This document shows, one piece after another, positions 1 to 49,806 of a DNA stretch of 49,806 bases; within the stretch, counting starts at the first letter, position 1; every line of letters starts with the position of its first letter. A program made the translations under genes and the position numbers. The stretch is from Actinocatenispora comari. Lineage in GTDB: Bacteria; Actinomycetota; Actinomycetes; Mycobacteriales; Micromonosporaceae. The stretch spans positions 1-49,806 of the forward strand of contig NZ_BOPO01000108.1 of the NCBI RefSeq assembly GCF_017312725.1. The letters are read 5' to 3'. The notes beneath the pieces are model-generated. The model did no database searches, had not been told where the DNA came from, and saw only the letters and a program-made list of their open reading frames with translations.

Positions 1-1
1 C

Positions 2-298
2 GGCGCCAACTACCGCGCGCACCGCTTCACCCGCATCGTGGCCAGCCACGGCGCCCGCCACCAACGCATCCGACCGTTCACACCCCGACACAACGGCAAG
101 GTCGAACGCTACAACCGCATCCTGGCCGACGAACTGCTCTACACCCGAGCGTGGTCCAGCGAAGCCGAACGCGCCGCCGCCATCGACGTATGGAACGTTC
201 ACTACAACTACCATCGAGCACACACCGCCATCGGAGACCGCCCACCAGCCTCACGGCTGCACGCAGGCGTCACCAACGTCATGACCCAGAACAGCTAG
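2..298 (+). CDS. Integrase-type transposase, C-terminal fragment (IS481/IS3-like)
   Basis: The frame is open from the window edge to a TAG at 296-298, so this is the 3' end of a longer gene. The roughly 98 visible residues carry the end of a DDE integrase core: a basic stretch with RIRPFTPRHNGKVERYNR, where the catalytic Glu is expected in the NGKVER motif, followed by the YNYHRAHTAIGDRPPASRL tail typical of IS481/IS3-family transposases. The start and the other two catalytic acids lie outside the window. I see no terminal inverted repeat just after the stop, so the right end of the element is undefined. Confidence 0.85.
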   Translation, partial: GANYRAHRFTRIVASHGARHQRIRPFTPRHNGKVERYNRILADELLYTRAWSSEAERAAAIDVWNVHYNYHRAHTAIGDRPPASRLHAGVTNVMTQNS

Positions 299-307
299 GG
301 GTGCGAG

Positions 308-454
308 ATGGGCGTTCGTGCGTGGTGGCAGCGGCTGTGGCGCCGGTGGCGGCGACCCGATCCGGGCGCCGAGACCATCGGTTCGGTCCGCACCAGGGGC
401 AAGGAGCAGATCGCGAAGTACGACACCCGCTTCCGCGGCAACAACCCGTTCTAG
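308..454 (+). CDS. Small basic hypothetical protein (48 aa)
   Basis: An ATG ten bases after the transposase stop opens a 48-residue frame ending in TAG. The N-terminus is rich in Trp and Arg (WWQRLWRRWRRP) and the C-terminus is polar, ending YDTRFRGNNPF. The upstream GGGGTGCGAG is a weak ribosome-binding site. The amphipathic W/R start could bind membrane or nucleic acid, but I do not recognise a family. It lies between an insertion-sequence end and the converging sigma-factor gene. It may be real or chance; codon use looks like its neighbours. Confidence 0.4.
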   Translation: MGVRAWWQRLWRRWRRPDPGAETIGSVRTRGKEQIAKYDTRFRGNNPF

Positions 455-481
455 ACCGGTCCGACGCGGACGGCCCCGTCG

Positions 482-1702
482 CTACCGGCCGGTGGCGCGG
501 GGCTCGCCGCTGCCGGCGAGACGGTTGAGGTAGCGCTGTTCGGGGATGCTGCGGGTCAGCTCGGCGGCCCGCCGGAACTCGGCGCGCGCCTGCTCGGTAC
601 GGCCGAGCCGGGCCAGCAGGTGCCCGCGGGCGGCGTGCGCGCGGTGGCTGGTGTCGGGCAGCTGGTCGAGCAGGTCGAGCCCGGCGGCGGCACCGTGTAC
701 CTCGGCGGTGGCCACGGCGAGCCCGAGCGCGGTGGCGGGGGAAGGCTCGACGCGGTCGAGCATCCGGTACAGGGCGAGGATCTGCGGCCAGTCGGTGGCG
801 GCGGCGTCGGGCGCCTCGTCGTGCACCGCGGCGATCGCGGCGCGCAGCTGGAAGGCACCGACGTACCCGACCGGCAGGGTGCGTTCCAGCAGCGCGACGC
901 CCTCGTCGATCAGCGCGCGCTGCCAGCGGCCGCGGTCCTGCTCGTCGAGCGGTACCAGGTCGCCGGCGCGGTCCAGCCGGGCCGGGCTGCGGGCGTGGGT
1001 GAGCAGCAGCAGGGTGAGCAGGCCGGCGTTCTCCGGGTCGGCGGGGGCGCGGTGCAGCAGCGTACGGGCCAGCCGCACCGCCGTCTCGGCGAGCAGCGGA
1101 TCGGTGGCCTGCGGGCCGTCGGCGGCGAGGTGGGCCCGGGTGTACAGCAGCGAGATGGCGTGCCGGACCGCGAGCATGCGCACCGGCAGCTCGGCCGGCG
1201 GTGCGGGCGCGAACCGGGCACCGGCCCGCTTGAGCGTCGCCTTCGCCCGGCTGATGCGCTGCGCCACCGTCGACTCCGGTACGAACAGTCCGGCGGCGAT
1301 CTCGGCGGTGGTGAGGCCGGCGACGGCGCGCAGCATCAGCGCGAGCTGCGAGGTGGGGGTCAGCGCCGGATGCGCGCACAGCACGAACAGGTCGAGCATG
1401 TCGTCGCCGCTGGTCGGCACCTCGGCCGGGGCGGCGCCGTCGAGGCGGGCCGCCTTCTCCTCCCGCGCCCGGCGGGCGGCGTCGGAGCGTTGCTGGTCGA
1501 CCAGTCGCCTCGATGCCACCCGCAGCAGCCAGCCGGCCGGGTTGTCCGGTACCCCGTCGCGCGGCCACTGCTGCGCCGCCGCGACCAGCGCCAGCTGTAC
1601 GGCGTCCTCGCAGTCGGCGAAGCTGCCGTACCGCCGGGACAGGGCGGCGAGCACGTGCGGCGCCTCCTGCCGCCACACGTGCTCGTACCGCGCCTCGGAC
1701 AC
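482..1702 (-). CDS. ECF sigma factor, ECF42-like, with C-terminal TPR-like extension
   Basis: A 406-residue RNA polymerase sigma factor. Region 2 is near residues 10-75 (FADCEDAVQLALVAAAQQWP, then GWLLRVASRRLVDQQRSDAA) and region 4 near 115-170 (LALMLRAVAGLTTAEIAAGL, then PESTVAQRISRAK). It continues for about 230 residues with an alpha-helical extension (DUF6596/TPR-like), far longer than a minimal ECF factor. That extension, plus the immediately upstream YCII/DGPF gene, is the hallmark of the ECF42 group. The GTG at 1702 is chosen because it lies 5 bases after the stop of the upstream gene and precedes the conserved start of the protein. No anti-sigma factor is adjacent. Confidence 0.9.
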   Translation of the reverse strand: MSEARYEHVWRQEAPHVLAALSRRYGSFADCEDAVQLALVAAAQQWPRDGVPDNPAGWLLRVASRRLVDQQRSDAARRAREEKAARLDGAAPAEVPTSGDDMLDLFVLCAHPALTPTSQLALMLRAVAGLTTAEIAAGLFVPESTVAQRISRAKATLKRAGARFAPAPPAELPVRMLAVRHAISLLYTRAHLAADGPQATDPLLAETAVRLARTLLHRAPADPENAGLLTLLLLTHARSPARLDRAGDLVPLDEQDRGRWQRALIDEGVALLERTLPVGYVGAFQLRAAIAAVHDEAPDAAATDWPQILALYRMLDRVEPSPATALGLAVATAEVHGAAAGLDLLDQLPDTSHRAHAARGHLLARLGRTEQARAEFRRAAELTRSIPEQRYLNRLAGSGEPRATGR

Positions 1703-1707
1703 CGCGT

Positions 1708-2097
1708 TCAGTCCTCGGGGCCGACGCTCATGACCGGCCGCAGCTCGACGGTCTCGCCGGGCCCGGCGAACAGTTCGGCGATCTGCTCGGCGCGTTCCTG
1801 GCTTTCCACGTCGATCAGGAAGAACCCGGCGAAGTGTTCCTTGCCCTCCGCGTACGGGCCGTCCGAGACGACCCGGTCGCCGTCGCGCCACCGGAACAGC
1901 CGGGAGGTGGCCGGCGCGCCGAGCGCCTCGGCGTGCACGAACTCGCCCCGCTCCATCACCTGGGCGAATCCGTCCTCGAAGTCCTTGTTCAGCCGCGTGC
2001 GCTGGGCTTCGGGCAGCGCCTGGTGCTCGGGCAGGTAGTCCGAGGTGGGGTGGCCCCAGGGCTGCGGGTTGGAGTGGATCAGGATGACGTACTTCAT
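1708..2097 (-). CDS. YCII-related (DGPF-family) protein
   Basis: A 129-residue alpha/beta protein of the YCII/DGPF family (ferredoxin-like fold). It starts MKYVILIHSNP and carries the family signature as DGPYAEGKE, followed by FAGFFLIDVES. The biochemical role of these proteins is unsettled. They are repeatedly encoded with ECF42 sigma factors and are thought to belong to their regulon or to help signal to them. The ATG at 2097 is the only sensible start. The sigma gene follows 5 bases after the stop, so the two are probably translated from one mRNA. A candidate ECF42-type promoter lies upstream. Confidence 0.9.
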   Translation of the reverse strand: MKYVILIHSNPQPWGHPTSDYLPEHQALPEAQRTRLNKDFEDGFAQVMERGEFVHAEALGAPATSRLFRWRDGDRVVSDGPYAEGKEHFAGFFLIDVESQERAEQIAELFAGPGETVELRPVMSVGPED

Positions 2098-2152
2098 CGA
2101 GTGCTCCTTGACGCGTCGGATCGGTCCGGAGGCGCATCGCCTCCACCATCAT

Positions 2153-2180
2153 GTCGGGGCCGGTCGCCGGGTTCTCGACA
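2153..2180 (-). promoter_or_regulatory. Candidate ECF42-type promoter for the YCII-sigma operon
   Basis: Read on the minus strand, TGTCGA (2180-2175) is followed after 18 bases by CGAC (2156-2153). This agrees with the motif I recall for ECF42 targets (TGTCGA at -35, CGA plus T or C at -10), which would make the sigma operon self-activating. The predicted RNA start is about 45-50 bases before the YCII start codon. Confidence 0.55.
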
Positions 2181-2235
2181 TCGCCCGTCCTCGACGATCT
2201 CCGGATCCGCGATCTCGAAGATTTCTCCGCCGCGA

Positions 2236-2263
2236 TGTCGAAGCGGGCGGCCGCAGCTTCGAC
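2236..2263 (+). promoter_or_regulatory. Candidate ECF42-type promoter for the DinB gene
   Basis: On the plus strand TGTCGA (2236-2241) is followed by an 18-base spacer and CGAC (2260-2263), the same elements and spacing as on the opposite strand. The ATG of the DinB gene is at 2272, only 8 bases after the -10-like element, so its transcript would be almost leaderless. The same stretch also forms an imperfect inverted repeat (GTCGAAG ... CTTCGAC). Confidence 0.5.
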
Positions 2264-2271
2264 CTACGGGC

Positions 2272-2793
2272 ATGACACAGCATCGAAGCCAGCCCGACCC
2301 GGTCACCACCGAACTGATCGCCTGGATCCAGCAGGCCACCAACCGCATCTGCCGCTCCGTCGACGGGCTGACCGAGGAGCAGGTACGCACCCCGGCCGCG
2401 CGGTCCGGCTGGACCATCGCCGGCCTGGTCGGGCACGTACACGACTCGACCTGGTTCTGGCTGCACCACGTCATCGCCGGCAACCCGATGCAGTTTCGCG
2501 ACGACGACGAGTGGGACAACGATCCGGACCTGCCGTTCCCGCAGCTGCTGGAGCGGTTGCGGGAGGACACGGCGCGCGGCCTGGCCGCGGTCGCCCCGCG
2601 GGACAGCACCGACGCGCCCGGCTGGTGGCCGGAGGGGGCCTGGGGCGGCTACCGGCAGGACACCGTGCTCGGCGTGCTGGTGCACCTGCTCAACGACAAC
2701 GTCGCCCACACCGGGCACCTCGACCTGGCCCGGGAGGCCATCGACGGCGGCGTGTGGGACTACGCGATCAACGGCATCCGCCGCCCGGCCTGA
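2272..2793 (+). CDS. DinB/DUF664-family protein
   Basis: A 173-residue four-helix-bundle protein of the DinB/DUF664 superfamily, related to mycothiol-dependent enzymes. The metal-binding histidines expected for the fold are visible: LVGHVHDSTWFWLHHV near residue 60 and LLNDNVAHTGHLDLAREAIDG near residue 145. The second motif resembles DUF664. Members use a divalent metal and sometimes a low-molecular-weight thiol, but the substrate here is unknown. The ATG at 2272 has no good Shine-Dalgarno sequence, which fits the near-leaderless transcript predicted from the candidate promoter. Its divergent position suggests membership of the ECF42 regulon. Confidence 0.85.
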   Translation: MTQHRSQPDPVTTELIAWIQQATNRICRSVDGLTEEQVRTPAARSGWTIAGLVGHVHDSTWFWLHHVIAGNPMQFRDDDEWDNDPDLPFPQLLERLREDTARGLAAVAPRDSTDAPGWWPEGAWGGYRQDTVLGVLVHLLNDNVAHTGHLDLAREAIDGGVWDYAINGIRRPA

Positions 2794-2842
2794 TCCGCGC
2801 CCCGGCAGCCGGTGCCGGGGTACGGAGGTCGCGACGGTGGGG

Positions 2843-3922
2843 TCAGCGGCGCATGGCGAGCATCGGGCACTCGAACGGGTCGCGGGCGGCCAGCCCCACC
2901 TGGTTGAGGTAGCGGATCACGATCGCGTACGAGCGGGGCAGTGACGTCTCGGTGTAGGGGATGTCCCTGCCCTCGCAGTACTCGCGCACGATGGCGCGGG
3001 CGCGGGCCAGGTAGGGCCGCGGCATGCTGGGGAACAGGTGGTGCTCGATCTGGTAGTTCAGCCCGCCCATCAGCGCGCTCGCCCAGAAACGCCCCCGGAT
3101 GTTGCGCGAGGTTCGTACCTGCTTGGTGAAGAAGTCGAGTTTCTCGTTCGCGCCGACCACCGGCATGCCCTTGTGGTTGGGCGCGAACGACGCGCCCATG
3201 TAGACGCCGAAGACGGCAAGTTGCACACCGCAGAATGCGGCGGCCACGCCCGGCGACAGGAACACGAACGCCGGCACGATGAGCAGCGCCAGGTGCGCGG
3301 CGATCAACCCGATCTCGGTCCACCGGCCGGTGACCCTGCCGCGGCCGAACAGGAACCGGATCGAACTGACGTGCAGATTGACGCCTTCCAGGGTCAGCAG
3401 CGGAAAGAACGCATAGCCCTGGCGCCGGTTCATCATGGCCAGGAATCCGCGCTGGGCGGCGGCGTCCTCGGGCCGGAACGACACGACACCCGGAGCGATG
3501 TCGGGGTCCTTGCCGACCCGATTCGGATTCCCGTGATGCCGGGTGTGTTTTCCCATCCACCACGAGTAGCTGATGCCGACCAGCAGCGTCCCGAGCAGCC
3601 GCCCGACGCGGTCGTTGGCCGGTCCGGAGGCGAAGATCTGCCGATGCGACGCCTCGTGCGCCAGGAACGCGAACTGGGTGCACACGACGCCGAGCACGCC
3701 GGCGATCAGCAACTGCCACCACGAGTCGCCCAGCAGCGCGAAGCCGACACCAGCACCGGCGACGGTCAGGCACAGCACCGCGAACACCAGCGCGTAGAAC
3801 CAGCGGGCGCGGCGGAGCAGACCCAGCTCCCGCACCACCCGTGCGACCGCCTGGTACGAGCCGGTGAACTCGGTTGCTCGTTCCGCGCGGTCCTGCGTCG
3901 TACCCGTACCTGACGTGGAAAT
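2843..3922 (-). CDS. Membrane fatty acid desaturase (acyl-CoA desaturase type)
   Basis: A 359-residue membrane di-iron desaturase that would introduce a double bond into lipid acyl chains. The three histidine boxes are HEASH (about residue 90), KHTRHH (about 130) and QIEHH (about 290). The Gln in the last box is typical of front-end type desaturases, although no cytochrome b5 domain is present. Four hydrophobic segments are visible. No ATG, GTG or TTG lies in frame between the upstream cspA terminator and the conserved N-terminus. The best start is ATT at 3922, five bases after a perfect AGGGAG. The first in-frame GTG would remove about 28 residues and cut into the conserved region. The gene follows cspA, suggesting a membrane-fluidity or cold link. 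Confidence 0.88.
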   Translation of the reverse strand: MSTSGTGTTQDRAERATEFTGSYQAVARVVRELGLLRRARWFYALVFAVLCLTVAGAGVGFALLGDSWWQLLIAGVLGVVCTQFAFLAHEASHRQIFASGPANDRVGRLLGTLLVGISYSWWMGKHTRHHGNPNRVGKDPDIAPGVVSFRPEDAAAQRGFLAMMNRRQGYAFFPLLTLEGVNLHVSSIRFLFGRGRVTGRWTEIGLIAAHLALLIVPAFVFLSPGVAAAFCGVQLAVFGVYMGASFAPNHKGMPVVGANEKLDFFTKQVRTSRNIRGRFWASALMGGLNYQIEHHLFPSMPRPYLARARAIVREYCEGRDIPYTETSLPRSYAIVIRYLNQVGLAARDPFECPMLAMRR

Positions 3923-3991
3923 AGCCGCTCCCTGGTTGTGTCGGGGCCGGCGCCGAACCGTTGTCCGGCGGCGCCCGTGGCTCGATAGCAG

Positions 3992-4024
3992 GAAAGGGGC
4001 GCCCGCCGAACGGACGCCCCTTTC
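3992..4024 (-). terminator. Hairpin terminator after the cold-shock gene
   Basis: GAAAGGGGCG (3992-4001) and CGCCCCTTTC (4015-4024) form a perfect 10-bp stem with a 13-base loop, starting 9 bases past the cspA stop. On the minus strand the descending arm ends in CCCCTTTC, a short T-run. It separates cspA from the desaturase gene. Confidence 0.75.
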
Positions 4025-4032
4025 GTCACGAA

Positions 4033-4236
4033 TCAGACGACCGAGACTCGCACGGCCTGCGGGCCGCGATTGCCCGGCTCGACCTCGAACTCGACCCGAG
4101 CCGCCTCGTCCAGGCTGCGGTAACCGGAGCCCTGGATGGCGGAGAAATGAACGAACAGGTCCTCGCCGCCGTCGTCCGGGCTGATGAACCCGAAACCCTT
4201 GTCGGCATTGAACCACTTCACGGTGCCCTGAGGCAT
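4033..4236 (-). CDS. cspA: Cold-shock protein (CspA family)
   Basis: A 67-residue single cold-shock domain (OB fold) that binds single-stranded RNA/DNA and acts as an RNA chaperone. Both RNP motifs are present: KGFGFI (RNP1, about residues 13-18) and DLFVHFSAI (RNP2, about 26-34). The length is exactly that of the family. The ATG is preceded by a strong GAGGGAG ribosome-binding site. A long A/T-richer leader lies upstream, as is usual for cold-shock genes whose mRNA leaders respond to temperature. A perfect hairpin terminator follows the stop. Confidence 0.97.
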
Positions 4237-4551
4237 GTGTCTCCCTCGATATTGCCTTACGGCGCAGCACTGGCACGTACGCCGGTCAACGCACACGGCT
4301 CACGAAGAAATTCGAGAAAAGAAACCGCGCCCGCTGTCAATTCTTGCGAGCGCCCTCAAAAAAACGACCACAAAAACCGTGGAACCATGTCGAGTACAGC
4401 ACGCGCGGCCGGCACCGTCAACCCGACGTGCCGATGTCACCGGACACGTGCCCCGGCATCCACCGCGGCCACCCGCCTTCGGTGTCGTCGCTGGTCGGGG
4501 CCACGCCGCGGGTGCGGGACCGGGCTGCATCCGACGCGGCCGGCAGGCACC
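4237..4551 (-). promoter_or_regulatory. Leader and promoter region of the cold-shock gene
   Basis: A 315-base stretch without a gene. On the minus strand it holds the Shine-Dalgarno GAGGGAG just before the cspA start, a roughly 95-base leader, and a TTGACA (4340-4335) that could be a -35 element, although the matching -10 is not clear. Tracts of A and T (4357-4378) stand out against the GC-rich surroundings. The part near 4500-4551 has no recognisable feature apart from the end of the lipoprotein gene. Confidence 0.45.
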
Positions 4552-5235
4552 TCACCGCTCTGTGCCGGTACCGGAGCGCATCGCGGTGATCTCGCCGACG
4601 CCGACCCCGTGCGTCCCGCAGGCCCGGACCGCCAGCGGCACGTAGACGGCGGCCGTCTGGTCCGGCGGGTACACCCGCAGCCCCCGCACCGTCGTCGGCT
4701 TGCACGTGCCGGCGGGAAGGTTGCCGACCTGCGGGTACCGGAACGCGGCGTGCGCGGTGCCGCCCGGCGCCAGCGTCACGCTCTGGTACCTGCCGCCCTG
4801 ACGGCTCGCGGCGCTGCCGACCTGGCGCCCCTGGTCGCCGGTCACGAACGAGACACCCGGATAACCCGCGGTCACGCAGCTGCGCTCACCCCGGTTGGTG
4901 AAGACCAGCTGCACCTGCACCGAGCCCATCGCCCCGGTGCGCTGCCCGGTCGTGACGCGCAACTGGCCGGTCGTGCAGGTGGCGATGCCGTGCCCGGGGC
5001 TGCCGGCCGGTTCACCGGTCGCCGCCGAGGTCGCCGGGCTCGACGTGGCCGTACTCGGTGTCGCCGTTGCCGCCGGGTGCGCCGCGGTCGTGCTCGGCGT
5101 CGGTGCCGCGGTGTGCGTGCCCTCCGCCGAGGGCGAACCACCGCCGCCGGTGCAGCCCGCCGATCCGAGCAGTGCCACGCAACCGGCCGCCGCGCAGGCG
5201 ACACTCCAGTTCCTGGTCCCGTGCGAGAGCTTCAT
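4552..5235 (-). CDS. Secreted lipoprotein with DUF4232-like domain
   Basis: A 227-residue lipoprotein. A signal peptide ends in the lipobox GSAGC with the lipidated Cys at residue 28. It is followed by a Ser/Thr/Pro/Ala-rich linker (about 30-85) and a compact domain with four cysteines (CTTGQL, SCVTAGYPGVSFV, GTCKP, ACG) that matches the DUF4232 type common on actinobacterial surfaces. That domain is a beta-sandwich of unknown function. The ATG at 5235 is preceded by GGAGGCGGAG. It appears to be a single gene transcribed towards cspA on the same strand. Confidence 0.85.
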   Translation of the reverse strand: MKLSHGTRNWSVACAAAGCVALLGSAGCTGGGGSPSAEGTHTAAPTPSTTAAHPAATATPSTATSSPATSAATGEPAGSPGHGIATCTTGQLRVTTGQRTGAMGSVQVQLVFTNRGERSCVTAGYPGVSFVTGDQGRQVGSAASRQGGRYQSVTLAPGGTAHAAFRYPQVGNLPAGTCKPTTVRGLRVYPPDQTAAVYVPLAVRACGTHGVGVGEITAMRSGTGTER

Positions 5236-5347
5236 GACTCCGCCTCCCCGGGCCCCGGGCGGCGCTCGTGCAGCCGCCCCGAGCGGTAGCTGCCTCCCTC
5301 TCTCGTACTGCCCGACTCGGGTGCGTTTCATGCACCGAGCCGTGCGT

Positions 5348-5764
5348 TCAGCCGACGCGCCTGCTGGTGTTGACGGTGCCCTGCGCGGCCGCGCAGAGGG
5401 TCTCGTCGGCGCCGACACCGGTGTAGAGCTCCACCCGGCAGACCGCCTGCCGGTCGGTGTGGGTGAGCACCGAGGCGACCGCGCGCAGCACGTCCGGGGT
5501 GCCCGGCCGCACGTAGTCGATGGCCAGGCCGCGGGTGAGCACCGCGGGGCCGAGCACGCTGCCGGCGGCGAACGTGATCGCGTTGTCCGCCGCGTACGCC
5601 AGCACCCCGCCGTGCACGTACCCGAACTGCTGGAGCAGGTCGTCGCGCAGCGGGATGCGCAGTTCGGCCATCCCCGGCGCGAACGCGATCAGCTCCGCGC
5701 CGAGCAGCCGGCTGAACGGTTGCGCGGCCAGTACCGCCCGCGCCTGGTCGAGAGAGATCGTCAC
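5348..5764 (-). CDS. PaaI-family hotdog thioesterase
   Basis: A 138-residue hotdog-fold protein. The family signature YVHGGVLAYAADNAITFAAG (about residues 46-65) contains the HGG motif and the downstream acidic residue used for thioester hydrolysis in PaaI-like acyl-CoA thioesterases. The GTG at 5764 gives the normal family length. An in-frame ATG at 5827 would add a Gly/Arg-rich tail unlike the family. The substrate is unknown, and no phenylacetate genes are nearby. Confidence 0.82.
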   Translation of the reverse strand: MTISLDQARAVLAAQPFSRLLGAELIAFAPGMAELRIPLRDDLLQQFGYVHGGVLAYAADNAITFAAGSVLGPAVLTRGLAIDYVRPGTPDVLRAVASVLTHTDRQAVCRVELYTGVGADETLCAAAQGTVNTSRRVG

Positions 5765-5861
5765 GGCCGCGATTGTGCCCCGGCCCGCAAGCCCGCCGCG
5801 ACCGCACGGCGGGCGGTGAAACGACATCGCCCGCCGGACCCGGGCCGGCGGTGGCTCGCGA

Positions 5862-7096
5862 TCAGCCGGCGGGTCGCTTGTGGACGGTGCCGGAGCGCAT
5901 GACGAAGTCGACCCGGCCGGTGACCTGGATGTCGGTGAACGGGTTGCCCGGCATCGCGACCACGTCGGCGATCTTGCCGGCGGCGAGCACGCCGACCTCG
6001 TCCAACCGCAGCAGTTCGGCGGCGACGCTGGTGGCGGCGCGCAGCGCCCGCAGCGGGCTGATCCCGGTCGAGACCATCGCGCCGAACTCCCGCCAGTTGT
6101 CCCGGTGCGGGAACATCCCGGCGTCGGTACCGAAGGCGATCTTGACGTCGCTGGCGGCCAGACTTTCGGCGGCGGCCTCCAGCTCGGCGCCGTAGCGCAC
6201 GAACTTGGCGCGCTTGTACGGCGGCTTGCCCCGCCAGTACGCGTCGTCGCCGGCTCGGCGCGCGTCGGTGAGGATGGTGTACTGCGTCGGCACCAGGAAG
6301 ACCCCGGCGTCCTCGATCATCGCCAGCCCCTCGGCGGAGACCAGGTTGCCGTGGTCGATGCTGCGCACCCCGGCCCGCACCGCGCGCCGGGCCGCCTCGT
6401 CGCCGTAGCAGTGCGGGGTGACCGGCACGCCGAGGTCGGCCGCGGTGGCGACCAGCGTGTCCATCTCCTGCTGGCTGTAGGTGGTGTGTTCGGATCGTCG
6501 GACGGCGAACTGAATCCGCCGGTCGCGGCGAACTTGATCCAGTCGGCGCCGGCCCGGATCTCCTGCCGCACCAGGGTACGGATCTCGTCCGGCCCGTCGG
6601 CGGTCGCGAACTCCAGCCCGCGGATGCCGGGCTGGTACTGGTCGGCGAGGTTGGCGCTGAAGTCACCGTGCCCGCCGCGGGCGGACAGGATGTGCGGCGC
6701 CACCAGCATCCGCGGCCCCCGTACCAACCCGGCGGCGATCGCGTTGCGCAGGTCGATGGTCGGATGGTCCACGTCGCCGCAGCCCAGATCGCGGATCGTG
6801 GTGAAGCCGTTGTCCAGCAAGGCTTCCAGGATCGGCAGCGCGCGCAGCGTCTTCGCCGGGCTGGACAGCGGCCCGAGCTCGAGCAGGTTCGGAGTCAACC
6901 CGACGTGGGTGTGGCAGTCGATGAATCCGGGCGTGAGGGTGTGCCCGGGCAGGTCGATGGTCTCGGCGCCGGGCGGCGCGTCGATCGTCTCGGCGATCCG
7001 CTCGATCCGGTCGCCGACGACCAGGACCTGCCGCGGCACCGCCGTGTCGGCGATCCCGTCCCACACGCTCGCCCCGGTGATCAGCGTCGCCGTCAT
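5862..7096 (-). pseudogene. Imidazolonepropionase-like amidohydrolase, disrupted by a one-base frameshift
   Basis: Two overlapping minus-strand frames together encode one metal-dependent amidohydrolase of about 411 residues. The first (7096 to about 6490) carries the ligand motif CHTHV and the Lys region IKFAATGG. The second (about 6490 to 5862) carries HCYGDEA, SIDHGN and FGTDAG. The reading passes from frame to frame near 6490. Restoring one G (CCGGAA instead of the present CCGAA) would give DDPEHTTYSQQEMD, which matches the family's usual DPEH...EE(L/M) segment. All active-site residues are otherwise intact, so this is either a very recent mutation or a sequencing error. These enzymes act on cyclic amides or dipeptides (prolidase-like). 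Confidence 0.85.
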
Positions 7097-7184
7097 CAGT
7101 CACCCCCGCCCTCGGCCGCCCCTGACGCTAGCGGCCCCGGCGCCCCGCCGACGGCGATACCGCAAAGACCCACACCGGCGCCGG

Positions 7185-8366
7185 TCAGAGGCTGCTGCCG
7201 GTGTTGTAGGCGTCGTTGAAGTGGGCGTAGAAGGCGTCGTACATGGCCTGGCTGTCCTCGACCTTGACCAGGATCTCGTCGTTGTAGCGCAGCGCGGACG
7301 CGGTCAGGTTGTGCGAACCGGTGAACACCAGGGTGCGGTCGGCGGTGGACCCGGCATACCGGCCGTAGACGATGATCGCCTTGTCGTGCACCGGGGAGGT
7401 GTGCACCGGGATCCCGGCGGCCTTGAGCGTCGACAGCGGCTGGCTGTCGATCGAGCCGACGTCCACCCAGGTGTGACAGCCCTGCTGGTGCAGCGACACG
7501 AGCTTGTTCACCACCGCCATCCGGCCGCTGGTGATCGACGCCTCCATCACCCGCACCCGGCAGCTGTCGTCGGCGTCGAGATAGTTCAGCCGGTTCACGA
7601 CCAGATCGGTGGTCTGCTCGGGCGAGGCGTAGACCTGCACGTTGGAGGCGGCCGAACCGAAGTAGCCGCGCGGCGCGGAGGCGACGTAGAAGTCGTTGTC
7701 CGGGTACGAGTTCTCCGCCCACATCGGGTCCCACAGCTGCGTGCTGAACCCGTCGTACAGCGTCTTGTCGCCGTAGACGGTGAAGGAGTTGTTGAACTCG
7801 TTCGCGCCCGACGCGTAGGTCATGTTCGGCGAGCCGAACCAGGTCACCCACTGGTGCTGGGTGCCCGCGGCGTCCGCCGTCTGCGAGAACAGCATGTACT
7901 TGGCGTGCATCAGCCCGGTGGAACTGGTCGACAGGCAGCCCCCGCCGTACGCCAGCGACGCGCTCCCGTGGTCGCACCAGTGGTGGTTGGCGCCCAGCAA
8001 CGTGGCGAGCGCGGCGGGAGAGTCGTCGGTGGACTTCTGGTCCTCGCCGTTGTGCACCGCGTACACGTGCACGCCGCGCGACACCGCGGCGGCGATCGCG
8101 TCGTACACGATGTTCGCGCTGATGGAGTAGAGCGCGATGCGGATGCTGGAGCCGGCCGGCGCGCCGTTGATCAGCGCGATCATCTTCTGCAGCTGGGCGG
8201 TGTCCTGCCCGCCGTGGTCGACCGGGTCGTTGAACACGATGTCCACCGGCGAGCTGCCGATGGTGGTACTGACGGGGGCCTGGCCGGCCGCGGCCGGGTC
8301 GGCGCCGAACAGCGTGCTGGCCAGCAGCGCCAGCGCGACCGCGCCGGCACGGATCGGATACCGCAT
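7185..8366 (-). CDS. Secreted phospholipase D-like protein
   Basis: A 393-residue exported protein with a signal peptide (residues 1-27, ending PAAAGQA) and two HKD motifs: HAKYMLF (His154, Lys156) and HDKAIIV (His327, Lys329), each followed by the expected GSxN-like turn (FGSPNMT, TGSHNLT). The PLD superfamily hydrolyses or transfers phosphodiesters through a phospho-His intermediate. Because it is secreted, the target is probably phospholipid or extracellular nucleic acid. The ATG at 8366 follows GGGAGG. Longer in-frame starts would run into the divergent regulator gene and are rejected. Confidence 0.9.
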   Translation of the reverse strand: MRYPIRAGAVALALLASTLFGADPAAAGQAPVSTTIGSSPVDIVFNDPVDHGGQDTAQLQKMIALINGAPAGSSIRIALYSISANIVYDAIAAAVSRGVHVYAVHNGEDQKSTDDSPAALATLLGANHHWCDHGSASLAYGGGCLSTSSTGLMHAKYMLFSQTADAAGTQHQWVTWFGSPNMTYASGANEFNNSFTVYGDKTLYDGFSTQLWDPMWAENSYPDNDFYVASAPRGYFGSAASNVQVYASPEQTTDLVVNRLNYLDADDSCRVRVMEASITSGRMAVVNKLVSLHQQGCHTWVDVGSIDSQPLSTLKAAGIPVHTSPVHDKAIIVYGRYAGSTADRTLVFTGSHNLTASALRYNDEILVKVEDSQAMYDAFYAHFNDAYNTGSSL

Positions 8367-8458
8367 CGTGGCCTCCCGACGTCCGAACTGAACTCTTCGT
8401 ACACCGTTGGAAGGTTTATGTCGAGATGCGGGCGCTGACTGAAGGTGCCTGCCGTCGA

Positions 8459-8495
8459 GGAAACTCTGTTTCCAATCATCGTGTAGTTTGGAAAC
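8459..8495 (+). promoter_or_regulatory. Operator-like inverted repeats at the RpiR-type regulator start
   Basis: GGAAAC (8459-8464) and GTTTCC (8468-8473) form a perfect palindrome with a 3-base centre. The second half-site, extended as GTTTCCAA (8468-8475), pairs again with TTGGAAAC (8488-8495), which ends directly at the GTG start. The three half-sites are probably the autoregulatory operator. Confidence 0.6.
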
Positions 8496-9362
8496 GTGAC
8501 TTCCTCCTTCCCGTTCGACCTCGCCGGACTGCGGGCCGGGCTGCAGGCCCGGCTGCCGGGGCTGCGGCGCAGCGACGCCGCAGTGGTCCGGCTCGCGCTC
8601 GACGAGCCCACCTTCCTGGTGTCGGCCACCACTGCCGAGGCCGCCGAACGTGCCGGCGTCTCCCCGGCCACCGTCGTCCGGGCCGCCCGTGCGGTCGGCT
8701 ACGACGGCTTCAGCGAGTTCAAGCTCGCCCTCGCCCGCGCCTCCGGCGGCGTCAGCATCTTCGTGCCGCCGCGGCAGCTGTCCGAGGCCGCCACCACCGG
8801 CGAGCTGCAGGAGGCGATCCTGTCCAGCCACGCCGCGAGCATCGCCGCGATCCGCGGCACCCTCGACACCGCCGAGCTGGAGCGCGCGGTGACGCTGCTC
8901 GACGGCGCCGGCCGGATCCTCGTCGCCGGGTCCGGCACCTCCGCGTCGGTCGCGCTCGACGCCGCGTTCCGGTTCACCTCGATCGGGCTGATCGCCCAGG
9001 CCTCCGCCGACCACCTGTCCGCGATGGTGGTGGCCCGGCTGCTGACCGCCGCTGACGTGCTGGTCGCCGTCAGCTACACCGGCGTGACGCCGCAGACGAT
9101 GGACATCGTCGAGGCGGCCAAGGCCGCCGGCGCCCGCGTCGTCGCCGTCACGAGCTTCACCGCCTCGCCGCTGGCCCGCACCGCCGACGTCACGCTGATC
9201 GCCGGCGGCGAGAACCTCGGCCGGCAACTCGCCGCCGCCAGCAGCCGGCTGGCCCACCTCGCCGTCGTCGACCTGCTGCACGCCGCCGTCGCCCGGGCCG
9301 ACATGGACCGCACCCGCCGGGCCGAGCGCCTCGGCATCGAGCTGCCCGACGGTACGGCGTGA
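8496..9362 (+). CDS. MurR/RpiR-family transcriptional regulator with SIS domain
   Basis: A 288-residue regulator. The N-terminal HTH_6 domain (about residues 5-78) includes TTAEAAERAGVSPATVVRAARAVG, and the C-terminal SIS domain (about 125-260) includes ILVAGSGTSASVALD and VLVAVSYTGVTPQT, which bind phosphosugars or related ligands. The GTG at 8496 follows the operator-like repeat with no Shine-Dalgarno sequence, so the mRNA may be leaderless. The downstream EamA exporter begins 43 bases after the stop and is likely co-transcribed. The effector is not evident from the sequence. Confidence 0.92.
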   Translation: MTSSFPFDLAGLRAGLQARLPGLRRSDAAVVRLALDEPTFLVSATTAEAAERAGVSPATVVRAARAVGYDGFSEFKLALARASGGVSIFVPPRQLSEAATTGELQEAILSSHAASIAAIRGTLDTAELERAVTLLDGAGRILVAGSGTSASVALDAAFRFTSIGLIAQASADHLSAMVVARLLTAADVLVAVSYTGVTPQTMDIVEAAKAAGARVVAVTSFTASPLARTADVTLIAGGENLGRQLAAASSRLAHLAVVDLLHAAVARADMDRTRRAERLGIELPDGTA

Positions 9363-9405
9363 CGCCGCTCGTCGCGCGCCCGGACCGCGGCCGCGGAGCG
9401 CGCTG

Positions 9406-10266
9406 ATGTCACCGGCGATCGGGCTGGTGCTCGCGGCCGCGGTGCTGCACGCGATCTGGAACCTGGCCGCCAAGCGGTACCACGGGGACGGGTCGGTGTT
9501 CGTGTGGAGCTACATGGTGCTCGGCGCGGTGCTGTGCCTGCCGCTGGCCCTGCTCGCCCTGGCCCGCGATCCCGGCGCCTGGTCGTGGCGGTTGCTGATC
9601 GGCCCGCTGGTCTCCGCGCTGATCCACATCGTCTACTCGCTGGTCCTGCAGGCCGGGTACCGGCGGGCCGAGCTGACGGTGGTCTACCCGGTCGCCCGCG
9701 GGGTCGGTCCGCTGCTGACCATGGTCGTGGCCGTCGCGGCGCTGGGGGAGCGGCCCGGCCTGCCGGCGCTCGCCGGTGCCGCGCTGGTGCTGGCCGGCAT
9801 CACCGTGGTCACCACCCTCAAGCGCCAACACGCCGGACGCCCCCTCGCCAACGGCCTCGGGTACGGCGCCGCCACCGGCGCGATGATCGCCGCGTACACG
9901 CTGTGGGACGACCACGCCGTCACCCGCTGGGACATCGCCCCGATCGTGTACTTCGGGCTCGCGGTGACGATGCAGGCCGCGCTGCTGACCCCGGCCGCGG
10001 TGCGCCGCCGGGACGCGATCCGGCCGGCGCTCACCCGGCACTGGCGCGAGATCGCGACCGTCGCCGTGCTGTCCCCGGCCGCCTACATCCTGGTACTGGT
10101 CGCGATGCAGCGGCTGCCGGTGACGATCGTGGCGCCGGCCCGCGAGTCGTCCATCGTGGTCGGCTCGCTGCTCGCCTGGTGGCTGTTCGCCGAGGCGCAG
10201 CCGCTGCGCCGGGTCGCCGGCGCGCTGGTCGTGCTCACCGGCATCACCCTGATCGCGCTGGCCTGA
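9406..10266 (+). CDS. EamA/DMT-family transporter
   Basis: A 286-residue inner-membrane protein with about ten hydrophobic segments and the duplicated EamA arrangement. The first half includes AAAVLHAIWNLAAK and YPVARGVGPLLTM; the second ends PARESSIVVGSLLAWWLFAEAQP. Members of the drug/metabolite transporter superfamily export amino acids, metabolites or drugs. The ATG at 9406 is preceded by GGAG. Its place behind the RpiR-type regulator suggests that this regulator controls export of the effector or a related metabolite. Confidence 0.88.
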   Translation: MSPAIGLVLAAAVLHAIWNLAAKRYHGDGSVFVWSYMVLGAVLCLPLALLALARDPGAWSWRLLIGPLVSALIHIVYSLVLQAGYRRAELTVVYPVARGVGPLLTMVVAVAALGERPGLPALAGAALVLAGITVVTTLKRQHAGRPLANGLGYGAATGAMIAAYTLWDDHAVTRWDIAPIVYFGLAVTMQAALLTPAAVRRRDAIRPALTRHWREIATVAVLSPAAYILVLVAMQRLPVTIVAPARESSIVVGSLLAWWLFAEAQPLRRVAGALVVLTGITLIALA

Positions 10267-10269
10267 CAA

Positions 10270-10320
10270 CCCGGGCCCCGCCCTCGCCGATCACGGCGAC
10301 GCGGCGGGGTCGTACCCGGG
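10270..10320. terminator. Bidirectional hairpin between converging genes
   Basis: Nested inverted repeats lie between the EamA gene and the converging TetR gene: CCCGGG, CCCCGCC (10276-10282) and CGCCG on the left pair with CGGCG, GGCGGGG (10303-10309) and CCCGGG on the right. There is no T-run. Position and symmetry suggest a terminator shared by both genes. Confidence 0.55.
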
Positions 10321-10396
10321 CCGTACCCGGCCGGCGGGGAAGCGGGCGCGGCGCCACCGGTGGCTCGGCGCCGGGCCGGGCCCGCCGGGGCGCCGG

Positions 10397-10996
10397 CTAC
10401 CGCGCCCGCGACGATCGGGCGGGCTCCGGTGACCGGGTACCGGCACGGGCCCCGTCGAGGAACACCGCGACCACGCCCGCGGCAGCCTCCTCGGCGCCGA
10501 GTTGGCCGTCCGCGACCATCCCGAGCGCGGCCTTGACGAGGCCGCTGAGCAGTTCGGTCAGCAGCTCCGGGGCGAGGCCGGGGCGCAGCACGCCGTCGGC
10601 GATCCCCCGCCGGAACAGGTCCCGTACCGGTTCGGTCAGCAGGGCGTCGACGTCGGGATGGTCGTCGGTGCTGGCCTGGCCGGCGGACAGCGCCACGTAC
10701 TTGCTGCCGACCGCGATGAACCCGCGTACCAGCCGGGCGATGGCCTGGTCGACCGGGAGGCCCTGCAGATCCGCGTCCGCCACCCGGGCCGCGAGCTCCT
10801 CGACGCCGGTGGTGGCCATCGCGCGCAGCAGCGCCTCGCGGTTCGGGAAGTACCGGTAGAGCGTGGCGCGGCTGACCCCGGCGGCGCGCGCGACCTCGTT
10901 CATGCTCACGATCCGGCCCCGCTCGGCCAGGCTCGCCGCGGCGCTGTCGACGATCGCGGCCGCGGTGCGGTCCCGCAGGGCGTCCCCCTTGCTCAT
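10397..10996 (-). CDS. TetR-family transcriptional regulator
   Basis: A 199-residue repressor. The N-terminal TetR helix-turn-helix (about residues 8-60) shows IVSMNEVARAAGVSRATLYRYFPNREALL. The rest is the helical ligand-binding and dimerisation domain, which varies between members. The ATG at 10996 is preceded by no strong ribosome-binding site. The gene is divergent from the ABM-domain monooxygenase, and the shared intergenic region contains several GTCTC/GAGAC half-sites, so it probably represses both itself and that gene. Confidence 0.92.
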   Translation of the reverse strand: MSKGDALRDRTAAAIVDSAAASLAERGRIVSMNEVARAAGVSRATLYRYFPNREALLRAMATTGVEELAARVADADLQGLPVDQAIARLVRGFIAVGSKYVALSAGQASTDDHPDVDALLTEPVRDLFRRGIADGVLRPGLAPELLTELLSGLVKAALGMVADGQLGAEEAAAGVVAVFLDGARAGTRSPEPARSSRAR

Positions 10997-11027
10997 GGCC
11001 GCATCGTACCGGCAGGTTGACAAGAAG

Positions 11028-11064
11028 GTCTCGTTGTAAGACAGTGATGTCTCATAAAGAGACA
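11028..11064. promoter_or_regulatory. TetR operator array between the regulator and the monooxygenase
   Basis: Four related half-sites alternate in orientation: GTCTC (11028-11032), AGACA (11039-11043), TGTCTC (11048-11053) and GAGACA (11059-11064). AGACA-GTGA-TGTCT and GTCTC-ATAAA-GAGAC are perfect palindromes. A TetR dimer, or two dimers side by side, could bind here. Confidence 0.6.
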
Positions 11065-11090
11065 CTGATGGCCAGTTCAGAGGAGACGCC

Positions 11091-11408
11091 ATGACCGCGG
11101 ACAGCAGGTTCAGCGTGTACGGGAAGATGACCGCGAAGGCGGGCCAGCGCGACGAGCTCGTCGCGCGGCTGGCGGAGCTGCTGCGGCTCGACACCCCCGG
11201 CCTGGAGTGGTGCGGCATCCACACCGCACTCGACGACCCCGACACCATCTGGGTCACCGAGATCTGGACCGACCAGGTGACCCACGACGCCGAGACCCGG
11301 TCCGAGGCCGTCGTCGCGGCCACCGGCCGGGTGCTGGAGCTGGTGGCCGCGCCGCCCGAAGGCTCCTACGGCCGGGTCGCGCACCTGCACGACGTGCGCG
11401 CCGGCTAG
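11091..11408 (+). CDS. ABM-domain (antibiotic biosynthesis monooxygenase-like) protein
   Basis: A 105-residue ferredoxin-like alpha/beta-barrel protein with the ABM fold. Recognisable parts are GKMTAKAGQRDELVARLAEL, PGLEWCGIHTALDDPDTIWV and EIWTDQ followed by HDAETRSEAV. Small cofactor-free ABM proteins oxidise quinols or phenols, or protect against quinones. The start follows GAGGAGACGCC. It is divergent from TetR and next to a quinone-oxidoreductase-like gene, which fits quinone or electrophile detoxification better than an antibiotic pathway. Confidence 0.85.
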   Translation: MTADSRFSVYGKMTAKAGQRDELVARLAELLRLDTPGLEWCGIHTALDDPDTIWVTEIWTDQVTHDAETRSEAVVAATGRVLELVAAPPEGSYGRVAHLHDVRAG

Positions 11409-11415
11409 CGGCACG

Positions 11416-12333
11416 TCAGGGGTGCAGGACGATCTTGCCGTGGGTGTGGCCCTGCTCCAGGTCACGGAACGCCTCGCGGACCGACTCCAGCGGGTAGGCG
11501 CGCGCGATCGGCACCTCCAGCTCGCCGCCGGCGGCCAGCCGGGCCAGCTCGCCCAGCACCACCGCGGACGCCGCCGAACCCTCGCCGTAGGTACGGGCGC
11601 CGACCTTCGCCGCCGCCTGCCAGTCGCGGATCGTGTCGATGCGCTCCGGCCGCACCCCCAACGACACCGCCAACTCGACGTACCCGTTGCCGATCGTGTC
11701 GATGAACGCGTCCACCCGACCGCCGGCCGCGGCCCGGATCCGGTCGCCGACCCCGTCCCCGTACGCCACCGGCACCACGCCGTGCTCGGCCAGCCAGCCG
11801 TGATTGCGGGTACTGGCCAGCCCGATCACCGTCGCTCCCCGCCGGCGCGCCAGCTGCACGGCCAGCGAGCCGACCCCGCCGGCCGCGCCGGACACCACGA
11901 CGGTGTCCGACGGCGTGGGATCGGTGGCGAACACCGTCGCGTACGCGGTGGTACCGGCGACGTAGAGGGCCCCGGCGACATCCCAGGACAGGCCCCGCGG
12001 CCGGTGCACCACGTGCACGTCGTCGGCCACCACGTACTGCGCGTGGCTGGCCCGCCGGTGGGTGAAGCCGAGCACCTCGTCGCCGACCGCGAACCCGCGT
12101 ACCTCCGAGCCGAGCGCGACCACCACCCCGGCCAGGTCGCTGCCCTGCCCGGAGGGGAACGTCGCCGGCCAGCGGGCGTGCAGCCCGCCAGAGCGGATGT
12201 GCGCCTCGCCCGGCTGGATGCCGGCCGCCCGGACCTCGACCAGCAGCTGGTCGGGTCCCGGCTCCGGGCGCGGCACGTCCTCGACGCGCAGCACGTCGAC
12301 CCCGCCGTACTCGTGGAACCGCACCGCCTTCAT
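11416..12333 (-). CDS. Zinc-independent quinone oxidoreductase (MDR family)
   Basis: A 305-residue medium-chain dehydrogenase/reductase. The GroES-like domain occupies residues 1-120 (MKAVRFHEYGGVDVLRVEDV, GSDLAGVVVALG). The NADPH-binding Rossmann domain begins at about 140 with VVSGAAGGVGSLAVQLARRRGA. The structural Cys cluster of zinc alcohol dehydrogenases is absent, so it belongs with quinone reductases (QOR), which reduce quinones or enones using NADPH. The stop lies 8 bases from that of the converging ABM gene. The ATG at 12333 gives the normal family length. Confidence 0.9.
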   Translation of the reverse strand: MKAVRFHEYGGVDVLRVEDVPRPEPGPDQLLVEVRAAGIQPGEAHIRSGGLHARWPATFPSGQGSDLAGVVVALGSEVRGFAVGDEVLGFTHRRASHAQYVVADDVHVVHRPRGLSWDVAGALYVAGTTAYATVFATDPTPSDTVVVSGAAGGVGSLAVQLARRRGATVIGLASTRNHGWLAEHGVVPVAYGDGVGDRIRAAAGGRVDAFIDTIGNGYVELAVSLGVRPERIDTIRDWQAAAKVGARTYGEGSAASAVVLGELARLAAGGELEVPIARAYPLESVREAFRDLEQGHTHGKIVLHP

Positions 12334-12436
12334 CGCGCCGCCACCGCCTTCCTCGCGAGTACCGGCGCCCGCCGGCACCGTCGCCAACCTCGCCGGCGGG
12401 GGCTGGCTTCCCCCGAACGACGGTTCGAGACCCAGG

Positions 12437-14104
12437 TCACGAGGACGGCGGCGGGAAGTCCATCAGGCGCAGTTCGAGCATGGCGGCGAAGCGGGCGTCC
12501 GGGTCGGTCAGGTCGATGCCGCCGACCTCGGTGAGCCGCCGCAGCCGGTACCGGAACGTGTTCGGGTGGGTGTGCAGCGCCGCAGCGGCGGCGGCCACGT
12601 CGCCGAACGCGGTCAGCCACGCGTGCAGCGTCTCCACCAGGCAGGTGCGCCGCTTGGCGTCGTAGGCCAGCAGCCGCGCCACCGGACCGCTCGGTTGGTC
12701 GCCGCGGGCCGCGGCGAGGTCGGCCAGCTCGATCAGCAGCGCCTCGACGTGCACGTCGGCGATCCGGGCGACCCCGGTCGCCTCGCGACCGCGACGCAGT
12801 ACCCGCAGCGCCCGGTCGGCGCCGGCCCGGGACCGGGCCAACCCGGCGTGGTCGTGCGCGACCGAACCGACCCCGACCAGCACCCGGCGGCTGCTGCCGA
12901 TCCGGCCCAGAAACTCCCGGGTCACCCGTACCGCGCGCTGCTCGGCGTCGCCCCGGTCCGGCCGGCAGCCGACGATGCCGTACCCGACGTCGCCGATCAG
13001 CGCGACCGCCGACCGCGGGTACACCGCGCTCAGGTGCATCGAGAACGCGTCGGCCAGCCGCTGCCGCTCGGCGACCAGCTGGGCGTGCGTGGCGGTCAAC
13101 CCCTCGTCCTCGGCGCGGCCGACCGGCGTGAGCGCCAGGACCAGGCAGCTCTGCTCGGCCAGCCCGAGCCGGGTCAGCGCGTCCGCGGCGCCGGGCCCGG
13201 CCTCCAGCGCGGTCGCGACCAGGTCGGCGCGCAGCCGGCGTTCCACGTCGGCGCCGGCGCGCAGCCGCAGCAGGTGCAGCGCGACGAGCTTCGCCGCGTC
13301 CCGCAACGCCTGGGTGCGCTCGGCCGACAGCGGGGAGCGCACCGCCGCCCAGATGGAGCCGAGGATCTCGTCGCCGGCGCGGATCGCCAGCGCCACCCGG
13401 GGCAGCGCGATCTCCGGCGGCTCGACCGGCATCGGCGCCACCGCGATCGGGTCGTCGCTGCGGTACAGCTCGTGGAACACGCCGCGCTCCTCCAGGACGC
13501 GGGTGAACCGCTGCGGCACCTGGCGACCCAGGATCGTGGCGATCCGGGACGGGTCGGCCTCGTCCTGCCGACCGGAGAAGGCGAGCACCCGCGAGTTGCG
13601 GTCCTCGATCGTGACCGGCGCATCCAGCAGCGTGGAGATCGCGTTGGCCAGCGCGAACAGGTCGCCGGAGGGCATCCCGCCGAGCGTCTCCGGGCCGGTG
13701 TCGCCCACGTCGCCCTCGGCGATCAGCGACCGCAGCATCGCCGCGAGCTGGGTCCAGGACGCGCCGCGGGTCAGACCCAGCAGCGCCACCCCGGACCGCC
13801 GTACCGCGGCGGAGAGCCGCTCGTCGGGCGCCACCGGCGCGCGGACCACCAGCCCGGCCGCGCCGTGCTCACCCAGTTCGGTCAGCAGCGCGGCGATCTC
13901 CGCCGGCTCGTGCATCCCGACGCCGAGCACCAGCGCGCGCCGGGGCGTCGCCGGCTCGTCGAGCGGGTCGTGGATGACCACCCCGCCGACCTCGTCGACC
14001 GACTCGGGGTCGCCCGCGACGAGCTCGAGCAGGGTCGCGCCGAGATCCTCCAGGATCCGGCCCAGGCTAGCCCGCGGTCGTCCGGCGGTCACGGCGACAA
14101 GCAC
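12437..14104 (-). CDS. PucR-family transcriptional regulator
   Basis: A 555-residue regulator with the PucR layout: an N-terminal ligand-sensing domain (about residues 1-130), a GAF/GGDEF-like middle region with an MHLSAVYP segment, and a C-terminal HTH_30 domain ending the protein (VETLHAWLTAFGDVAAAAAA, then HTHPNTFRYRLRRLTEVGGI). PucR proteins commonly control nitrogen-compound catabolism (purines, amino acids). The GTG at 14104 is the upstream limit of the conserved domain. It is the last gene of the minus-strand D-amino-acid island, 126 bases after the racemase stop, so it is probably the local regulator, either read through or from its own promoter. Confidence 0.9.
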   Translation of the reverse strand: MLVAVTAGRPRASLGRILEDLGATLLELVAGDPESVDEVGGVVIHDPLDEPATPRRALVLGVGMHEPAEIAALLTELGEHGAAGLVVRAPVAPDERLSAAVRRSGVALLGLTRGASWTQLAAMLRSLIAEGDVGDTGPETLGGMPSGDLFALANAISTLLDAPVTIEDRNSRVLAFSGRQDEADPSRIATILGRQVPQRFTRVLEERGVFHELYRSDDPIAVAPMPVEPPEIALPRVALAIRAGDEILGSIWAAVRSPLSAERTQALRDAAKLVALHLLRLRAGADVERRLRADLVATALEAGPGAADALTRLGLAEQSCLVLALTPVGRAEDEGLTATHAQLVAERQRLADAFSMHLSAVYPRSAVALIGDVGYGIVGCRPDRGDAEQRAVRVTREFLGRIGSSRRVLVGVGSVAHDHAGLARSRAGADRALRVLRRGREATGVARIADVHVEALLIELADLAAARGDQPSGPVARLLAYDAKRRTCLVETLHAWLTAFGDVAAAAAALHTHPNTFRYRLRRLTEVGGIDLTDPDARFAAMLELRLMDFPPPSS

Positions 14105-14230
14105 GTCCCCGACGGTAGGGCGTGCGGCCGGGCCCGGGTTTGGGCGAGCATGACGAAATCCTAGGTGGACTTCGTCGACCCCGACAGGACCCGAACGTGT
14201 TCGAGTCCGGCCGGGGCGCCGCGACGAGGA

Positions 14231-15337
14231 TCAGGCCGCGATCCACTCGGTACGGATGGTGACCGCGTCGAGCGCCTCGGCGATCGGGTCGACGCCGATG
14301 CCCGGCCCGGTCGGTACCGCGAGCTGCCCCTGGTCGAGCCGGAACGGCTCGGTCACGTCCCGGGCGTAGTAGCGGTCCGAGGCCGACGTGTCGCCGGGCA
14401 GCGTGAAGCCGGGCAGCGCCGCGAGCGCCAGGTTCGCCGCCCGACCGATCCCCGACTCCAGCATCCCGCCGCACCACACCGGCACGTCGTGGGCCACGCA
14501 CACGTCGTGGATGCGCCGCGCCTCCAGGAACCCGCCGACCCGGCCGGGCTTGATGTTCACGATCGAACAGGCGCCCAGCGCGATCGCGTCCGCCGCGGCC
14601 CGCGCCGACACGATCGACTCGTCCAGGCAGATCGGTGTGGTCAGCTGCCGGGCCAGCTGGGCGTGGCCGAGCACGTCCTCCTCGTCCAGCGGCTGCTCGA
14701 TCAGCAGCAGGTCGAACGGGTCGAGCCGGGCCAGGTGCCGGCCGTCGGTGCGGTGGTAGGCGGTGTTCGCGTCTACCTGCAGGGCCACGCCGTCGCCGAA
14801 CCGTTCCCGTACCGCGCGGACCGGCTCGACGTCCCAGCCCGGCTCGATCTTCAGCTTGATCCGCAGGTACCCGGCGTCCAGGTAGCCGGCGACCGCGTCC
14901 AACAGCTGCGGGATCGACTCCATGATGCCCACCGACACGCCGCAGTCGACCCGGTCGCGTACCGCGCCCAGCTCCCGGGACAGCGGCACACCGCGGGCGC
15001 GCAGCTCGGCGTCGAGTACCGCGATCTCCAGCGCGGCCTTCGCCATCCGGTGCCCCTTGAACCCGGCCAGCGTCGGTGCCACCCGCGTCGCGTCCAGGTC
15101 ACGGATCCGGCCCAGCGTCGGCACCAGGAACCGGCGCAGCACGTCGGCGCACGCCGCCACGTACTCCGAGCTGTACAGCGGATCGCTCATCGCGACGCAC
15201 TCGCCCCAGCCCTCCGCCTCCGGCGTCACCACCCGCAGCAGCAGGATCTCGCGTACCTGCTGGGTGCCGAACGACGTCCGGAACGGCGCCACCAGCGGCA
15301 TCTCGACGGTGCGCAGCTCCACCCCGGTCAGCTTCAC
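14231..15337 (-). CDS. N-succinylamino acid racemase / o-succinylbenzoate synthase (NSAR/OSBS)
   Basis: A 368-residue enolase-superfamily enzyme. All expected residues are visible at positions that I recall for the Amycolatopsis N-acylamino acid racemase: Lys161 and Lys163 (KLK), metal ligands Asp189 (VDAN), Glu214 (IEQP) and Asp239 (LDES), and Lys263 (NIKPGR). Arg266, linked in the literature to racemase activity in NSAR/OSBS enzymes, is present. The reaction is 1,1-proton transfer racemising N-succinyl-amino acids, with OSBS as a possible side activity. No other menaquinone genes are nearby. The GTG start overlaps the GNAT stop (GTGA), indicating coupled translation with the acyltransferase. 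Confidence 0.93.
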   Translation of the reverse strand: MKLTGVELRTVEMPLVAPFRTSFGTQQVREILLLRVVTPEAEGWGECVAMSDPLYSSEYVAACADVLRRFLVPTLGRIRDLDATRVAPTLAGFKGHRMAKAALEIAVLDAELRARGVPLSRELGAVRDRVDCGVSVGIMESIPQLLDAVAGYLDAGYLRIKLKIEPGWDVEPVRAVRERFGDGVALQVDANTAYHRTDGRHLARLDPFDLLLIEQPLDEEDVLGHAQLARQLTTPICLDESIVSARAAADAIALGACSIVNIKPGRVGGFLEARRIHDVCVAHDVPVWCGGMLESGIGRAANLALAALPGFTLPGDTSASDRYYARDVTEPFRLDQGQLAVPTGPGIGVDPIAEALDAVTIRTEWIAA

Positions 15338-16257
15338 GAATGCCCTCCTGTGTCGACGATGTAGCAGTCGCCGCGGTCGAACCCGCGGATGCGGCCACCG
15401 GCCGCGAGCAACCCACCGAGCACCTCGCGGACCGCCTCGCGCCAGCGCGCCGCGCAGGCCGGATCGGACCCGCGCAGCCCCTCGATGTCGCGCGGGACCG
15501 CCACCAGCACCGTCGGCGTCCCGGCGGTCGCCGGCTCCGGTTCACCGGTGGCAGAGCGGCGCAGCGCGTACCGGGCGCCTGCCGCCTCCTCGGCCGCCGC
15601 GTCGAACCGGCCCGGCGTACCGGCACAGGCCGCGACCACGCCCGGATCCTCCAGCCGCCACTCGATCAGCAGCCGGTCGGTCTCGTCGGCGCCGTTGAGC
15701 CCGTCGTGCATCGGCCCGTAGAAGTTCGCCAGGTACTCCACCGGGCGCGCGCCGAGCTTGCCGATGTTGAAGTACGCGTTGCGCCCCACCAGCGGATCGT
15801 AGGTCCACGCGATCTCGGCGATCCCGTGCCCCAACGCCCACGCCCGCTGGTGCACCTTCAACGCGAAACCGATGCTGCGCCCCCGGGTACGCGGCGAGAC
15901 CCCGGCGATGTGGCTGTGCAGCGACCGGTGCGCCGGCGGGGCGAAGAACCCGACGCAGGCCCCCACCAGCTCGTCCCCGTCGAACGCGCCGGCGATGTAG
16001 TTGCCCGCCTTCGACATCGCGCGCACCAGCTCCACGCTGAGCGGCATGCTGTCCGGGCCGAACCGCCAGATCCGCTCGTACAGCTCGCACATCCGCTGCA
16101 GCTCGGCCATCCCGTCCAGGGCCCGCACGTACACCCCGGCCGAGGCCGCCGCCGCCTCGGCGGCCGCGATCGCCGCCGTCTCGGTACGTGCCGCCGACCC
16201 GTCCGCCGCGGCACCGGGATGCCGCGCCGCCCCGGCCAGATCCGTCCCCGCGCTCAT
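15334..16257 (-). CDS. GNAT-family N-acyltransferase (predicted D-amino acid N-succinyltransferase)
   Basis: A 307-residue GNAT protein. The acyl-CoA-binding core spans about residues 80-160 (AGAFDGDELVGACVGFFAP, then GVSPRTRGRSIGFALKVHQR). It is followed by the AWTYDPLVGRNAYFNIGKLGA motif seen in the GNAT proteins that accompany NSAR genes. In the Geobacillus pathway such an enzyme N-succinylates D-amino acids with succinyl-CoA. The ATG at 16257 follows GGAGGAGCG, which lies within an intergenic repeat. The stop overlaps the racemase start. The Ala-rich first 50 residues are not conserved, and the true acyl donor is inferred only from context. Confidence 0.88.
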   Translation of the reverse strand: MSAGTDLAGAARHPGAAADGSAARTETAAIAAAEAAAASAGVYVRALDGMAELQRMCELYERIWRFGPDSMPLSVELVRAMSKAGNYIAGAFDGDELVGACVGFFAPPAHRSLHSHIAGVSPRTRGRSIGFALKVHQRAWALGHGIAEIAWTYDPLVGRNAYFNIGKLGARPVEYLANFYGPMHDGLNGADETDRLLIEWRLEDPGVVAACAGTPGRFDAAAEEAAGARYALRRSATGEPEPATAGTPTVLVAVPRDIEGLRGSDPACAARWREAVREVLGGLLAAGGRIRGFDRGDCYIVDTGGHS

Positions 16258-16406
16258 CGACGCTCCTCCTTCGTCGGAGCTTCGAGGAGGCACCGGAGCG
16301 CACGATGCTCATGGTTCGCTCGCTCACGCTCGCTCATCGGAGCGCCCTCCTTCGTCGGAACCCCGATGCGGCTCGGCATCCGGTTCGTTCGCCGTCGCCC
16401 GCTCAC
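16254..16406 (-). CDS. Possible 50-codon leader ORF made of two intergenic repeat copies
   Basis: A GTG at 16406 overlaps the M20 stop (GTGA). The frame runs through two repeat copies, including an internal ATG (16337) with its own GAAGGAGG, to a TGA that overlaps the GNAT start (ATGA). The encoded peptide is Arg/Glu-rich with no known family. It may only carry ribosomes from M20 into GNAT, a coupling role rather than a product. Confidence 0.35.
   Translation of the reverse strand: MSGRRRTNRMPSRIGVPTKEGAPMSERERANHEHRALRCLLEAPTKEERR
16258..16405 (-). repeat. Intergenic repeat, two tandem copies, carrying ribosome-binding sites
   Basis: Two diverged copies (about 16258-16320 and 16335-16405) fill the gap between the M20 and GNAT genes. 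On the minus strand each has a GCGAACC element and then a GACGAAGGAGG element just before an ATGAGC start; the second copy also has CCGCATCGGGGTTCC. A third copy lies at 21933-22003 before dppF. The repeat thus provides a strong Shine-Dalgarno sequence and a start codon. Confidence 0.75.
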
Positions 16407-17488
16407 CGCTGCTCCTCGCGCAGGAGGTCGGCGACCAGCTCCCGGAGCAGGGCCGTACGCCGGGGCAGCTCGTCGAGGCGCACGTGCTCGTGGTCGGCAT
16501 GCGCGCCGCCGCCGACCGCGCCCAGCCCGTCCAGCGTCGGGGTGCCGACGCCGGCGGTGAAGTTGCCGTCCGAGGCGCCGCCGACCGCCGCCTGGCGCAG
16601 CGGGCCGACACCGAGCCGGTCGGCGACGGCGACCGCCCGCGCGTACAGGTCGGCGGAGGCGTCGGCGGCCAGCGGTGGCCGGTTCGGCCCGCCGGTCACC
16701 ACGATCCGCGCCTCGGCCAGCCGCGGCGTCAACGCGTGCATCGCCTTGTCGACCCGCTCCTGCTCGGCGGCGCTGCGGACCCGCACGTCGACGGCGAACC
16801 GGCCGTGCGCGGCGACGGTGTTGGTGGTGGTACCGGCCTCGATCCGGGTCGGCGTCACCGTCGTACCGGCCGCCGCGTCACCCAGCTCGGCGACCGCGAG
16901 CACCTGGTACGCCGCCTCGATCGTCGCGCTCACCCCGCGTTCGGGTTCCAGCCCGGCGTGCGCGGCGCGCCCCTCGATCGCCACCTCGTACAGCGAGACG
17001 CCCTTGCGCTCGGTCTTCAGCGCGCCGCCGTCGGCGGACGCCTCCAGCACCAGGGCGGCGGCGCAGCCGCGCGCCTCGTCCTCGATCAGCGACCGCGACG
17101 ACGGTGAGCCCAGCTCCTCGTCCCCGGTCACCAGCAGCGTCACGCCGTCGGGATCGGGCAGCGCGGCGAGCGCGTGGAACGCCATCACCACCCCGGCCTT
17201 CATGTCGAAGCAGCCCGGCCCGCGCAGCACCCCGTCACGCACCTCGAACGGGTGCGTGGCCAGCGATCCCTGCGGCCACACCGTGTCGTGGTGGCCGAGC
17301 ACCAGCACCCGCGCTCGGGCACCGAACCGCCAGCGCAGATGGGTGCGCCCGGCCAGCACGATCCGCTCCGGTTCGGCGCCCAGCAGCCGGGTGCCCAGCG
17401 CCGCCACCAGTTCGGCGCTGCGGGCGACCGCGTCGAGATCGTCGGACGGGGACTCGCAGCGCACCAGCTGCTCGATGTCGGCGATCAT
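16403..17488 (-). CDS. M20-family metallohydrolase (predicted N-succinyl-amino acid desuccinylase)
   Basis: A 361-residue M20 enzyme of carboxypeptidase G2 / ArgE type. Metal and catalytic residues are visible: His66 and Asp68 (GHHDTV), Asp95 (GCFDMKAG), the Glu124-Glu125 pair (TGDEELGS), the Glu of LVLEASADG and the final His in AHADHEHV. The inserted dimerisation domain is at about 165-275 (GRAAHAGLEPERG). Next to NSAR and GNAT, the parsimonious reaction is hydrolysis of N-succinyl-L-amino acids to L-amino acids plus succinate. The ATG at 17488 overlaps the stop of the S9-S12 fusion gene (ATGA), giving tight coupling. A general aminoacylase role cannot be excluded. Confidence 0.92.
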   Translation of the reverse strand: MIADIEQLVRCESPSDDLDAVARSAELVAALGTRLLGAEPERIVLAGRTHLRWRFGARARVLVLGHHDTVWPQGSLATHPFEVRDGVLRGPGCFDMKAGVVMAFHALAALPDPDGVTLLVTGDEELGSPSSRSLIEDEARGCAAALVLEASADGGALKTERKGVSLYEVAIEGRAAHAGLEPERGVSATIEAAYQVLAVAELGDAAAGTTVTPTRIEAGTTTNTVAAHGRFAVDVRVRSAAEQERVDKAMHALTPRLAEARIVVTGGPNRPPLAADASADLYARAVAVADRLGVGPLRQAAVGGASDGNFTAGVGTPTLDGLGAVGGGAHADHEHVRLDELPRRTALLRELVADLLREEQR

Positions 17489-20400
17489 CCGGACACCTTC
17501 GGGGTCGCGCGGGCACCGAAGTGCAGGTACGGCTCGCCGCTGGGCAACCGGTAGAACACCGCCGACATCCACGTCTGGGTACCGGGTGCGCGCAGCGCGA
17601 ACAGGTCCTCGGTGACCGGCACCAGCGGGTACTCCTCGGTCTGGTCGGCGGCGAGTTCGGCCAGCGGGCCGGTGACGGTGTGCCGCAGCCGCAGCTCCCC
17701 GTCGGCCCGGAACACCTCGAGCCGGGCGCTGGCCCGCTCGTAGACGCCCACGTGCCGGCCCGGGTCGTACGACGGGGGCCGCGCCGGCGGGGCGAACGGT
17801 GCCGGCATGGCCACCCCGGCCAGTTCGGCGAAGATCTCCCGGTACAGGTCCTCGTACAGGTCGCGGGTGTTGCCGCCGTTGGTCAGCAGGGTGACGGCGA
17901 CCCCCTGCTCGGGCAGCAGCCGCAGGAACGCCGACTGCCCGATCGTGTTGCCGTCGTGGCCGATCAGCCGGTGTCCGTCCCACCCGAACCGGATCCAGCC
18001 GAGCCCCCACGAGTCGCCCAGCGGGTACGGGTCGGGTACGTCGGTCTGGTGCTCGGTCATCGCCGCCGCGCACCGCTCGCCCAGCACCCGGGTGCCGTCG
18101 GCGGCCAGGCCGCCGGACAGGTGCATCGCGGCGAACGCGAGCACGTCGGCGGCCGAGGCGGTGATCAGCCCCGCCGGCCCCATCGAGCGCGGCAGCCCCC
18201 ACACCGGCGCCGGCTGCGGATCGGCATCGCCCTCGGCCACGTGCCCCACCGCGGCGCGGAACAGCAGCGCCTCCTCCGGCAGGGTCGTGGTGTGGGCGAG
18301 GCCCAGCGGGGCGAACAAGCGTTCCCGCAGTGCCTGGTCCCAGGTCTGCCCGGTGAGCTTCTCGATCACCCGGCCGGCGAGCACAAACCCGGCGTTGCAG
18401 TAGGAGAACGTGACGCCGAGCGGATGGTTCTGCCCGACCGCGGCGAGCTCCTCGACGTAGCGGGCCACGCAGTCGTCGCCGCGGCCGGTGTCGGTGAACA
18501 CGTCCCCGTCGACGCCGCTGGTGTGGGTCAGCAGCTGCCGCATCGTCACCTGCTTCGCCACCTCGGGGTCGCCGAGCCGCAGCTCCGGCAACACCTCGGC
18601 GACCGGGGCGTCGAGCTCCAGCTTGCCCTCGTCGACCAGCTGCATGACCACCGTGGCGGTCCACACCTTGCTGATCGAGCCGATCTGGAACAGCGTGTCG
18701 TCGCGTACCTCCACGCCGGTGGCGACGCTGGTGACGCCGTGGTGCGCGACCACCGGATCCTCGCCCAGGCGCAGGATCCCCAGCGTGGCGCCCGGTACCT
18801 TGTGCGCGGCGGCCAGCTCGGTCAGCCGGCGCTGCCAGTGCGCGGCGTCCAGCGCCGGTCGGCCGCGCCGCGCCGGCGGGGCCGCGTACCGCTCGACCCA
18901 GTCGACGACGCGGCGGTTCCAGTCGGCCCGGTGCGACGGCGCGCCGTCCAGGATGAACAGGTGCGACTCGTCCGGGTAGCGGACCAGCCGGGTCGGTACG
19001 CCCCGGGCCCGCAGCGCGCCGAACCACTGCTCGGCCTGCCCGACCGGGCACCGGTCGTCGTTCTCGCCCTGCACCAGCAGCGTCGGCGTCCGCACGTCCT
19101 GCACCCGGGTCAGCGGGGACAGCCGCGCGTAGCGGTCCGCGTCCTGCCACGGCACCCCGGACAGCTCCGCGGCGGCCAGGTAGTACCCCAGGTCGGAGGT
19201 GCCGGTCATGCTGGTCAGGTCGGCGACCACGCCGCCGGCGACCGCCGCGGCGAACCGCTGGTCGCGGCTGGTCAGGTAGCAGGTCATGTAGCCGCCGTAG
19301 CTGTAGCCGGTGACCGCCAGCCGGTCCGGGTCGGCCAGCCCCTCGGCGACCAGATCGTCGATCGGGGAGAGGAAGTCCGCGGCGTCCGCCTCGCCCCAGG
19401 CGCCGATCGCGGCGGTCAGGAACGCCTCACCGTAGCCGTCGCTGCCGCGCGGGTTGAGCAGCAGCACCGCCCAGCCGCGGTCGGCGAGCACCTGGTGGTA
19501 CAGGTGGGCCGGGTCGGCGGCGCCGTTCCACGCGTTGTGCGGGCCGCCGTGGATGTCCAGCAGCAGCGGCAGCGGGCCGGAGCGTTCCCGGTCGCGTACC
19601 AGCCAGCCGTGCAGCACGGTGCCGTCCGGTGCGGTGAACTCGCGCTCCTCGCGCGGGTAGCGGACCGCGTCGGCGGGGCAGTGCTCGGTGTGCACGGTGA
19701 TCTCTCCGGTGGCACGGTCGACGGTGCCGACCTCGCCGTACGAGGTCGAGGTGCCGACCACGAACGCCACCGTGTCACCGACCGCGGAGACGCCGGCGAC
19801 GTTGCGGTCGCCGCCGACCAGCAGCCGCGGCGCGCCGCCGGCCAGCGGAACCTCGTAGAGATGAGTGGATCCGTTGTCCCGCACGCAGAACAGCACGCCG
19901 GTGTGGTCGGCCGTCGGCTGCGGGAGCGCTCCCGGATAGCCCGGCCCGCCGGGCATCACGTTGCGATCCAGCGGCCCGGCCAGGTTCAGCGGCTCGCCGC
20001 CCTCCAGCGGGATGCGCAGCAGTCCCGCGTTGCCCGCCCTGGTGTCGGTGCGGCCGACGGCGAGCAGCGCGTCGCCGGCCGGCGTGAAGCCGACCGTACC
20101 GAGCTGCCAGTCGGCGCCGCCGACCAGCACCGGCTTCGCGTTGCGCGCCACCGCATCCACCAGGTACGCACCGATGCGCAGGGTCAGGTCCGCGTCGGCG
20201 TCGCGCGCGGCGGGAAACGCCAGCCGGGTGCCGTCCGGCGACCAGGCCGGATCGCCGGCATGCCAGTCGCCGCCGGTGACGCGCCGCACCTCCCGGGTCG
20301 CCACGTCGACCACGTGCACGTGGGTACGCAGGGTGCGCAGCAGCCCCGCCCCGTCGGCCTTGCCGTCCAACCGGTCGGTCACGATCGGCGCCCGCTGCCG

Positions 20401-20820
20401 CGCCGCCGTCGCCTCCGTGTCCTCGCCGGGTACCGCGTGCAGATCGATCGGCGCGCCGAACGCGATGCGGGTACCGTCCGGGCTCCACACCGGGGTCCCG
20501 GCGCCGAGCGGCAGCGAGGTGAGCTGCTCGGCCTCGCCGCCGGCAACCGGCAGCAGCCACACCTGCGCCGGGCCGTCGGCGGCGCGCAGGAACGCCAGCC
20601 GGCTGCCGTCGGGGGAGAACACCGGCGCGCCGTCGGACTCGCCGAACGTCAGCTGCCGGGCCGGTTGCCCCGGTCGTACCAGCCACAGCGTGCGCCGGTC
20701 CCGGTCGGCGTCGCGCCGCACGGTTCGCAGCACGTACGCGATGCTGCCGTCCGGCGCCGCGGCGGGCTGTTCGGGCAGCGCCGTCGCGTACAGGTCGTCG
20801 ATGCTCGGACGTCCGGCCAT
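17485..20820 (-). CDS. Fusion of S9 prolyl-oligopeptidase-like and S12 serine hydrolase
   Basis: A 1111-residue cytoplasmic protein (no signal peptide) with two catalytic modules. Residues 1-390 are a PD40/beta-propeller with repeated FSPDGSRLAF-like blades. Residues 400-650 are an S9 alpha/beta hydrolase with Ser about 507 (GYSYGGYM), Asp (GENDDRCP) and His (DESHLFIL). After a short linker, residues 680-1110 form an S12 (beta-lactamase/D-aminopeptidase) domain with SISK at about 716, YCN and GHDG. The S12 half closely resembles the separate S12 gene at 27414-28799, sharing FTDTGRGDDCV. S12 members include D-aminopeptidases, so the fusion may remove both L- and D-residues from imported peptides. 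The ATG at 20820 follows GAGGAGG. Confidence 0.93.
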   Translation of the reverse strand: MAGRPSIDDLYATALPEQPAAAPDGSIAYVLRTVRRDADRDRRTLWLVRPGQPARQLTFGESDGAPVFSPDGSRLAFLRAADGPAQVWLLPVAGGEAEQLTSLPLGAGTPVWSPDGTRIAFGAPIDLHAVPGEDTEATAARQRAPIVTDRLDGKADGAGLLRTLRTHVHVVDVATREVRRVTGGDWHAGDPAWSPDGTRLAFPAARDADADLTLRIGAYLVDAVARNAKPVLVGGADWQLGTVGFTPAGDALLAVGRTDTRAGNAGLLRIPLEGGEPLNLAGPLDRNVMPGGPGYPGALPQPTADHTGVLFCVRDNGSTHLYEVPLAGGAPRLLVGGDRNVAGVSAVGDTVAFVVGTSTSYGEVGTVDRATGEITVHTEHCPADAVRYPREEREFTAPDGTVLHGWLVRDRERSGPLPLLLDIHGGPHNAWNGAADPAHLYHQVLADRGWAVLLLNPRGSDGYGEAFLTAAIGAWGEADAADFLSPIDDLVAEGLADPDRLAVTGYSYGGYMTCYLTSRDQRFAAAVAGGVVADLTSMTGTSDLGYYLAAAELSGVPWQDADRYARLSPLTRVQDVRTPTLLVQGENDDRCPVGQAEQWFGALRARGVPTRLVRYPDESHLFILDGAPSHRADWNRRVVDWVERYAAPPARRGRPALDAAHWQRRLTELAAAHKVPGATLGILRLGEDPVVAHHGVTSVATGVEVRDDTLFQIGSISKVWTATVVMQLVDEGKLELDAPVAEVLPELRLGDPEVAKQVTMRQLLTHTSGVDGDVFTDTGRGDDCVARYVEELAAVGQNHPLGVTFSYCNAGFVLAGRVIEKLTGQTWDQALRERLFAPLGLAHTTTLPEEALLFRAAVGHVAEGDADPQPAPVWGLPRSMGPAGLITASAADVLAFAAMHLSGGLAADGTRVLGERCAAAMTEHQTDVPDPYPLGDSWGLGWIRFGWDGHRLIGHDGNTIGQSAFLRLLPEQGVAVTLLTNGGNTRDLYEDLYREIFAELAGVAMPAPFAPPARPPSYDPGRHVGVYERASARLEVFRADGELRLRHTVTGPLAELAADQTEEYPLVPVTEDLFALRAPGTQTWMSAVFYRLPSGEPYLHFGARATPKVSG

Positions 20821-20882
20821 CTGGTCCTCCTCGTCAGCTGGCATGGGCGGTTCCGACCCGGGAACGGCCCACCACCTCGGTG

Positions 20883-21932
20883 CTACTCCAGCGTGTCGCT
20901 TCGCGCGCTCGGAAACCCTGTCCGGACAACCGAATTCGGTACCGGAGTGTCGGTGTCGCCGACAGCCGCGGCGAAGTGGCAGGCGGCCCGGTGCTCGCGC
21001 GAGGCGGCGACGGTCGCCGGATCGACCGTCGTGCAGATCGACCGGGCCTCCTCTACCAGCGGGCCGACCGGGCAGCGCGGATGGAACCGGCAGCCGGCCG
21101 GCGGTCGGTGCGGGTCGCCGGGTTCGGCGTCGGCGACCGGCGAGTCGGGCGCCGCCAGCAGCGAACCGTGCGCCGAGGGCGCCGCCTCGACGAGCTCCCG
21201 GGTGTACGGGTGCTGCGGGTCGGCGAGCAGCCGCTCCGCCGGGCCCACCTCGACGATGCGCCCCAGGTACAGCACGGCGACGTAGTCGCTGACGTAGCGC
21301 ACCACGGCCAGGTTGTGCGAGATGAACAGCATCGTCAGCCCCAGCTCGCGCTGCAGCTCGCGCACCAGGTTGAGCACCGAACCCTGGACGGAGACGTCCA
21401 GCGCCGAGGTGATCTCGTCGGCGATGACCACCTCCGGCCGCGCCGCGAGCGCCCGGGCCAGCGCGATACGTTGCCGCTGCCCGCCGGACAGCTCACCCGG
21501 CAGCGCCCCGGAGCGGCCGGCGTCCAGCCCGACCAGTTCCAGCAGCCGCGCCACCTCGCCGTGCCGCGCCTTCCGGTCCCGGAACGCCTGCCGGCCACCG
21601 AACGCGCGGCGCGGCAGCGCCTCGGCGATCGACTCGCCGACCGTCATCCGCGGGTCCAGCGACGAGTACGGGTCCTGGAACACCAGCTGGACCGGCCGGC
21701 GACCGCGCGGCAGCCGGCGTACGTCGGTGCCGTCGAGCAGCACCCGCCCACCGGTCACCGGCGCCAGCCCCACCGCGGCGCGTGCCAGTGTCGACTTGCC
21801 CGACCCGGACTCGCCGACCAGGCCGACCACGCTGCCGGACGGCACCGTCAGCTCGACCCCGTCGACGGCGGTCAGCCCGGACCGGTGCGTGCCGTACCGC
21901 ACCCGCACGTCCTCGAACGCCAGCGTGCTCAT
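20883..21932 (-). CDS. Peptide ABC transporter ATP-binding protein (DppF/OppF type)
   Basis: A 349-residue ABC ATPase. Walker A is GESGSGKST (about residues 40-48), the signature is LSGGQRQR, Walker B is VVIADEITSALD and the switch His is in FISHNLAV. The C-terminal oligopeptide-transporter extension with its Cys-rich segment (CRFHPRCPVG, then CHFA) is present. It energises peptide import with the DppC-DppD fusion. The ATG at 21932 follows the GAAGGAGG of an intergenic repeat. An in-frame ATG at 22004, overlapping the upstream stop (ATGA), would add a 24-residue repeat-encoded N-terminus, so both starts are possible. Confidence 0.93.
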   Translation of the reverse strand: MSTLAFEDVRVRYGTHRSGLTAVDGVELTVPSGSVVGLVGESGSGKSTLARAAVGLAPVTGGRVLLDGTDVRRLPRGRRPVQLVFQDPYSSLDPRMTVGESIAEALPRRAFGGRQAFRDRKARHGEVARLLELVGLDAGRSGALPGELSGGQRQRIALARALAARPEVVIADEITSALDVSVQGSVLNLVRELQRELGLTMLFISHNLAVVRYVSDYVAVLYLGRIVEVGPAERLLADPQHPYTRELVEAAPSAHGSLLAAPDSPVADAEPGDPHRPPAGCRFHPRCPVGPLVEEARSICTTVDPATVAASREHRAACHFAAAVGDTDTPVPNSVVRTGFPSARSDTLE

Positions 21933-22003
21933 CGCGAGTCCTCCTTCACCGGAACCCCGATGCGGCGCCGAGTCGCACGGGTTCGCTCGCGTGCGCGCGC
22001 TCA
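21933..22003 (-). repeat. Intergenic repeat before dppF, third copy
   Basis: On the minus strand the gap between the DppC-DppD fusion and dppF contains GCGAACC, then CCGCATCGGGGTTCC, then GAAGGAGG and ATGAGC, as in the copies at 16258-16405. It begins at the stop of the upstream gene (ATGA overlap) and is open in frame with dppF, so it can be read as a short N-terminal extension. Confidence 0.75.
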
Positions 22004-23905
22004 TCGTGATCCCTCCACCGAGATGCGGGCGTCGGTGGTGTCGGCGCCGGAGTCGGTGACCGGGTGCCAGCAGGCGAGCCGGTGGTCGTCGCCGACCGGC
22101 GTCAGCTGCGGATCCGCCGACCGGCACTCGTCCGTGGCGTACCGGCAGCGCTGCGCGAACGCGCACCCGGCCGGCAGCGCGGTCGGCTCCGGTGGCCGGC
22201 CGGCGATCACCCCCAGCGGCCGGTCGCGGTCGGCCGCGAGGTCGGGTACCACCGCGAGCAGCGCCCGGGTGTACGGGTGCCGGGCCCGCTCGGTGAGCTC
22301 CGCCGCGGGCAGGTCCTCGACGATGCGCCCGGCGTACATGACCAGGACCCGGTCGCAGGTCTGGGTCACCACGGCGATGTCGTGGCTGATCAGCAGGACC
22401 GCCGCGGCGGTGTCCCGGCGTACCTGGTCGAGCAGCCGCAGCACCTGGCGCTGCACCGTGACGTCCAGTGCGGTGGTCGGCTCGTCGGCGATGATCAGCC
22501 GGGGCGTACCCATCAGCCCCATCCCGATCATCGCCCGCTGCCGCATGCCGCCGGAGAACTCGTGCGGGTACTGGTGGGCCCGCTTCGCCGGCGCCGGCAC
22601 CCGCACCTGCGCCAGCCGCTCGACCGCCCGGGCCAGCGCACCGCGCCGGCCGAGGCCCTGGTGCTCCTGCGCCACCTCGGCCAGCTGCCGGCCGATCCGC
22701 CGGGTCGGGTTGAACGAGGTGGTCGGGTCCTGGAACACCATCGCCAGCGAGGTGCCGAGCAGCGTGCGCAGCTCCCGCTCCGGGGCGGACAGCAACGGGC
22801 GGCCGGCGAACTCCAGCCGGTCGGCGGCCACCACACCGGGCCGTTCGATCAGCCGGGCGGCCGCGAGCGCGGTGAGGCTCTTGCCCGAGCCCGACTCGCC
22901 GACCACGCCGACCGCCTCGCCCGCGCCCAGCGTGAACGTCACGCCGCGCACCGGCTCGGCCCAACCCACCGCGGTCGGGAACCGTACCGACAGGCCCTCG
23001 ACCCGCAGCACCGGATCGGTGTCGTCGGCCCCGGCCGGCACCGGCGCGGCCGGTGCGGACGTGCGCGACAGCAGCCGGCGCAGCGGCGTACGGTGCCCCA
23101 GCGCCGCGGCGATCGTCTCGCCGCACAGGTTGAACGCCAACCCCGCCACCACCACCGCGACACCCGGGCCGAGCGCCGCCGCCGGGTTGGTGTAGATCCG
23201 GTTCAGCCCGTCGCCCAGCAACCGACCCCAGTCGTACGACGGCGCCTGCACCCCGATGCCCAGGAACGACAGGCCGGCGAACGACAGCAGTGCCGCACCG
23301 GCGCCGATCGTCGCGTTGACCACCAGCGGCTCGGCGATGTTGGGCAGCACGTGCCGCACCAGTACCCGCAGCCGGCCGACGCCGGCGATCCGGGCCGCCG
23401 CCACGTAGTCGCGGCCGGCGACCGACGCCGACAGGGTCTGCGCGACCCGGGCGAAACCCGGTGCGGTGGCGAACCCGATCGCCAGCACCGCGCCGGTGGT
23501 ACCCACGCCGAAGACGACCGCGAAGAACAGCGCGAGCAGCAGCCCCGGGAACGCGACCGCGATGTTGACGACGGCCACGATCACCCGGCCGGCGCGGCGC
23601 GGCAGCACCGCCGGGGCGGTACCCAGCAGGGTGCCGACGGTGACGCCGATCAGCATCGCGAGCAGCGCCAGCCCGATCGACAGCCGGGTCGCCACCAGCG
23701 TCCGGGCGAACAGGTCGCGGCCCAGCGCGTCGGTACCCAGCAGGTGCGCGCCGGACGGGCCCTGCTGGATGGCGTCGGTGTCCACCGCGGTCGCCTGGGC
23801 GCCCCAGACGAGCGGCGCCGCCACCGCCAGCGCCAGTACGAGCAGCAGCAGGACCACCGCGCACACCCCGAGCGGGGTGCGCAGGAGCGCGCGCAGCCGG
23901 CGCAT
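22001..23905 (-). CDS. Peptide ABC transporter permease-ATPase fusion (DppC-DppD)
   Basis: A 634-residue fusion. Residues 1-285 are a DppC-type permease with six hydrophobic segments and the EAA-like loop AARIAGVGRLRVLVRHVLPN. After a short linker, residues 320-630 are a DppD-type ATPase: Walker A GESGSGKS, signature FSGGMRQR, Walker B LIIADEPTTALD, switch His ISHDIA and the C-terminal Cys motif CAFAQRCRYATDEC. Such permease-ATPase fusions are known in actinobacterial peptide and nickel importers. The ATG at 23905 overlaps the dppB stop (TGATG). The ATPase presumably pairs with DppF. Confidence 0.93.
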   Translation of the reverse strand: MRRLRALLRTPLGVCAVVLLLLVLALAVAAPLVWGAQATAVDTDAIQQGPSGAHLLGTDALGRDLFARTLVATRLSIGLALLAMLIGVTVGTLLGTAPAVLPRRAGRVIVAVVNIAVAFPGLLLALFFAVVFGVGTTGAVLAIGFATAPGFARVAQTLSASVAGRDYVAAARIAGVGRLRVLVRHVLPNIAEPLVVNATIGAGAALLSFAGLSFLGIGVQAPSYDWGRLLGDGLNRIYTNPAAALGPGVAVVVAGLAFNLCGETIAAALGHRTPLRRLLSRTSAPAAPVPAGADDTDPVLRVEGLSVRFPTAVGWAEPVRGVTFTLGAGEAVGVVGESGSGKSLTALAAARLIERPGVVAADRLEFAGRPLLSAPERELRTLLGTSLAMVFQDPTTSFNPTRRIGRQLAEVAQEHQGLGRRGALARAVERLAQVRVPAPAKRAHQYPHEFSGGMRQRAMIGMGLMGTPRLIIADEPTTALDVTVQRQVLRLLDQVRRDTAAAVLLISHDIAVVTQTCDRVLVMYAGRIVEDLPAAELTERARHPYTRALLAVVPDLAADRDRPLGVIAGRPPEPTALPAGCAFAQRCRYATDECRSADPQLTPVGDDHRLACWHPVTDSGADTTDARISVEGSR

Positions 23906-24903
23906 CAGGCCTCCCGGATCGTCGAACGCGGATCGAGCACTCCGAGCAGTACGTCCACGACCAGGTTGACCAGCAGCACGCCGACCCCGTAGACGAGCAC
24001 GATGCCCTGCACCATCGGGTAGTCCTTGGCCAGGATCGACGAGACGATCTTCGCGCCCAGGCCTGGCCAGGCGAACACGTTCTCGACCAGGATGGTGCCG
24101 GCCACCATCGAGGTGAGCATCAGCCCGGCGAGCGTCAGCGTCGCGGTCACCGCGTTCGGCAGCGCGTGTCGCAGGTAGATCCGGCGCGGCCGCAGCCGTT
24201 TCGCCCGTGCGGTGCGGACGAAGTCCTGGCCGAGCACCGCGAGCATCTCCACCCGCACGATGCGCGCCAGCACCGCGGCCGGGCCGACCGCGAGCGCCAC
24301 CACCGGCAGCACGAACGACAGCGGCCCCTGTTGGCCGGCGACCGGGAACCAGTGCAGGTTCACCGCGAACAGGTACACCAGCGCCACCGCGAGCAGGAAC
24401 TCCGGGATCGCGGCGAGCACCACCGCGCTCACCGCGAACCCGAGCTCGCCGCCGCGGCGCCGACCGCCCCGGGTCGCCACCGCCATCGTCACGCCCAGCG
24501 GCACCGCGATCAGCAGTACCAGCAGGAACGCCAGGACCGCGAGCTGCGCGGTGGCCGGCAGCCGCTGGCCGATCACGCTGGCCACCGACTCGTTGCTGGA
24601 CACCGACACACCCAGGTCGCCGTGCACCAGGCCCTGCAGGTAGTGCCAGTACTGCACCGGCAGCGGGTCGTCCAGGCCCAGCAGCTCCCGCCGCGCCCGG
24701 ACCACCGAGGCCGGCGCGTTCATCCCCAACGCCGCCCGTACCGGATCGCCCGGCACCAGGTGGATCATCAGGAACGACGCGGTCACCAGTACCCACAGCG
24801 AGATCGCGAACCGGCCGAGGCGGCGCAGCGCGAACAGCAGCCAGGGGCTGCGCCACGCCCGTACCGCGGTGGCCGGCAGCGCCGGTCGCAGCTCGGTGGT
24901 CAT
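23905..24903 (-). CDS. Peptide ABC transporter permease (DppB type)
   Basis: A 332-residue inner-membrane permease with six hydrophobic segments. The N-terminal family motif is WVLVTASFLMIHLVPGDPV, and the EAA-type cytoplasmic loop is DFVRTARAKRLRPRRIYLRHALPNA. It forms the translocation channel with the DppC half of the next gene. The ATG at 24903 lies 10 bases after the stop of the binding-protein gene with GAGGA upstream, and its own stop overlaps the following start, so binding protein, DppB and DppC-DppD are one translational unit. Confidence 0.94.
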   Translation of the reverse strand: MTTELRPALPATAVRAWRSPWLLFALRRLGRFAISLWVLVTASFLMIHLVPGDPVRAALGMNAPASVVRARRELLGLDDPLPVQYWHYLQGLVHGDLGVSVSSNESVASVIGQRLPATAQLAVLAFLLVLLIAVPLGVTMAVATRGGRRRGGELGFAVSAVVLAAIPEFLLAVALVYLFAVNLHWFPVAGQQGPLSFVLPVVALAVGPAAVLARIVRVEMLAVLGQDFVRTARAKRLRPRRIYLRHALPNAVTATLTLAGLMLTSMVAGTILVENVFAWPGLGAKIVSSILAKDYPMVQGIVLVYGVGVLLVNLVVDVLLGVLDPRSTIREA

Positions 24904-24913
24904 TCTCTGGTCC

Positions 24914-26497
24914 TCACTGGTACATGCGGATCGAGGCCGGGTCGATGCCGTCGTTGGAGACGAACTTCGCGTTCTTGCCGAACGTCGGCACCATCGAGTC
25001 CACATAGGACACCACGTCGACGTGCTGGTAGAGCGACTTCTCGGCCGCCGCCCAGTCGCCGCAGCCCTTGTTCCCGGCCATCGTCATGGCCTGCTGCACG
25101 TGCTTGGTGTAGTCGGCGTTGTCGATGTGCGAGAAGTTCGTGCCCTTCGGCGGTACCGCACCGGAGACGAACGGGACGATGGTGCTCGGCAGCCCGATGG
25201 TGATCGGCGACATCGACACGTCCCAGTTGCCGGAGCTGAACAGCACCTCGTTCAGCCCGGTACTGTCGATCGCCTTGAGCTTGACGTCCACGCCGAGCTT
25301 GTGCCAGGTCTGCTGCACCAGCTCCGCCGCGGCCGCCGCCGTCGACCCGATCCCGGTCTGGTAGAGCACGGTCAGCGACAGCTTCTTGCCGTCCTTGACC
25401 CGGGTACCGCCCGGCCCCACCGTCCAGCCGGCGGCCGTCAGCCCCGCCTTCGCCGCCGCCGCGTCGAACCCCGGTACGTTGCCCTGCACGGTGTCCGCCC
25501 GGCACGGGTCGGGTGTCACGGTCACCAGGCCGGTCGCGGTCTTGCCGTGCCCGTCGGTGAGCACCTTGCCCACCCGCGGCAGGTCCAGCGCCTGCACCAG
25601 CGCCTTGCGTACCGCCTCGTCCTTGGTCGCGCGGCCGGCCGCCTGGTTGAAGAACAGCTGCCCGAGCGGCGCCCGTACGTCGGCGTGGAACAGCTTCTGC
25701 GCCGACAGCCGCTGCTGGTCCGGGCCGTTGACCGACACCGCGTTCAGCTCCCCGGACAGCATCAGGTTCGCCGCGGTCGTCTCGTTGGGGATCACCTTCA
25801 CGACGACCTTGTCCGGCAGCCCCTTCTGCTTCGGGTTCCAGTCGCCCGGACCCCAGGTGAACGCCTTGCGCCGGGTCAGCGTGTAGTGGTCGTTGGGTAC
25901 CACCTCGGAGATCTTGAACATGCCGGTACCGGCGCCGCCCTTGGCGAGCAGCTTCGGGTCGTGCAGGCCCTTGCCGCACACGATCGACACCGAGCCGATG
26001 TTCAGCAGCAGGAACGGGTCCGGGCTGCCGCTGGTGACCGTCACCGTGTGGCTCGCCTCGTTCGCGGTGGCCTTGGTGCCCGGCATCACCCACAGCCCGG
26101 TCAGCGGCGACTTGTTCTTCGCATCGCCCAGGTAGCTGATGTTGTCGGCCACGTCCTTGGCGGTCAGCGGCGACCCGTCGTCGCAGGTCAGCCCGCGGCG
26201 CAGGGTGAACGTCGCGGTACGGGTGTCGGCCGTCCACTTCGCCGCCAACCCCGCCTGCACCGACCCGTCGTTCTGCACCTCGACCAGCCGGCTGTACAGG
26301 AAGCGGTCCACCCCGCGGGTCACCGACAGCGTGGTCAGCGTCGGGTCCAGGTTGCCCGGGTCGGTGGCCACCGACATGGTGAACGTCTTGCCGTCGGCCA
26401 GCGTGCCGCCCGATCCGGCGGCACCGCCGGTCGAGCAGCCGGTGAGCGCGAGCGCACCCACCCCGAGCAGACACACGACGGTACGTGCGGGCCTCAT
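24914..26497 (-). CDS. Peptide ABC transporter substrate-binding lipoprotein (family 5)
   Basis: A 527-residue extracytoplasmic binding protein. The signal peptide ends in the lipobox ALTGC (Cys21). The mature part has the SBP_bac_5 fold, including DPGNLDPTLTTLSVTRGV, ATFTLRRGLTCDDGSPLTAKDV and GTGMFKISEVVPNDHYTL. Family 5 proteins bind peptides, opines or nickel; the peptide-type neighbours favour peptides here, possibly ones containing D-residues. The ATG at 26497 follows GGAGGTGGCCG and overlaps the stop of the class-A-like hydrolase (ATGA). Confidence 0.94.
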   Translation of the reverse strand: MRPARTVVCLLGVGALALTGCSTGGAAGSGGTLADGKTFTMSVATDPGNLDPTLTTLSVTRGVDRFLYSRLVEVQNDGSVQAGLAAKWTADTRTATFTLRRGLTCDDGSPLTAKDVADNISYLGDAKNKSPLTGLWVMPGTKATANEASHTVTVTSGSPDPFLLLNIGSVSIVCGKGLHDPKLLAKGGAGTGMFKISEVVPNDHYTLTRRKAFTWGPGDWNPKQKGLPDKVVVKVIPNETTAANLMLSGELNAVSVNGPDQQRLSAQKLFHADVRAPLGQLFFNQAAGRATKDEAVRKALVQALDLPRVGKVLTDGHGKTATGLVTVTPDPCRADTVQGNVPGFDAAAAKAGLTAAGWTVGPGGTRVKDGKKLSLTVLYQTGIGSTAAAAAELVQQTWHKLGVDVKLKAIDSTGLNEVLFSSGNWDVSMSPITIGLPSTIVPFVSGAVPPKGTNFSHIDNADYTKHVQQAMTMAGNKGCGDWAAAEKSLYQHVDVVSYVDSMVPTFGKNAKFVSNDGIDPASIRMYQ

Positions 26498-27417
26498 CGG
26501 CCACCTCCAGCCAGATCCGGAACGGGTACGGGTTGTTCCTGGCGCAGCTGCTCGACCGCGAGATGCCCGGCGGTACCGATCGCGGCGTCGATCGCCGGCT
26601 GCCGGTGTGCCAGGCTCGCCGCCCGGGTGAACACGGCGACCGCGTACGCCCGCCCGTCCGGGTAGGTGACCACGCCGGCCTCGTTGCGGACCGCCGGCAG
26701 CGTGCCGGTCTTCGCCGCCACCGTGACTCCGTCGGGGAAGCCGCTGCTGAGCCGGTGCGGCCAGATCTGCTCGGCCATGATCGCCCGGACCTGCGCGCAC
26801 GCCTCGGGCGACGCGGCCCGGTCGGTCCAGATCGCGTCCAGCAGCGCGGTGATCTCGGCCGGCGTCGACGCCGTGGTACGGGTCGGGTCCAGCACCGCGA
26901 GCCGCCACACCTGCTCGGCCGACGCCGCCTCCAGTGCCGCGTCGGGGTCGGCGCCCGGCTCGATTCCCAGGTCGTGCGCCACCGAGGCGAACAGGTCGCC
27001 ACAGCAACCGCGGATCCGGGTGTGCGTGAGGCCGAGGTCGGCCAGTACCGCGTCGACCGCCGCCTGCCCGACCCGGTGGAACACCACGTCGGTGGCGGCG
27101 TTGTCGCTCATCGTCAGCATGTTGCGGGCCAGGTCGCGCCAGCTCATCTGCACGTCGTCGGCGCACCCGGCGGTACCGATGCCACCGATCCGGTAGGGCG
27201 CCGTCACCGTCGCGCGCTCGCGCGGATCGAGCCGGCCCGCGGCCACCTCCCGCGCGTACGCCACCGCCACGGGGATCTTGAACACCGAGGCGAGCACCAC
27301 CGGCTCGTCGGCGGCCACCGCGACGCTCGGCCCGTCCGGTACCCCGATCTCGCGGGCGTGCACGAACCCGGTGGCGCCGGCGGCGGTGAACACCGACCGG
27401 ATCTCGGCGGAGATCAC
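26494..27417 (-). CDS. Class-A beta-lactamase-like serine hydrolase lacking the general-base Glu
   Basis: A 307-residue serine hydrolase with the penicillin-recognising motifs in order: SVFK (Ser44, Lys47), SDN (104-106) and KTG (236-238). At the spacing where class A beta-lactamases carry Glu166, 36 residues after the SDN serine, there is Gly in CCGDLF, and no ExxLN motif is visible. It is therefore unlikely to be an efficient beta-lactamase and more likely a D-peptide-processing or esterase-type enzyme. No signal peptide is evident, so it should act in the cytoplasm on imported substrates. The GTG start overlaps the upstream S12 stop (GTGA). Confidence 0.87.
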   Translation of the reverse strand: MISAEIRSVFTAAGATGFVHAREIGVPDGPSVAVAADEPVVLASVFKIPVAVAYAREVAAGRLDPRERATVTAPYRIGGIGTAGCADDVQMSWRDLARNMLTMSDNAATDVVFHRVGQAAVDAVLADLGLTHTRIRGCCGDLFASVAHDLGIEPGADPDAALEAASAEQVWRLAVLDPTRTTASTPAEITALLDAIWTDRAASPEACAQVRAIMAEQIWPHRLSSGFPDGVTVAAKTGTLPAVRNEAGVVTYPDGRAYAVAVFTRAASLAHRQPAIDAAIGTAGHLAVEQLRQEQPVPVPDLAGGGR

Positions 27418-28799
27418 GACGACACCCGCGGATCGGCCCGGCCGGTGTGCAGGTACCGGGCCGGCCCGGAGCCGTTGCCGACGAACGCGTGCGGCAGGTG
27501 CATGCCGTGCTCCGGCTCGCGCGGCAGCAACGTGTCCCCGCGCCACCCCACCAGCTCCACCGTGGTCACCGGCTCGCCCAGCTCGACGAAGATGCCCTTC
27601 GGGGTGCGCTCCAACCAGATTCGGCCCTCGCCGTCCTGGCTGACCACCTGCTCGGCCACCGACGAGGAGTACGTGCCGACGAAACGGCTCGCGTCCACCG
27701 CCGGTGGCGCCTCCGCCGGTACCGGCATCGCCGGCAGCGTCACGCCGGCCAGCTCGCGCAGCACGGTGCCGACGATCTCGGTGTACAGCGGCATCGGGTT
27801 GCCGCCGTTGGTCAGCAGCGCCACCGCGACGTTCGCGCCCGGGACGATCCGCAGGAACGCGTTCTGCCCGATGGTCCCGCCGTCGTGGCCGACCACCGGG
27901 CCGCCGGGGAAGTCGAACAGCTCGAAGCCCAGCCCCCAGGCGTCGCCCATCAGCCCCAGGTCGGGCAGCTCCACCTGGCGCTCCCGCATCGCCCGGGCGC
28001 TCGCCTCGCTCAGCACCCTCGTACCGTCCGGGGCGGTGCCGTCGGCCAGGTGCATCCGGGCGAAGCCGAGCAGGTCGCGGGCCCGCATCGTCAGCATCGA
28101 CCCGGCCGGCGCGTTCGACGGCGCCAGCGCCCACACCGGCGCCGGTACCGGATCCGCGTCGGGGGAGGGTGCGATGTGCCCGACCGCGGCCCGGTACATG
28201 ATCGCCTCGTGCGGGCCGTGCGCGGTGTGCGTCAACCCCAGCGGCGTGATCAGCTGCTCGCGCAGGCACTGCTCGTACGGCTTGCCGCGCAGCACCTCCA
28301 CCAGCCGGCCCAGCACGCAGAACCCGGCGTTGTTGTACGAGAACATCGCGCCCGGCGCGAACAGCTGCGGGTCGTCCGCCAGGGTCGCGACGAACTTCTC
28401 GACGCAGTCGTCGCCGCGGCCGGTGTCGGTGAAGATGTCACCCTCGAACCCGGCGACGTGGCACAGCAGCTGCCGTACGGTGATCGCCGCGGCCGCGTCC
28501 TCGTCGGCGATCCGGAACTCCGGCAGGTGGCTGCGTACCGTCGCGTCCAGCTCCAACCGGCCCTCGTCGACCAGCTGCATGATCATCGTCGCGGTCCACA
28601 GCTTCGTGATCGACCCGACCTGGAACACCGAGTCGGCCGTCGCCTCGACCCCGGTGGCCTTGCTCAGTACGCCCGACGCGGTGTCGACGACCTCGTCGCC
28701 CACCATGATCGCCACGGCCGCCGCGGGAACCCTGTTGTCGGCGAGCAGCTTCGGCAGCCGCTCCTCGACCCACCCGCCGACCTCTGACAGCTGGGACAT
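27414..28799 (-). CDS. S12-family serine hydrolase (D-aminopeptidase / beta-lactamase-related)
   Basis: A 461-residue cytoplasmic serine hydrolase. The S12 motifs are SITK (Ser63, Lys66), YNN (155-157) and GHDGGT (about 320). The C-terminal 100 residues form a beta-rich domain like that of D-aminopeptidases. S12 enzymes include D-aminopeptidase, D-Ala-D-Ala carboxypeptidase and esterases, so motifs alone do not fix the substrate. It is paralogous to the C-terminal half of the S9-S12 fusion. ATG 28799 is preceded by GGAGCGGAC. Downstream genes overlap it, so it heads the importer operon. Confidence 0.9.
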   Translation of the reverse strand: MSQLSEVGGWVEERLPKLLADNRVPAAAVAIMVGDEVVDTASGVLSKATGVEATADSVFQVGSITKLWTATMIMQLVDEGRLELDATVRSHLPEFRIADEDAAAAITVRQLLCHVAGFEGDIFTDTGRGDDCVEKFVATLADDPQLFAPGAMFSYNNAGFCVLGRLVEVLRGKPYEQCLREQLITPLGLTHTAHGPHEAIMYRAAVGHIAPSPDADPVPAPVWALAPSNAPAGSMLTMRARDLLGFARMHLADGTAPDGTRVLSEASARAMRERQVELPDLGLMGDAWGLGFELFDFPGGPVVGHDGGTIGQNAFLRIVPGANVAVALLTNGGNPMPLYTEIVGTVLRELAGVTLPAMPVPAEAPPAVDASRFVGTYSSSVAEQVVSQDGEGRIWLERTPKGIFVELGEPVTTVELVGWRGDTLLPREPEHGMHLPHAFVGNGSGPARYLHTGRADPRVSS

Positions 28800-28957
28800 G
28801 TCCGCTCCTTCGTCGCAGGATCCACCGACCCTAGGCGCGCCCAGCGCGGCTGAGTTCGTCCCGCAAGACAGGAGTCGCCGTGCCGTTTGGTGCCCCGCGA
28901 CGAGGCGCGGGCACCGCCGATACGGCAGCGTCGGCGGCAGCGTGTCGGCTCGACAGC

Positions 28958-29031
28958 GCTCTGCTCAGCGGTGCTCGGCTCAGGGTTCTCGGCTCGGCGG
29001 TGCTCGGTTCAGGGGTGCTCGGTTCAGCGGG
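28958..29031. repeat. Five degenerate 15-bp tandem repeats
   Basis: Units of about 15 bp with the consensus GCTCGGYTCAGSGGT run from 28958 to 29031, one of them 14 bp long. The array covers the 3' end of the deacylase gene (stop at 29026-29024) and the start of the intergenic region to the S12 gene. No hairpin or known element is evident. Confidence 0.7.
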
Positions 29032-30499
29032 GTTCGGCGCGCAGCGGCCGGCCCGGGTAGGCGTCGGGCAGCAGCCCGCCGTCCCGCACCACCGGCTCCC
29101 CGCCGACCAGCAGGTGCACCACGCCCACCGAGGGACGTACGGAGTCCAGATACGTGGCGGTGTCGGTGATCCGCTCGGGATCGAGCACCACCACGTCCGC
29201 GTCCGCGCCGACGCCGAGGTGCCCCTTGGCCCGTGCCGCCGGCGCCGTCTCGTCCAGCACCCGCGCCGGCAGGTACGCGCAGCGTCGGAACGCCTCCGCC
29301 CAGCTCCAGGTGCCGGACTCGCGCACCATCGTGCGCAGCGACCGGGCGAACGTGCCCGCGGTACGCGGATGCGTCGAGCCGCCGGCCGGCAGCGGCCACT
29401 GCCGTGACTCCATGACCCCGTCGCCCCACAGCACCGGCATCGCGTCGCTCGCCACGATCGCGTCCGGGTACGCCAGCGAGCGCCGCAGCAGCGCCCGGTC
29501 GGCCTCGTCGCGCTCGTCCAGGAACTCCACGATGCACTCCGCGCCCGGATCGCGTTCCCGTACCTCCCGCAGCCGCGCCTCGTCCGCGATCCGCTCCCCG
29601 GTCTCGACCAGTACCAGGTTCGAGGCGGTGATGCCCCAGGCGGACAACCGCTCCGGCGCCAGGAAGTACGCGCCGACGCTGGTGCTGCCCGCCCCGTACG
29701 GGTAGGCCTCGACGGTGACGCGCGAGCCCGCCGACCGGGCCGCATCCAGCATCGCCAGCACCCGGTCGATGTGCCGGCGCGAGGTGCTGTTGACGTGGCA
29801 GTGGTGCATCGCCGCACCGGTCTCCGCCGCCGCGATCGCGATCTCCTCGGACCCGTCGACCGGTGTGGTGGGGTCCGCCTCGACCAGCTCCCGGACGTGC
29901 GTGTACGTCGGGGCCCCGGCCGCCGCGGCCAGCCGTGCCACGGCGAGGAACTCGGCCGGGTCGGTGCGCGGCGCGTACCCGAGCAGCACGCCGATGCCGA
30001 GCGCGCCGTCGGCCAGCTCCCGTTCCAGCAACCCCAGCCAGCGACGACGTTCCGGGGCCGACGAGGTGCGCTGCCAGCCCGGATCGCCCAGCAGCGCCAG
30101 CTGCGTCGCCAACCGCGCGTCCGGCTCGACGCCCAGGTGCGCCTGCGCGCGGGCCGCACCCCAGGACGCGGAGAACCCGTAGTGGAGCGGGCGACCCGCC
30201 GCCGCGGCGTCCGCGTACGCCCGCGCCACCGGCAGCAGCCCGGCCTCCAGGTCCAGCGCGGTGGTCACCCCGTCCAGCGCCTGCAGCCGCTGGCCGGCGA
30301 TCGAGTGCACGTGGCTGTGCAGGTCGACGAACCCCGGCCCGACGATGCGCCCGGTCACGTCCAGCACCGTCGCGCCCGCCGGCACGGCCAGCCCGGTACC
30401 GACCGCGGCGACGGTGCCATCGCGGACCAGCACGTCGGCGACCCGGTCGGTGCCGGTACCGGGATCGATCACCCGCCCGTTGCGCAACAGTGTCTGCAT
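29024..30499 (-). CDS. Amidohydrolase, N-acyl-D-amino-acid deacylase family
   Basis: A 491-residue amidohydrolase of the D-aminoacylase group. It begins with the beta-sandwich (LLRNGRVIDPGTG), then VDLHSHVH supplies the first metal His pair. DGALGIGVLLGYAP, YTHVREL, HHCHVNST, EAYPYGAGST and VASDAMP follow in the family order, and a second beta-sandwich closes the protein (GVGADADVVVLDP). D-aminoacylases release D-amino acids from N-acyl-D-amino acids. The family segment GVTT... continues here as ALDLEAG rather than the Cys-containing version I recall from the Alcaligenes enzyme, so the specificity may differ. It is the first gene of the island, 224 bases upstream of the S12 gene. Confidence 0.88.
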   Translation of the reverse strand: MQTLLRNGRVIDPGTGTDRVADVLVRDGTVAAVGTGLAVPAGATVLDVTGRIVGPGFVDLHSHVHSIAGQRLQALDGVTTALDLEAGLLPVARAYADAAAAGRPLHYGFSASWGAARAQAHLGVEPDARLATQLALLGDPGWQRTSSAPERRRWLGLLERELADGALGIGVLLGYAPRTDPAEFLAVARLAAAAGAPTYTHVRELVEADPTTPVDGSEEIAIAAAETGAAMHHCHVNSTSRRHIDRVLAMLDAARSAGSRVTVEAYPYGAGSTSVGAYFLAPERLSAWGITASNLVLVETGERIADEARLREVRERDPGAECIVEFLDERDEADRALLRRSLAYPDAIVASDAMPVLWGDGVMESRQWPLPAGGSTHPRTAGTFARSLRTMVRESGTWSWAEAFRRCAYLPARVLDETAPAARAKGHLGVGADADVVVLDPERITDTATYLDSVRPSVGVVHLLVGGEPVVRDGGLLPDAYPGRPLRAEPR

Positions 30500-30601
30500 C
30501 GCGCCAGTCTGCCCCGGTACCCGGCCGCCCGTTTCGGTCCTGCCGACGAATTCCGAGCGGCTACCCGGTCCGCCCCGACGAACCGGGTCGCCCGGCCCGG
30601 C

Positions 30602-30943
30602 TCACTCCTGCGGCAGCCAGTGGGCCGGGAAGTCCGGGTGGTGGTGGTACGCCCGGGCCAGCAGCGGCGCCACCACACCCGGTGCCGTGTCGAGCAGCTG
30701 CCGCTTGATCGCCAGCTCGGCCAGCACCCGGTCCGGCGCGTGCCGAACGATGTGGTCGGCGTTGGGCGCCGCGGCCAGATCGTCGGTCGAGTCCGCCAGC
30801 GACACCATCTCGTGCGCGTCGACGGCGTACACCCCGACGATCCCGCCCATCGCCACGGTCTCCCACGGCCCGGTCAGGGCGCGGCGGGCGAGCTGCTCGT
30901 CCTCGTCGAACCGGGCGCGCAGGAACTGGATCAGGTCGTACAT
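30602..30943 (-). CDS. DUF6221-family protein
   Basis: A 113-residue soluble protein resembling the actinobacterial DUF6221 family: DLIQFLRARFDEDEQLARRALTG followed by PW, then ADHIVRHAPDRVLAELAIKR and a His-rich end (YHHHPDFPAHW). Function is unknown. The ATG at 30943 overlaps the stop of the upstream secreted PNGase A-like gene (TGATG), so the two are translationally coupled even though one product is exported and the other is not. Confidence 0.8.
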   Translation of the reverse strand: MYDLIQFLRARFDEDEQLARRALTGPWETVAMGGIVGVYAVDAHEMVSLADSTDDLAAAPNADHIVRHAPDRVLAELAIKRQLLDTAPGVVAPLLARAYHHHPDFPAHWLPQE

Positions 30944-32664
30944 CAGGGTTGGGTCACGTCGGACCGGATCCGGCCGTGGTCGGTGACGATGCGATGGTGG
31001 TACGGGCGGCCCGCGTCGTCCAGCCCGTCGTAGGTGCTGCGCGACGAACCGTCCGAGGCGGTGGTCACGCCGTCGGTGCGGGTCAGGATGCCGGTGGAGC
31101 GCAACCACTCCCGCCCGCGTGCGGTGGTCCGCCAGCCGTGCCGACCAGCGACCGCGGTGCGCACCACCCGCGCCATCTCGACCGTACCGGTCAGCGAGAA
31201 GTTCTGGTCGTCGGTGTAGGCGGCCGCGCTGTAGTCGACGCCCAGCGGGTAGGAGAAGTCGTGCTGGCTCGCCGCCACCCGACGACCGTCCACTGTGGAC
31301 GTGGAGGTCTGCCGGCCGGTCACCGTCTGCCGGATCGACTGCGCCATCCCGGCCGCGGTCACGTCGTCGACGCTGCGGTACGACAGCGTCGATCGCACGG
31401 TGGTGCGCACCCGGCCGGCGGAGGTGTCCACGTAGCCGGCCGTCACGTCGTGCCGGGACGCCCGCACGTCGACCCGGGTTCCGTTGTCGGACAACGGGTT
31501 CTCGGTGGTCGTGGGATGCGCGCTCGCCGCCACCTGGTGCGTGGTCAGCGCACCCGACGTGCGGGCCGCGTGGTGATCGGTGTAGAGCAGTACGGTCGCC
31601 ACCACGTCCCAGTTGTCGTTCGCACCGGGCACCGTGACCGCCAGGTCGTGACGGGCGCCGTCGACCAGCCGGCCGACGAACGGCGTCACGTCCAGCGTCT
31701 CCGGATACAGCGCGAACGTGCCGATCGCCGGTACCGGCCGCCACAGCGTCGGTACGATCCCGCCCGAGTAGATGTGCGGGAACGTGGTGACCGCGCCCGC
31801 CGCCGTGTCGTCCAGCGCGACGGCCGCCTCCCGGTAGGGTCCGTGCCCGCACATCCCGGCGTCCGGGTACCTCGCCGCCACGTCGTCGGGAACCGCGGAG
31901 AACCACTGCTCGTCGCAGCCGTTGCCCTTCAACGTCACCTCGACGGCGGCCCGGGTGATGTTGCGCGGCAGCCTGGACAGTCCGAAGTGGACCGTCTCAC
32001 CGACCGGCTTCGCCTGCTGGGAGCCGAATCCGTACACCGCGTCCGGCGTGGTCGCGGCCGGGTGGCGCCGGTCGGCGACGTAGTAGGTCAGCGTCACCGT
32101 CTGCCGGTAGTTGCCGGTGTACACGTCGCTGACGTAGTTCCCGATCCCGCCCCGGAACGGCTGCGGCTGCCGCAGCAGCGCCGCGAACCTGGTCACGTCG
32201 GTGGCCACGTGGTAGGTGGTGGGCACCGCGCCGGACGGCTCCTCGGTGGTGCCGAACCACACCTCGGCGCCGCCGATCGTCAGGTCACCGCTGCGGTCGT
32301 ACTGCCGGCCGCTGACCGTCACCGTCTGATCCAGGACGACCTTCGCCCACGGCCCCCGGCAGCCCGCCGGCGGCGCCAGCGTGCCGGAGTAGAACTGCTG
32401 ACTGCCGTCCGCGGCGTTGGAGTCGAAGTCCTTCGCCAGCGTCACGGTGCAGTGCCGGCTGTCCGGCCGCGACACCGGCGGCGCCGCCACCACCGGATCG
32501 TCCGTACCGTCCTCGACGTACCCCGGCGCCGCCGCACCGCCCGGCGCCCCGGCTGCCGGGGCCGCTCCGCCGCCCGGCGCCGCCTGCGCCACGCCGGCGA
32601 TCCCGCCGCCGGCCAGCAATCCGACCAGCGCGCCGACCGCCACGACCCGTCGCAACACCGACAT
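30943..32664 (-). CDS. Secreted PNGase A-like protein
   Basis: A 573-residue exported protein with a signal peptide (residues 1-29, ending GVAQAA) and a low-complexity Gly/Ala/Pro linker. The main domain resembles peptide-N4-(N-acetylglucosaminyl)asparagine amidase A: VTVSGRQYDRSGDLTIGGAEVWFGTTEEP, GNYRQTVTLTYYVADRR and VPGANDNWDVVATVLLYTD, written here as separate landmarks. PNGase A enzymes remove N-glycans from glycoproteins. Bacterial homologues are poorly characterised and I cannot confirm the active-site acids. The ATG at 32664 follows GGGAGGGGTG. The stop overlaps the DUF6221 start. Confidence 0.75.
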   Translation of the reverse strand: MSVLRRVVAVGALVGLLAGGGIAGVAQAAPGGGAAPAAGAPGGAAAPGYVEDGTDDPVVAAPPVSRPDSRHCTVTLAKDFDSNAADGSQQFYSGTLAPPAGCRGPWAKVVLDQTVTVSGRQYDRSGDLTIGGAEVWFGTTEEPSGAVPTTYHVATDVTRFAALLRQPQPFRGGIGNYVSDVYTGNYRQTVTLTYYVADRRHPAATTPDAVYGFGSQQAKPVGETVHFGLSRLPRNITRAAVEVTLKGNGCDEQWFSAVPDDVAARYPDAGMCGHGPYREAAVALDDTAAGAVTTFPHIYSGGIVPTLWRPVPAIGTFALYPETLDVTPFVGRLVDGARHDLAVTVPGANDNWDVVATVLLYTDHHAARTSGALTTHQVAASAHPTTTENPLSDNGTRVDVRASRHDVTAGYVDTSAGRVRTTVRSTLSYRSVDDVTAAGMAQSIRQTVTGRQTSTSTVDGRRVAASQHDFSYPLGVDYSAAAYTDDQNFSLTGTVEMARVVRTAVAGRHGWRTTARGREWLRSTGILTRTDGVTTASDGSSRSTYDGLDDAGRPYHHRIVTDHGRIRSDVTQP

Positions 32665-32852
32665 CACCCCTCCCACCGCCGCAACCGCGCGCAGCATAGC
32701 GACAACCACCCCCAACCGACACCCTTCGTTCCGGCTCCCCGCATCGTCGGCGGGGATGGGCGCTCGAGCGTGGGGCGGTTGCGCGGGGTTGCGGGTGGGG
32801 TGCATGATCGACGCATGATCTTCACCAGGAAGGGCGGCGACGCCCAGGCGCG

Positions 32853-33764
32853 ATGAGCGCCCCCGCGCGGTTGGACGCCGCGCTTCGTTCCCCTGCCTCC
32901 CGCACCAGCGCTGCCGGCCTTCGGCCGGGAACCGGCGACAGCCCGCGATCGGGCGCCGGCAACAGCCTTCGGCTCTGGCAGGAAGCAGTCGACATCCGGC
33001 AGGAGTGGCTCGGCCACGCGCTGCGCACCGATCCCGCCGACCGGCCCACCGCCGAACGTGCATTGCGCCGGATCTACGCCCGGATCGGCCGGCCGGTTCC
33101 ACGCTTTCACTGGGTCGACTCGCCGCACGCGGCGCTGCCGTACCTCGACGGGCTGCCCACGATCGACGACCTCTACCAGGTGATCCGCCGGCCCGCGTCG
33201 GTCTCACCGCCGCTGGCCAGCGATCTGGCCATGGCCGCGTCCGGGTTGCGCGCCGCGCTCAGCGCGAGCGTGGACCGGGGCGATCCGGAGCTGGCACCGG
33301 CGCGTCCACCCAAGTCCAAGGACCCCTGGCCGATGCTGCCGCCACGCGAGGCGCTGGCCGCCGGCACGCCGCTGAACGTGGTGCTGCACCGCAGCGTGCA
33401 CGGTGCGCTGCAGCGCAGTGTCGCCAAGGGATTCCGGGAACCGGTACGCGCCGCGTTGAGCCCCGGCCGGCCGCTGCCGGTGTGCTGGTACGGGCAGCAC
33501 GACGTGCCGTGGATCGGTTACTACGACATGCTGCGACGGGTCGGTCTGGCCCGCTACCAGCCCGGCCCGCTGGCGCAGCTCGTCGACTGGGCCGACCTGG
33601 CCCGCTCCTGCGGTTGGTGGTGGCCCGGCGAACGGGTCTGCGTGGTCACCGAACGCCCGGAAACCCTTCGTACCGAACCGATCCCGGGCGCCTGGCACGA
33701 CGAGGTACGGCTGCGTCCGGGTGGCGTCGCCTACCGGGACGGCTGGCACCCGCTGGTGCGGTGA
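32853..33764 (+). CDS. DUF6745-like hypothetical protein
   Basis: A 303-residue soluble protein. The C-terminal half matches the DUF6745 type: WYGQHDVPWIGYYDMLRRVG, LVDWADLARSCGWWWPGERV and CVVTERPETLRTEPIPG, then a final HDEVRLRPGGVAYRDGW. The function is unknown; such domains often sit behind leucine-rich repeats, but none is present here. The ATG at 32853 follows AGGCGCG. The first 45 residues are low-complexity, lie over several small hairpins and are not conserved, so the real start may be later, near the LWQEAVDIRQEWL segment. Confidence 0.7.
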   Translation: MSAPARLDAALRSPASRTSAAGLRPGTGDSPRSGAGNSLRLWQEAVDIRQEWLGHALRTDPADRPTAERALRRIYARIGRPVPRFHWVDSPHAALPYLDGLPTIDDLYQVIRRPASVSPPLASDLAMAASGLRAALSASVDRGDPELAPARPPKSKDPWPMLPPREALAAGTPLNVVLHRSVHGALQRSVAKGFREPVRAALSPGRPLPVCWYGQHDVPWIGYYDMLRRVGLARYQPGPLAQLVDWADLARSCGWWWPGERVCVVTERPETLRTEPIPGAWHDEVRLRPGGVAYRDGWHPLVR

Positions 33765-33786
33765 ACGACGGCTGATGCCGGCGGGC

Positions 33787-33827
33787 GGCCGGGTCGTGGC
33801 GGCGAGGTGCGGAGCCGCGACCCGGCC
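33787..33827. terminator. Hairpin between converging genes
   Basis: GGCCGGGTCG (33787-33796) and CGACCCGGCC (33818-33827) form a perfect 10-bp stem with a 21-base loop. It sits midway between the DUF6745-like gene and the converging GH4 gene, so it can act for both strands. There is no T-run. Confidence 0.6.
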
Positions 33828-33881
33828 GGTCACCGAACGGGCCGGGCACCGAGCCGAAGGTGTTCGGCCGTTGATGGTCGG

Positions 33882-35240
33882 TCACCGACCGGTGAGTACC
33901 GCGGCAACCTGTGGGATCCGCGCCACGTAACCGGCGACCAGGGACCGCGCCACCGTGACGCTGTCGACGAGCGGATGCAGCGCGAACGCCGTCACCGCAG
34001 CCGATCGCGAGCCGCTCAGGGCGGCCGCGATGGTGGCCCGCTCGACGTTCTTGACCTGTGCCATCAGCCCGAGCTGGTGCAGGTCGGGCCGGCCGATGGC
34101 GAGCGGATGCACACCGTTGGCGTCGACCATGGTCGGTACCTCGACCACCGCGTCGTCCGGCAGACCGGCGATCGTGCCGTTGTTGCGGACGTTGAGGATC
34201 ATGGTCTGCCGCTCGTTGCGGCTGATCGCGGTCATCACGCCCAGCGCGACCCCGGCGTACCCCTGATCGGCGGGGTCGGCCTCCGGGCGCCCGACGTGCC
34301 CGGTGCCGGCCGCGTCGCCCCGGGCCTCGGCCATGTAGGAGGCGCTGCGCCGGGCGACGGTGTCGCGCCACCGGTCGGCCACGCCGGCGCCCTGGCGGTG
34401 CGCGGCGCGGTAGAACTCGTCCTGGGTGCGCGCCAGGAAGTCGCCGCGAGTCTGGCCGGACTCGACGATCCGGCGCACCGCGTCCCGGTTGAAGTAGTAG
34501 TAGTACAGGTACTCGTTCGGGATGGAGCCGAGGGCGCGGATCCAGTCGAGCCCGAAGATCTCGCCCTCCTCCAGCGCGCCGAGCGCCGCGTCGTCGGCCA
34601 GCAGGCCGGGCAGCACGTCGCGCCCGTCGTGGTGGATGCCGCGCATCCAGCCGAGATGGTTGAGCCCGAGATAGTCGAGCCGCACCCGGGACTGGTCGAG
34701 CCCGAGCAGCTCGGCGACGCGCCGGCCGAGCCCGGACGGCGTGTCGCAGATGCCCAGTACCCGATCGCCCAGCACCGCCTGCATGGCCTCGGTGATGATG
34801 CCCGCGGGATTGGTGAAGTTCAGCACGTACGCATCCGGGGCGAGCTCGCGGATCACCCGCGCGGCCTCGACCATCACCGGCACGGTCCGGATCGCGTACG
34901 CGAGACCGCCGGGGCCGGTGGTCTCCTGCCCGAGCACGTTCAGGTCCAGCGCCACGTGCTCGTCGCACCGGCGCCCCTCGAGACCACCGACGCGCAGGGC
35001 GGCGAACACGAAGTCGCTGCCCTCGACCGCCGCGGGCAGGCTCGTGGTCGGCTTCACCAGCGGCGGGTCCGGGTACCCGGCGGCGAGCTCGGTGAGGATC
35101 GCGACCATCGTGTGCAGCCGCTGCTCGTCGAGGTCGTGGAGGGTGACCTCGTCGATGCGTGGGGAACCCTGGTCGCGCAGCAGCGCCTGGTAGACGTAGG
35201 GGGTGCGGAAACCGCCGCCGCCGAGGATGCTCAGCTTCAC
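33882..35240 (-). CDS. Glycoside hydrolase family 4 (6-phospho-beta-glucosidase-like)
   Basis: A 452-residue NAD- and metal-dependent glycosidase of family GH4. The N-terminal Rossmann motif is LSILGGGGFRTPYVYQAL. The metal-binding residues are in GICDTPSGLG (Cys about 170) and LGLNHLGW (His about 200), with NFTNPAGI and an IPNEYLYYYY stretch typical of the 6-phospho-beta-glucosidase branch. GH4 cleaves by a redox-elimination mechanism. The GTG at 35240 overlaps the DeoR stop (GTGA). Characterised relatives use PTS-derived phosphoglycosides, yet here only an ABC importer and a PfkB kinase are nearby. Confidence 0.92.
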   Translation of the reverse strand: MKLSILGGGGFRTPYVYQALLRDQGSPRIDEVTLHDLDEQRLHTMVAILTELAAGYPDPPLVKPTTSLPAAVEGSDFVFAALRVGGLEGRRCDEHVALDLNVLGQETTGPGGLAYAIRTVPVMVEAARVIRELAPDAYVLNFTNPAGIITEAMQAVLGDRVLGICDTPSGLGRRVAELLGLDQSRVRLDYLGLNHLGWMRGIHHDGRDVLPGLLADDAALGALEEGEIFGLDWIRALGSIPNEYLYYYYFNRDAVRRIVESGQTRGDFLARTQDEFYRAAHRQGAGVADRWRDTVARRSASYMAEARGDAAGTGHVGRPEADPADQGYAGVALGVMTAISRNERQTMILNVRNNGTIAGLPDDAVVEVPTMVDANGVHPLAIGRPDLHQLGLMAQVKNVERATIAAALSGSRSAAVTAFALHPLVDSVTVARSLVAGYVARIPQVAAVLTGR

Positions 35241-36013
35241 GCCACGACCACCTCTCCGCCGGCCCGGCGACACAGCGCCAGCGTCTGTTCCGGTGCCTCG
35301 GTGGTGGTCACGAGCACGTCGACGTCCTCGACCGAGCACAGCCGCAGCGCCCCCGAGCCGGGGAACTTGGCCTCGGAGGCGAGCAGCACGACCTTGTCCG
35401 AGGCGGCGATCATCGACTGCTTGATCGGCGCCTCGACGGCCATGTTGTCGACCACCGCGCCGTTGGCCCGCACCCCGGTGCAGGACAGGAACAGGATGTC
35501 GGCGCTGACCTGGCGCAGCGCCAGCTCGGCGATCGAGCCGACCAGGGTGCGGTAGTTGCGCCGCACCACGCCGCCGAGCAGCACCACCCGCACCGCCTCG
35601 TCGTCGCGCAGCTCGTCGAACACGGCGAGGTTGGAGGTGATGACGGTGATGTCGCGGCCGTGCAGCCGCCGGGCGAGCATCGGGGTGGTGGTACCGATGT
35701 CGAGCAGCACGACGCTGTGGTCGGGCACCATCGTGGCCGCCGCGTCGGCGAGCCGCACCTTGAGCTCGGCGTCGACCGTCTCGTCGAACGGCTCCTCGAT
35801 CTCGCCGGGCCCGTTGTCCTGCATGGTGGCGCGCGGCTTGAGCACCGCCCCGCCGTAGGTACGGGTCAGCTCGCCGTTGCGGTCGAGGATCTCGAGGTCG
35901 CGGCGGATCGTCGACTCGCTGACCGACAGCTGCTCGGCGAGCTGGCGCACCGACGCCGCGCCGTCGGTCTGCAGTGCGCTGAGGATGTGGTTCTGCCGTT
36001 CCCGGAGGATCAT
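35237..36013 (-). CDS. DeoR/GlpR-family transcriptional regulator
   Basis: A 258-residue repressor. The N-terminal HTH (about residues 5-58) is RERQNHILSALQTDGAASV followed by QLAEQLSVSESTIRRDLEIL, and the C-terminal sugar-phosphate-sensing domain includes LLDIGTTTPMLARRL and GVRANGAVVDN. The effector is probably a phosphorylated sugar. The ATG at 36013 gives the family start. It is co-transcribed with GH4 and divergent from the kinase-ABC operon, so it likely controls both. Confidence 0.92.
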   Translation of the reverse strand: MILRERQNHILSALQTDGAASVRQLAEQLSVSESTIRRDLEILDRNGELTRTYGGAVLKPRATMQDNGPGEIEEPFDETVDAELKVRLADAAATMVPDHSVVLLDIGTTTPMLARRLHGRDITVITSNLAVFDELRDDEAVRVVLLGGVVRRNYRTLVGSIAELALRQVSADILFLSCTGVRANGAVVDNMAVEAPIKQSMIAASDKVVLLASEAKFPGSGALRLCSVEDVDVLVTTTEAPEQTLALCRRAGGEVVVA

Positions 36014-36131
36014 GCGCCTCACTGTAGCCCAGGATGCGCGACATCGAGCAAACCTGGTCAGCAATCCTGCGCGGACTTAACAAAATTCGATCGTCAAGCT
36101 ACTGTGACGCGCACGGCAGGTGCTCGGGTTT

Positions 36132-36152
36132 GCGTGACTTGCCGGTTCACGC
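36132..36152. promoter_or_regulatory. Candidate operator in the DeoR/kinase intergenic region
   Basis: GCGTGA (36132-36137) and TCACGC (36147-36152) are perfect arms 9 bases apart, about 45 bases before the kinase start. Upstream, 36070-36100 is unusually A/T-rich (TTAACAAAATTCGAT) and probably holds promoter elements for one or both directions. Confidence 0.4.
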
Positions 36153-36198
36153 GATCCGTCGAGCGCCTCCCGCGGACCCGCGACGACGAGGAGGGCCC

Positions 36199-37188
36199 GT
36201 GCCCGAACCACCCCCCGACCCCGGCGGCCTGCTGTTCGCCGGGCACGTGTTCTGCGACCTGGTGTTCACCGGGGTCGAAGCGCCGAAGCCGGGCGCCGAG
36301 GTCCACGCCGACGGCTTCGCCATCACCCCCGGCGGCGTGGCGAACCGGGCGGTCGCCGCGGCCCGATCGGGCGCGGCCACCACCATCGTCGGCCGCATCG
36401 GTGACGACCCGCTCGGCGCCCACGTCCGCGCCGTCCTCGCCGCCGAACCGCGGCTGGACAGCACGCTGCTGACCTCCGTACCCGGGCGGCAGACGCCGGT
36501 GAGCGTGGCGCTGACCGGGCCCGTCGACCGCAGCTTCGTCACCTACGAGGAACCGCTCGGGCCGATCGACCTGCCCGAGGGGGCGGGCCGGTTCGCGGCC
36601 GCCCACCTCGCCCTGGAAGACCCGTTCCCCGCCTGGGTCGGGCGGTTGCGCCGCAGCGGTACCAGCATCGTCGGGGGAGTCGGCTGGGACGACAGCGGGC
36701 GCTGGCCGACCGGGGTGCTCGACCGGCTCGCCGAGGTCGACGTGTTCGTGCCCAACGACGTCGAGGCGATGCGCTACACCCGCACCGACGACCCGGCGAC
36801 CGCCGCGAAGCTGCTCGCGGAGCGGGTACCGCTGGTCGTGGTCACCTGCGGCCGCGACGGCGCCGTGGCCGTCGACTCCGCCACCGGCACCCTCACCCGT
36901 ACGCCGGCGATCCCGGTCGAGGTGGTCGACCCGACCGGTGCCGGGGACGTGTTCGTCGCGACCCTCATGGCCGCCGCCCGCCACCCGTGGACGCTGTCCC
37001 AGCGGCTGCGCTACGCCACGCTGCACGCCGCCCTCTCGGTCACCGGGCACGGCGGCGCGCTCAGCGCACCCCGCCCGAGCGACCTCGCGGAGTTCCTGAC
37101 CCGGCACCGCCCCGACGGCGACTGGGGCTTCCTGCACGCGCACCTCGAACACGACGCCTTCTTCGCAGCACGAGAGGACCGCAGATGA
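36199..37188 (+). CDS. PfkB-family carbohydrate kinase
   Basis: A 329-residue ribokinase-like sugar kinase. The N-terminal substrate region has GHVFCDLVFTG and ITPGGVANRAVAAARSGA. The C-terminal ATP and anion-hole motif is VVDPTGAGDVFVATLMAAA with the catalytic Asp in GAGD. The GTG at 36199 follows GAGGAGGG, and the first in-frame ATG upstream lies outside the conserved region. The stop overlaps the start of the sugar-binding protein (ATGA). It probably phosphorylates the sugar brought in by the adjacent importer, which GH4 may require. Confidence 0.9.
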   Translation: MPEPPPDPGGLLFAGHVFCDLVFTGVEAPKPGAEVHADGFAITPGGVANRAVAAARSGAATTIVGRIGDDPLGAHVRAVLAAEPRLDSTLLTSVPGRQTPVSVALTGPVDRSFVTYEEPLGPIDLPEGAGRFAAAHLALEDPFPAWVGRLRRSGTSIVGGVGWDDSGRWPTGVLDRLAEVDVFVPNDVEAMRYTRTDDPATAAKLLAERVPLVVVTCGRDGAVAVDSATGTLTRTPAIPVEVVDPTGAGDVFVATLMAAARHPWTLSQRLRYATLHAALSVTGHGGALSAPRPSDLAEFLTRHRPDGDWGFLHAHLEHDAFFAAREDRR

Positions 37189-38543
37189 CAAGGCCGCAGA
37201 GGACGAGGATCCGGACGATCCCGCTGCTGGTGGGTGCGGCGGTACTGGCGGCGGTGGCCGCCTGCGCACCCGGCCCGGCACCCCGCGCGAGCAACACCGC
37301 AAGCCTCGGCCCGGTCTCCAGGAACGTCGGGTCCGGCAAGATCACCCTGACGGTCTGGGACCAGAACACCGACAAGGGCATCGACGAGGCGCAGCAACAG
37401 CTCAACGCCGCGTTCCACCGCAAGCATCCGAACGTCACCATCAAGCGGGTCTCCCGCTCGTTCACCGATCTCAAGACCACCCTGAAGCTCGCGCTGTCCG
37501 GCGACAACCCGCCCGACGTCGTGCAGGCCAACCAGGGGTACCCGGACATGGGCGCGTTCGTCAAAGCCGGCCTGCTGCGCCCGATGAACGACTACGCCGA
37601 CCTGTACGGCTGGCGCGACTACTACCCGTCCAGCCTGCTGAAGCTCAACTCCTTCTCCCGCGACGGGAAGACCTGGCAGGGCGGCGACCTGTACGGCGTC
37701 TCGCAGACCGGTGAGCTGGTCGGCCTCTACTACAACAAGTCGGTACTGGCCGAGGCCGGCATCCGCACGCCACCGAAGACGGTCGCCGAACTCACCGCGG
37801 ACCTGAAGAAGGTCAAGGCGACCGGCAAGGTCCCGCTCGGCTACGGCGACGTCGACAAGTACCCGGGCATCCACCTGTACGGCTTCGTGCTCTCCGCGCT
37901 CGCCGGCCGTGCCAAGGTCAACGACCTGGTCAAGTCGTCCGGTGGCGCCTGGACGGACGCCAGCGAGGTCGACGCGGCGAAGACCATCCAGCGCTGGCAG
38001 CGCGCCGGCTACCTCACGCCCGGCGCGAACGGCATCAGCATCGACGACGCGGTCGCCTCGTTCGGCCAGGGCAAGTCCGGCTTCCTAGTCACCGGCACCT
38101 GGTACGAGGCGACCCTGCACGACAAGAACGTCGGCTTCACCGCGCTGACCCCGCCCGGGGCCGCCAACCAGGTCACCATGGGCGGCGAGGGGCTGTCCTG
38201 GTCGATCACCTCGAAGACCCGGCACGCCAACGCGGCCGCCGCCTACATCGACTTCATCGCCGGGCGCTCGTCGACCGCGACGCTGATCAAGAACGGCAAC
38301 CTGCCGGTCGTGGTACCCGACAGCGACACCCCGCCCGCCGGCGTGGCCGCCGACATCACCCGCGAGTACCGGACCATCTCCAGGGCCAACGGCATCACGC
38401 CGTACCTGGACTACACCACGCCGACCTTCTACGACACGCTCACCGCCGCGGCGCAGGACCTCGTCGCCGGCCGGCTCACCCCGGCGGCGTTCTGCCAGAA
38501 ACTGCAGGCCGACTACGCCGCCTTCGGCACGAGCAACCGATGA
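37185..38543 (+). CDS. Sugar ABC transporter substrate-binding lipoprotein
   Basis: A 452-residue family 1 binding protein. The signal peptide ends in AVAAC (Cys27). The mature protein carries ITLTVWDQNTDKGIDEAQQQ, GDNPPDVVQANQGYPDMGAF and YGVSQTGELVGLYYNKSVLA as landmarks of carbohydrate-binding proteins. It captures a sugar or oligosaccharide outside the membrane and delivers it to the following permeases. Both ends overlap neighbours by ATGA, so kinase, binding protein and permeases are one unit. No ATPase gene is present, so a shared MsiK-type ATPase elsewhere is expected. Confidence 0.93.
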   Translation: MTRPQRTRIRTIPLLVGAAVLAAVAACAPGPAPRASNTASLGPVSRNVGSGKITLTVWDQNTDKGIDEAQQQLNAAFHRKHPNVTIKRVSRSFTDLKTTLKLALSGDNPPDVVQANQGYPDMGAFVKAGLLRPMNDYADLYGWRDYYPSSLLKLNSFSRDGKTWQGGDLYGVSQTGELVGLYYNKSVLAEAGIRTPPKTVAELTADLKKVKATGKVPLGYGDVDKYPGIHLYGFVLSALAGRAKVNDLVKSSGGAWTDASEVDAAKTIQRWQRAGYLTPGANGISIDDAVASFGQGKSGFLVTGTWYEATLHDKNVGFTALTPPGAANQVTMGGEGLSWSITSKTRHANAAAAYIDFIAGRSSTATLIKNGNLPVVVPDSDTPPAGVAADITREYRTISRANGITPYLDYTTPTFYDTLTAAAQDLVAGRLTPAAFCQKLQADYAAFGTSNR

Positions 38544-39484
38544 CCGTGTCCCGGACCCGCCGCCCCGCACCGGCTCCCACCGGTGCCGGGCGGCGTGCCG
38601 GCCGCCGGACGCGGGGCCGCCGGCGCAGCCGCGTCGCGTACCTCTACATCCTGCCGGCGTTCGCCGTGTTCGCGGTGTTCCTGGGCTACCCGTTCCTGCA
38701 GACGATCCAGTACTCCTTCTACGACTGGGACGGGCTGTCGGCGGCGACCTGGGCCGGCGTCGCCAACTACGCCGCGGTGGTCACCGATCCGACGCTGCGC
38801 GCCGCGTTCGGTCACGCGCTGGTGCTGATGGTCTTCTACGCGGCACTGCCGATCGCGATCGCCCTGCTGCTGACCGCGCTGATCTCCCGGGCCCACCGGC
38901 TGCGCGCGATGAGCGTCTACCGCACCGTGCTGTTCGTGCCGCAGGTGATCGCCTCGGTGGTCGTCGCGACGATCTGGGTGTCGATCTACTCCCCGGACGG
39001 GCTGCTCAACGAGGGGCTGCGGCTGATCGGCCTCGGCTCGCTCGCCCGGGTGTGGCTCGCCGACTACTCGCTGGCGCTGGTCGCGGTCGGGTTCGTCGGC
39101 ACCTGGCTCAACGTCGGGCTGTGCCTGGTGCTCTTCCTGTCCGGCGTCGGCAACATCCCACCCGTGCTGTACGAGGCGGCCCGCATCGACGGCGCCGGCC
39201 CGGTACGGGAGTTCTTCGCGATCACGCTGCCGTCGCTGCGCGGCCAGGTCGCCGTGGCGCTGACCCTCACCGTCACCTCGGCGCTCAAGACCTTCGACCT
39301 GGTCTACGTCACCACCTCCGGCGGGCCGGGCAACTCGACCACGGTGCCGGGATTCGAGGCGTACCACCGGGCCTTCGGTACCGGGCAGGTCGGCTCGGCG
39401 GCCGCCGTGGCGATCGCGCTCACCGTGGTGATCATGATCGTCACCGCCCTGATCCACCGGCTCAACCCGAAGGAGGTCGGATGA
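38540..39484 (+). CDS. Sugar ABC transporter permease (MalF type)
   Basis: A 314-residue membrane protein. A basic N-terminal tail precedes six hydrophobic segments, the first near YLYILPAFAVFAVFLGYPFL. The EAA loop contacting the ATPase is EAARIDGAGPVREFFAITLP. It pairs with the following permease to form the sugar channel. The start overlaps the binding-protein stop and the stop overlaps the next start, both as ATGA. Confidence 0.93.
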   Translation: MTVSRTRRPAPAPTGAGRRAGRRTRGRRRSRVAYLYILPAFAVFAVFLGYPFLQTIQYSFYDWDGLSAATWAGVANYAAVVTDPTLRAAFGHALVLMVFYAALPIAIALLLTALISRAHRLRAMSVYRTVLFVPQVIASVVVATIWVSIYSPDGLLNEGLRLIGLGSLARVWLADYSLALVAVGFVGTWLNVGLCLVLFLSGVGNIPPVLYEAARIDGAGPVREFFAITLPSLRGQVAVALTLTVTSALKTFDLVYVTTSGGPGNSTTVPGFEAYHRAFGTGQVGSAAAVAIALTVVIMIVTALIHRLNPKEVG

Positions 39485-40305
39485 GACTGTCGGCGCGCGA
39501 GAAGACGCTCGACTACGTGGTGCTGACCGCCTTCGCGCTGTTCGCCGTGATCCCGCTGATCGGCGTGCTGTTCTCGGCGGTGACCCCGTCGTCGCGCAAC
39601 CACGGCGGGTTCGCCCTGCCCACCCGGATCGACCTGGGCAACTTCGCCACCGCCTGGACCGAAGGGCACTTCGCCAGCTACCTGCTCGCCAGCGCGGTGG
39701 TCACGCTGGCCGTCGTGCTGCTGACCGCGATCCTCGCCGTACTCGCCGGGTTCGCCTTCGCGCGGCTGGACTTCGTCGGCGCCAACGTGCTGTTCTTCGT
39801 CCTGCTGGCCGGGTTGATGCTGCCGGAAGAGGCGTTCGTCATCCCGCTCTACTTCAACCTGCGCGACGTCGGCCTCACCGACACCTACGAGGCACTCATC
39901 CTGCCGCAGACCGCGCAGTCGCTGGGGTTCGCGGTCTTCTGGATGCGCAACCAGTTCCGGTCGTTTCCCGGCGAGATCATCGAGGCCGCCAAGCTCGACG
40001 GTGCCCGTGACGTCCGGATGCTCTGGCAGGTCATCGTGCCGCCCTCGATCGCCTCCATCGCGACGATGTGCGTGCTGGTCGCGATGTGGACCTGGAACGA
40101 GTTCCTGCTGCCGCTGGTACTGGTCACCAGCGAGAACCACCGCACCGCGCCGCTCGGGCTCGCCTTCTTCAAGGGCGCCCACCTCACCGACTACTCGCTG
40201 CTGTCGGCGGCCGGCGTGATCGTCGCGCTGCCCATCGTCGTCCTCTACGTCGTGCTCCAGAAGCGCTTCATCTCCGGCATGCTCACCGGGATCGGCACCC
40301 GGTGA
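39481..40305 (+). CDS. Sugar ABC transporter permease (MalG type)
   Basis: A 274-residue membrane protein with six hydrophobic segments. The EAA loop is EAAKLDGARDVRMLWQVIVP, and the C-terminus has the usual RFISGMLTGIGTR end of MalG-like subunits. It completes the importer. Because the canonical ATPase is missing, it should rely on a general sugar-importer ATPase encoded elsewhere, as is common in actinomycetes. Confidence 0.94.
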   Translation: MRLSAREKTLDYVVLTAFALFAVIPLIGVLFSAVTPSSRNHGGFALPTRIDLGNFATAWTEGHFASYLLASAVVTLAVVLLTAILAVLAGFAFARLDFVGANVLFFVLLAGLMLPEEAFVIPLYFNLRDVGLTDTYEALILPQTAQSLGFAVFWMRNQFRSFPGEIIEAAKLDGARDVRMLWQVIVPPSIASIATMCVLVAMWTWNEFLLPLVLVTSENHRTAPLGLAFFKGAHLTDYSLLSAAGVIVALPIVVLYVVLQKRFISGMLTGIGTR

Positions 40306-40394
40306 CCCGGGGCGTGCTGTCGTGGCGCGCCCGGTACGGCCGGAACCGCTTCGACGGCACGCCTCGGGCCCCGCTCGAGAAGGCAGGTCACGTC

Positions 40395-41777
40395 ATGACA
40401 CGGTTCCAGGCCACCCTCACCGCCGGCATCCTCGCCGCCGTCCTCGCGGTCACCGGCTCCGCCACCGCGGCGCAGGCCGCGCGCGCCACGTCCGGTTCCC
40501 TCACCGTCGACTTCGACCATCAGATCGCCACCTCCAGCAACCTGATGTTCGGCCTGTCGTCCTGGCCGAAGCTCGACCCGGCCTACGCCGGCGAGATCGC
40601 CGACGCCGGCGTCACCATCGTCCGCTCCGACGTGTACCTCTACGACATCGTGCCCAGCCGCGACGTTTTCGACCAGAGCCCCGCCGAGTGGAACTGGAAC
40701 CCGGCCGATCCGACCGAGACGACGACCGACGGCGACGTCGACGCGTTCCGCGCCGCCGGCCTCGAGCACATGCTGATCATCCACGGCTTCCCGGAATGGA
40801 TGGGCACCGAGGGCAGCGTGCCGTCCTGGGACGGCAGCGACGACTCGCTGCCGGTCACCGACTTCGACGCGCTGAAGGAGGCGTACAAGCAGGTCTTCGC
40901 GCACTACTGGGACCGGGTCGACTACTTCGAGATCGCCAACGAACCCGACCTGGAGATGTCCTACGACGAGTACGCCGACATCTACCGCGCCGCGCTCGCC
41001 GGCATGAACGAGGTCGGTACCGACACGCCGGTCGGGCCGCAGAGCGCCAGCGCCGACCCGGACTGGTACCAGCAGCTGCTGGCCGACCCGGGCATCGCGC
41101 CGGACGTGCGGTTCGCCGACTGGCACTCCTACGGCTCCACCTGGAACAGCGACGCCGGCGCCTGGCACGACGCCAGCGACGCGGCCGGGCGGCCCGACAT
41201 GCCGCTGTTCGTCACCGAGTGGAACCACGACCCGTCGTTCGACGCCGACGACCCGCTCGACGGCGACAGCCCGCAGGCGATCTCGTACGCCGGGATGCGG
41301 TTGTCCGGCATGATGGATGCCGGCGTGACCGGCGCGATGCTCTTCGGCAGCAACGACGAGACCGGCTCCTACGACGCGTACCTGCGCCACCAGTTCCGTT
41401 TCATCGAGAGCGACGGCACCCTGACCCCGAAGGCGGCCACCTTCCGGCTGCTGTCCAGGGACATGGGCCTGGGCGTCGGCGAGAACGCCATCATGAACAC
41501 GGCCGACGACGGGATCAGCGCGTCGTCGTCCGCGGTCACCGCCACCGGACGGGAGTCGGCGTGGGCGATGAACGACAGCGCCGCGACGGTGACCGTGTCG
41601 GTGACGCTGACCAACCTCGACGAGACCGGCACCGTCCGGCTCACCCACTACCTCGCAGGCCCCGACGACGATGCCACCGCGCCGACCCGGACCGAGACCG
41701 CGAACGTCGACGGCGGCACCGTGACGACCACGATCACCATGCCGCCCTACTCGGTCTACGGCCTCACCGTCGACTGA
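40395..41777 (+). CDS. Secreted clan GH-A glycosidase (GH39-like)
   Basis: A 460-residue exported enzyme. Residues 1-29 are a signal peptide (TGSATAAQAA). The catalytic TIM barrel follows, with the acid/base Glu183 in FEIANEPDLE and the nucleophile Glu275 in FVTEWNHDP. A C-terminal beta-sandwich covers about 370-460. The motif spacing fits clan A, closest to GH39-type beta-xylosidases, but GH5-like activity is possible. It lies 89 bases after the sugar permease, so it probably releases the sugar that this importer takes up. The 3' end overlaps the converging VOC gene by 14 bases. Confidence 0.85.
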   Translation: MTRFQATLTAGILAAVLAVTGSATAAQAARATSGSLTVDFDHQIATSSNLMFGLSSWPKLDPAYAGEIADAGVTIVRSDVYLYDIVPSRDVFDQSPAEWNWNPADPTETTTDGDVDAFRAAGLEHMLIIHGFPEWMGTEGSVPSWDGSDDSLPVTDFDALKEAYKQVFAHYWDRVDYFEIANEPDLEMSYDEYADIYRAALAGMNEVGTDTPVGPQSASADPDWYQQLLADPGIAPDVRFADWHSYGSTWNSDAGAWHDASDAAGRPDMPLFVTEWNHDPSFDADDPLDGDSPQAISYAGMRLSGMMDAGVTGAMLFGSNDETGSYDAYLRHQFRFIESDGTLTPKAATFRLLSRDMGLGVGENAIMNTADDGISASSSAVTATGRESAWAMNDSAATVTVSVTLTNLDETGTVRLTHYLAGPDDDATAPTRTETANVDGGTVTTTITMPPYSVYGLTVD

Positions 41778-42171
41778 CCGGCGCCGCGGCCGGGGATTCG
41801 TCGGTGCGGCTGAAGACGGTGAGCACCGACCCGTCGGGGTCGCGCAGCCACGCCACCCGCACGCCGTCGGTGTCCGACGACACGCCGTCGGCGTCGACCT
41901 CGAACGGCAGGTCCGCCGGCCCGAGGAACGCCACACCGCGCGACCGCAACGTGCGGACCGTCGTCCGCACGTCGGCGACCCGGAAGCTCGCCACCGGCCA
42001 GCTGGCCGTACCGGCGTCGGAGAACCCGGCGAGCAGGTAGATCACCGTGCCCTCGTCGGCGTGCAGCAGCCAGCCGCCCGGGGTCGGCTCACCGGCCAGG
42101 CCCAGTCCGCCCTGGTAGAACTCGCGTGCCCGGTCCAGATCGCTGACCGCGATGATCGGTCCCACGTGCAT
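41764..42171 (-). CDS. VOC-family (glyoxalase/bleomycin resistance-like) protein
   Basis: A 135-residue protein with the paired beta-alpha-beta-beta-beta modules of the VOC superfamily: HVGPIIAVSDLDRAREFYQG with LGL, then FRVADVRTTVRTLRSRGVAF and WLRDPDGSVLTVF. Members bind a metal and include glyoxalases, dioxygenases and resistance proteins; the substrate here is not evident. The ATG at 42171 is clear. It lies 34 bases downstream of the DHFR-like gene on the same strand, so the two may be co-transcribed. Confidence 0.87.
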   Translation of the reverse strand: MHVGPIIAVSDLDRAREFYQGGLGLAGEPTPGGWLLHADEGTVIYLLAGFSDAGTASWPVASFRVADVRTTVRTLRSRGVAFLGPADLPFEVDADGVSSDTDGVRVAWLRDPDGSVLTVFSRTDESPAAAPVSRR

Positions 42172-42205
42172 CGGAACTCTCCCTTCGGCGTACCCGCGAC
42201 CGTCC

Positions 42206-42820
42206 TCAGCCGACGTCGTAGGTCAGGTGAGTGGCGGTGGAGGTGGCCAGCACGCTGCGCTGTACCAGGGTGCGCCCGGCGCCGGGGACGAACAGCGGCG
42301 TGCCGGCACCCAGTACCACCGGGGCCAGGTGCAGCGACAGCACGTCGACCAGGCCGGCGGCCAGCGCCGAGCCGACGGTGGCGCCGCCGCCCATCAGAAT
42401 CACGTCGAGGTCGGTGCCGCGTACCGCCGAGGCGGCCTCGGCGCGCTGCCGGGCCGCGGCGACGGCGTCGGCCAGCCCGGTGGTGACGAACGTCCAGTCG
42501 AGGTCGGCCAGCCGCACCGACTCCGGCCGTGTGCTTGTCACGACGACGAACGCCGGCTTGCCGACCTCGGCGGCGCCGTAGCCGACCTCGTCGTCCCAGC
42601 CGCCCGGCCCGTCCACCACGTCGAACAGCCGGCGGCCGAGCACTACCGCGCCGGAGCGGGCGTTCCCGTCCCGAAGCACCTGCCGGTCGTCCGGGTCGTC
42701 GGAGAAAGCCCAACTGTGCAACGGCTCCCCACCGGTACCGAGACCGCTGGTCGGACCGGCGTCGGGACCGGTGACGAAGCCGTCGAGCGACATCGAGATG
42801 TCCGCAATGATTCGCGTCAT
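42206..42820 (-). CDS. Dihydrofolate reductase-like (RibD C-terminal domain) protein
   Basis: A 204-residue NADPH-binding protein of the DHFR/RibD_C superfamily. It starts RIIADISMSLDGFVTGPD and contains GAVVLGRRLFDVVDG and DVILMGGGATVGSALAAGLV, the latter resembling the cofactor-binding loop. Actinobacteria carry many such paralogues that are not true folate reductases, and I expect the same here. The ATG at 42820 matches the family start. Confidence 0.88.
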   Translation of the reverse strand: MTRIIADISMSLDGFVTGPDAGPTSGLGTGGEPLHSWAFSDDPDDRQVLRDGNARSGAVVLGRRLFDVVDGPGGWDDEVGYGAAEVGKPAFVVVTSTRPESVRLADLDWTFVTTGLADAVAAARQRAEAASAVRGTDLDVILMGGGATVGSALAAGLVDVLSLHLAPVVLGAGTPLFVPGAGRTLVQRSVLATSTATHLTYDVG

Positions 42821-42902
42821 ACCGGTACCGACGACGCCCGCGCCCGGAACTCATCGCCGGTCGGGACCTGCGTCGCCTCGACAGCGGGTGGCGGTACGAG
42901 TT

Positions 42903-42936
42903 CGTGCCGGTGTCCGACGACACGGACACCGGCACG
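42903..42936 (-). terminator. Strong hairpin terminator after the lectin gene
   Basis: CGTGCCGGTGTCC (42903-42915) and GGACACCGGCACG (42924-42936) form a perfect 13-bp stem with an 8-base loop, 18 bases beyond the lectin stop on the minus strand. It also lies upstream of the DHFR-like gene and so isolates the two. Confidence 0.8.
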
Positions 42937-42954
42937 GCTCGTCTCAGGTGGTGG

Positions 42955-43446
42955 CTAGACCAGCGGCAGCTGCCACCGCTGCCACTGGCCACCGTTGCAG
43001 GGGGCCGCGCGCAACCCCTTGCCGCTGGTGTCGTCCAGGCAGTAACCGGTGTAGACGTTCCGCAACTCCGCCCAGGCTCCGTACCAGGTGACCCGCCACA
43101 CCTGGTAGTCCAGTCCGTTGCAGGTGACCAGCCGCAGACCCTTGCTGCTGTCGTCCAGGCAGGTGGACGTCATGGCGTTCTTGAACGTGTCCCGTTGCGT
43201 CGCCACGGTCGTGGTGACCCAGGACTGGGCACTGCCGTAGGCGCAGGTACTCGGGTACGGCGCCGTCATGCTGCTGGCCACCCCGACACAGCGCCCGGTC
43301 CACTCGTTGTGGAGTTTGCGTATCGAGGAGGCCTGCGCGGCCTGGCTGGTCACCATCACCAACGCGACGAACGCGACCGCCACCAGCACCGTGAGCCGCA
43401 GCAACCTGCCACCCATCCTGGTCGGCGCCGTGATGCGAAGCTGCAT
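42955..43446 (-). CDS. Secreted ricin-type beta-trefoil lectin
   Basis: A 163-residue exported protein: signal peptide 1-39 (hydrophobic LTVLVAVAFVALVMV, ending AAQA) followed by one beta-trefoil. Repeats with CLDD...G...C and QxW-like ends are visible (CLDDSSKGLRLVTCNGLDYQVW, written to its last W, and CLDDTSGKGLRAAPC with QWQRWQ). Ricin-type domains bind galactose or other sugars. Here the lectin has no catalytic partner domain. The ATG at 43446 follows GAAGGAGAAGCC. Confidence 0.88.
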   Translation of the reverse strand: MQLRITAPTRMGGRLLRLTVLVAVAFVALVMVTSQAAQASSIRKLHNEWTGRCVGVASSMTAPYPSTCAYGSAQSWVTTTVATQRDTFKNAMTSTCLDDSSKGLRLVTCNGLDYQVWRVTWYGAWAELRNVYTGYCLDDTSGKGLRAAPCNGGQWQRWQLPLV

Positions 43447-43591
43447 GGCTTCTCCTTCGTGGTCGTACGAATCGGTGCCGCCCATCCTGTGCGCCGGCGA
43501 GGCGCCGCTCCAGGTGCTTCAGCCAGGCCTGAAACAGGACACGGCCAGAAACGGAGTCATCCGGTGCCCCGACGACGGCTACAGTGGCGGC

Positions 43592-44290
43592 GTGCCGGAT
43601 CGCAGCGACGTGTCGAGGTGCGATGCGAGCGGTGAGTCTCGCGACGAGCTGGCGGAAAGCCTCAGGTTTCAGGGCGACGTCGAAACCGACCGTGGTCGCT
43701 GGCAGCTCTACCGACAGGCACTGGGATCCGAGGACCACCATCCGCTGCTGCTGGCGGCGCTGCGGCACGAACCCGATCCGCAGCTGGTCCTGTCCGTTGC
43801 CTATCTGGCGATCTCGATGCTGCCCGACGCGCTGCACCCGGCATGGACGTCGGTAGTGCCAGAACTCTTGCGGCACAAGGCAGCGGAGAGATCGGCCGAG
43901 GTCTCCATGCTGCGACGAGCAGTCGTGGGGCGGCTGGCGTCCGAGGAGATCGAGCCGACCAGCTGGACGAACTGGCTGCAACTGCGTATGGCCTCTCAGG
44001 CAATCGACCGCGCGATTGTCGACGACCTGGCCGACAACGGGCGCACCAAGCGGATCCGCAATGCCGCCACTCTCCGTTCCCGCTCGTTGGCGGCCGTGCG
44101 CACCGATGCTGGCGGGCACGCCGGCGAGTCCCTGGGTGATGTTCAGCTCGACGGGATACTGCCGACCGCGAGCGGCTGCTCCGACGAAAACAAGACGGTC
44201 AACGGCTCCGTTGTCGTCTCGTGCCGAGACCTGACGGCCGAGTGGCAACCCACCGTCACCGAACCTGTCGATTCGACAGGGCTGGTATGA
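43592..44290 (+). CDS. Hypothetical helical protein (HEAT-repeat-like)
   Basis: A 232-residue protein without a family I recognise. A likely helical core (residues 25-150) includes WQLYRQALGSEDHHPLLLAAL, then RHEPDPQLVLSVAYLAISMLP and RHKAAERSAEVSMLRRAVVG, which resembles paired HEAT-like helices. The C-terminal 60 residues look disordered. The GTG at 43592 is an arbitrary choice among weak starts, since no clear ribosome-binding site is present. Its codon use is less extreme in G/C than its neighbours. It is divergent from the lectin gene. Confidence 0.6.
   Translation: MPDRSDVSRCDASGESRDELAESLRFQGDVETDRGRWQLYRQALGSEDHHPLLLAALRHEPDPQLVLSVAYLAISMLPDALHPAWTSVVPELLRHKAAERSAEVSMLRRAVVGRLASEEIEPTSWTNWLQLRMASQAIDRAIVDDLADNGRTKRIRNAATLRSRSLAAVRTDAGGHAGESLGDVQLDGILPTASGCSDENKTVNGSVVVSCRDLTAEWQPTVTEPVDSTGLV
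44264..44280. terminator. Perfect 17-base palindrome between converging genes
   Basis: CCTGTCGA-T-TCGACAGG lies in the last codons of the hypothetical gene, 29 bases past the gamma-glutamyltransferase stop on the minus strand. It can form a short hairpin and may end the latter transcript, or be a protein-binding site. Confidence 0.4.
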
Positions 44291-44308
44291 CGTCGTGCCG
44301 CGGTCGGG

Positions 44309-46117
44309 CTAGAGGTGGATGCCGATGCCGCCGCGGCGGGGGTCGCCGCCGGCGCCGGTGCGGCCGACGGCGGAGGCGCCGCCGAAGTAGTGGTCCAGGT
44401 CGGGCCAGCGGTGGATCTGGTAGCCGGCGTCGGCGAGGGCGGCGAGTTCGTCGTCGGGTACCCCGGGTTCGGCGTGCGCGGTGCCGGCGACGACGTGGAA
44501 GCGGGCCCGGCCGATCGCGGTTTCCGGGTCGAGCCCGTCGACGAGCACGCCGAGCAGGGTGTGCGCCAGCGCGGTACGGATCCGGGACGCCCCGGCGGCA
44601 CCCACCGCGAGCAGCAGGTCCCCGTGCGGCCCGGGAGCGGGCGACGGCTCGGCGCCTGCCCCGGCCTCCGAACCGGGAACGGAACGGGAGCCGGCGTCGG
44701 AGCGGGAGCCGTCGCCGGGTACCGGGATCGGGGCGGTGACGTCGCCCAGCTCGGCGACCGACTCGCGGGCGGTGGGCTGGTCGGGGCCGAACACCGTACT
44801 GACCTCGACCCGGGTGTCGTCGGGCAGCCCGGCGCCGGGCGAGGTGGCGCTGCCGGTACCGGTGGGCACCTCGGCGGCGACGCCGGTGTGGGCCCGACCG
44901 GCTTCGGTGGCGGTGACCACCAGCGGGCACATCATGCTGTTCATCCGGGCGCCGGGCGGCAGCGCGCCGATGATCAGTTCGCCCTCGCCGAGCATCGAGT
45001 TGAGGTGCACGCCAAGGCCGGGCAGCCAGACGGCGGCGCCGAGGCCGAGGGTGGTGGTGACGACGCAGGCGTTGCCGTCCGGGTCGACCACGGAGATGTT
45101 GGTGGTGTCGCCGAGCCGTTGCAGGGCATGGTCGCGCAGCGCGTCGGCGAGCAGCACCGCCCGGCGGGTACGGTCCGCGCCGAGCACCGCGCCGTCGAGC
45201 GCGGCGAGGGTGTCGATGGTGTGGTTGAGGTCGTCGCTCCGGCCGTACACGTGCGCGTCGGCGAAGCCGGCATGGCCGACCGGCAGCTCCAGCACCCGGT
45301 ACTCGGCCAGGTCGGCGGGGCCGAGCGCGCCGCCGCCGGCTCGTACGGTGTCGATCATGGCGCGGCCGACCGGGCCGGTGTAGAAGGCGTCGGGTCCCTC
45401 GTCGCGCAGGATGGCCATCGCCTTGTCCAGGCCGGGGTGGCGCAGCACCTCGCCGCCGTCGAGCAGCCGGCCGCGCGGCGCGTACGCCTGGGCGCCGTCG
45501 GCGGGCAGCATCGCCGGGGCGAGCGCGCGCAGCGTGTGTGCCTGTGCGGCGGGCAGTTCGGTACCGCGGCGGGCCAGGTCGACGGCCGGCGCCACCACGC
45601 TGGACCAGGGCAGCCGGCCCCAGCGGGAGTGCAGCGCGCCGCAGCCGGCGGTCACGCCGGGCACGGCGACGCTGGAGGCGCCGATCTCGTACGGGATGGG
45701 CACGGTGCCGAGCGTGATCGACACGGGCGTCATCGGCGTCGGGGTCACGTCGCCGTCCAGCCCCGGTACCGCGACGAAGAAGTCCAGGCAGGTCACGGTG
45801 CGGTGCTCGGCGTCGTAGTAGGTGGCGAAGCCGCCGCCGGCGAGGCCGGTCAGGACGGTCTCGGCGGCGCAGCTGGCCAGTACCGCGGCGACCGCCGCAT
45901 CGGCGGCCGAGCCGCCCGCGGCCAGGATGGACAGGCCGGCCTGGGCGGTGGCCGGATGTCCGGCGGCGATACCGGCTGGCGTGACACTCGCCTCCTCGAC
46001 GTGCGGCAGCCGGCGAGGCGGTGCGATCGCCGCACCGGTCTCGGGCGCGGTCGCGCCGGCAGGCGGGGCTGCCGATGACTTTCCAGGTCGGGCACGCCTG
46101 ACCCATCCAGGAGACAT
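44309..46117 (-). CDS. Gamma-glutamyltransferase-family protein
   Basis: A 602-residue Ntn-hydrolase. The family start GIAAGHPATAQAGLSILAAGG with SAADAAVAA, the first-domain motif TGLAGGGFATYY and the autoprocessing Thr at about 338 in GDTTNISVVDPDGNA are clear. The small-subunit motif is GLGVHLNSMLGEGEL, followed by a Ser/Gly/Pro-rich insert (about 505-535). It hydrolyses or transfers gamma-glutamyl groups; no signal peptide is obvious, so it may be cytoplasmic. Start uncertain: the ATG at 46117 has AGGA upstream but adds 45 unconserved residues, while a strong GAGGAGG stands just before a GTGTCACG at about 45,985 that lies out of frame. Confidence 0.85.
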   Translation of the reverse strand: MSPGWVRRARPGKSSAAPPAGATAPETGAAIAPPRRLPHVEEASVTPAGIAAGHPATAQAGLSILAAGGSAADAAVAAVLASCAAETVLTGLAGGGFATYYDAEHRTVTCLDFFVAVPGLDGDVTPTPMTPVSITLGTVPIPYEIGASSVAVPGVTAGCGALHSRWGRLPWSSVVAPAVDLARRGTELPAAQAHTLRALAPAMLPADGAQAYAPRGRLLDGGEVLRHPGLDKAMAILRDEGPDAFYTGPVGRAMIDTVRAGGGALGPADLAEYRVLELPVGHAGFADAHVYGRSDDLNHTIDTLAALDGAVLGADRTRRAVLLADALRDHALQRLGDTTNISVVDPDGNACVVTTTLGLGAAVWLPGLGVHLNSMLGEGELIIGALPPGARMNSMMCPLVVTATEAGRAHTGVAAEVPTGTGSATSPGAGLPDDTRVEVSTVFGPDQPTARESVAELGDVTAPIPVPGDGSRSDAGSRSVPGSEAGAGAEPSPAPGPHGDLLLAVGAAGASRIRTALAHTLLGVLVDGLDPETAIGRARFHVVAGTAHAEPGVPDDELAALADAGYQIHRWPDLDHYFGGASAVGRTGAGGDPRRGGIGIHL

Positions 46118-46239
46118 TGCGTGTCCTGGCAAGCACGATACGTGCAGTGGATGGCGTGCGCGGCCGGGTGGCCATAACATCGGCGGCCAGGCGCAAAGCA
46201 TGAAGAATTCTCACGAACGATCGAGCGGCGGAGGTGGCG

Positions 46240-47655
46240 GTGGTCGACGATCGGCTGCCCACCCGGGTACGGGTCGGCTACGCGCTGGGCTCGCTCGCCA
46301 CCGGCGCGTTCGGCACCGTGCCCGGCCTGCTCCTGCTGCCCTACCTGACCGACACGCTCGGCGTCGCCGCCGGCCTCGGCGGCATCCTCGTGTTGCTGCC
46401 CAAGGCGTGGGACATCGTCGCCAACCCGCTGGCCGGGCGGCTCTCGGACCGCACCGTGACCCGCCTCGGCGCCCGCCGGCCGTACCTGCTGGGCGGCGGG
46501 ATCGCCGTCGCCGTGCTGTTCGCGGCGCTGTTCGCCGGCCCGGCGCGCGGCGCCGCCGGTGCCGCGTACGTCACGGTGGTCTTCCTGCTCACCGCCACCG
46601 CCTACGCGTCCTACCAGGTGCCGTACGTGGCGATGCCGGCCGAGCTGACCGAGAGCGCCACCGAACGCACCCGGCTGGCCGGTGCCCGCATCGTGGTCCT
46701 GGCGCTGGCGATCCTGGTCAGCGGCGCGCTCGCACCGGCCGTGGTCGACGCGGTCGGCGGGCTCGCCGGGTACCGGGTGATGGGTGTCGGGGTCGGCGCG
46801 CTCATCGCGGTCGGCGCGCTCGCCGCGTTCGCGCTCACCGCCGGCGCACCGACCGGCCGGATCGCCACCGCCGCCGGTACGCTGCGCGCCCAGCTGCGGG
46901 TCGCCGCGGCGCACCCGCCGTTCGTGCGGCTGCTCGCCTGCTTCGTGATCCAGGCGGTCGCGATCGGCACCATGCTCGCCGGCGTCCGGTACTTCGCCGA
47001 CCACGTGTTGGACCGCCCCGGCGCCAACTCCATCCTGTTCGCCTGCTTCGTCGGGCCCGCCCTGGTGGTGATGCCGCTGTGGACCCGGCTCGGCCGTCAC
47101 CTCGGCAAGCGCTCCGGGTACCTGACCGCAAGCGTCCTGTTCGCCGCCGGTGGGCTGCTGCTCGCCGCGGCCGGCGCGCTCGGCGCCGGCTGGGCCTACG
47201 GCTGCACCGCGCTGGTCGGCATCGGCTACGCCGGGCAGCAGACGTTCGCGCTGTCGATGCTGCCCGACACCATCGCCGCCGCCTCCGCCCGTACCGGCCG
47301 GCGCCAGGCCGGCGTGTTCACCGGCCTGTGGACCGCCGGCGAGACGCTCGGCCTGGCGCTGGGCCCCGGCGTGTTCGGCCTGCTCCTGTCGGCCACCGGG
47401 TACGTGTCGTCCACCGGCGGCGGTGTGCCGCAGCCGGCGAGCGCCCGTACCGGGATCCTGGTCGGCTTCACCGTGCTGCCCGCCGTCGTGATGCTGCTCG
47501 GGCTGCTGGCCCTTCGCCGGTACCCGCCGGGCGGCGGCGCCGAGCTCGGTGCCCGCCCGCCGGGCACCGGACGCGTTCCGCGTGGCGCCGAGCCGGGCGG
47601 TGGGGGAGCGGATCGTGGCTCTGCCAGTACCGATGATCAGGAGGAACAGCGATGA
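46240..47655 (+). CDS. GPH-type (MFS_2) sugar/cation symporter-like transporter
   Basis: A 471-residue membrane protein with about twelve hydrophobic segments. Signatures are VGYALGSLATGAFGTVPGLL, LLPKAWDIVANPLAGRLSDR and GARRPYLLGG, as in glycoside-pentoside-hexuronide symporters (YicJ/MelB-like). The GTG at 46240 has GAGG at good spacing; another in-frame GTG at 46234 is part of that site. The stop overlaps the start of the PLP enzyme (ATGA), so the two work together. The C-terminal 60 residues are polar and low-complexity. Confidence 0.9.
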   Translation: MVDDRLPTRVRVGYALGSLATGAFGTVPGLLLLPYLTDTLGVAAGLGGILVLLPKAWDIVANPLAGRLSDRTVTRLGARRPYLLGGGIAVAVLFAALFAGPARGAAGAAYVTVVFLLTATAYASYQVPYVAMPAELTESATERTRLAGARIVVLALAILVSGALAPAVVDAVGGLAGYRVMGVGVGALIAVGALAAFALTAGAPTGRIATAAGTLRAQLRVAAAHPPFVRLLACFVIQAVAIGTMLAGVRYFADHVLDRPGANSILFACFVGPALVVMPLWTRLGRHLGKRSGYLTASVLFAAGGLLLAAAGALGAGWAYGCTALVGIGYAGQQTFALSMLPDTIAAASARTGRRQAGVFTGLWTAGETLGLALGPGVFGLLLSATGYVSSTGGGVPQPASARTGILVGFTVLPAVVMLLGLLALRRYPPGGGAELGARPPGTGRVPRGAEPGGGGADRGSASTDDQEEQR

Positions 47656-49172
47656 CGGCGTTACCGGCCCGGGGCATACCGGCCGAGCAGGTGTTGGCGG
47701 AGCTGGGCGCGTTGCGCGGGCACGACCTGCCCACCCACGGCGGCCGGCTCTTCGCGTACGTGTACGACGCGGCGGTGGGCGGCCTGGACGAGTTGGCCGC
47801 CTCCGCGTACGCGCTGGCCGCGCACGTCAACGGGCTGGACCCGACCGCGTTCCCGAGCCTGCTGGCGATGGAGAACGACCTGGTCGCCGCCGCCGCGCAG
47901 GTCACCTCCGGCCTGGCCGGCCGTGTCGGCGAGGGGGCCGCGGGTGCCGTGGCGACGGCCGGCCCGGTGGGCGACGGGACCTCCGGTGTCGACCCGACGG
48001 CCGGGGTGGTCGGCAACGTGACCTCCGGCGGTACCGAGTCGCTGCTGCTCGCGGTCAAGGCCGCCCGGGACGCGCACCCCGACCTCGCCACCCCGCGGCT
48101 GGTCGTGCCCGCCAGCGCGCACGCCGCGTTCGCCAAGGCCGCGCAGTACCTGCGGGTGGCCCTCGACGTGGTCCCGATCGATCCCGGCACGCTGCTGCCC
48201 GACCCGGCCGCGATGGCCGCGGCGATCACTCCCGACACGGTGCTGGTGGCCTGCTCGGCGCCGGCCTACCCGTACGGGGTGATCGACCCGGTCGCCGAGA
48301 TCGCCGCGGTCGCCGCCGACGCCGGGGTGCGCTGCCACGTCGACGCGTGTTTCGGCGGCTGGCTGCTGCCGTACCTGCGGCGGCTGGGCCGGCCGATCCC
48401 GCCGTTCGGTTTCGAACTGCCCGGCGTCACCAGCGTCTCGGTCGACCTGCACAAGTACGCCTACGCGCCGAAGGGGGTGTCGGTGCTGCTGCACCGCGAC
48501 GCCGCGTTGCGCCGCCCGCAGTACTTCGGGTTCGCCGGCTGGCCGGGGTACCCGATGCTCAACGCCACTGTCGCCTCGACCCGCTCCGGCGGCCCGGTCG
48601 CCGGCGCCTGGGCGACGCTGCGCCACCTCGGCGACGACGGGTACCTGAGGTTGGCCGAGCGCACGCTGTCCGCGGTCACCGGCCTGGCCGCTGCGGTGTC
48701 CACTGTGGATGGTCTGCGACTGCTGGCCGAGCCGCAGACCTCGGTGGTCGTGTTCACCTGCACCGACCCCGATCCGTACGTGCTGGCCGACCAGCTCGCC
48801 GCGCGCGGCTGGCACACCCAGCCGCAGCTGCCGTACCCGCCGCTGCCGGCGAGCATCCACCTGTCGGTCACCGCCGCGGTCGCCGACCAGGTCGCGCAGT
48901 TCGGCCCGGCGCTGGCCGACGCGGTCGCCGCGGCCCGCGCCGCCGGCCCGATCCAGGTACCGTCGGAGCTCGCCGCCGCGGTCGCCGACCTCGACCCGGC
49001 CACCCTGGGGCCGGAGACGATGGCCGGGCTCGCCGCCGCGGCCGGCTTCGGCCCGGACGGGTTGCCCGAGTCGATGGCGATCGTCAACACGCTGCTCGCC
49101 ACGCTGCCGCCGGAGCGCCGCGCCACCCTGCTCGTCGAGTTCCTCAGCCTGCTGCAGACCCCACCGCACTGA
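47652..49172 (+). CDS. PLP-dependent decarboxylase / sphingosine-phosphate-lyase-like enzyme
   Basis: A 506-residue fold-type I PLP enzyme. The Schiff-base lysine is Lys268 in SVDLHKYAYAPKG. The cofactor-phosphate motif is GNVTSGGTESLLLAVKAARD, and the Asp pairing with the pyridine N is in CHVDACFGGW. This pattern fits the group II decarboxylase / S1P-lyase branch, which cleaves carbon-carbon bonds of amino acids or long-chain base phosphates. An Ala/Gly/Pro-rich insert (about 90-115) interrupts the N-terminal domain. Coupling to the GPH transporter suggests that it acts on the imported compound, but the substrate is unknown. Confidence 0.88.
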   Translation: MTALPARGIPAEQVLAELGALRGHDLPTHGGRLFAYVYDAAVGGLDELAASAYALAAHVNGLDPTAFPSLLAMENDLVAAAAQVTSGLAGRVGEGAAGAVATAGPVGDGTSGVDPTAGVVGNVTSGGTESLLLAVKAARDAHPDLATPRLVVPASAHAAFAKAAQYLRVALDVVPIDPGTLLPDPAAMAAAITPDTVLVACSAPAYPYGVIDPVAEIAAVAADAGVRCHVDACFGGWLLPYLRRLGRPIPPFGFELPGVTSVSVDLHKYAYAPKGVSVLLHRDAALRRPQYFGFAGWPGYPMLNATVASTRSGGPVAGAWATLRHLGDDGYLRLAERTLSAVTGLAAAVSTVDGLRLLAEPQTSVVVFTCTDPDPYVLADQLAARGWHTQPQLPYPPLPASIHLSVTAAVADQVAQFGPALADAVAAARAAGPIQVPSELAAAVADLDPATLGPETMAGLAAAAGFGPDGLPESMAIVNTLLATLPPERRATLLVEFLSLLQTPPH

Positions 49173-49508
49173 CCAGCGGTACGACCGTTCGCCGCCTGCC
49201 GCCCGGAACGGCGGCAGGCAGGGTCTCCGGCGCGAGTCGATCGTTGAGCCTCCGGGTACGACAACGCGTGGCCCGGTGCGGTGCGGCGTGGCGTTCGCGG
49301 GGTGTCGGCGGGCGGGTGATCGGGCCGGCGGGCGGCGTATGATCGCCGGCGCGGTGTCCGGTTCGCCCGGGTACCGTCGACGGGGCCCCTCGGCCGGCGC
49401 GCGCCGGTCTTCCCGTCGCGCCACCTCTCCCGGCGGCCGCCGAGCGGTCGCCGGCCGACACCGGGGCTGCGCCGCGCGCCTGCGCGGTGCGACGAAGGGG
49501 GACGACAG
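49173..49508. other. Intergenic region with hairpin and possible promoter
   Basis: A 336-base gap. A perfect 10-bp hairpin (GCCTGCCGCC 49194-49203, GGCGGCAGGC 49210-49219, 6-base loop) follows the PLP enzyme and is a likely terminator. A TATGAT (49338-49343) is the clearest -10-like box in the region, though its -35 is poor. It could drive the membrane-protein gene. The rest, 49220-49330 and 49350-49490, shows nothing recognisable. Confidence 0.45.
49194..49219 (+). terminator. Hairpin terminator after the PLP enzyme
   Basis: A perfect 10-bp stem with loop CGGAAC starts 22 bases after the stop. It has no T-run, which is usual in high-GC actinomycetes. Confidence 0.65.
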
Positions 49509-49806
49509 GTGGCGGACACGACGGCGAGACCGCGACGCCGGGCCGGAGTCTGGTGGGTACCGGCGGTGCTCGCCGGACTGATCATCGGCGTGCTGCTCGC
49601 CGGCGCCGGCCTCGCCGTGACCGGCCACATCGACCAGGACAGGTACGGCTGGCGGTGGCCCGCGGGCATCGGCGCCGGCGCGCTGCTCGCCGCGATCCTG
49701 CTGGTACTGGCCGCCACGCTGCACGAGCCGCGGCGCGCGCCGCGCCCGGTGCCGACCCCGGCCGACCCGGCGGCGAGCCGGTCGCCGGTCGCCGCCGAGG
49801 GCCCGG
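49509..49806 (+). CDS. Small membrane protein, truncated by the window edge
   Basis: The frame begins at GTG 49509, after GGGGGA, and stays open to the edge (99 codons seen). A basic N-terminus (ARPRRRAGVWW) is followed by two hydrophobic segments (VLAGLIIGVLLAGAGLAV and GAGALLAAILLVLAATL) and then a Pro/Ala-rich tail. The family is not recognised. It looks like a two-helix membrane protein with a cytoplasmic extension. Confidence 0.75.
   Translation, partial: MADTTARPRRRAGVWWVPAVLAGLIIGVLLAGAGLAVTGHIDQDRYGWRWPAGIGAGALLAAILLVLAATLHEPRRAPRPVPTPADPAASRSPVAAEGP

Follow-up and report, generated by a model that had tools for sequence, protein, structure and literature searches.

The locus examined in this study raises the question of what an actinobacterium gains from placing a peptide importer, several penicillin-fold hydrolases and an N-succinylamino acid racemase (NSAR) side by side on one strand. 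The stretch of DNA analysed, hereafter the window, comprises 49,806 nucleotides of Actinocatenispora comari, and a preliminary description had proposed that twelve genes on one strand at 12437-30499 import peptides containing D-amino acids and convert them to L-amino acids. All twelve proved to be open frames on the minus strand, as follows:

12437-14092, minus strand: PucR-type regulator with C-terminal HTH and GGDEF-like middle (Pfam HTH_30, 3.7e-21; GGDEF_2)
14231-15337, minus strand: NSAR (MR_MLE; GTG start)
15334-16257, minus strand: GNAT acyltransferase of the NSAR trio (Acetyltransf_1, 22.5 bits against a cut-off of 20.7)
16403-17488, minus strand: M20 metallopeptidase/deacylase (Peptidase_M20 and M20_dimer)
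17485-20820, minus strand: S9-S12 fusion of a prolyl-oligopeptidase-type S9 half and an SxxK S12 half (Pfam Peptidase_S9 and Beta-lactamase)
20883-21932, minus strand: OppF-type ATPase (ABC_tran and oligo_HPY; NCBIfam OppF/DppF-type models under cut-off)
22001-23905, minus strand: OppC-OppD fusion, permease and ATPase in one ORF (BPD_transp_1, ABC_tran and oligo_HPY)
23905-24903, minus strand: OppB-type permease (BPD_transp_1, 8.7e-35)
24914-26497, minus strand: family 5 solute-binding lipoprotein (SBP_bac_5, 6.7e-53; LALTGC lipobox by eye)
26494-27417, minus strand: BlaB-like penicillin-recognising protein (Beta-lactamase2; SxxK/SDN/KTG, without the ExxLN (Glu166) motif)
27414-28799, minus strand: stand-alone S12 peptidase (Beta-lactamase, 1.8e-67)
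29024-30499, minus strand: amidohydrolase of the PRK09061 family (Amidohydro_3; NF006560, 652 bits against a cut-off of 340)

The overlap between neighbouring genes that had been described holds for five of the eleven junctions, with the GTGA, ATGA and TGATG types all present. These are 4 bp overlaps at S12/BlaB-like and GNAT/NSAR (GTGA), at S9-S12/M20 and, given the start of the solute-binding protein that we shifted to the ATG at 26497, at BlaB-like/solute-binding protein (ATGA), as well as a 1 bp overlap at OppB/OppCD (TGATG). Gaps of 10, 62, 68, 138, 145 and 224 bp separate the other six, and a single transcript appears plausible. The family 5 peptide importer was likewise borne out, as the SBP_bac_5, OppB, OppCD and OppF families were all found, and the joining of OppC and OppD in one frame adds a detail to the earlier account.

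We consider it probable that these genes constitute a PucR-regulated catabolic operon for D-amino-acid-containing peptides, combining import, cytosolic cutting and D-to-L inversion. A lipoprotein-fed family 5 ABC importer would bring oligopeptides into the cytosol, where penicillin-fold serine peptidases (the stand-alone S12, the fused S12 half and possibly the BlaB-like protein) would cut at or beside D-residues and the S9 half would take off ordinary L-residues, joined in some sister loci by an M19 dipeptidase. The GNAT would then N-succinylate (or N-acetylate) the freed D-amino acids, NSAR would interconvert the N-acyl-D and N-acyl-L forms, and the M20 enzyme would deacylate the L-form and so draw the sequence towards L-amino acids, with the amidohydrolase probably handling N-acylated or atypical ends. 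D-residue peptides are the putative substrate of the importer, the enzymes would act on D-residues, and PucR is the likely regulator.

Joint conservation of the neighbours in other genomes was checked in 80 loci from 19 genera, retrieved with the S9-S12 protein as query, and was observed even far outside Micromonosporaceae and after rearrangement. Two Microbacterium loci (L166 and L179) have the twelve genes in the window's order and uninterrupted by further genes; L176 and L184 keep the window order with one extra S12-type gene, and eleven Amycolatopsis or Streptomyces loci harbor all twelve genes in a different order. All four importer genes occur in 69 of the 80 loci, whereas the TetR, ADH, DUF6221 and PNGaseA genes flanking the block reach 50% identity in none of them, so the block goes beyond chance and an accidental neighbourhood was rejected. 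At the edge of one locus of the same genus (L009) a PNGaseA fragment did match but was too short for the coverage filter, and another such locus (L010) retains ADH.

NSAR lies on the S9-S12 strand in at least 57 of the 80 loci (44 in the fetched locus and 13 more after extension), upstream or downstream of the importer depending on the lineage; before extension, GNAT was found in 45, M20 in 40 and same-strand PucR in 41. The loci display 36 distinct same-strand gene strings, a variety due in part to contig ends and cut flanks. No same-strand NSAR was detected in 23 loci, some of them contig ends or unextended loci, and the exceptions as far as seen are three Catellatospora loci together with L110, L127, L152, L180 and L185. 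In 10 loci OppF and S9-S12 are separated by an M19 dipeptidase, nearest to the solved 3id7 of the renal-dipeptidase type. L127, with no NSAR at hand, encodes a protein nearest to the catabolic D-arginine dehydrogenase DauA (6.4e-54) along with a PF01042 (RidA-type) gene and an amidohydrolase, this DauA-like substitution being a single case. Sister loci thus appear to recruit other D-amino-acid or dipeptide enzymes, which we count as support for a pathway acting on D-residues.

The distribution of the S9-S12 protein is patchy, since it was detected in only 2 of the 396 phylum genomes drawn (its own and one other, E <= 1e-200) compared with 29 of 200 family genomes (E <= 1e-150, own included; four matched one half only). 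NSAR is much commoner than the module, with a match in 97 of 200 family genomes (in some of them just a relative at roughly 45%), and the trio is therefore not dedicated to the module. The window's genus is represented by four genomes, and one of these (G012) has neither protein. A GNAT relative accompanies NSAR in 95 of 98 family NSAR loci, and only 15 of these 98 have an OppCD gene at >= 55% identity; where the module is missing (73 NSAR loci), 13 have M20 and 11 a D-aminoacylase-like amidohydrolase in the run that contains NSAR. A tree of S9-S12 places the window's genus beside Microbacteriaceae rows (SH-aLRT 95, quick method) and apart from other Micromonosporaceae; a transfer is likely, though not proven.

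With respect to the trio, the nearest solved chain to NSAR is the N-acylamino acid racemase 1sja (E 8.2e-178). The two catalytic lysines (K163 and K263) and the three acidic metal ligands (D189, E214 and D239) are invariant in 129 of 129 aligned rows, window included, as is R266, the second-shell residue favouring racemase activity. The protein also matches NCBIfam TIGR01928 (o-succinylbenzoate synthase, equivalog) at 308 bits against a cut-off of 201. The genome, 96.5% complete, carries the futalosine marker MqnC (474.6 bits, over cut-off) and yields nothing over cut-off with the MenD and actinobacterial MenC models; NSAR is thus unlikely to be its MenC, and we judged a menaquinone role improbable against the automatic label. 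Scores with dipeptide-epimerase models lie far under their cut-offs. The GNAT, whose structure model is confident (pLDDT 91.3), matches GNAT acetyltransferases, and the M20 protein is nearest to carboxypeptidase G2 (1cg2, 3.8e-35), a glutamate-type carboxypeptidase and not a desuccinylase. The three genes are contiguous at 14231-17488. In the known route, deacylation by M20 follows the GNAT and NSAR steps. Sakai et al. 2006 reportedly described an NSAR/GNAT route for irreversible conversion of D- to L-amino acids. The chemistry of GNAT and racemase is already known from the literature, and the GNAT here would acylate D-forms specifically and the M20 enzyme deacylate L-forms. Published work describes the use of the lysine pair in NSAR-type catalysis (PMC8142540) and a GNAT making N-acetyl- and N-succinyl-D-Phe/Tyr/Trp (PMC8762209, which cites Sakai et al. 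2006).

The solved relatives of the stand-alone S12 peptidase include 7spn, 6ksu (the cyclase SurE), the PBP cyclase Ulm16 (8fek), the DD-peptidase 1cef and the alkaline D-peptidase 4y7p. The fusion is nearest to 8wt1 in its S9 half and to 7spn, 6ksu, 8fek and 4y7p in its S12 half, with 1cef again among the relatives. The SxxK, YxN and HxG motifs of D-peptidases are kept, as S63, K66, Y155, N157, H305 and G307 of the stand-alone enzyme are invariant (71/71) and S715, K718, Y807, N809 and H955 of the fused half, like S507/D588/H620 of the S9 half, occur in 90 of 90 rows. The predicted structure of the fusion is of middling confidence (pLDDT 77.7), and its C-half shares 49% identity with the stand-alone S12. 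Stand-alone S12 enzymes form one clade (100/100) and fused and free S12 halves the other, which suggests an S12 duplication before the spread of the module; to fit the tree, the fused state must have been gained or lost more than once. Fused rows L131, L148, L166, L171 and L172, though chosen, missed the motif cut, and L125 gave no usable row, hence the tree holds no fused Microbacterium row. A simple hydropathy scan revealed no secretion signal or transmembrane segment in the module's hydrolases (no peak > 1.6 in either S12 protein), and they look cytosolic. Membrane-anchored D-stereospecific resistance peptidases have a C-terminal membrane part, which is missing by hydropathy from both S12 and S9-S12. 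The S12 enzymes are predicted to be D-specific, in a family that, by the names among the relatives, also includes esterases and beta-lactamases.

Two enzyme labels of the preliminary description needed revision. The protein called a class-A-like hydrolase has the beta-lactamase regulatory protein BlaB (2wuq, 9.6e-22) as its best solved relative; S44, K47, S104, N106 and K236 are present in 69 of 69 homologues and T237 and G238 in 50 of 50, and the ExxLN (Glu166) deacylation motif is missing from all 69, on which ground identity as a class A beta-lactamase was rejected. It lacks a signal peptide by hydropathy, and 12 of 13 extended Amycolatopsis-type loci harbor a second BlaB-like paralogue. 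The amidohydrolase, described as an N-acyl-D-amino-acid deacylase, retains that name at family level only: its nearest solved relative, the N-acyl-D-glutamate deacylase 3gip (3.1e-25), is distant, and its HxH metal ligands H61 and H63 are invariant in the module rows covering them. The VGNCG Cys is the bridging residue of D-aminoacylases; module rows covering the site read DLEAG there, with Glu85, so the enzyme is not canonical. The NCG form is present in separate amidohydrolases of three non-module NSAR loci, the three inspected (L057, L066 and L068).

As to the natural substrate, we favour hydrophobic D-residue peptides, for example non-ribosomal peptides, over murein stem peptides. Peptidoglycan fragments had been suggested earlier, and import of stem peptides with release of L-Ala, D-Glu and D-Ala would follow the same logic as the dpp-ykf operon of Bacillus subtilis; it would also suit the kinship of both S12 units to the DD-peptidase 1cef, and an S66 LD-carboxypeptidase adjoins GNAT-NSAR in L025, with a 44%-identical match in L020. 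Such murein scavenging or recycling is nevertheless unlikely here, as no S66, NlpC/P60 or L-Ala-D/L-Glu epimerase was assigned among the twelve genes and none was recognised among the extra-gene clusters that recur in module loci (single extra genes by eye). Moreover, PMC8142540 lists NSAR-type kinetics on N-acetyl-Met and N-succinyl-phenylglycine.

Very unlikely, in our judgement, is the catabolism or detoxification of beta-lactam or D-residue peptide antibiotics, in which the penicillin-fold proteins would open or bind the drug and the rest would use the pieces. M19 enzymes can hydrolyse some beta-lactams, and two S12 units stand beside a BlaB-like penicillin-binding fold; however, the loss of ExxLN removes the BlaB-like protein from class A, hydrolases that look cytosolic would be of little use for beta-lactam defence, and NSAR and the importer indicate nutrition. 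BlaB itself is described in PMC3610667 as a PBP helping to control beta-lactamase in Streptomyces cacaoi, which lends the antibiotic explanation some credit. A general L-peptide operon, with the trio serving N-acyl-amino-acid use or o-succinylbenzoate synthesis, fits the commonness of OppABCDF and S9 peptidases in L-peptide use, the scarcity of OppCD at NSAR loci and the TIGR01928 match, but is very improbable indeed, since MqnC is in the genome and NSAR would have to be found again and again with two SxxK peptidases, M19 and, once, a DauA-like dehydrogenase by coincidence.

The catabolic operon for D-residue peptides is consequently what remains of the preliminary proposal, upheld by the conserved neighbours, the intact NSAR residues and the improbable MenC role, and shorn of its peptidoglycan substrate and its two labels. 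Tentatively, and with somewhat less than even confidence, we go further and propose a mobile actinobacterial pathway that may eat intact D-residue non-ribosomal peptides, including the antibiotics of other bacteria, by whole import, cytosolic shredding with one L/D peptidase chain (S9 for L, S12 for D) and two further penicillin-fold proteins, and D-to-L inversion; duplication and fusion would have turned the penicillin fold to nutrition in place of wall synthesis or resistance. Were the operon to work as proposed, NSAR, familiar as an example of a promiscuous enzyme (NSAR/OSBS), would gain a place in physiology, and the fate of D-amino-acid peptides in actinobacteria would have an explanation open to test. 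New cytosolic peptidases with D-specificity, among them one that joins L and D activities in a fusion, would then be expected, and D-residue peptides may be a food source for some actinobacteria. Among the open-licence papers listed, none was recognised as a description of this layout; most subscription papers lie outside that scope, and this is weak evidence of novelty.

Compared with known systems, the window protein shares with BlaB of S. cacaoi (2wuq) the SxxK, S-N and KTG residues and the missing ExxLN, but sits with D-amino-acid genes, whereas BlaB has a beta-lactamase and a LysR-type activator as neighbours. The S12 units resemble D-stereospecific S12 peptidases and PBP cyclases (4y7p; Ulm16, 8fek) in family and SxxK/YxN/HxG motifs, and differ in having no signal or membrane part, in lying in a catabolic operon and in one copy standing behind an S9 half. 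The known NSAR/GNAT/M20 route is matched by the same three enzyme families, adjacent and with the tested NSAR residues intact; the difference is that here they are embedded with an importer and hydrolases that could supply D-amino acids, and that the M20 protein is nearest to carboxypeptidase G2. The dppA-E/ykfABCD genes of B. subtilis are a murein-peptide operon with the metallo D-aminopeptidase DppA, and both systems unite a peptide ABC importer, peptidases and an enolase-superfamily racemase or epimerase. The present one is without LD-carboxypeptidase or NlpC/P60, holds an N-acyl-amino-acid racemase instead of a dipeptide epimerase, and replaces DppA with SxxK serine peptidases and the S9-S12 fusion.

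The window comprises contig C108 in full, from a genome of 7.96 Mb. Codon-usage gene calling together with Pfam bore out the twelve one-strand genes of the preliminary description, with overlaps of 1 or 4 bases at 5 of the 11 junctions; once the start of the family 5 solute-binding lipoprotein (SBP) is reset to 26497, the protein carries a signal of the lipoprotein type and its gene overlaps a neighbour by ATGA. The block is arranged as follows.

12437-30499, minus strand: in transcription order, amidohydrolase (AmdH), S12, class-A-like protein (BlaA), SBP, OppB, OppC-OppD fusion, OppF, S9-S12 fusion, M20, GNAT, N-succinylamino acid racemase (NSAR) and PucR genes

The OppC permease and OppD ATPase form one open reading frame (22001-23905, minus strand), and ORF lengths point to the same fusion in those module loci that were inspected.

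The family 5 transporter would import peptides, which the S9 and SxxK peptidases may cleave in the cytosol; the GNAT would N-acylate D-amino acids, NSAR would racemise the N-acyl amino acids and the M20 enzyme would deacylate the L-form specifically. We infer a specificity for D-residue peptides, and non-ribosomal or other hydrophobic ones are favoured as the natural substrate over peptidoglycan, which the preliminary description had also put forward, because murein-specific enzymes are missing from the block; murein is weakened by this and stays a live rival.

With reference to the hydrolases, the stand-alone S12 shares 49% identity with the fused S12 half, the tested motif residues being kept in 71/71 and 90/90, respectively, and the S9 triad S507/D588/H620 of the fusion in 90/90. 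Solved relatives of both S12 units include a DD-peptidase, an alkaline D-peptidase and a PBP-type cyclase, and a simple hydropathy scan detected no signal peptide or transmembrane segment in any block hydrolase. The supposed class-A-like hydrolase keeps the tested SxxK, S-N and KTG residues, and the label had to be given up, as ExxLN was found in 0/69 and the nearest solved structure is BlaB, which PMC3610667 describes as a PBP of S. cacaoi with a part in beta-lactamase control. The amidohydrolase belongs to the NF006560 family; at the position of the NCG motif found in D-aminoacylase-like enzymes beside other NSAR genes it carries Glu, which tells against its earlier reading as an N-acyl-D-amino-acid deacylase. 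Free S12-half genes lacking the S9 half were noticed in four loci (L080, L086, L060 and L048); the S12 tree places those of L048 and L060 outside the fused forms, and L080 and L086 hold an M19-like gene of 33-35% identity. An S9-half relative from the family draw (G077:C83:15421-17355) has one in-frame TGA and is possibly a decaying or split gene.

The closest solved chain to NSAR is the N-acylamino acid racemase 1sja, and its tested residues are kept in 129/129 rows, which include same-organism duplicates between two collections. Racemase chemistry of NSAR-type enzymes and acylation by a GNAT of the trio (NSAR/GNAT/M20) route are reported in PMC8142540 and PMC8762209, respectively. The GNAT is weak by sequence; its structure model (pLDDT 91.3) matches GNAT acetyltransferases, and the closest solved relative of M20 is carboxypeptidase G2. 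NSAR also exceeds the cut-off of the NCBIfam o-succinylbenzoate synthase model TIGR01928, as expected for the NSAR/OSBS group, and is unlikely to serve as MenC, because in this genome (96.5% complete) MqnC exceeds its cut-off and neither MenD nor actinobacterial MenC does.

Among 200 genomes of the family Micromonosporaceae, NSAR was present in 97 (E <= 1e-70), some having only a roughly 45% relative, and the S9-S12 protein in 29 (E <= 1e-150), four of them with only one half. A search of named genomes gave 306 S9-S12 relatives, and the best 80 of these, all Actinomycetota by title or tree label and skewed to close relatives of the query, were taken as the locus set; record names and tree position disagree in places (Streptomyces sp. 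SID13031 lies among Kribbella). Counted on the same strand, at fixed identity thresholds and within a 10 kb flank, OppF was found in 71/80, OppB, OppCD and SBP in 69/80 each, S12 in 65/80, the class-A-like protein in 50/80, GNAT in 45/80, NSAR in 44/80, PucR in 41/80, M20 in 40/80 and the amidohydrolase in 6/80. An NSAR exists in 23 of 24 genomes checked, many missing ones lying just outside the flank. Thirteen loci were extended (L216-L228); all hold NSAR, GNAT, PucR and amidohydrolase on the same strand within the block, and 12/13 hold M20, raising NSAR to 57/80 and the amidohydrolase to 19/80. The 57 leave out L109, L119 and L130, where NSAR lies close to the end of a separate contig in matching orientation (L229-L231). 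Three Arthrobacter loci (L125, L135, L136) have an NSAR of 57-59% on the opposite strand, and in Catellatospora (3 loci) it is located elsewhere in the genome. As far as seen, L110, L127, L152, L180 and L185 are exceptions; the other loci without NSAR are cut by a contig end or cover the 10 kb flank only. A second BlaB-like paralogue (45-51% identity) occurs in 12/13 extended loci, and an MFS transporter between PucR and S12 in 11/13.

The window's order of all twelve, with no other called gene inside, recurs in two Microbacterium loci (L166, L179), and also in L176 and L184, where an additional S12-type gene follows the amidohydrolase; L009 and L010, the two module-bearing relatives from the window's own genus, share the order as well. 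Ten loci, by title seven Amycolatopsis and three Streptomyces, display AmdH-M20-GNAT-NSAR-PucR-MFS-BlaA-S12-BlaA-SBP-OppB-OppCD-OppF-S9S12, an eleventh shows this order without the MFS gene, eight display GNAT-NSAR-S12-BlaA-SBP-Opp-S9S12, and in ten an M19 dipeptidase precedes S9-S12. The bordering TetR, ADH, DUF6221 and PNGaseA genes reach at least 50% identity in 0/80 S9-S12 loci, and among 98 NSAR loci only ADH does so, in one same-genus locus. Thus, the comparison of gene order proposed earlier found the neighbours kept together across genera, and because this linkage persists through reshuffled orders, there is good evidence that the module genes function jointly.

Outside the block, the PNGaseA-family protein (30943-32664, minus strand; Pfam PF12222 at 7.4e-60 plus PNGase_A_C) represents a type of peptide N-glycanase known chiefly from eukaryotes, and its gene shares one base with the DUF6221 gene (30602-30943). 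Next to the block, at 33882-37188, there are an alpha-galactosidase/alpha-glucosidase-like gene, a DeoR-type regulator and a divergent ribokinase-like kinase, all three assigned below NCBIfam cut-offs, possibly serving sugar use.

Independent pointers to D-amino acids were also observed. The M19 dipeptidase of ten module loci has 3id7 as its nearest solved structure. L127, the second module of Amycolatopsis sp. NBRC 101858, has no NSAR beside it; instead, the genes that come after it encode a protein closest to the catabolic D-arginine dehydrogenase DauA, a PF01042 (RidA-type) protein and an amidohydrolase. This substitution is one case, and the NSAR of that genome adjoins its first module. 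Of 73 NSAR loci that lack the module, 13 have M20 in the same gene run and 11 a D-aminoacylase-like amidohydrolase, a label resting on roughly 30% identity to its counterpart in the window and, for three of the 11, on the NCG motif. An S66 LD-carboxypeptidase gene immediately precedes GNAT-NSAR in one locus (L025:13673-14599), with a 44% match in L020, a hint that other D-amino-acid sources may feed the same trio.

In the open-licence literature, with few relevant subscription papers covered, we found no description of a module that joins the importer and an S9-S12 fusion to twin S12 units and a protein resembling BlaB; the trio is already known, as is each of the protein families.
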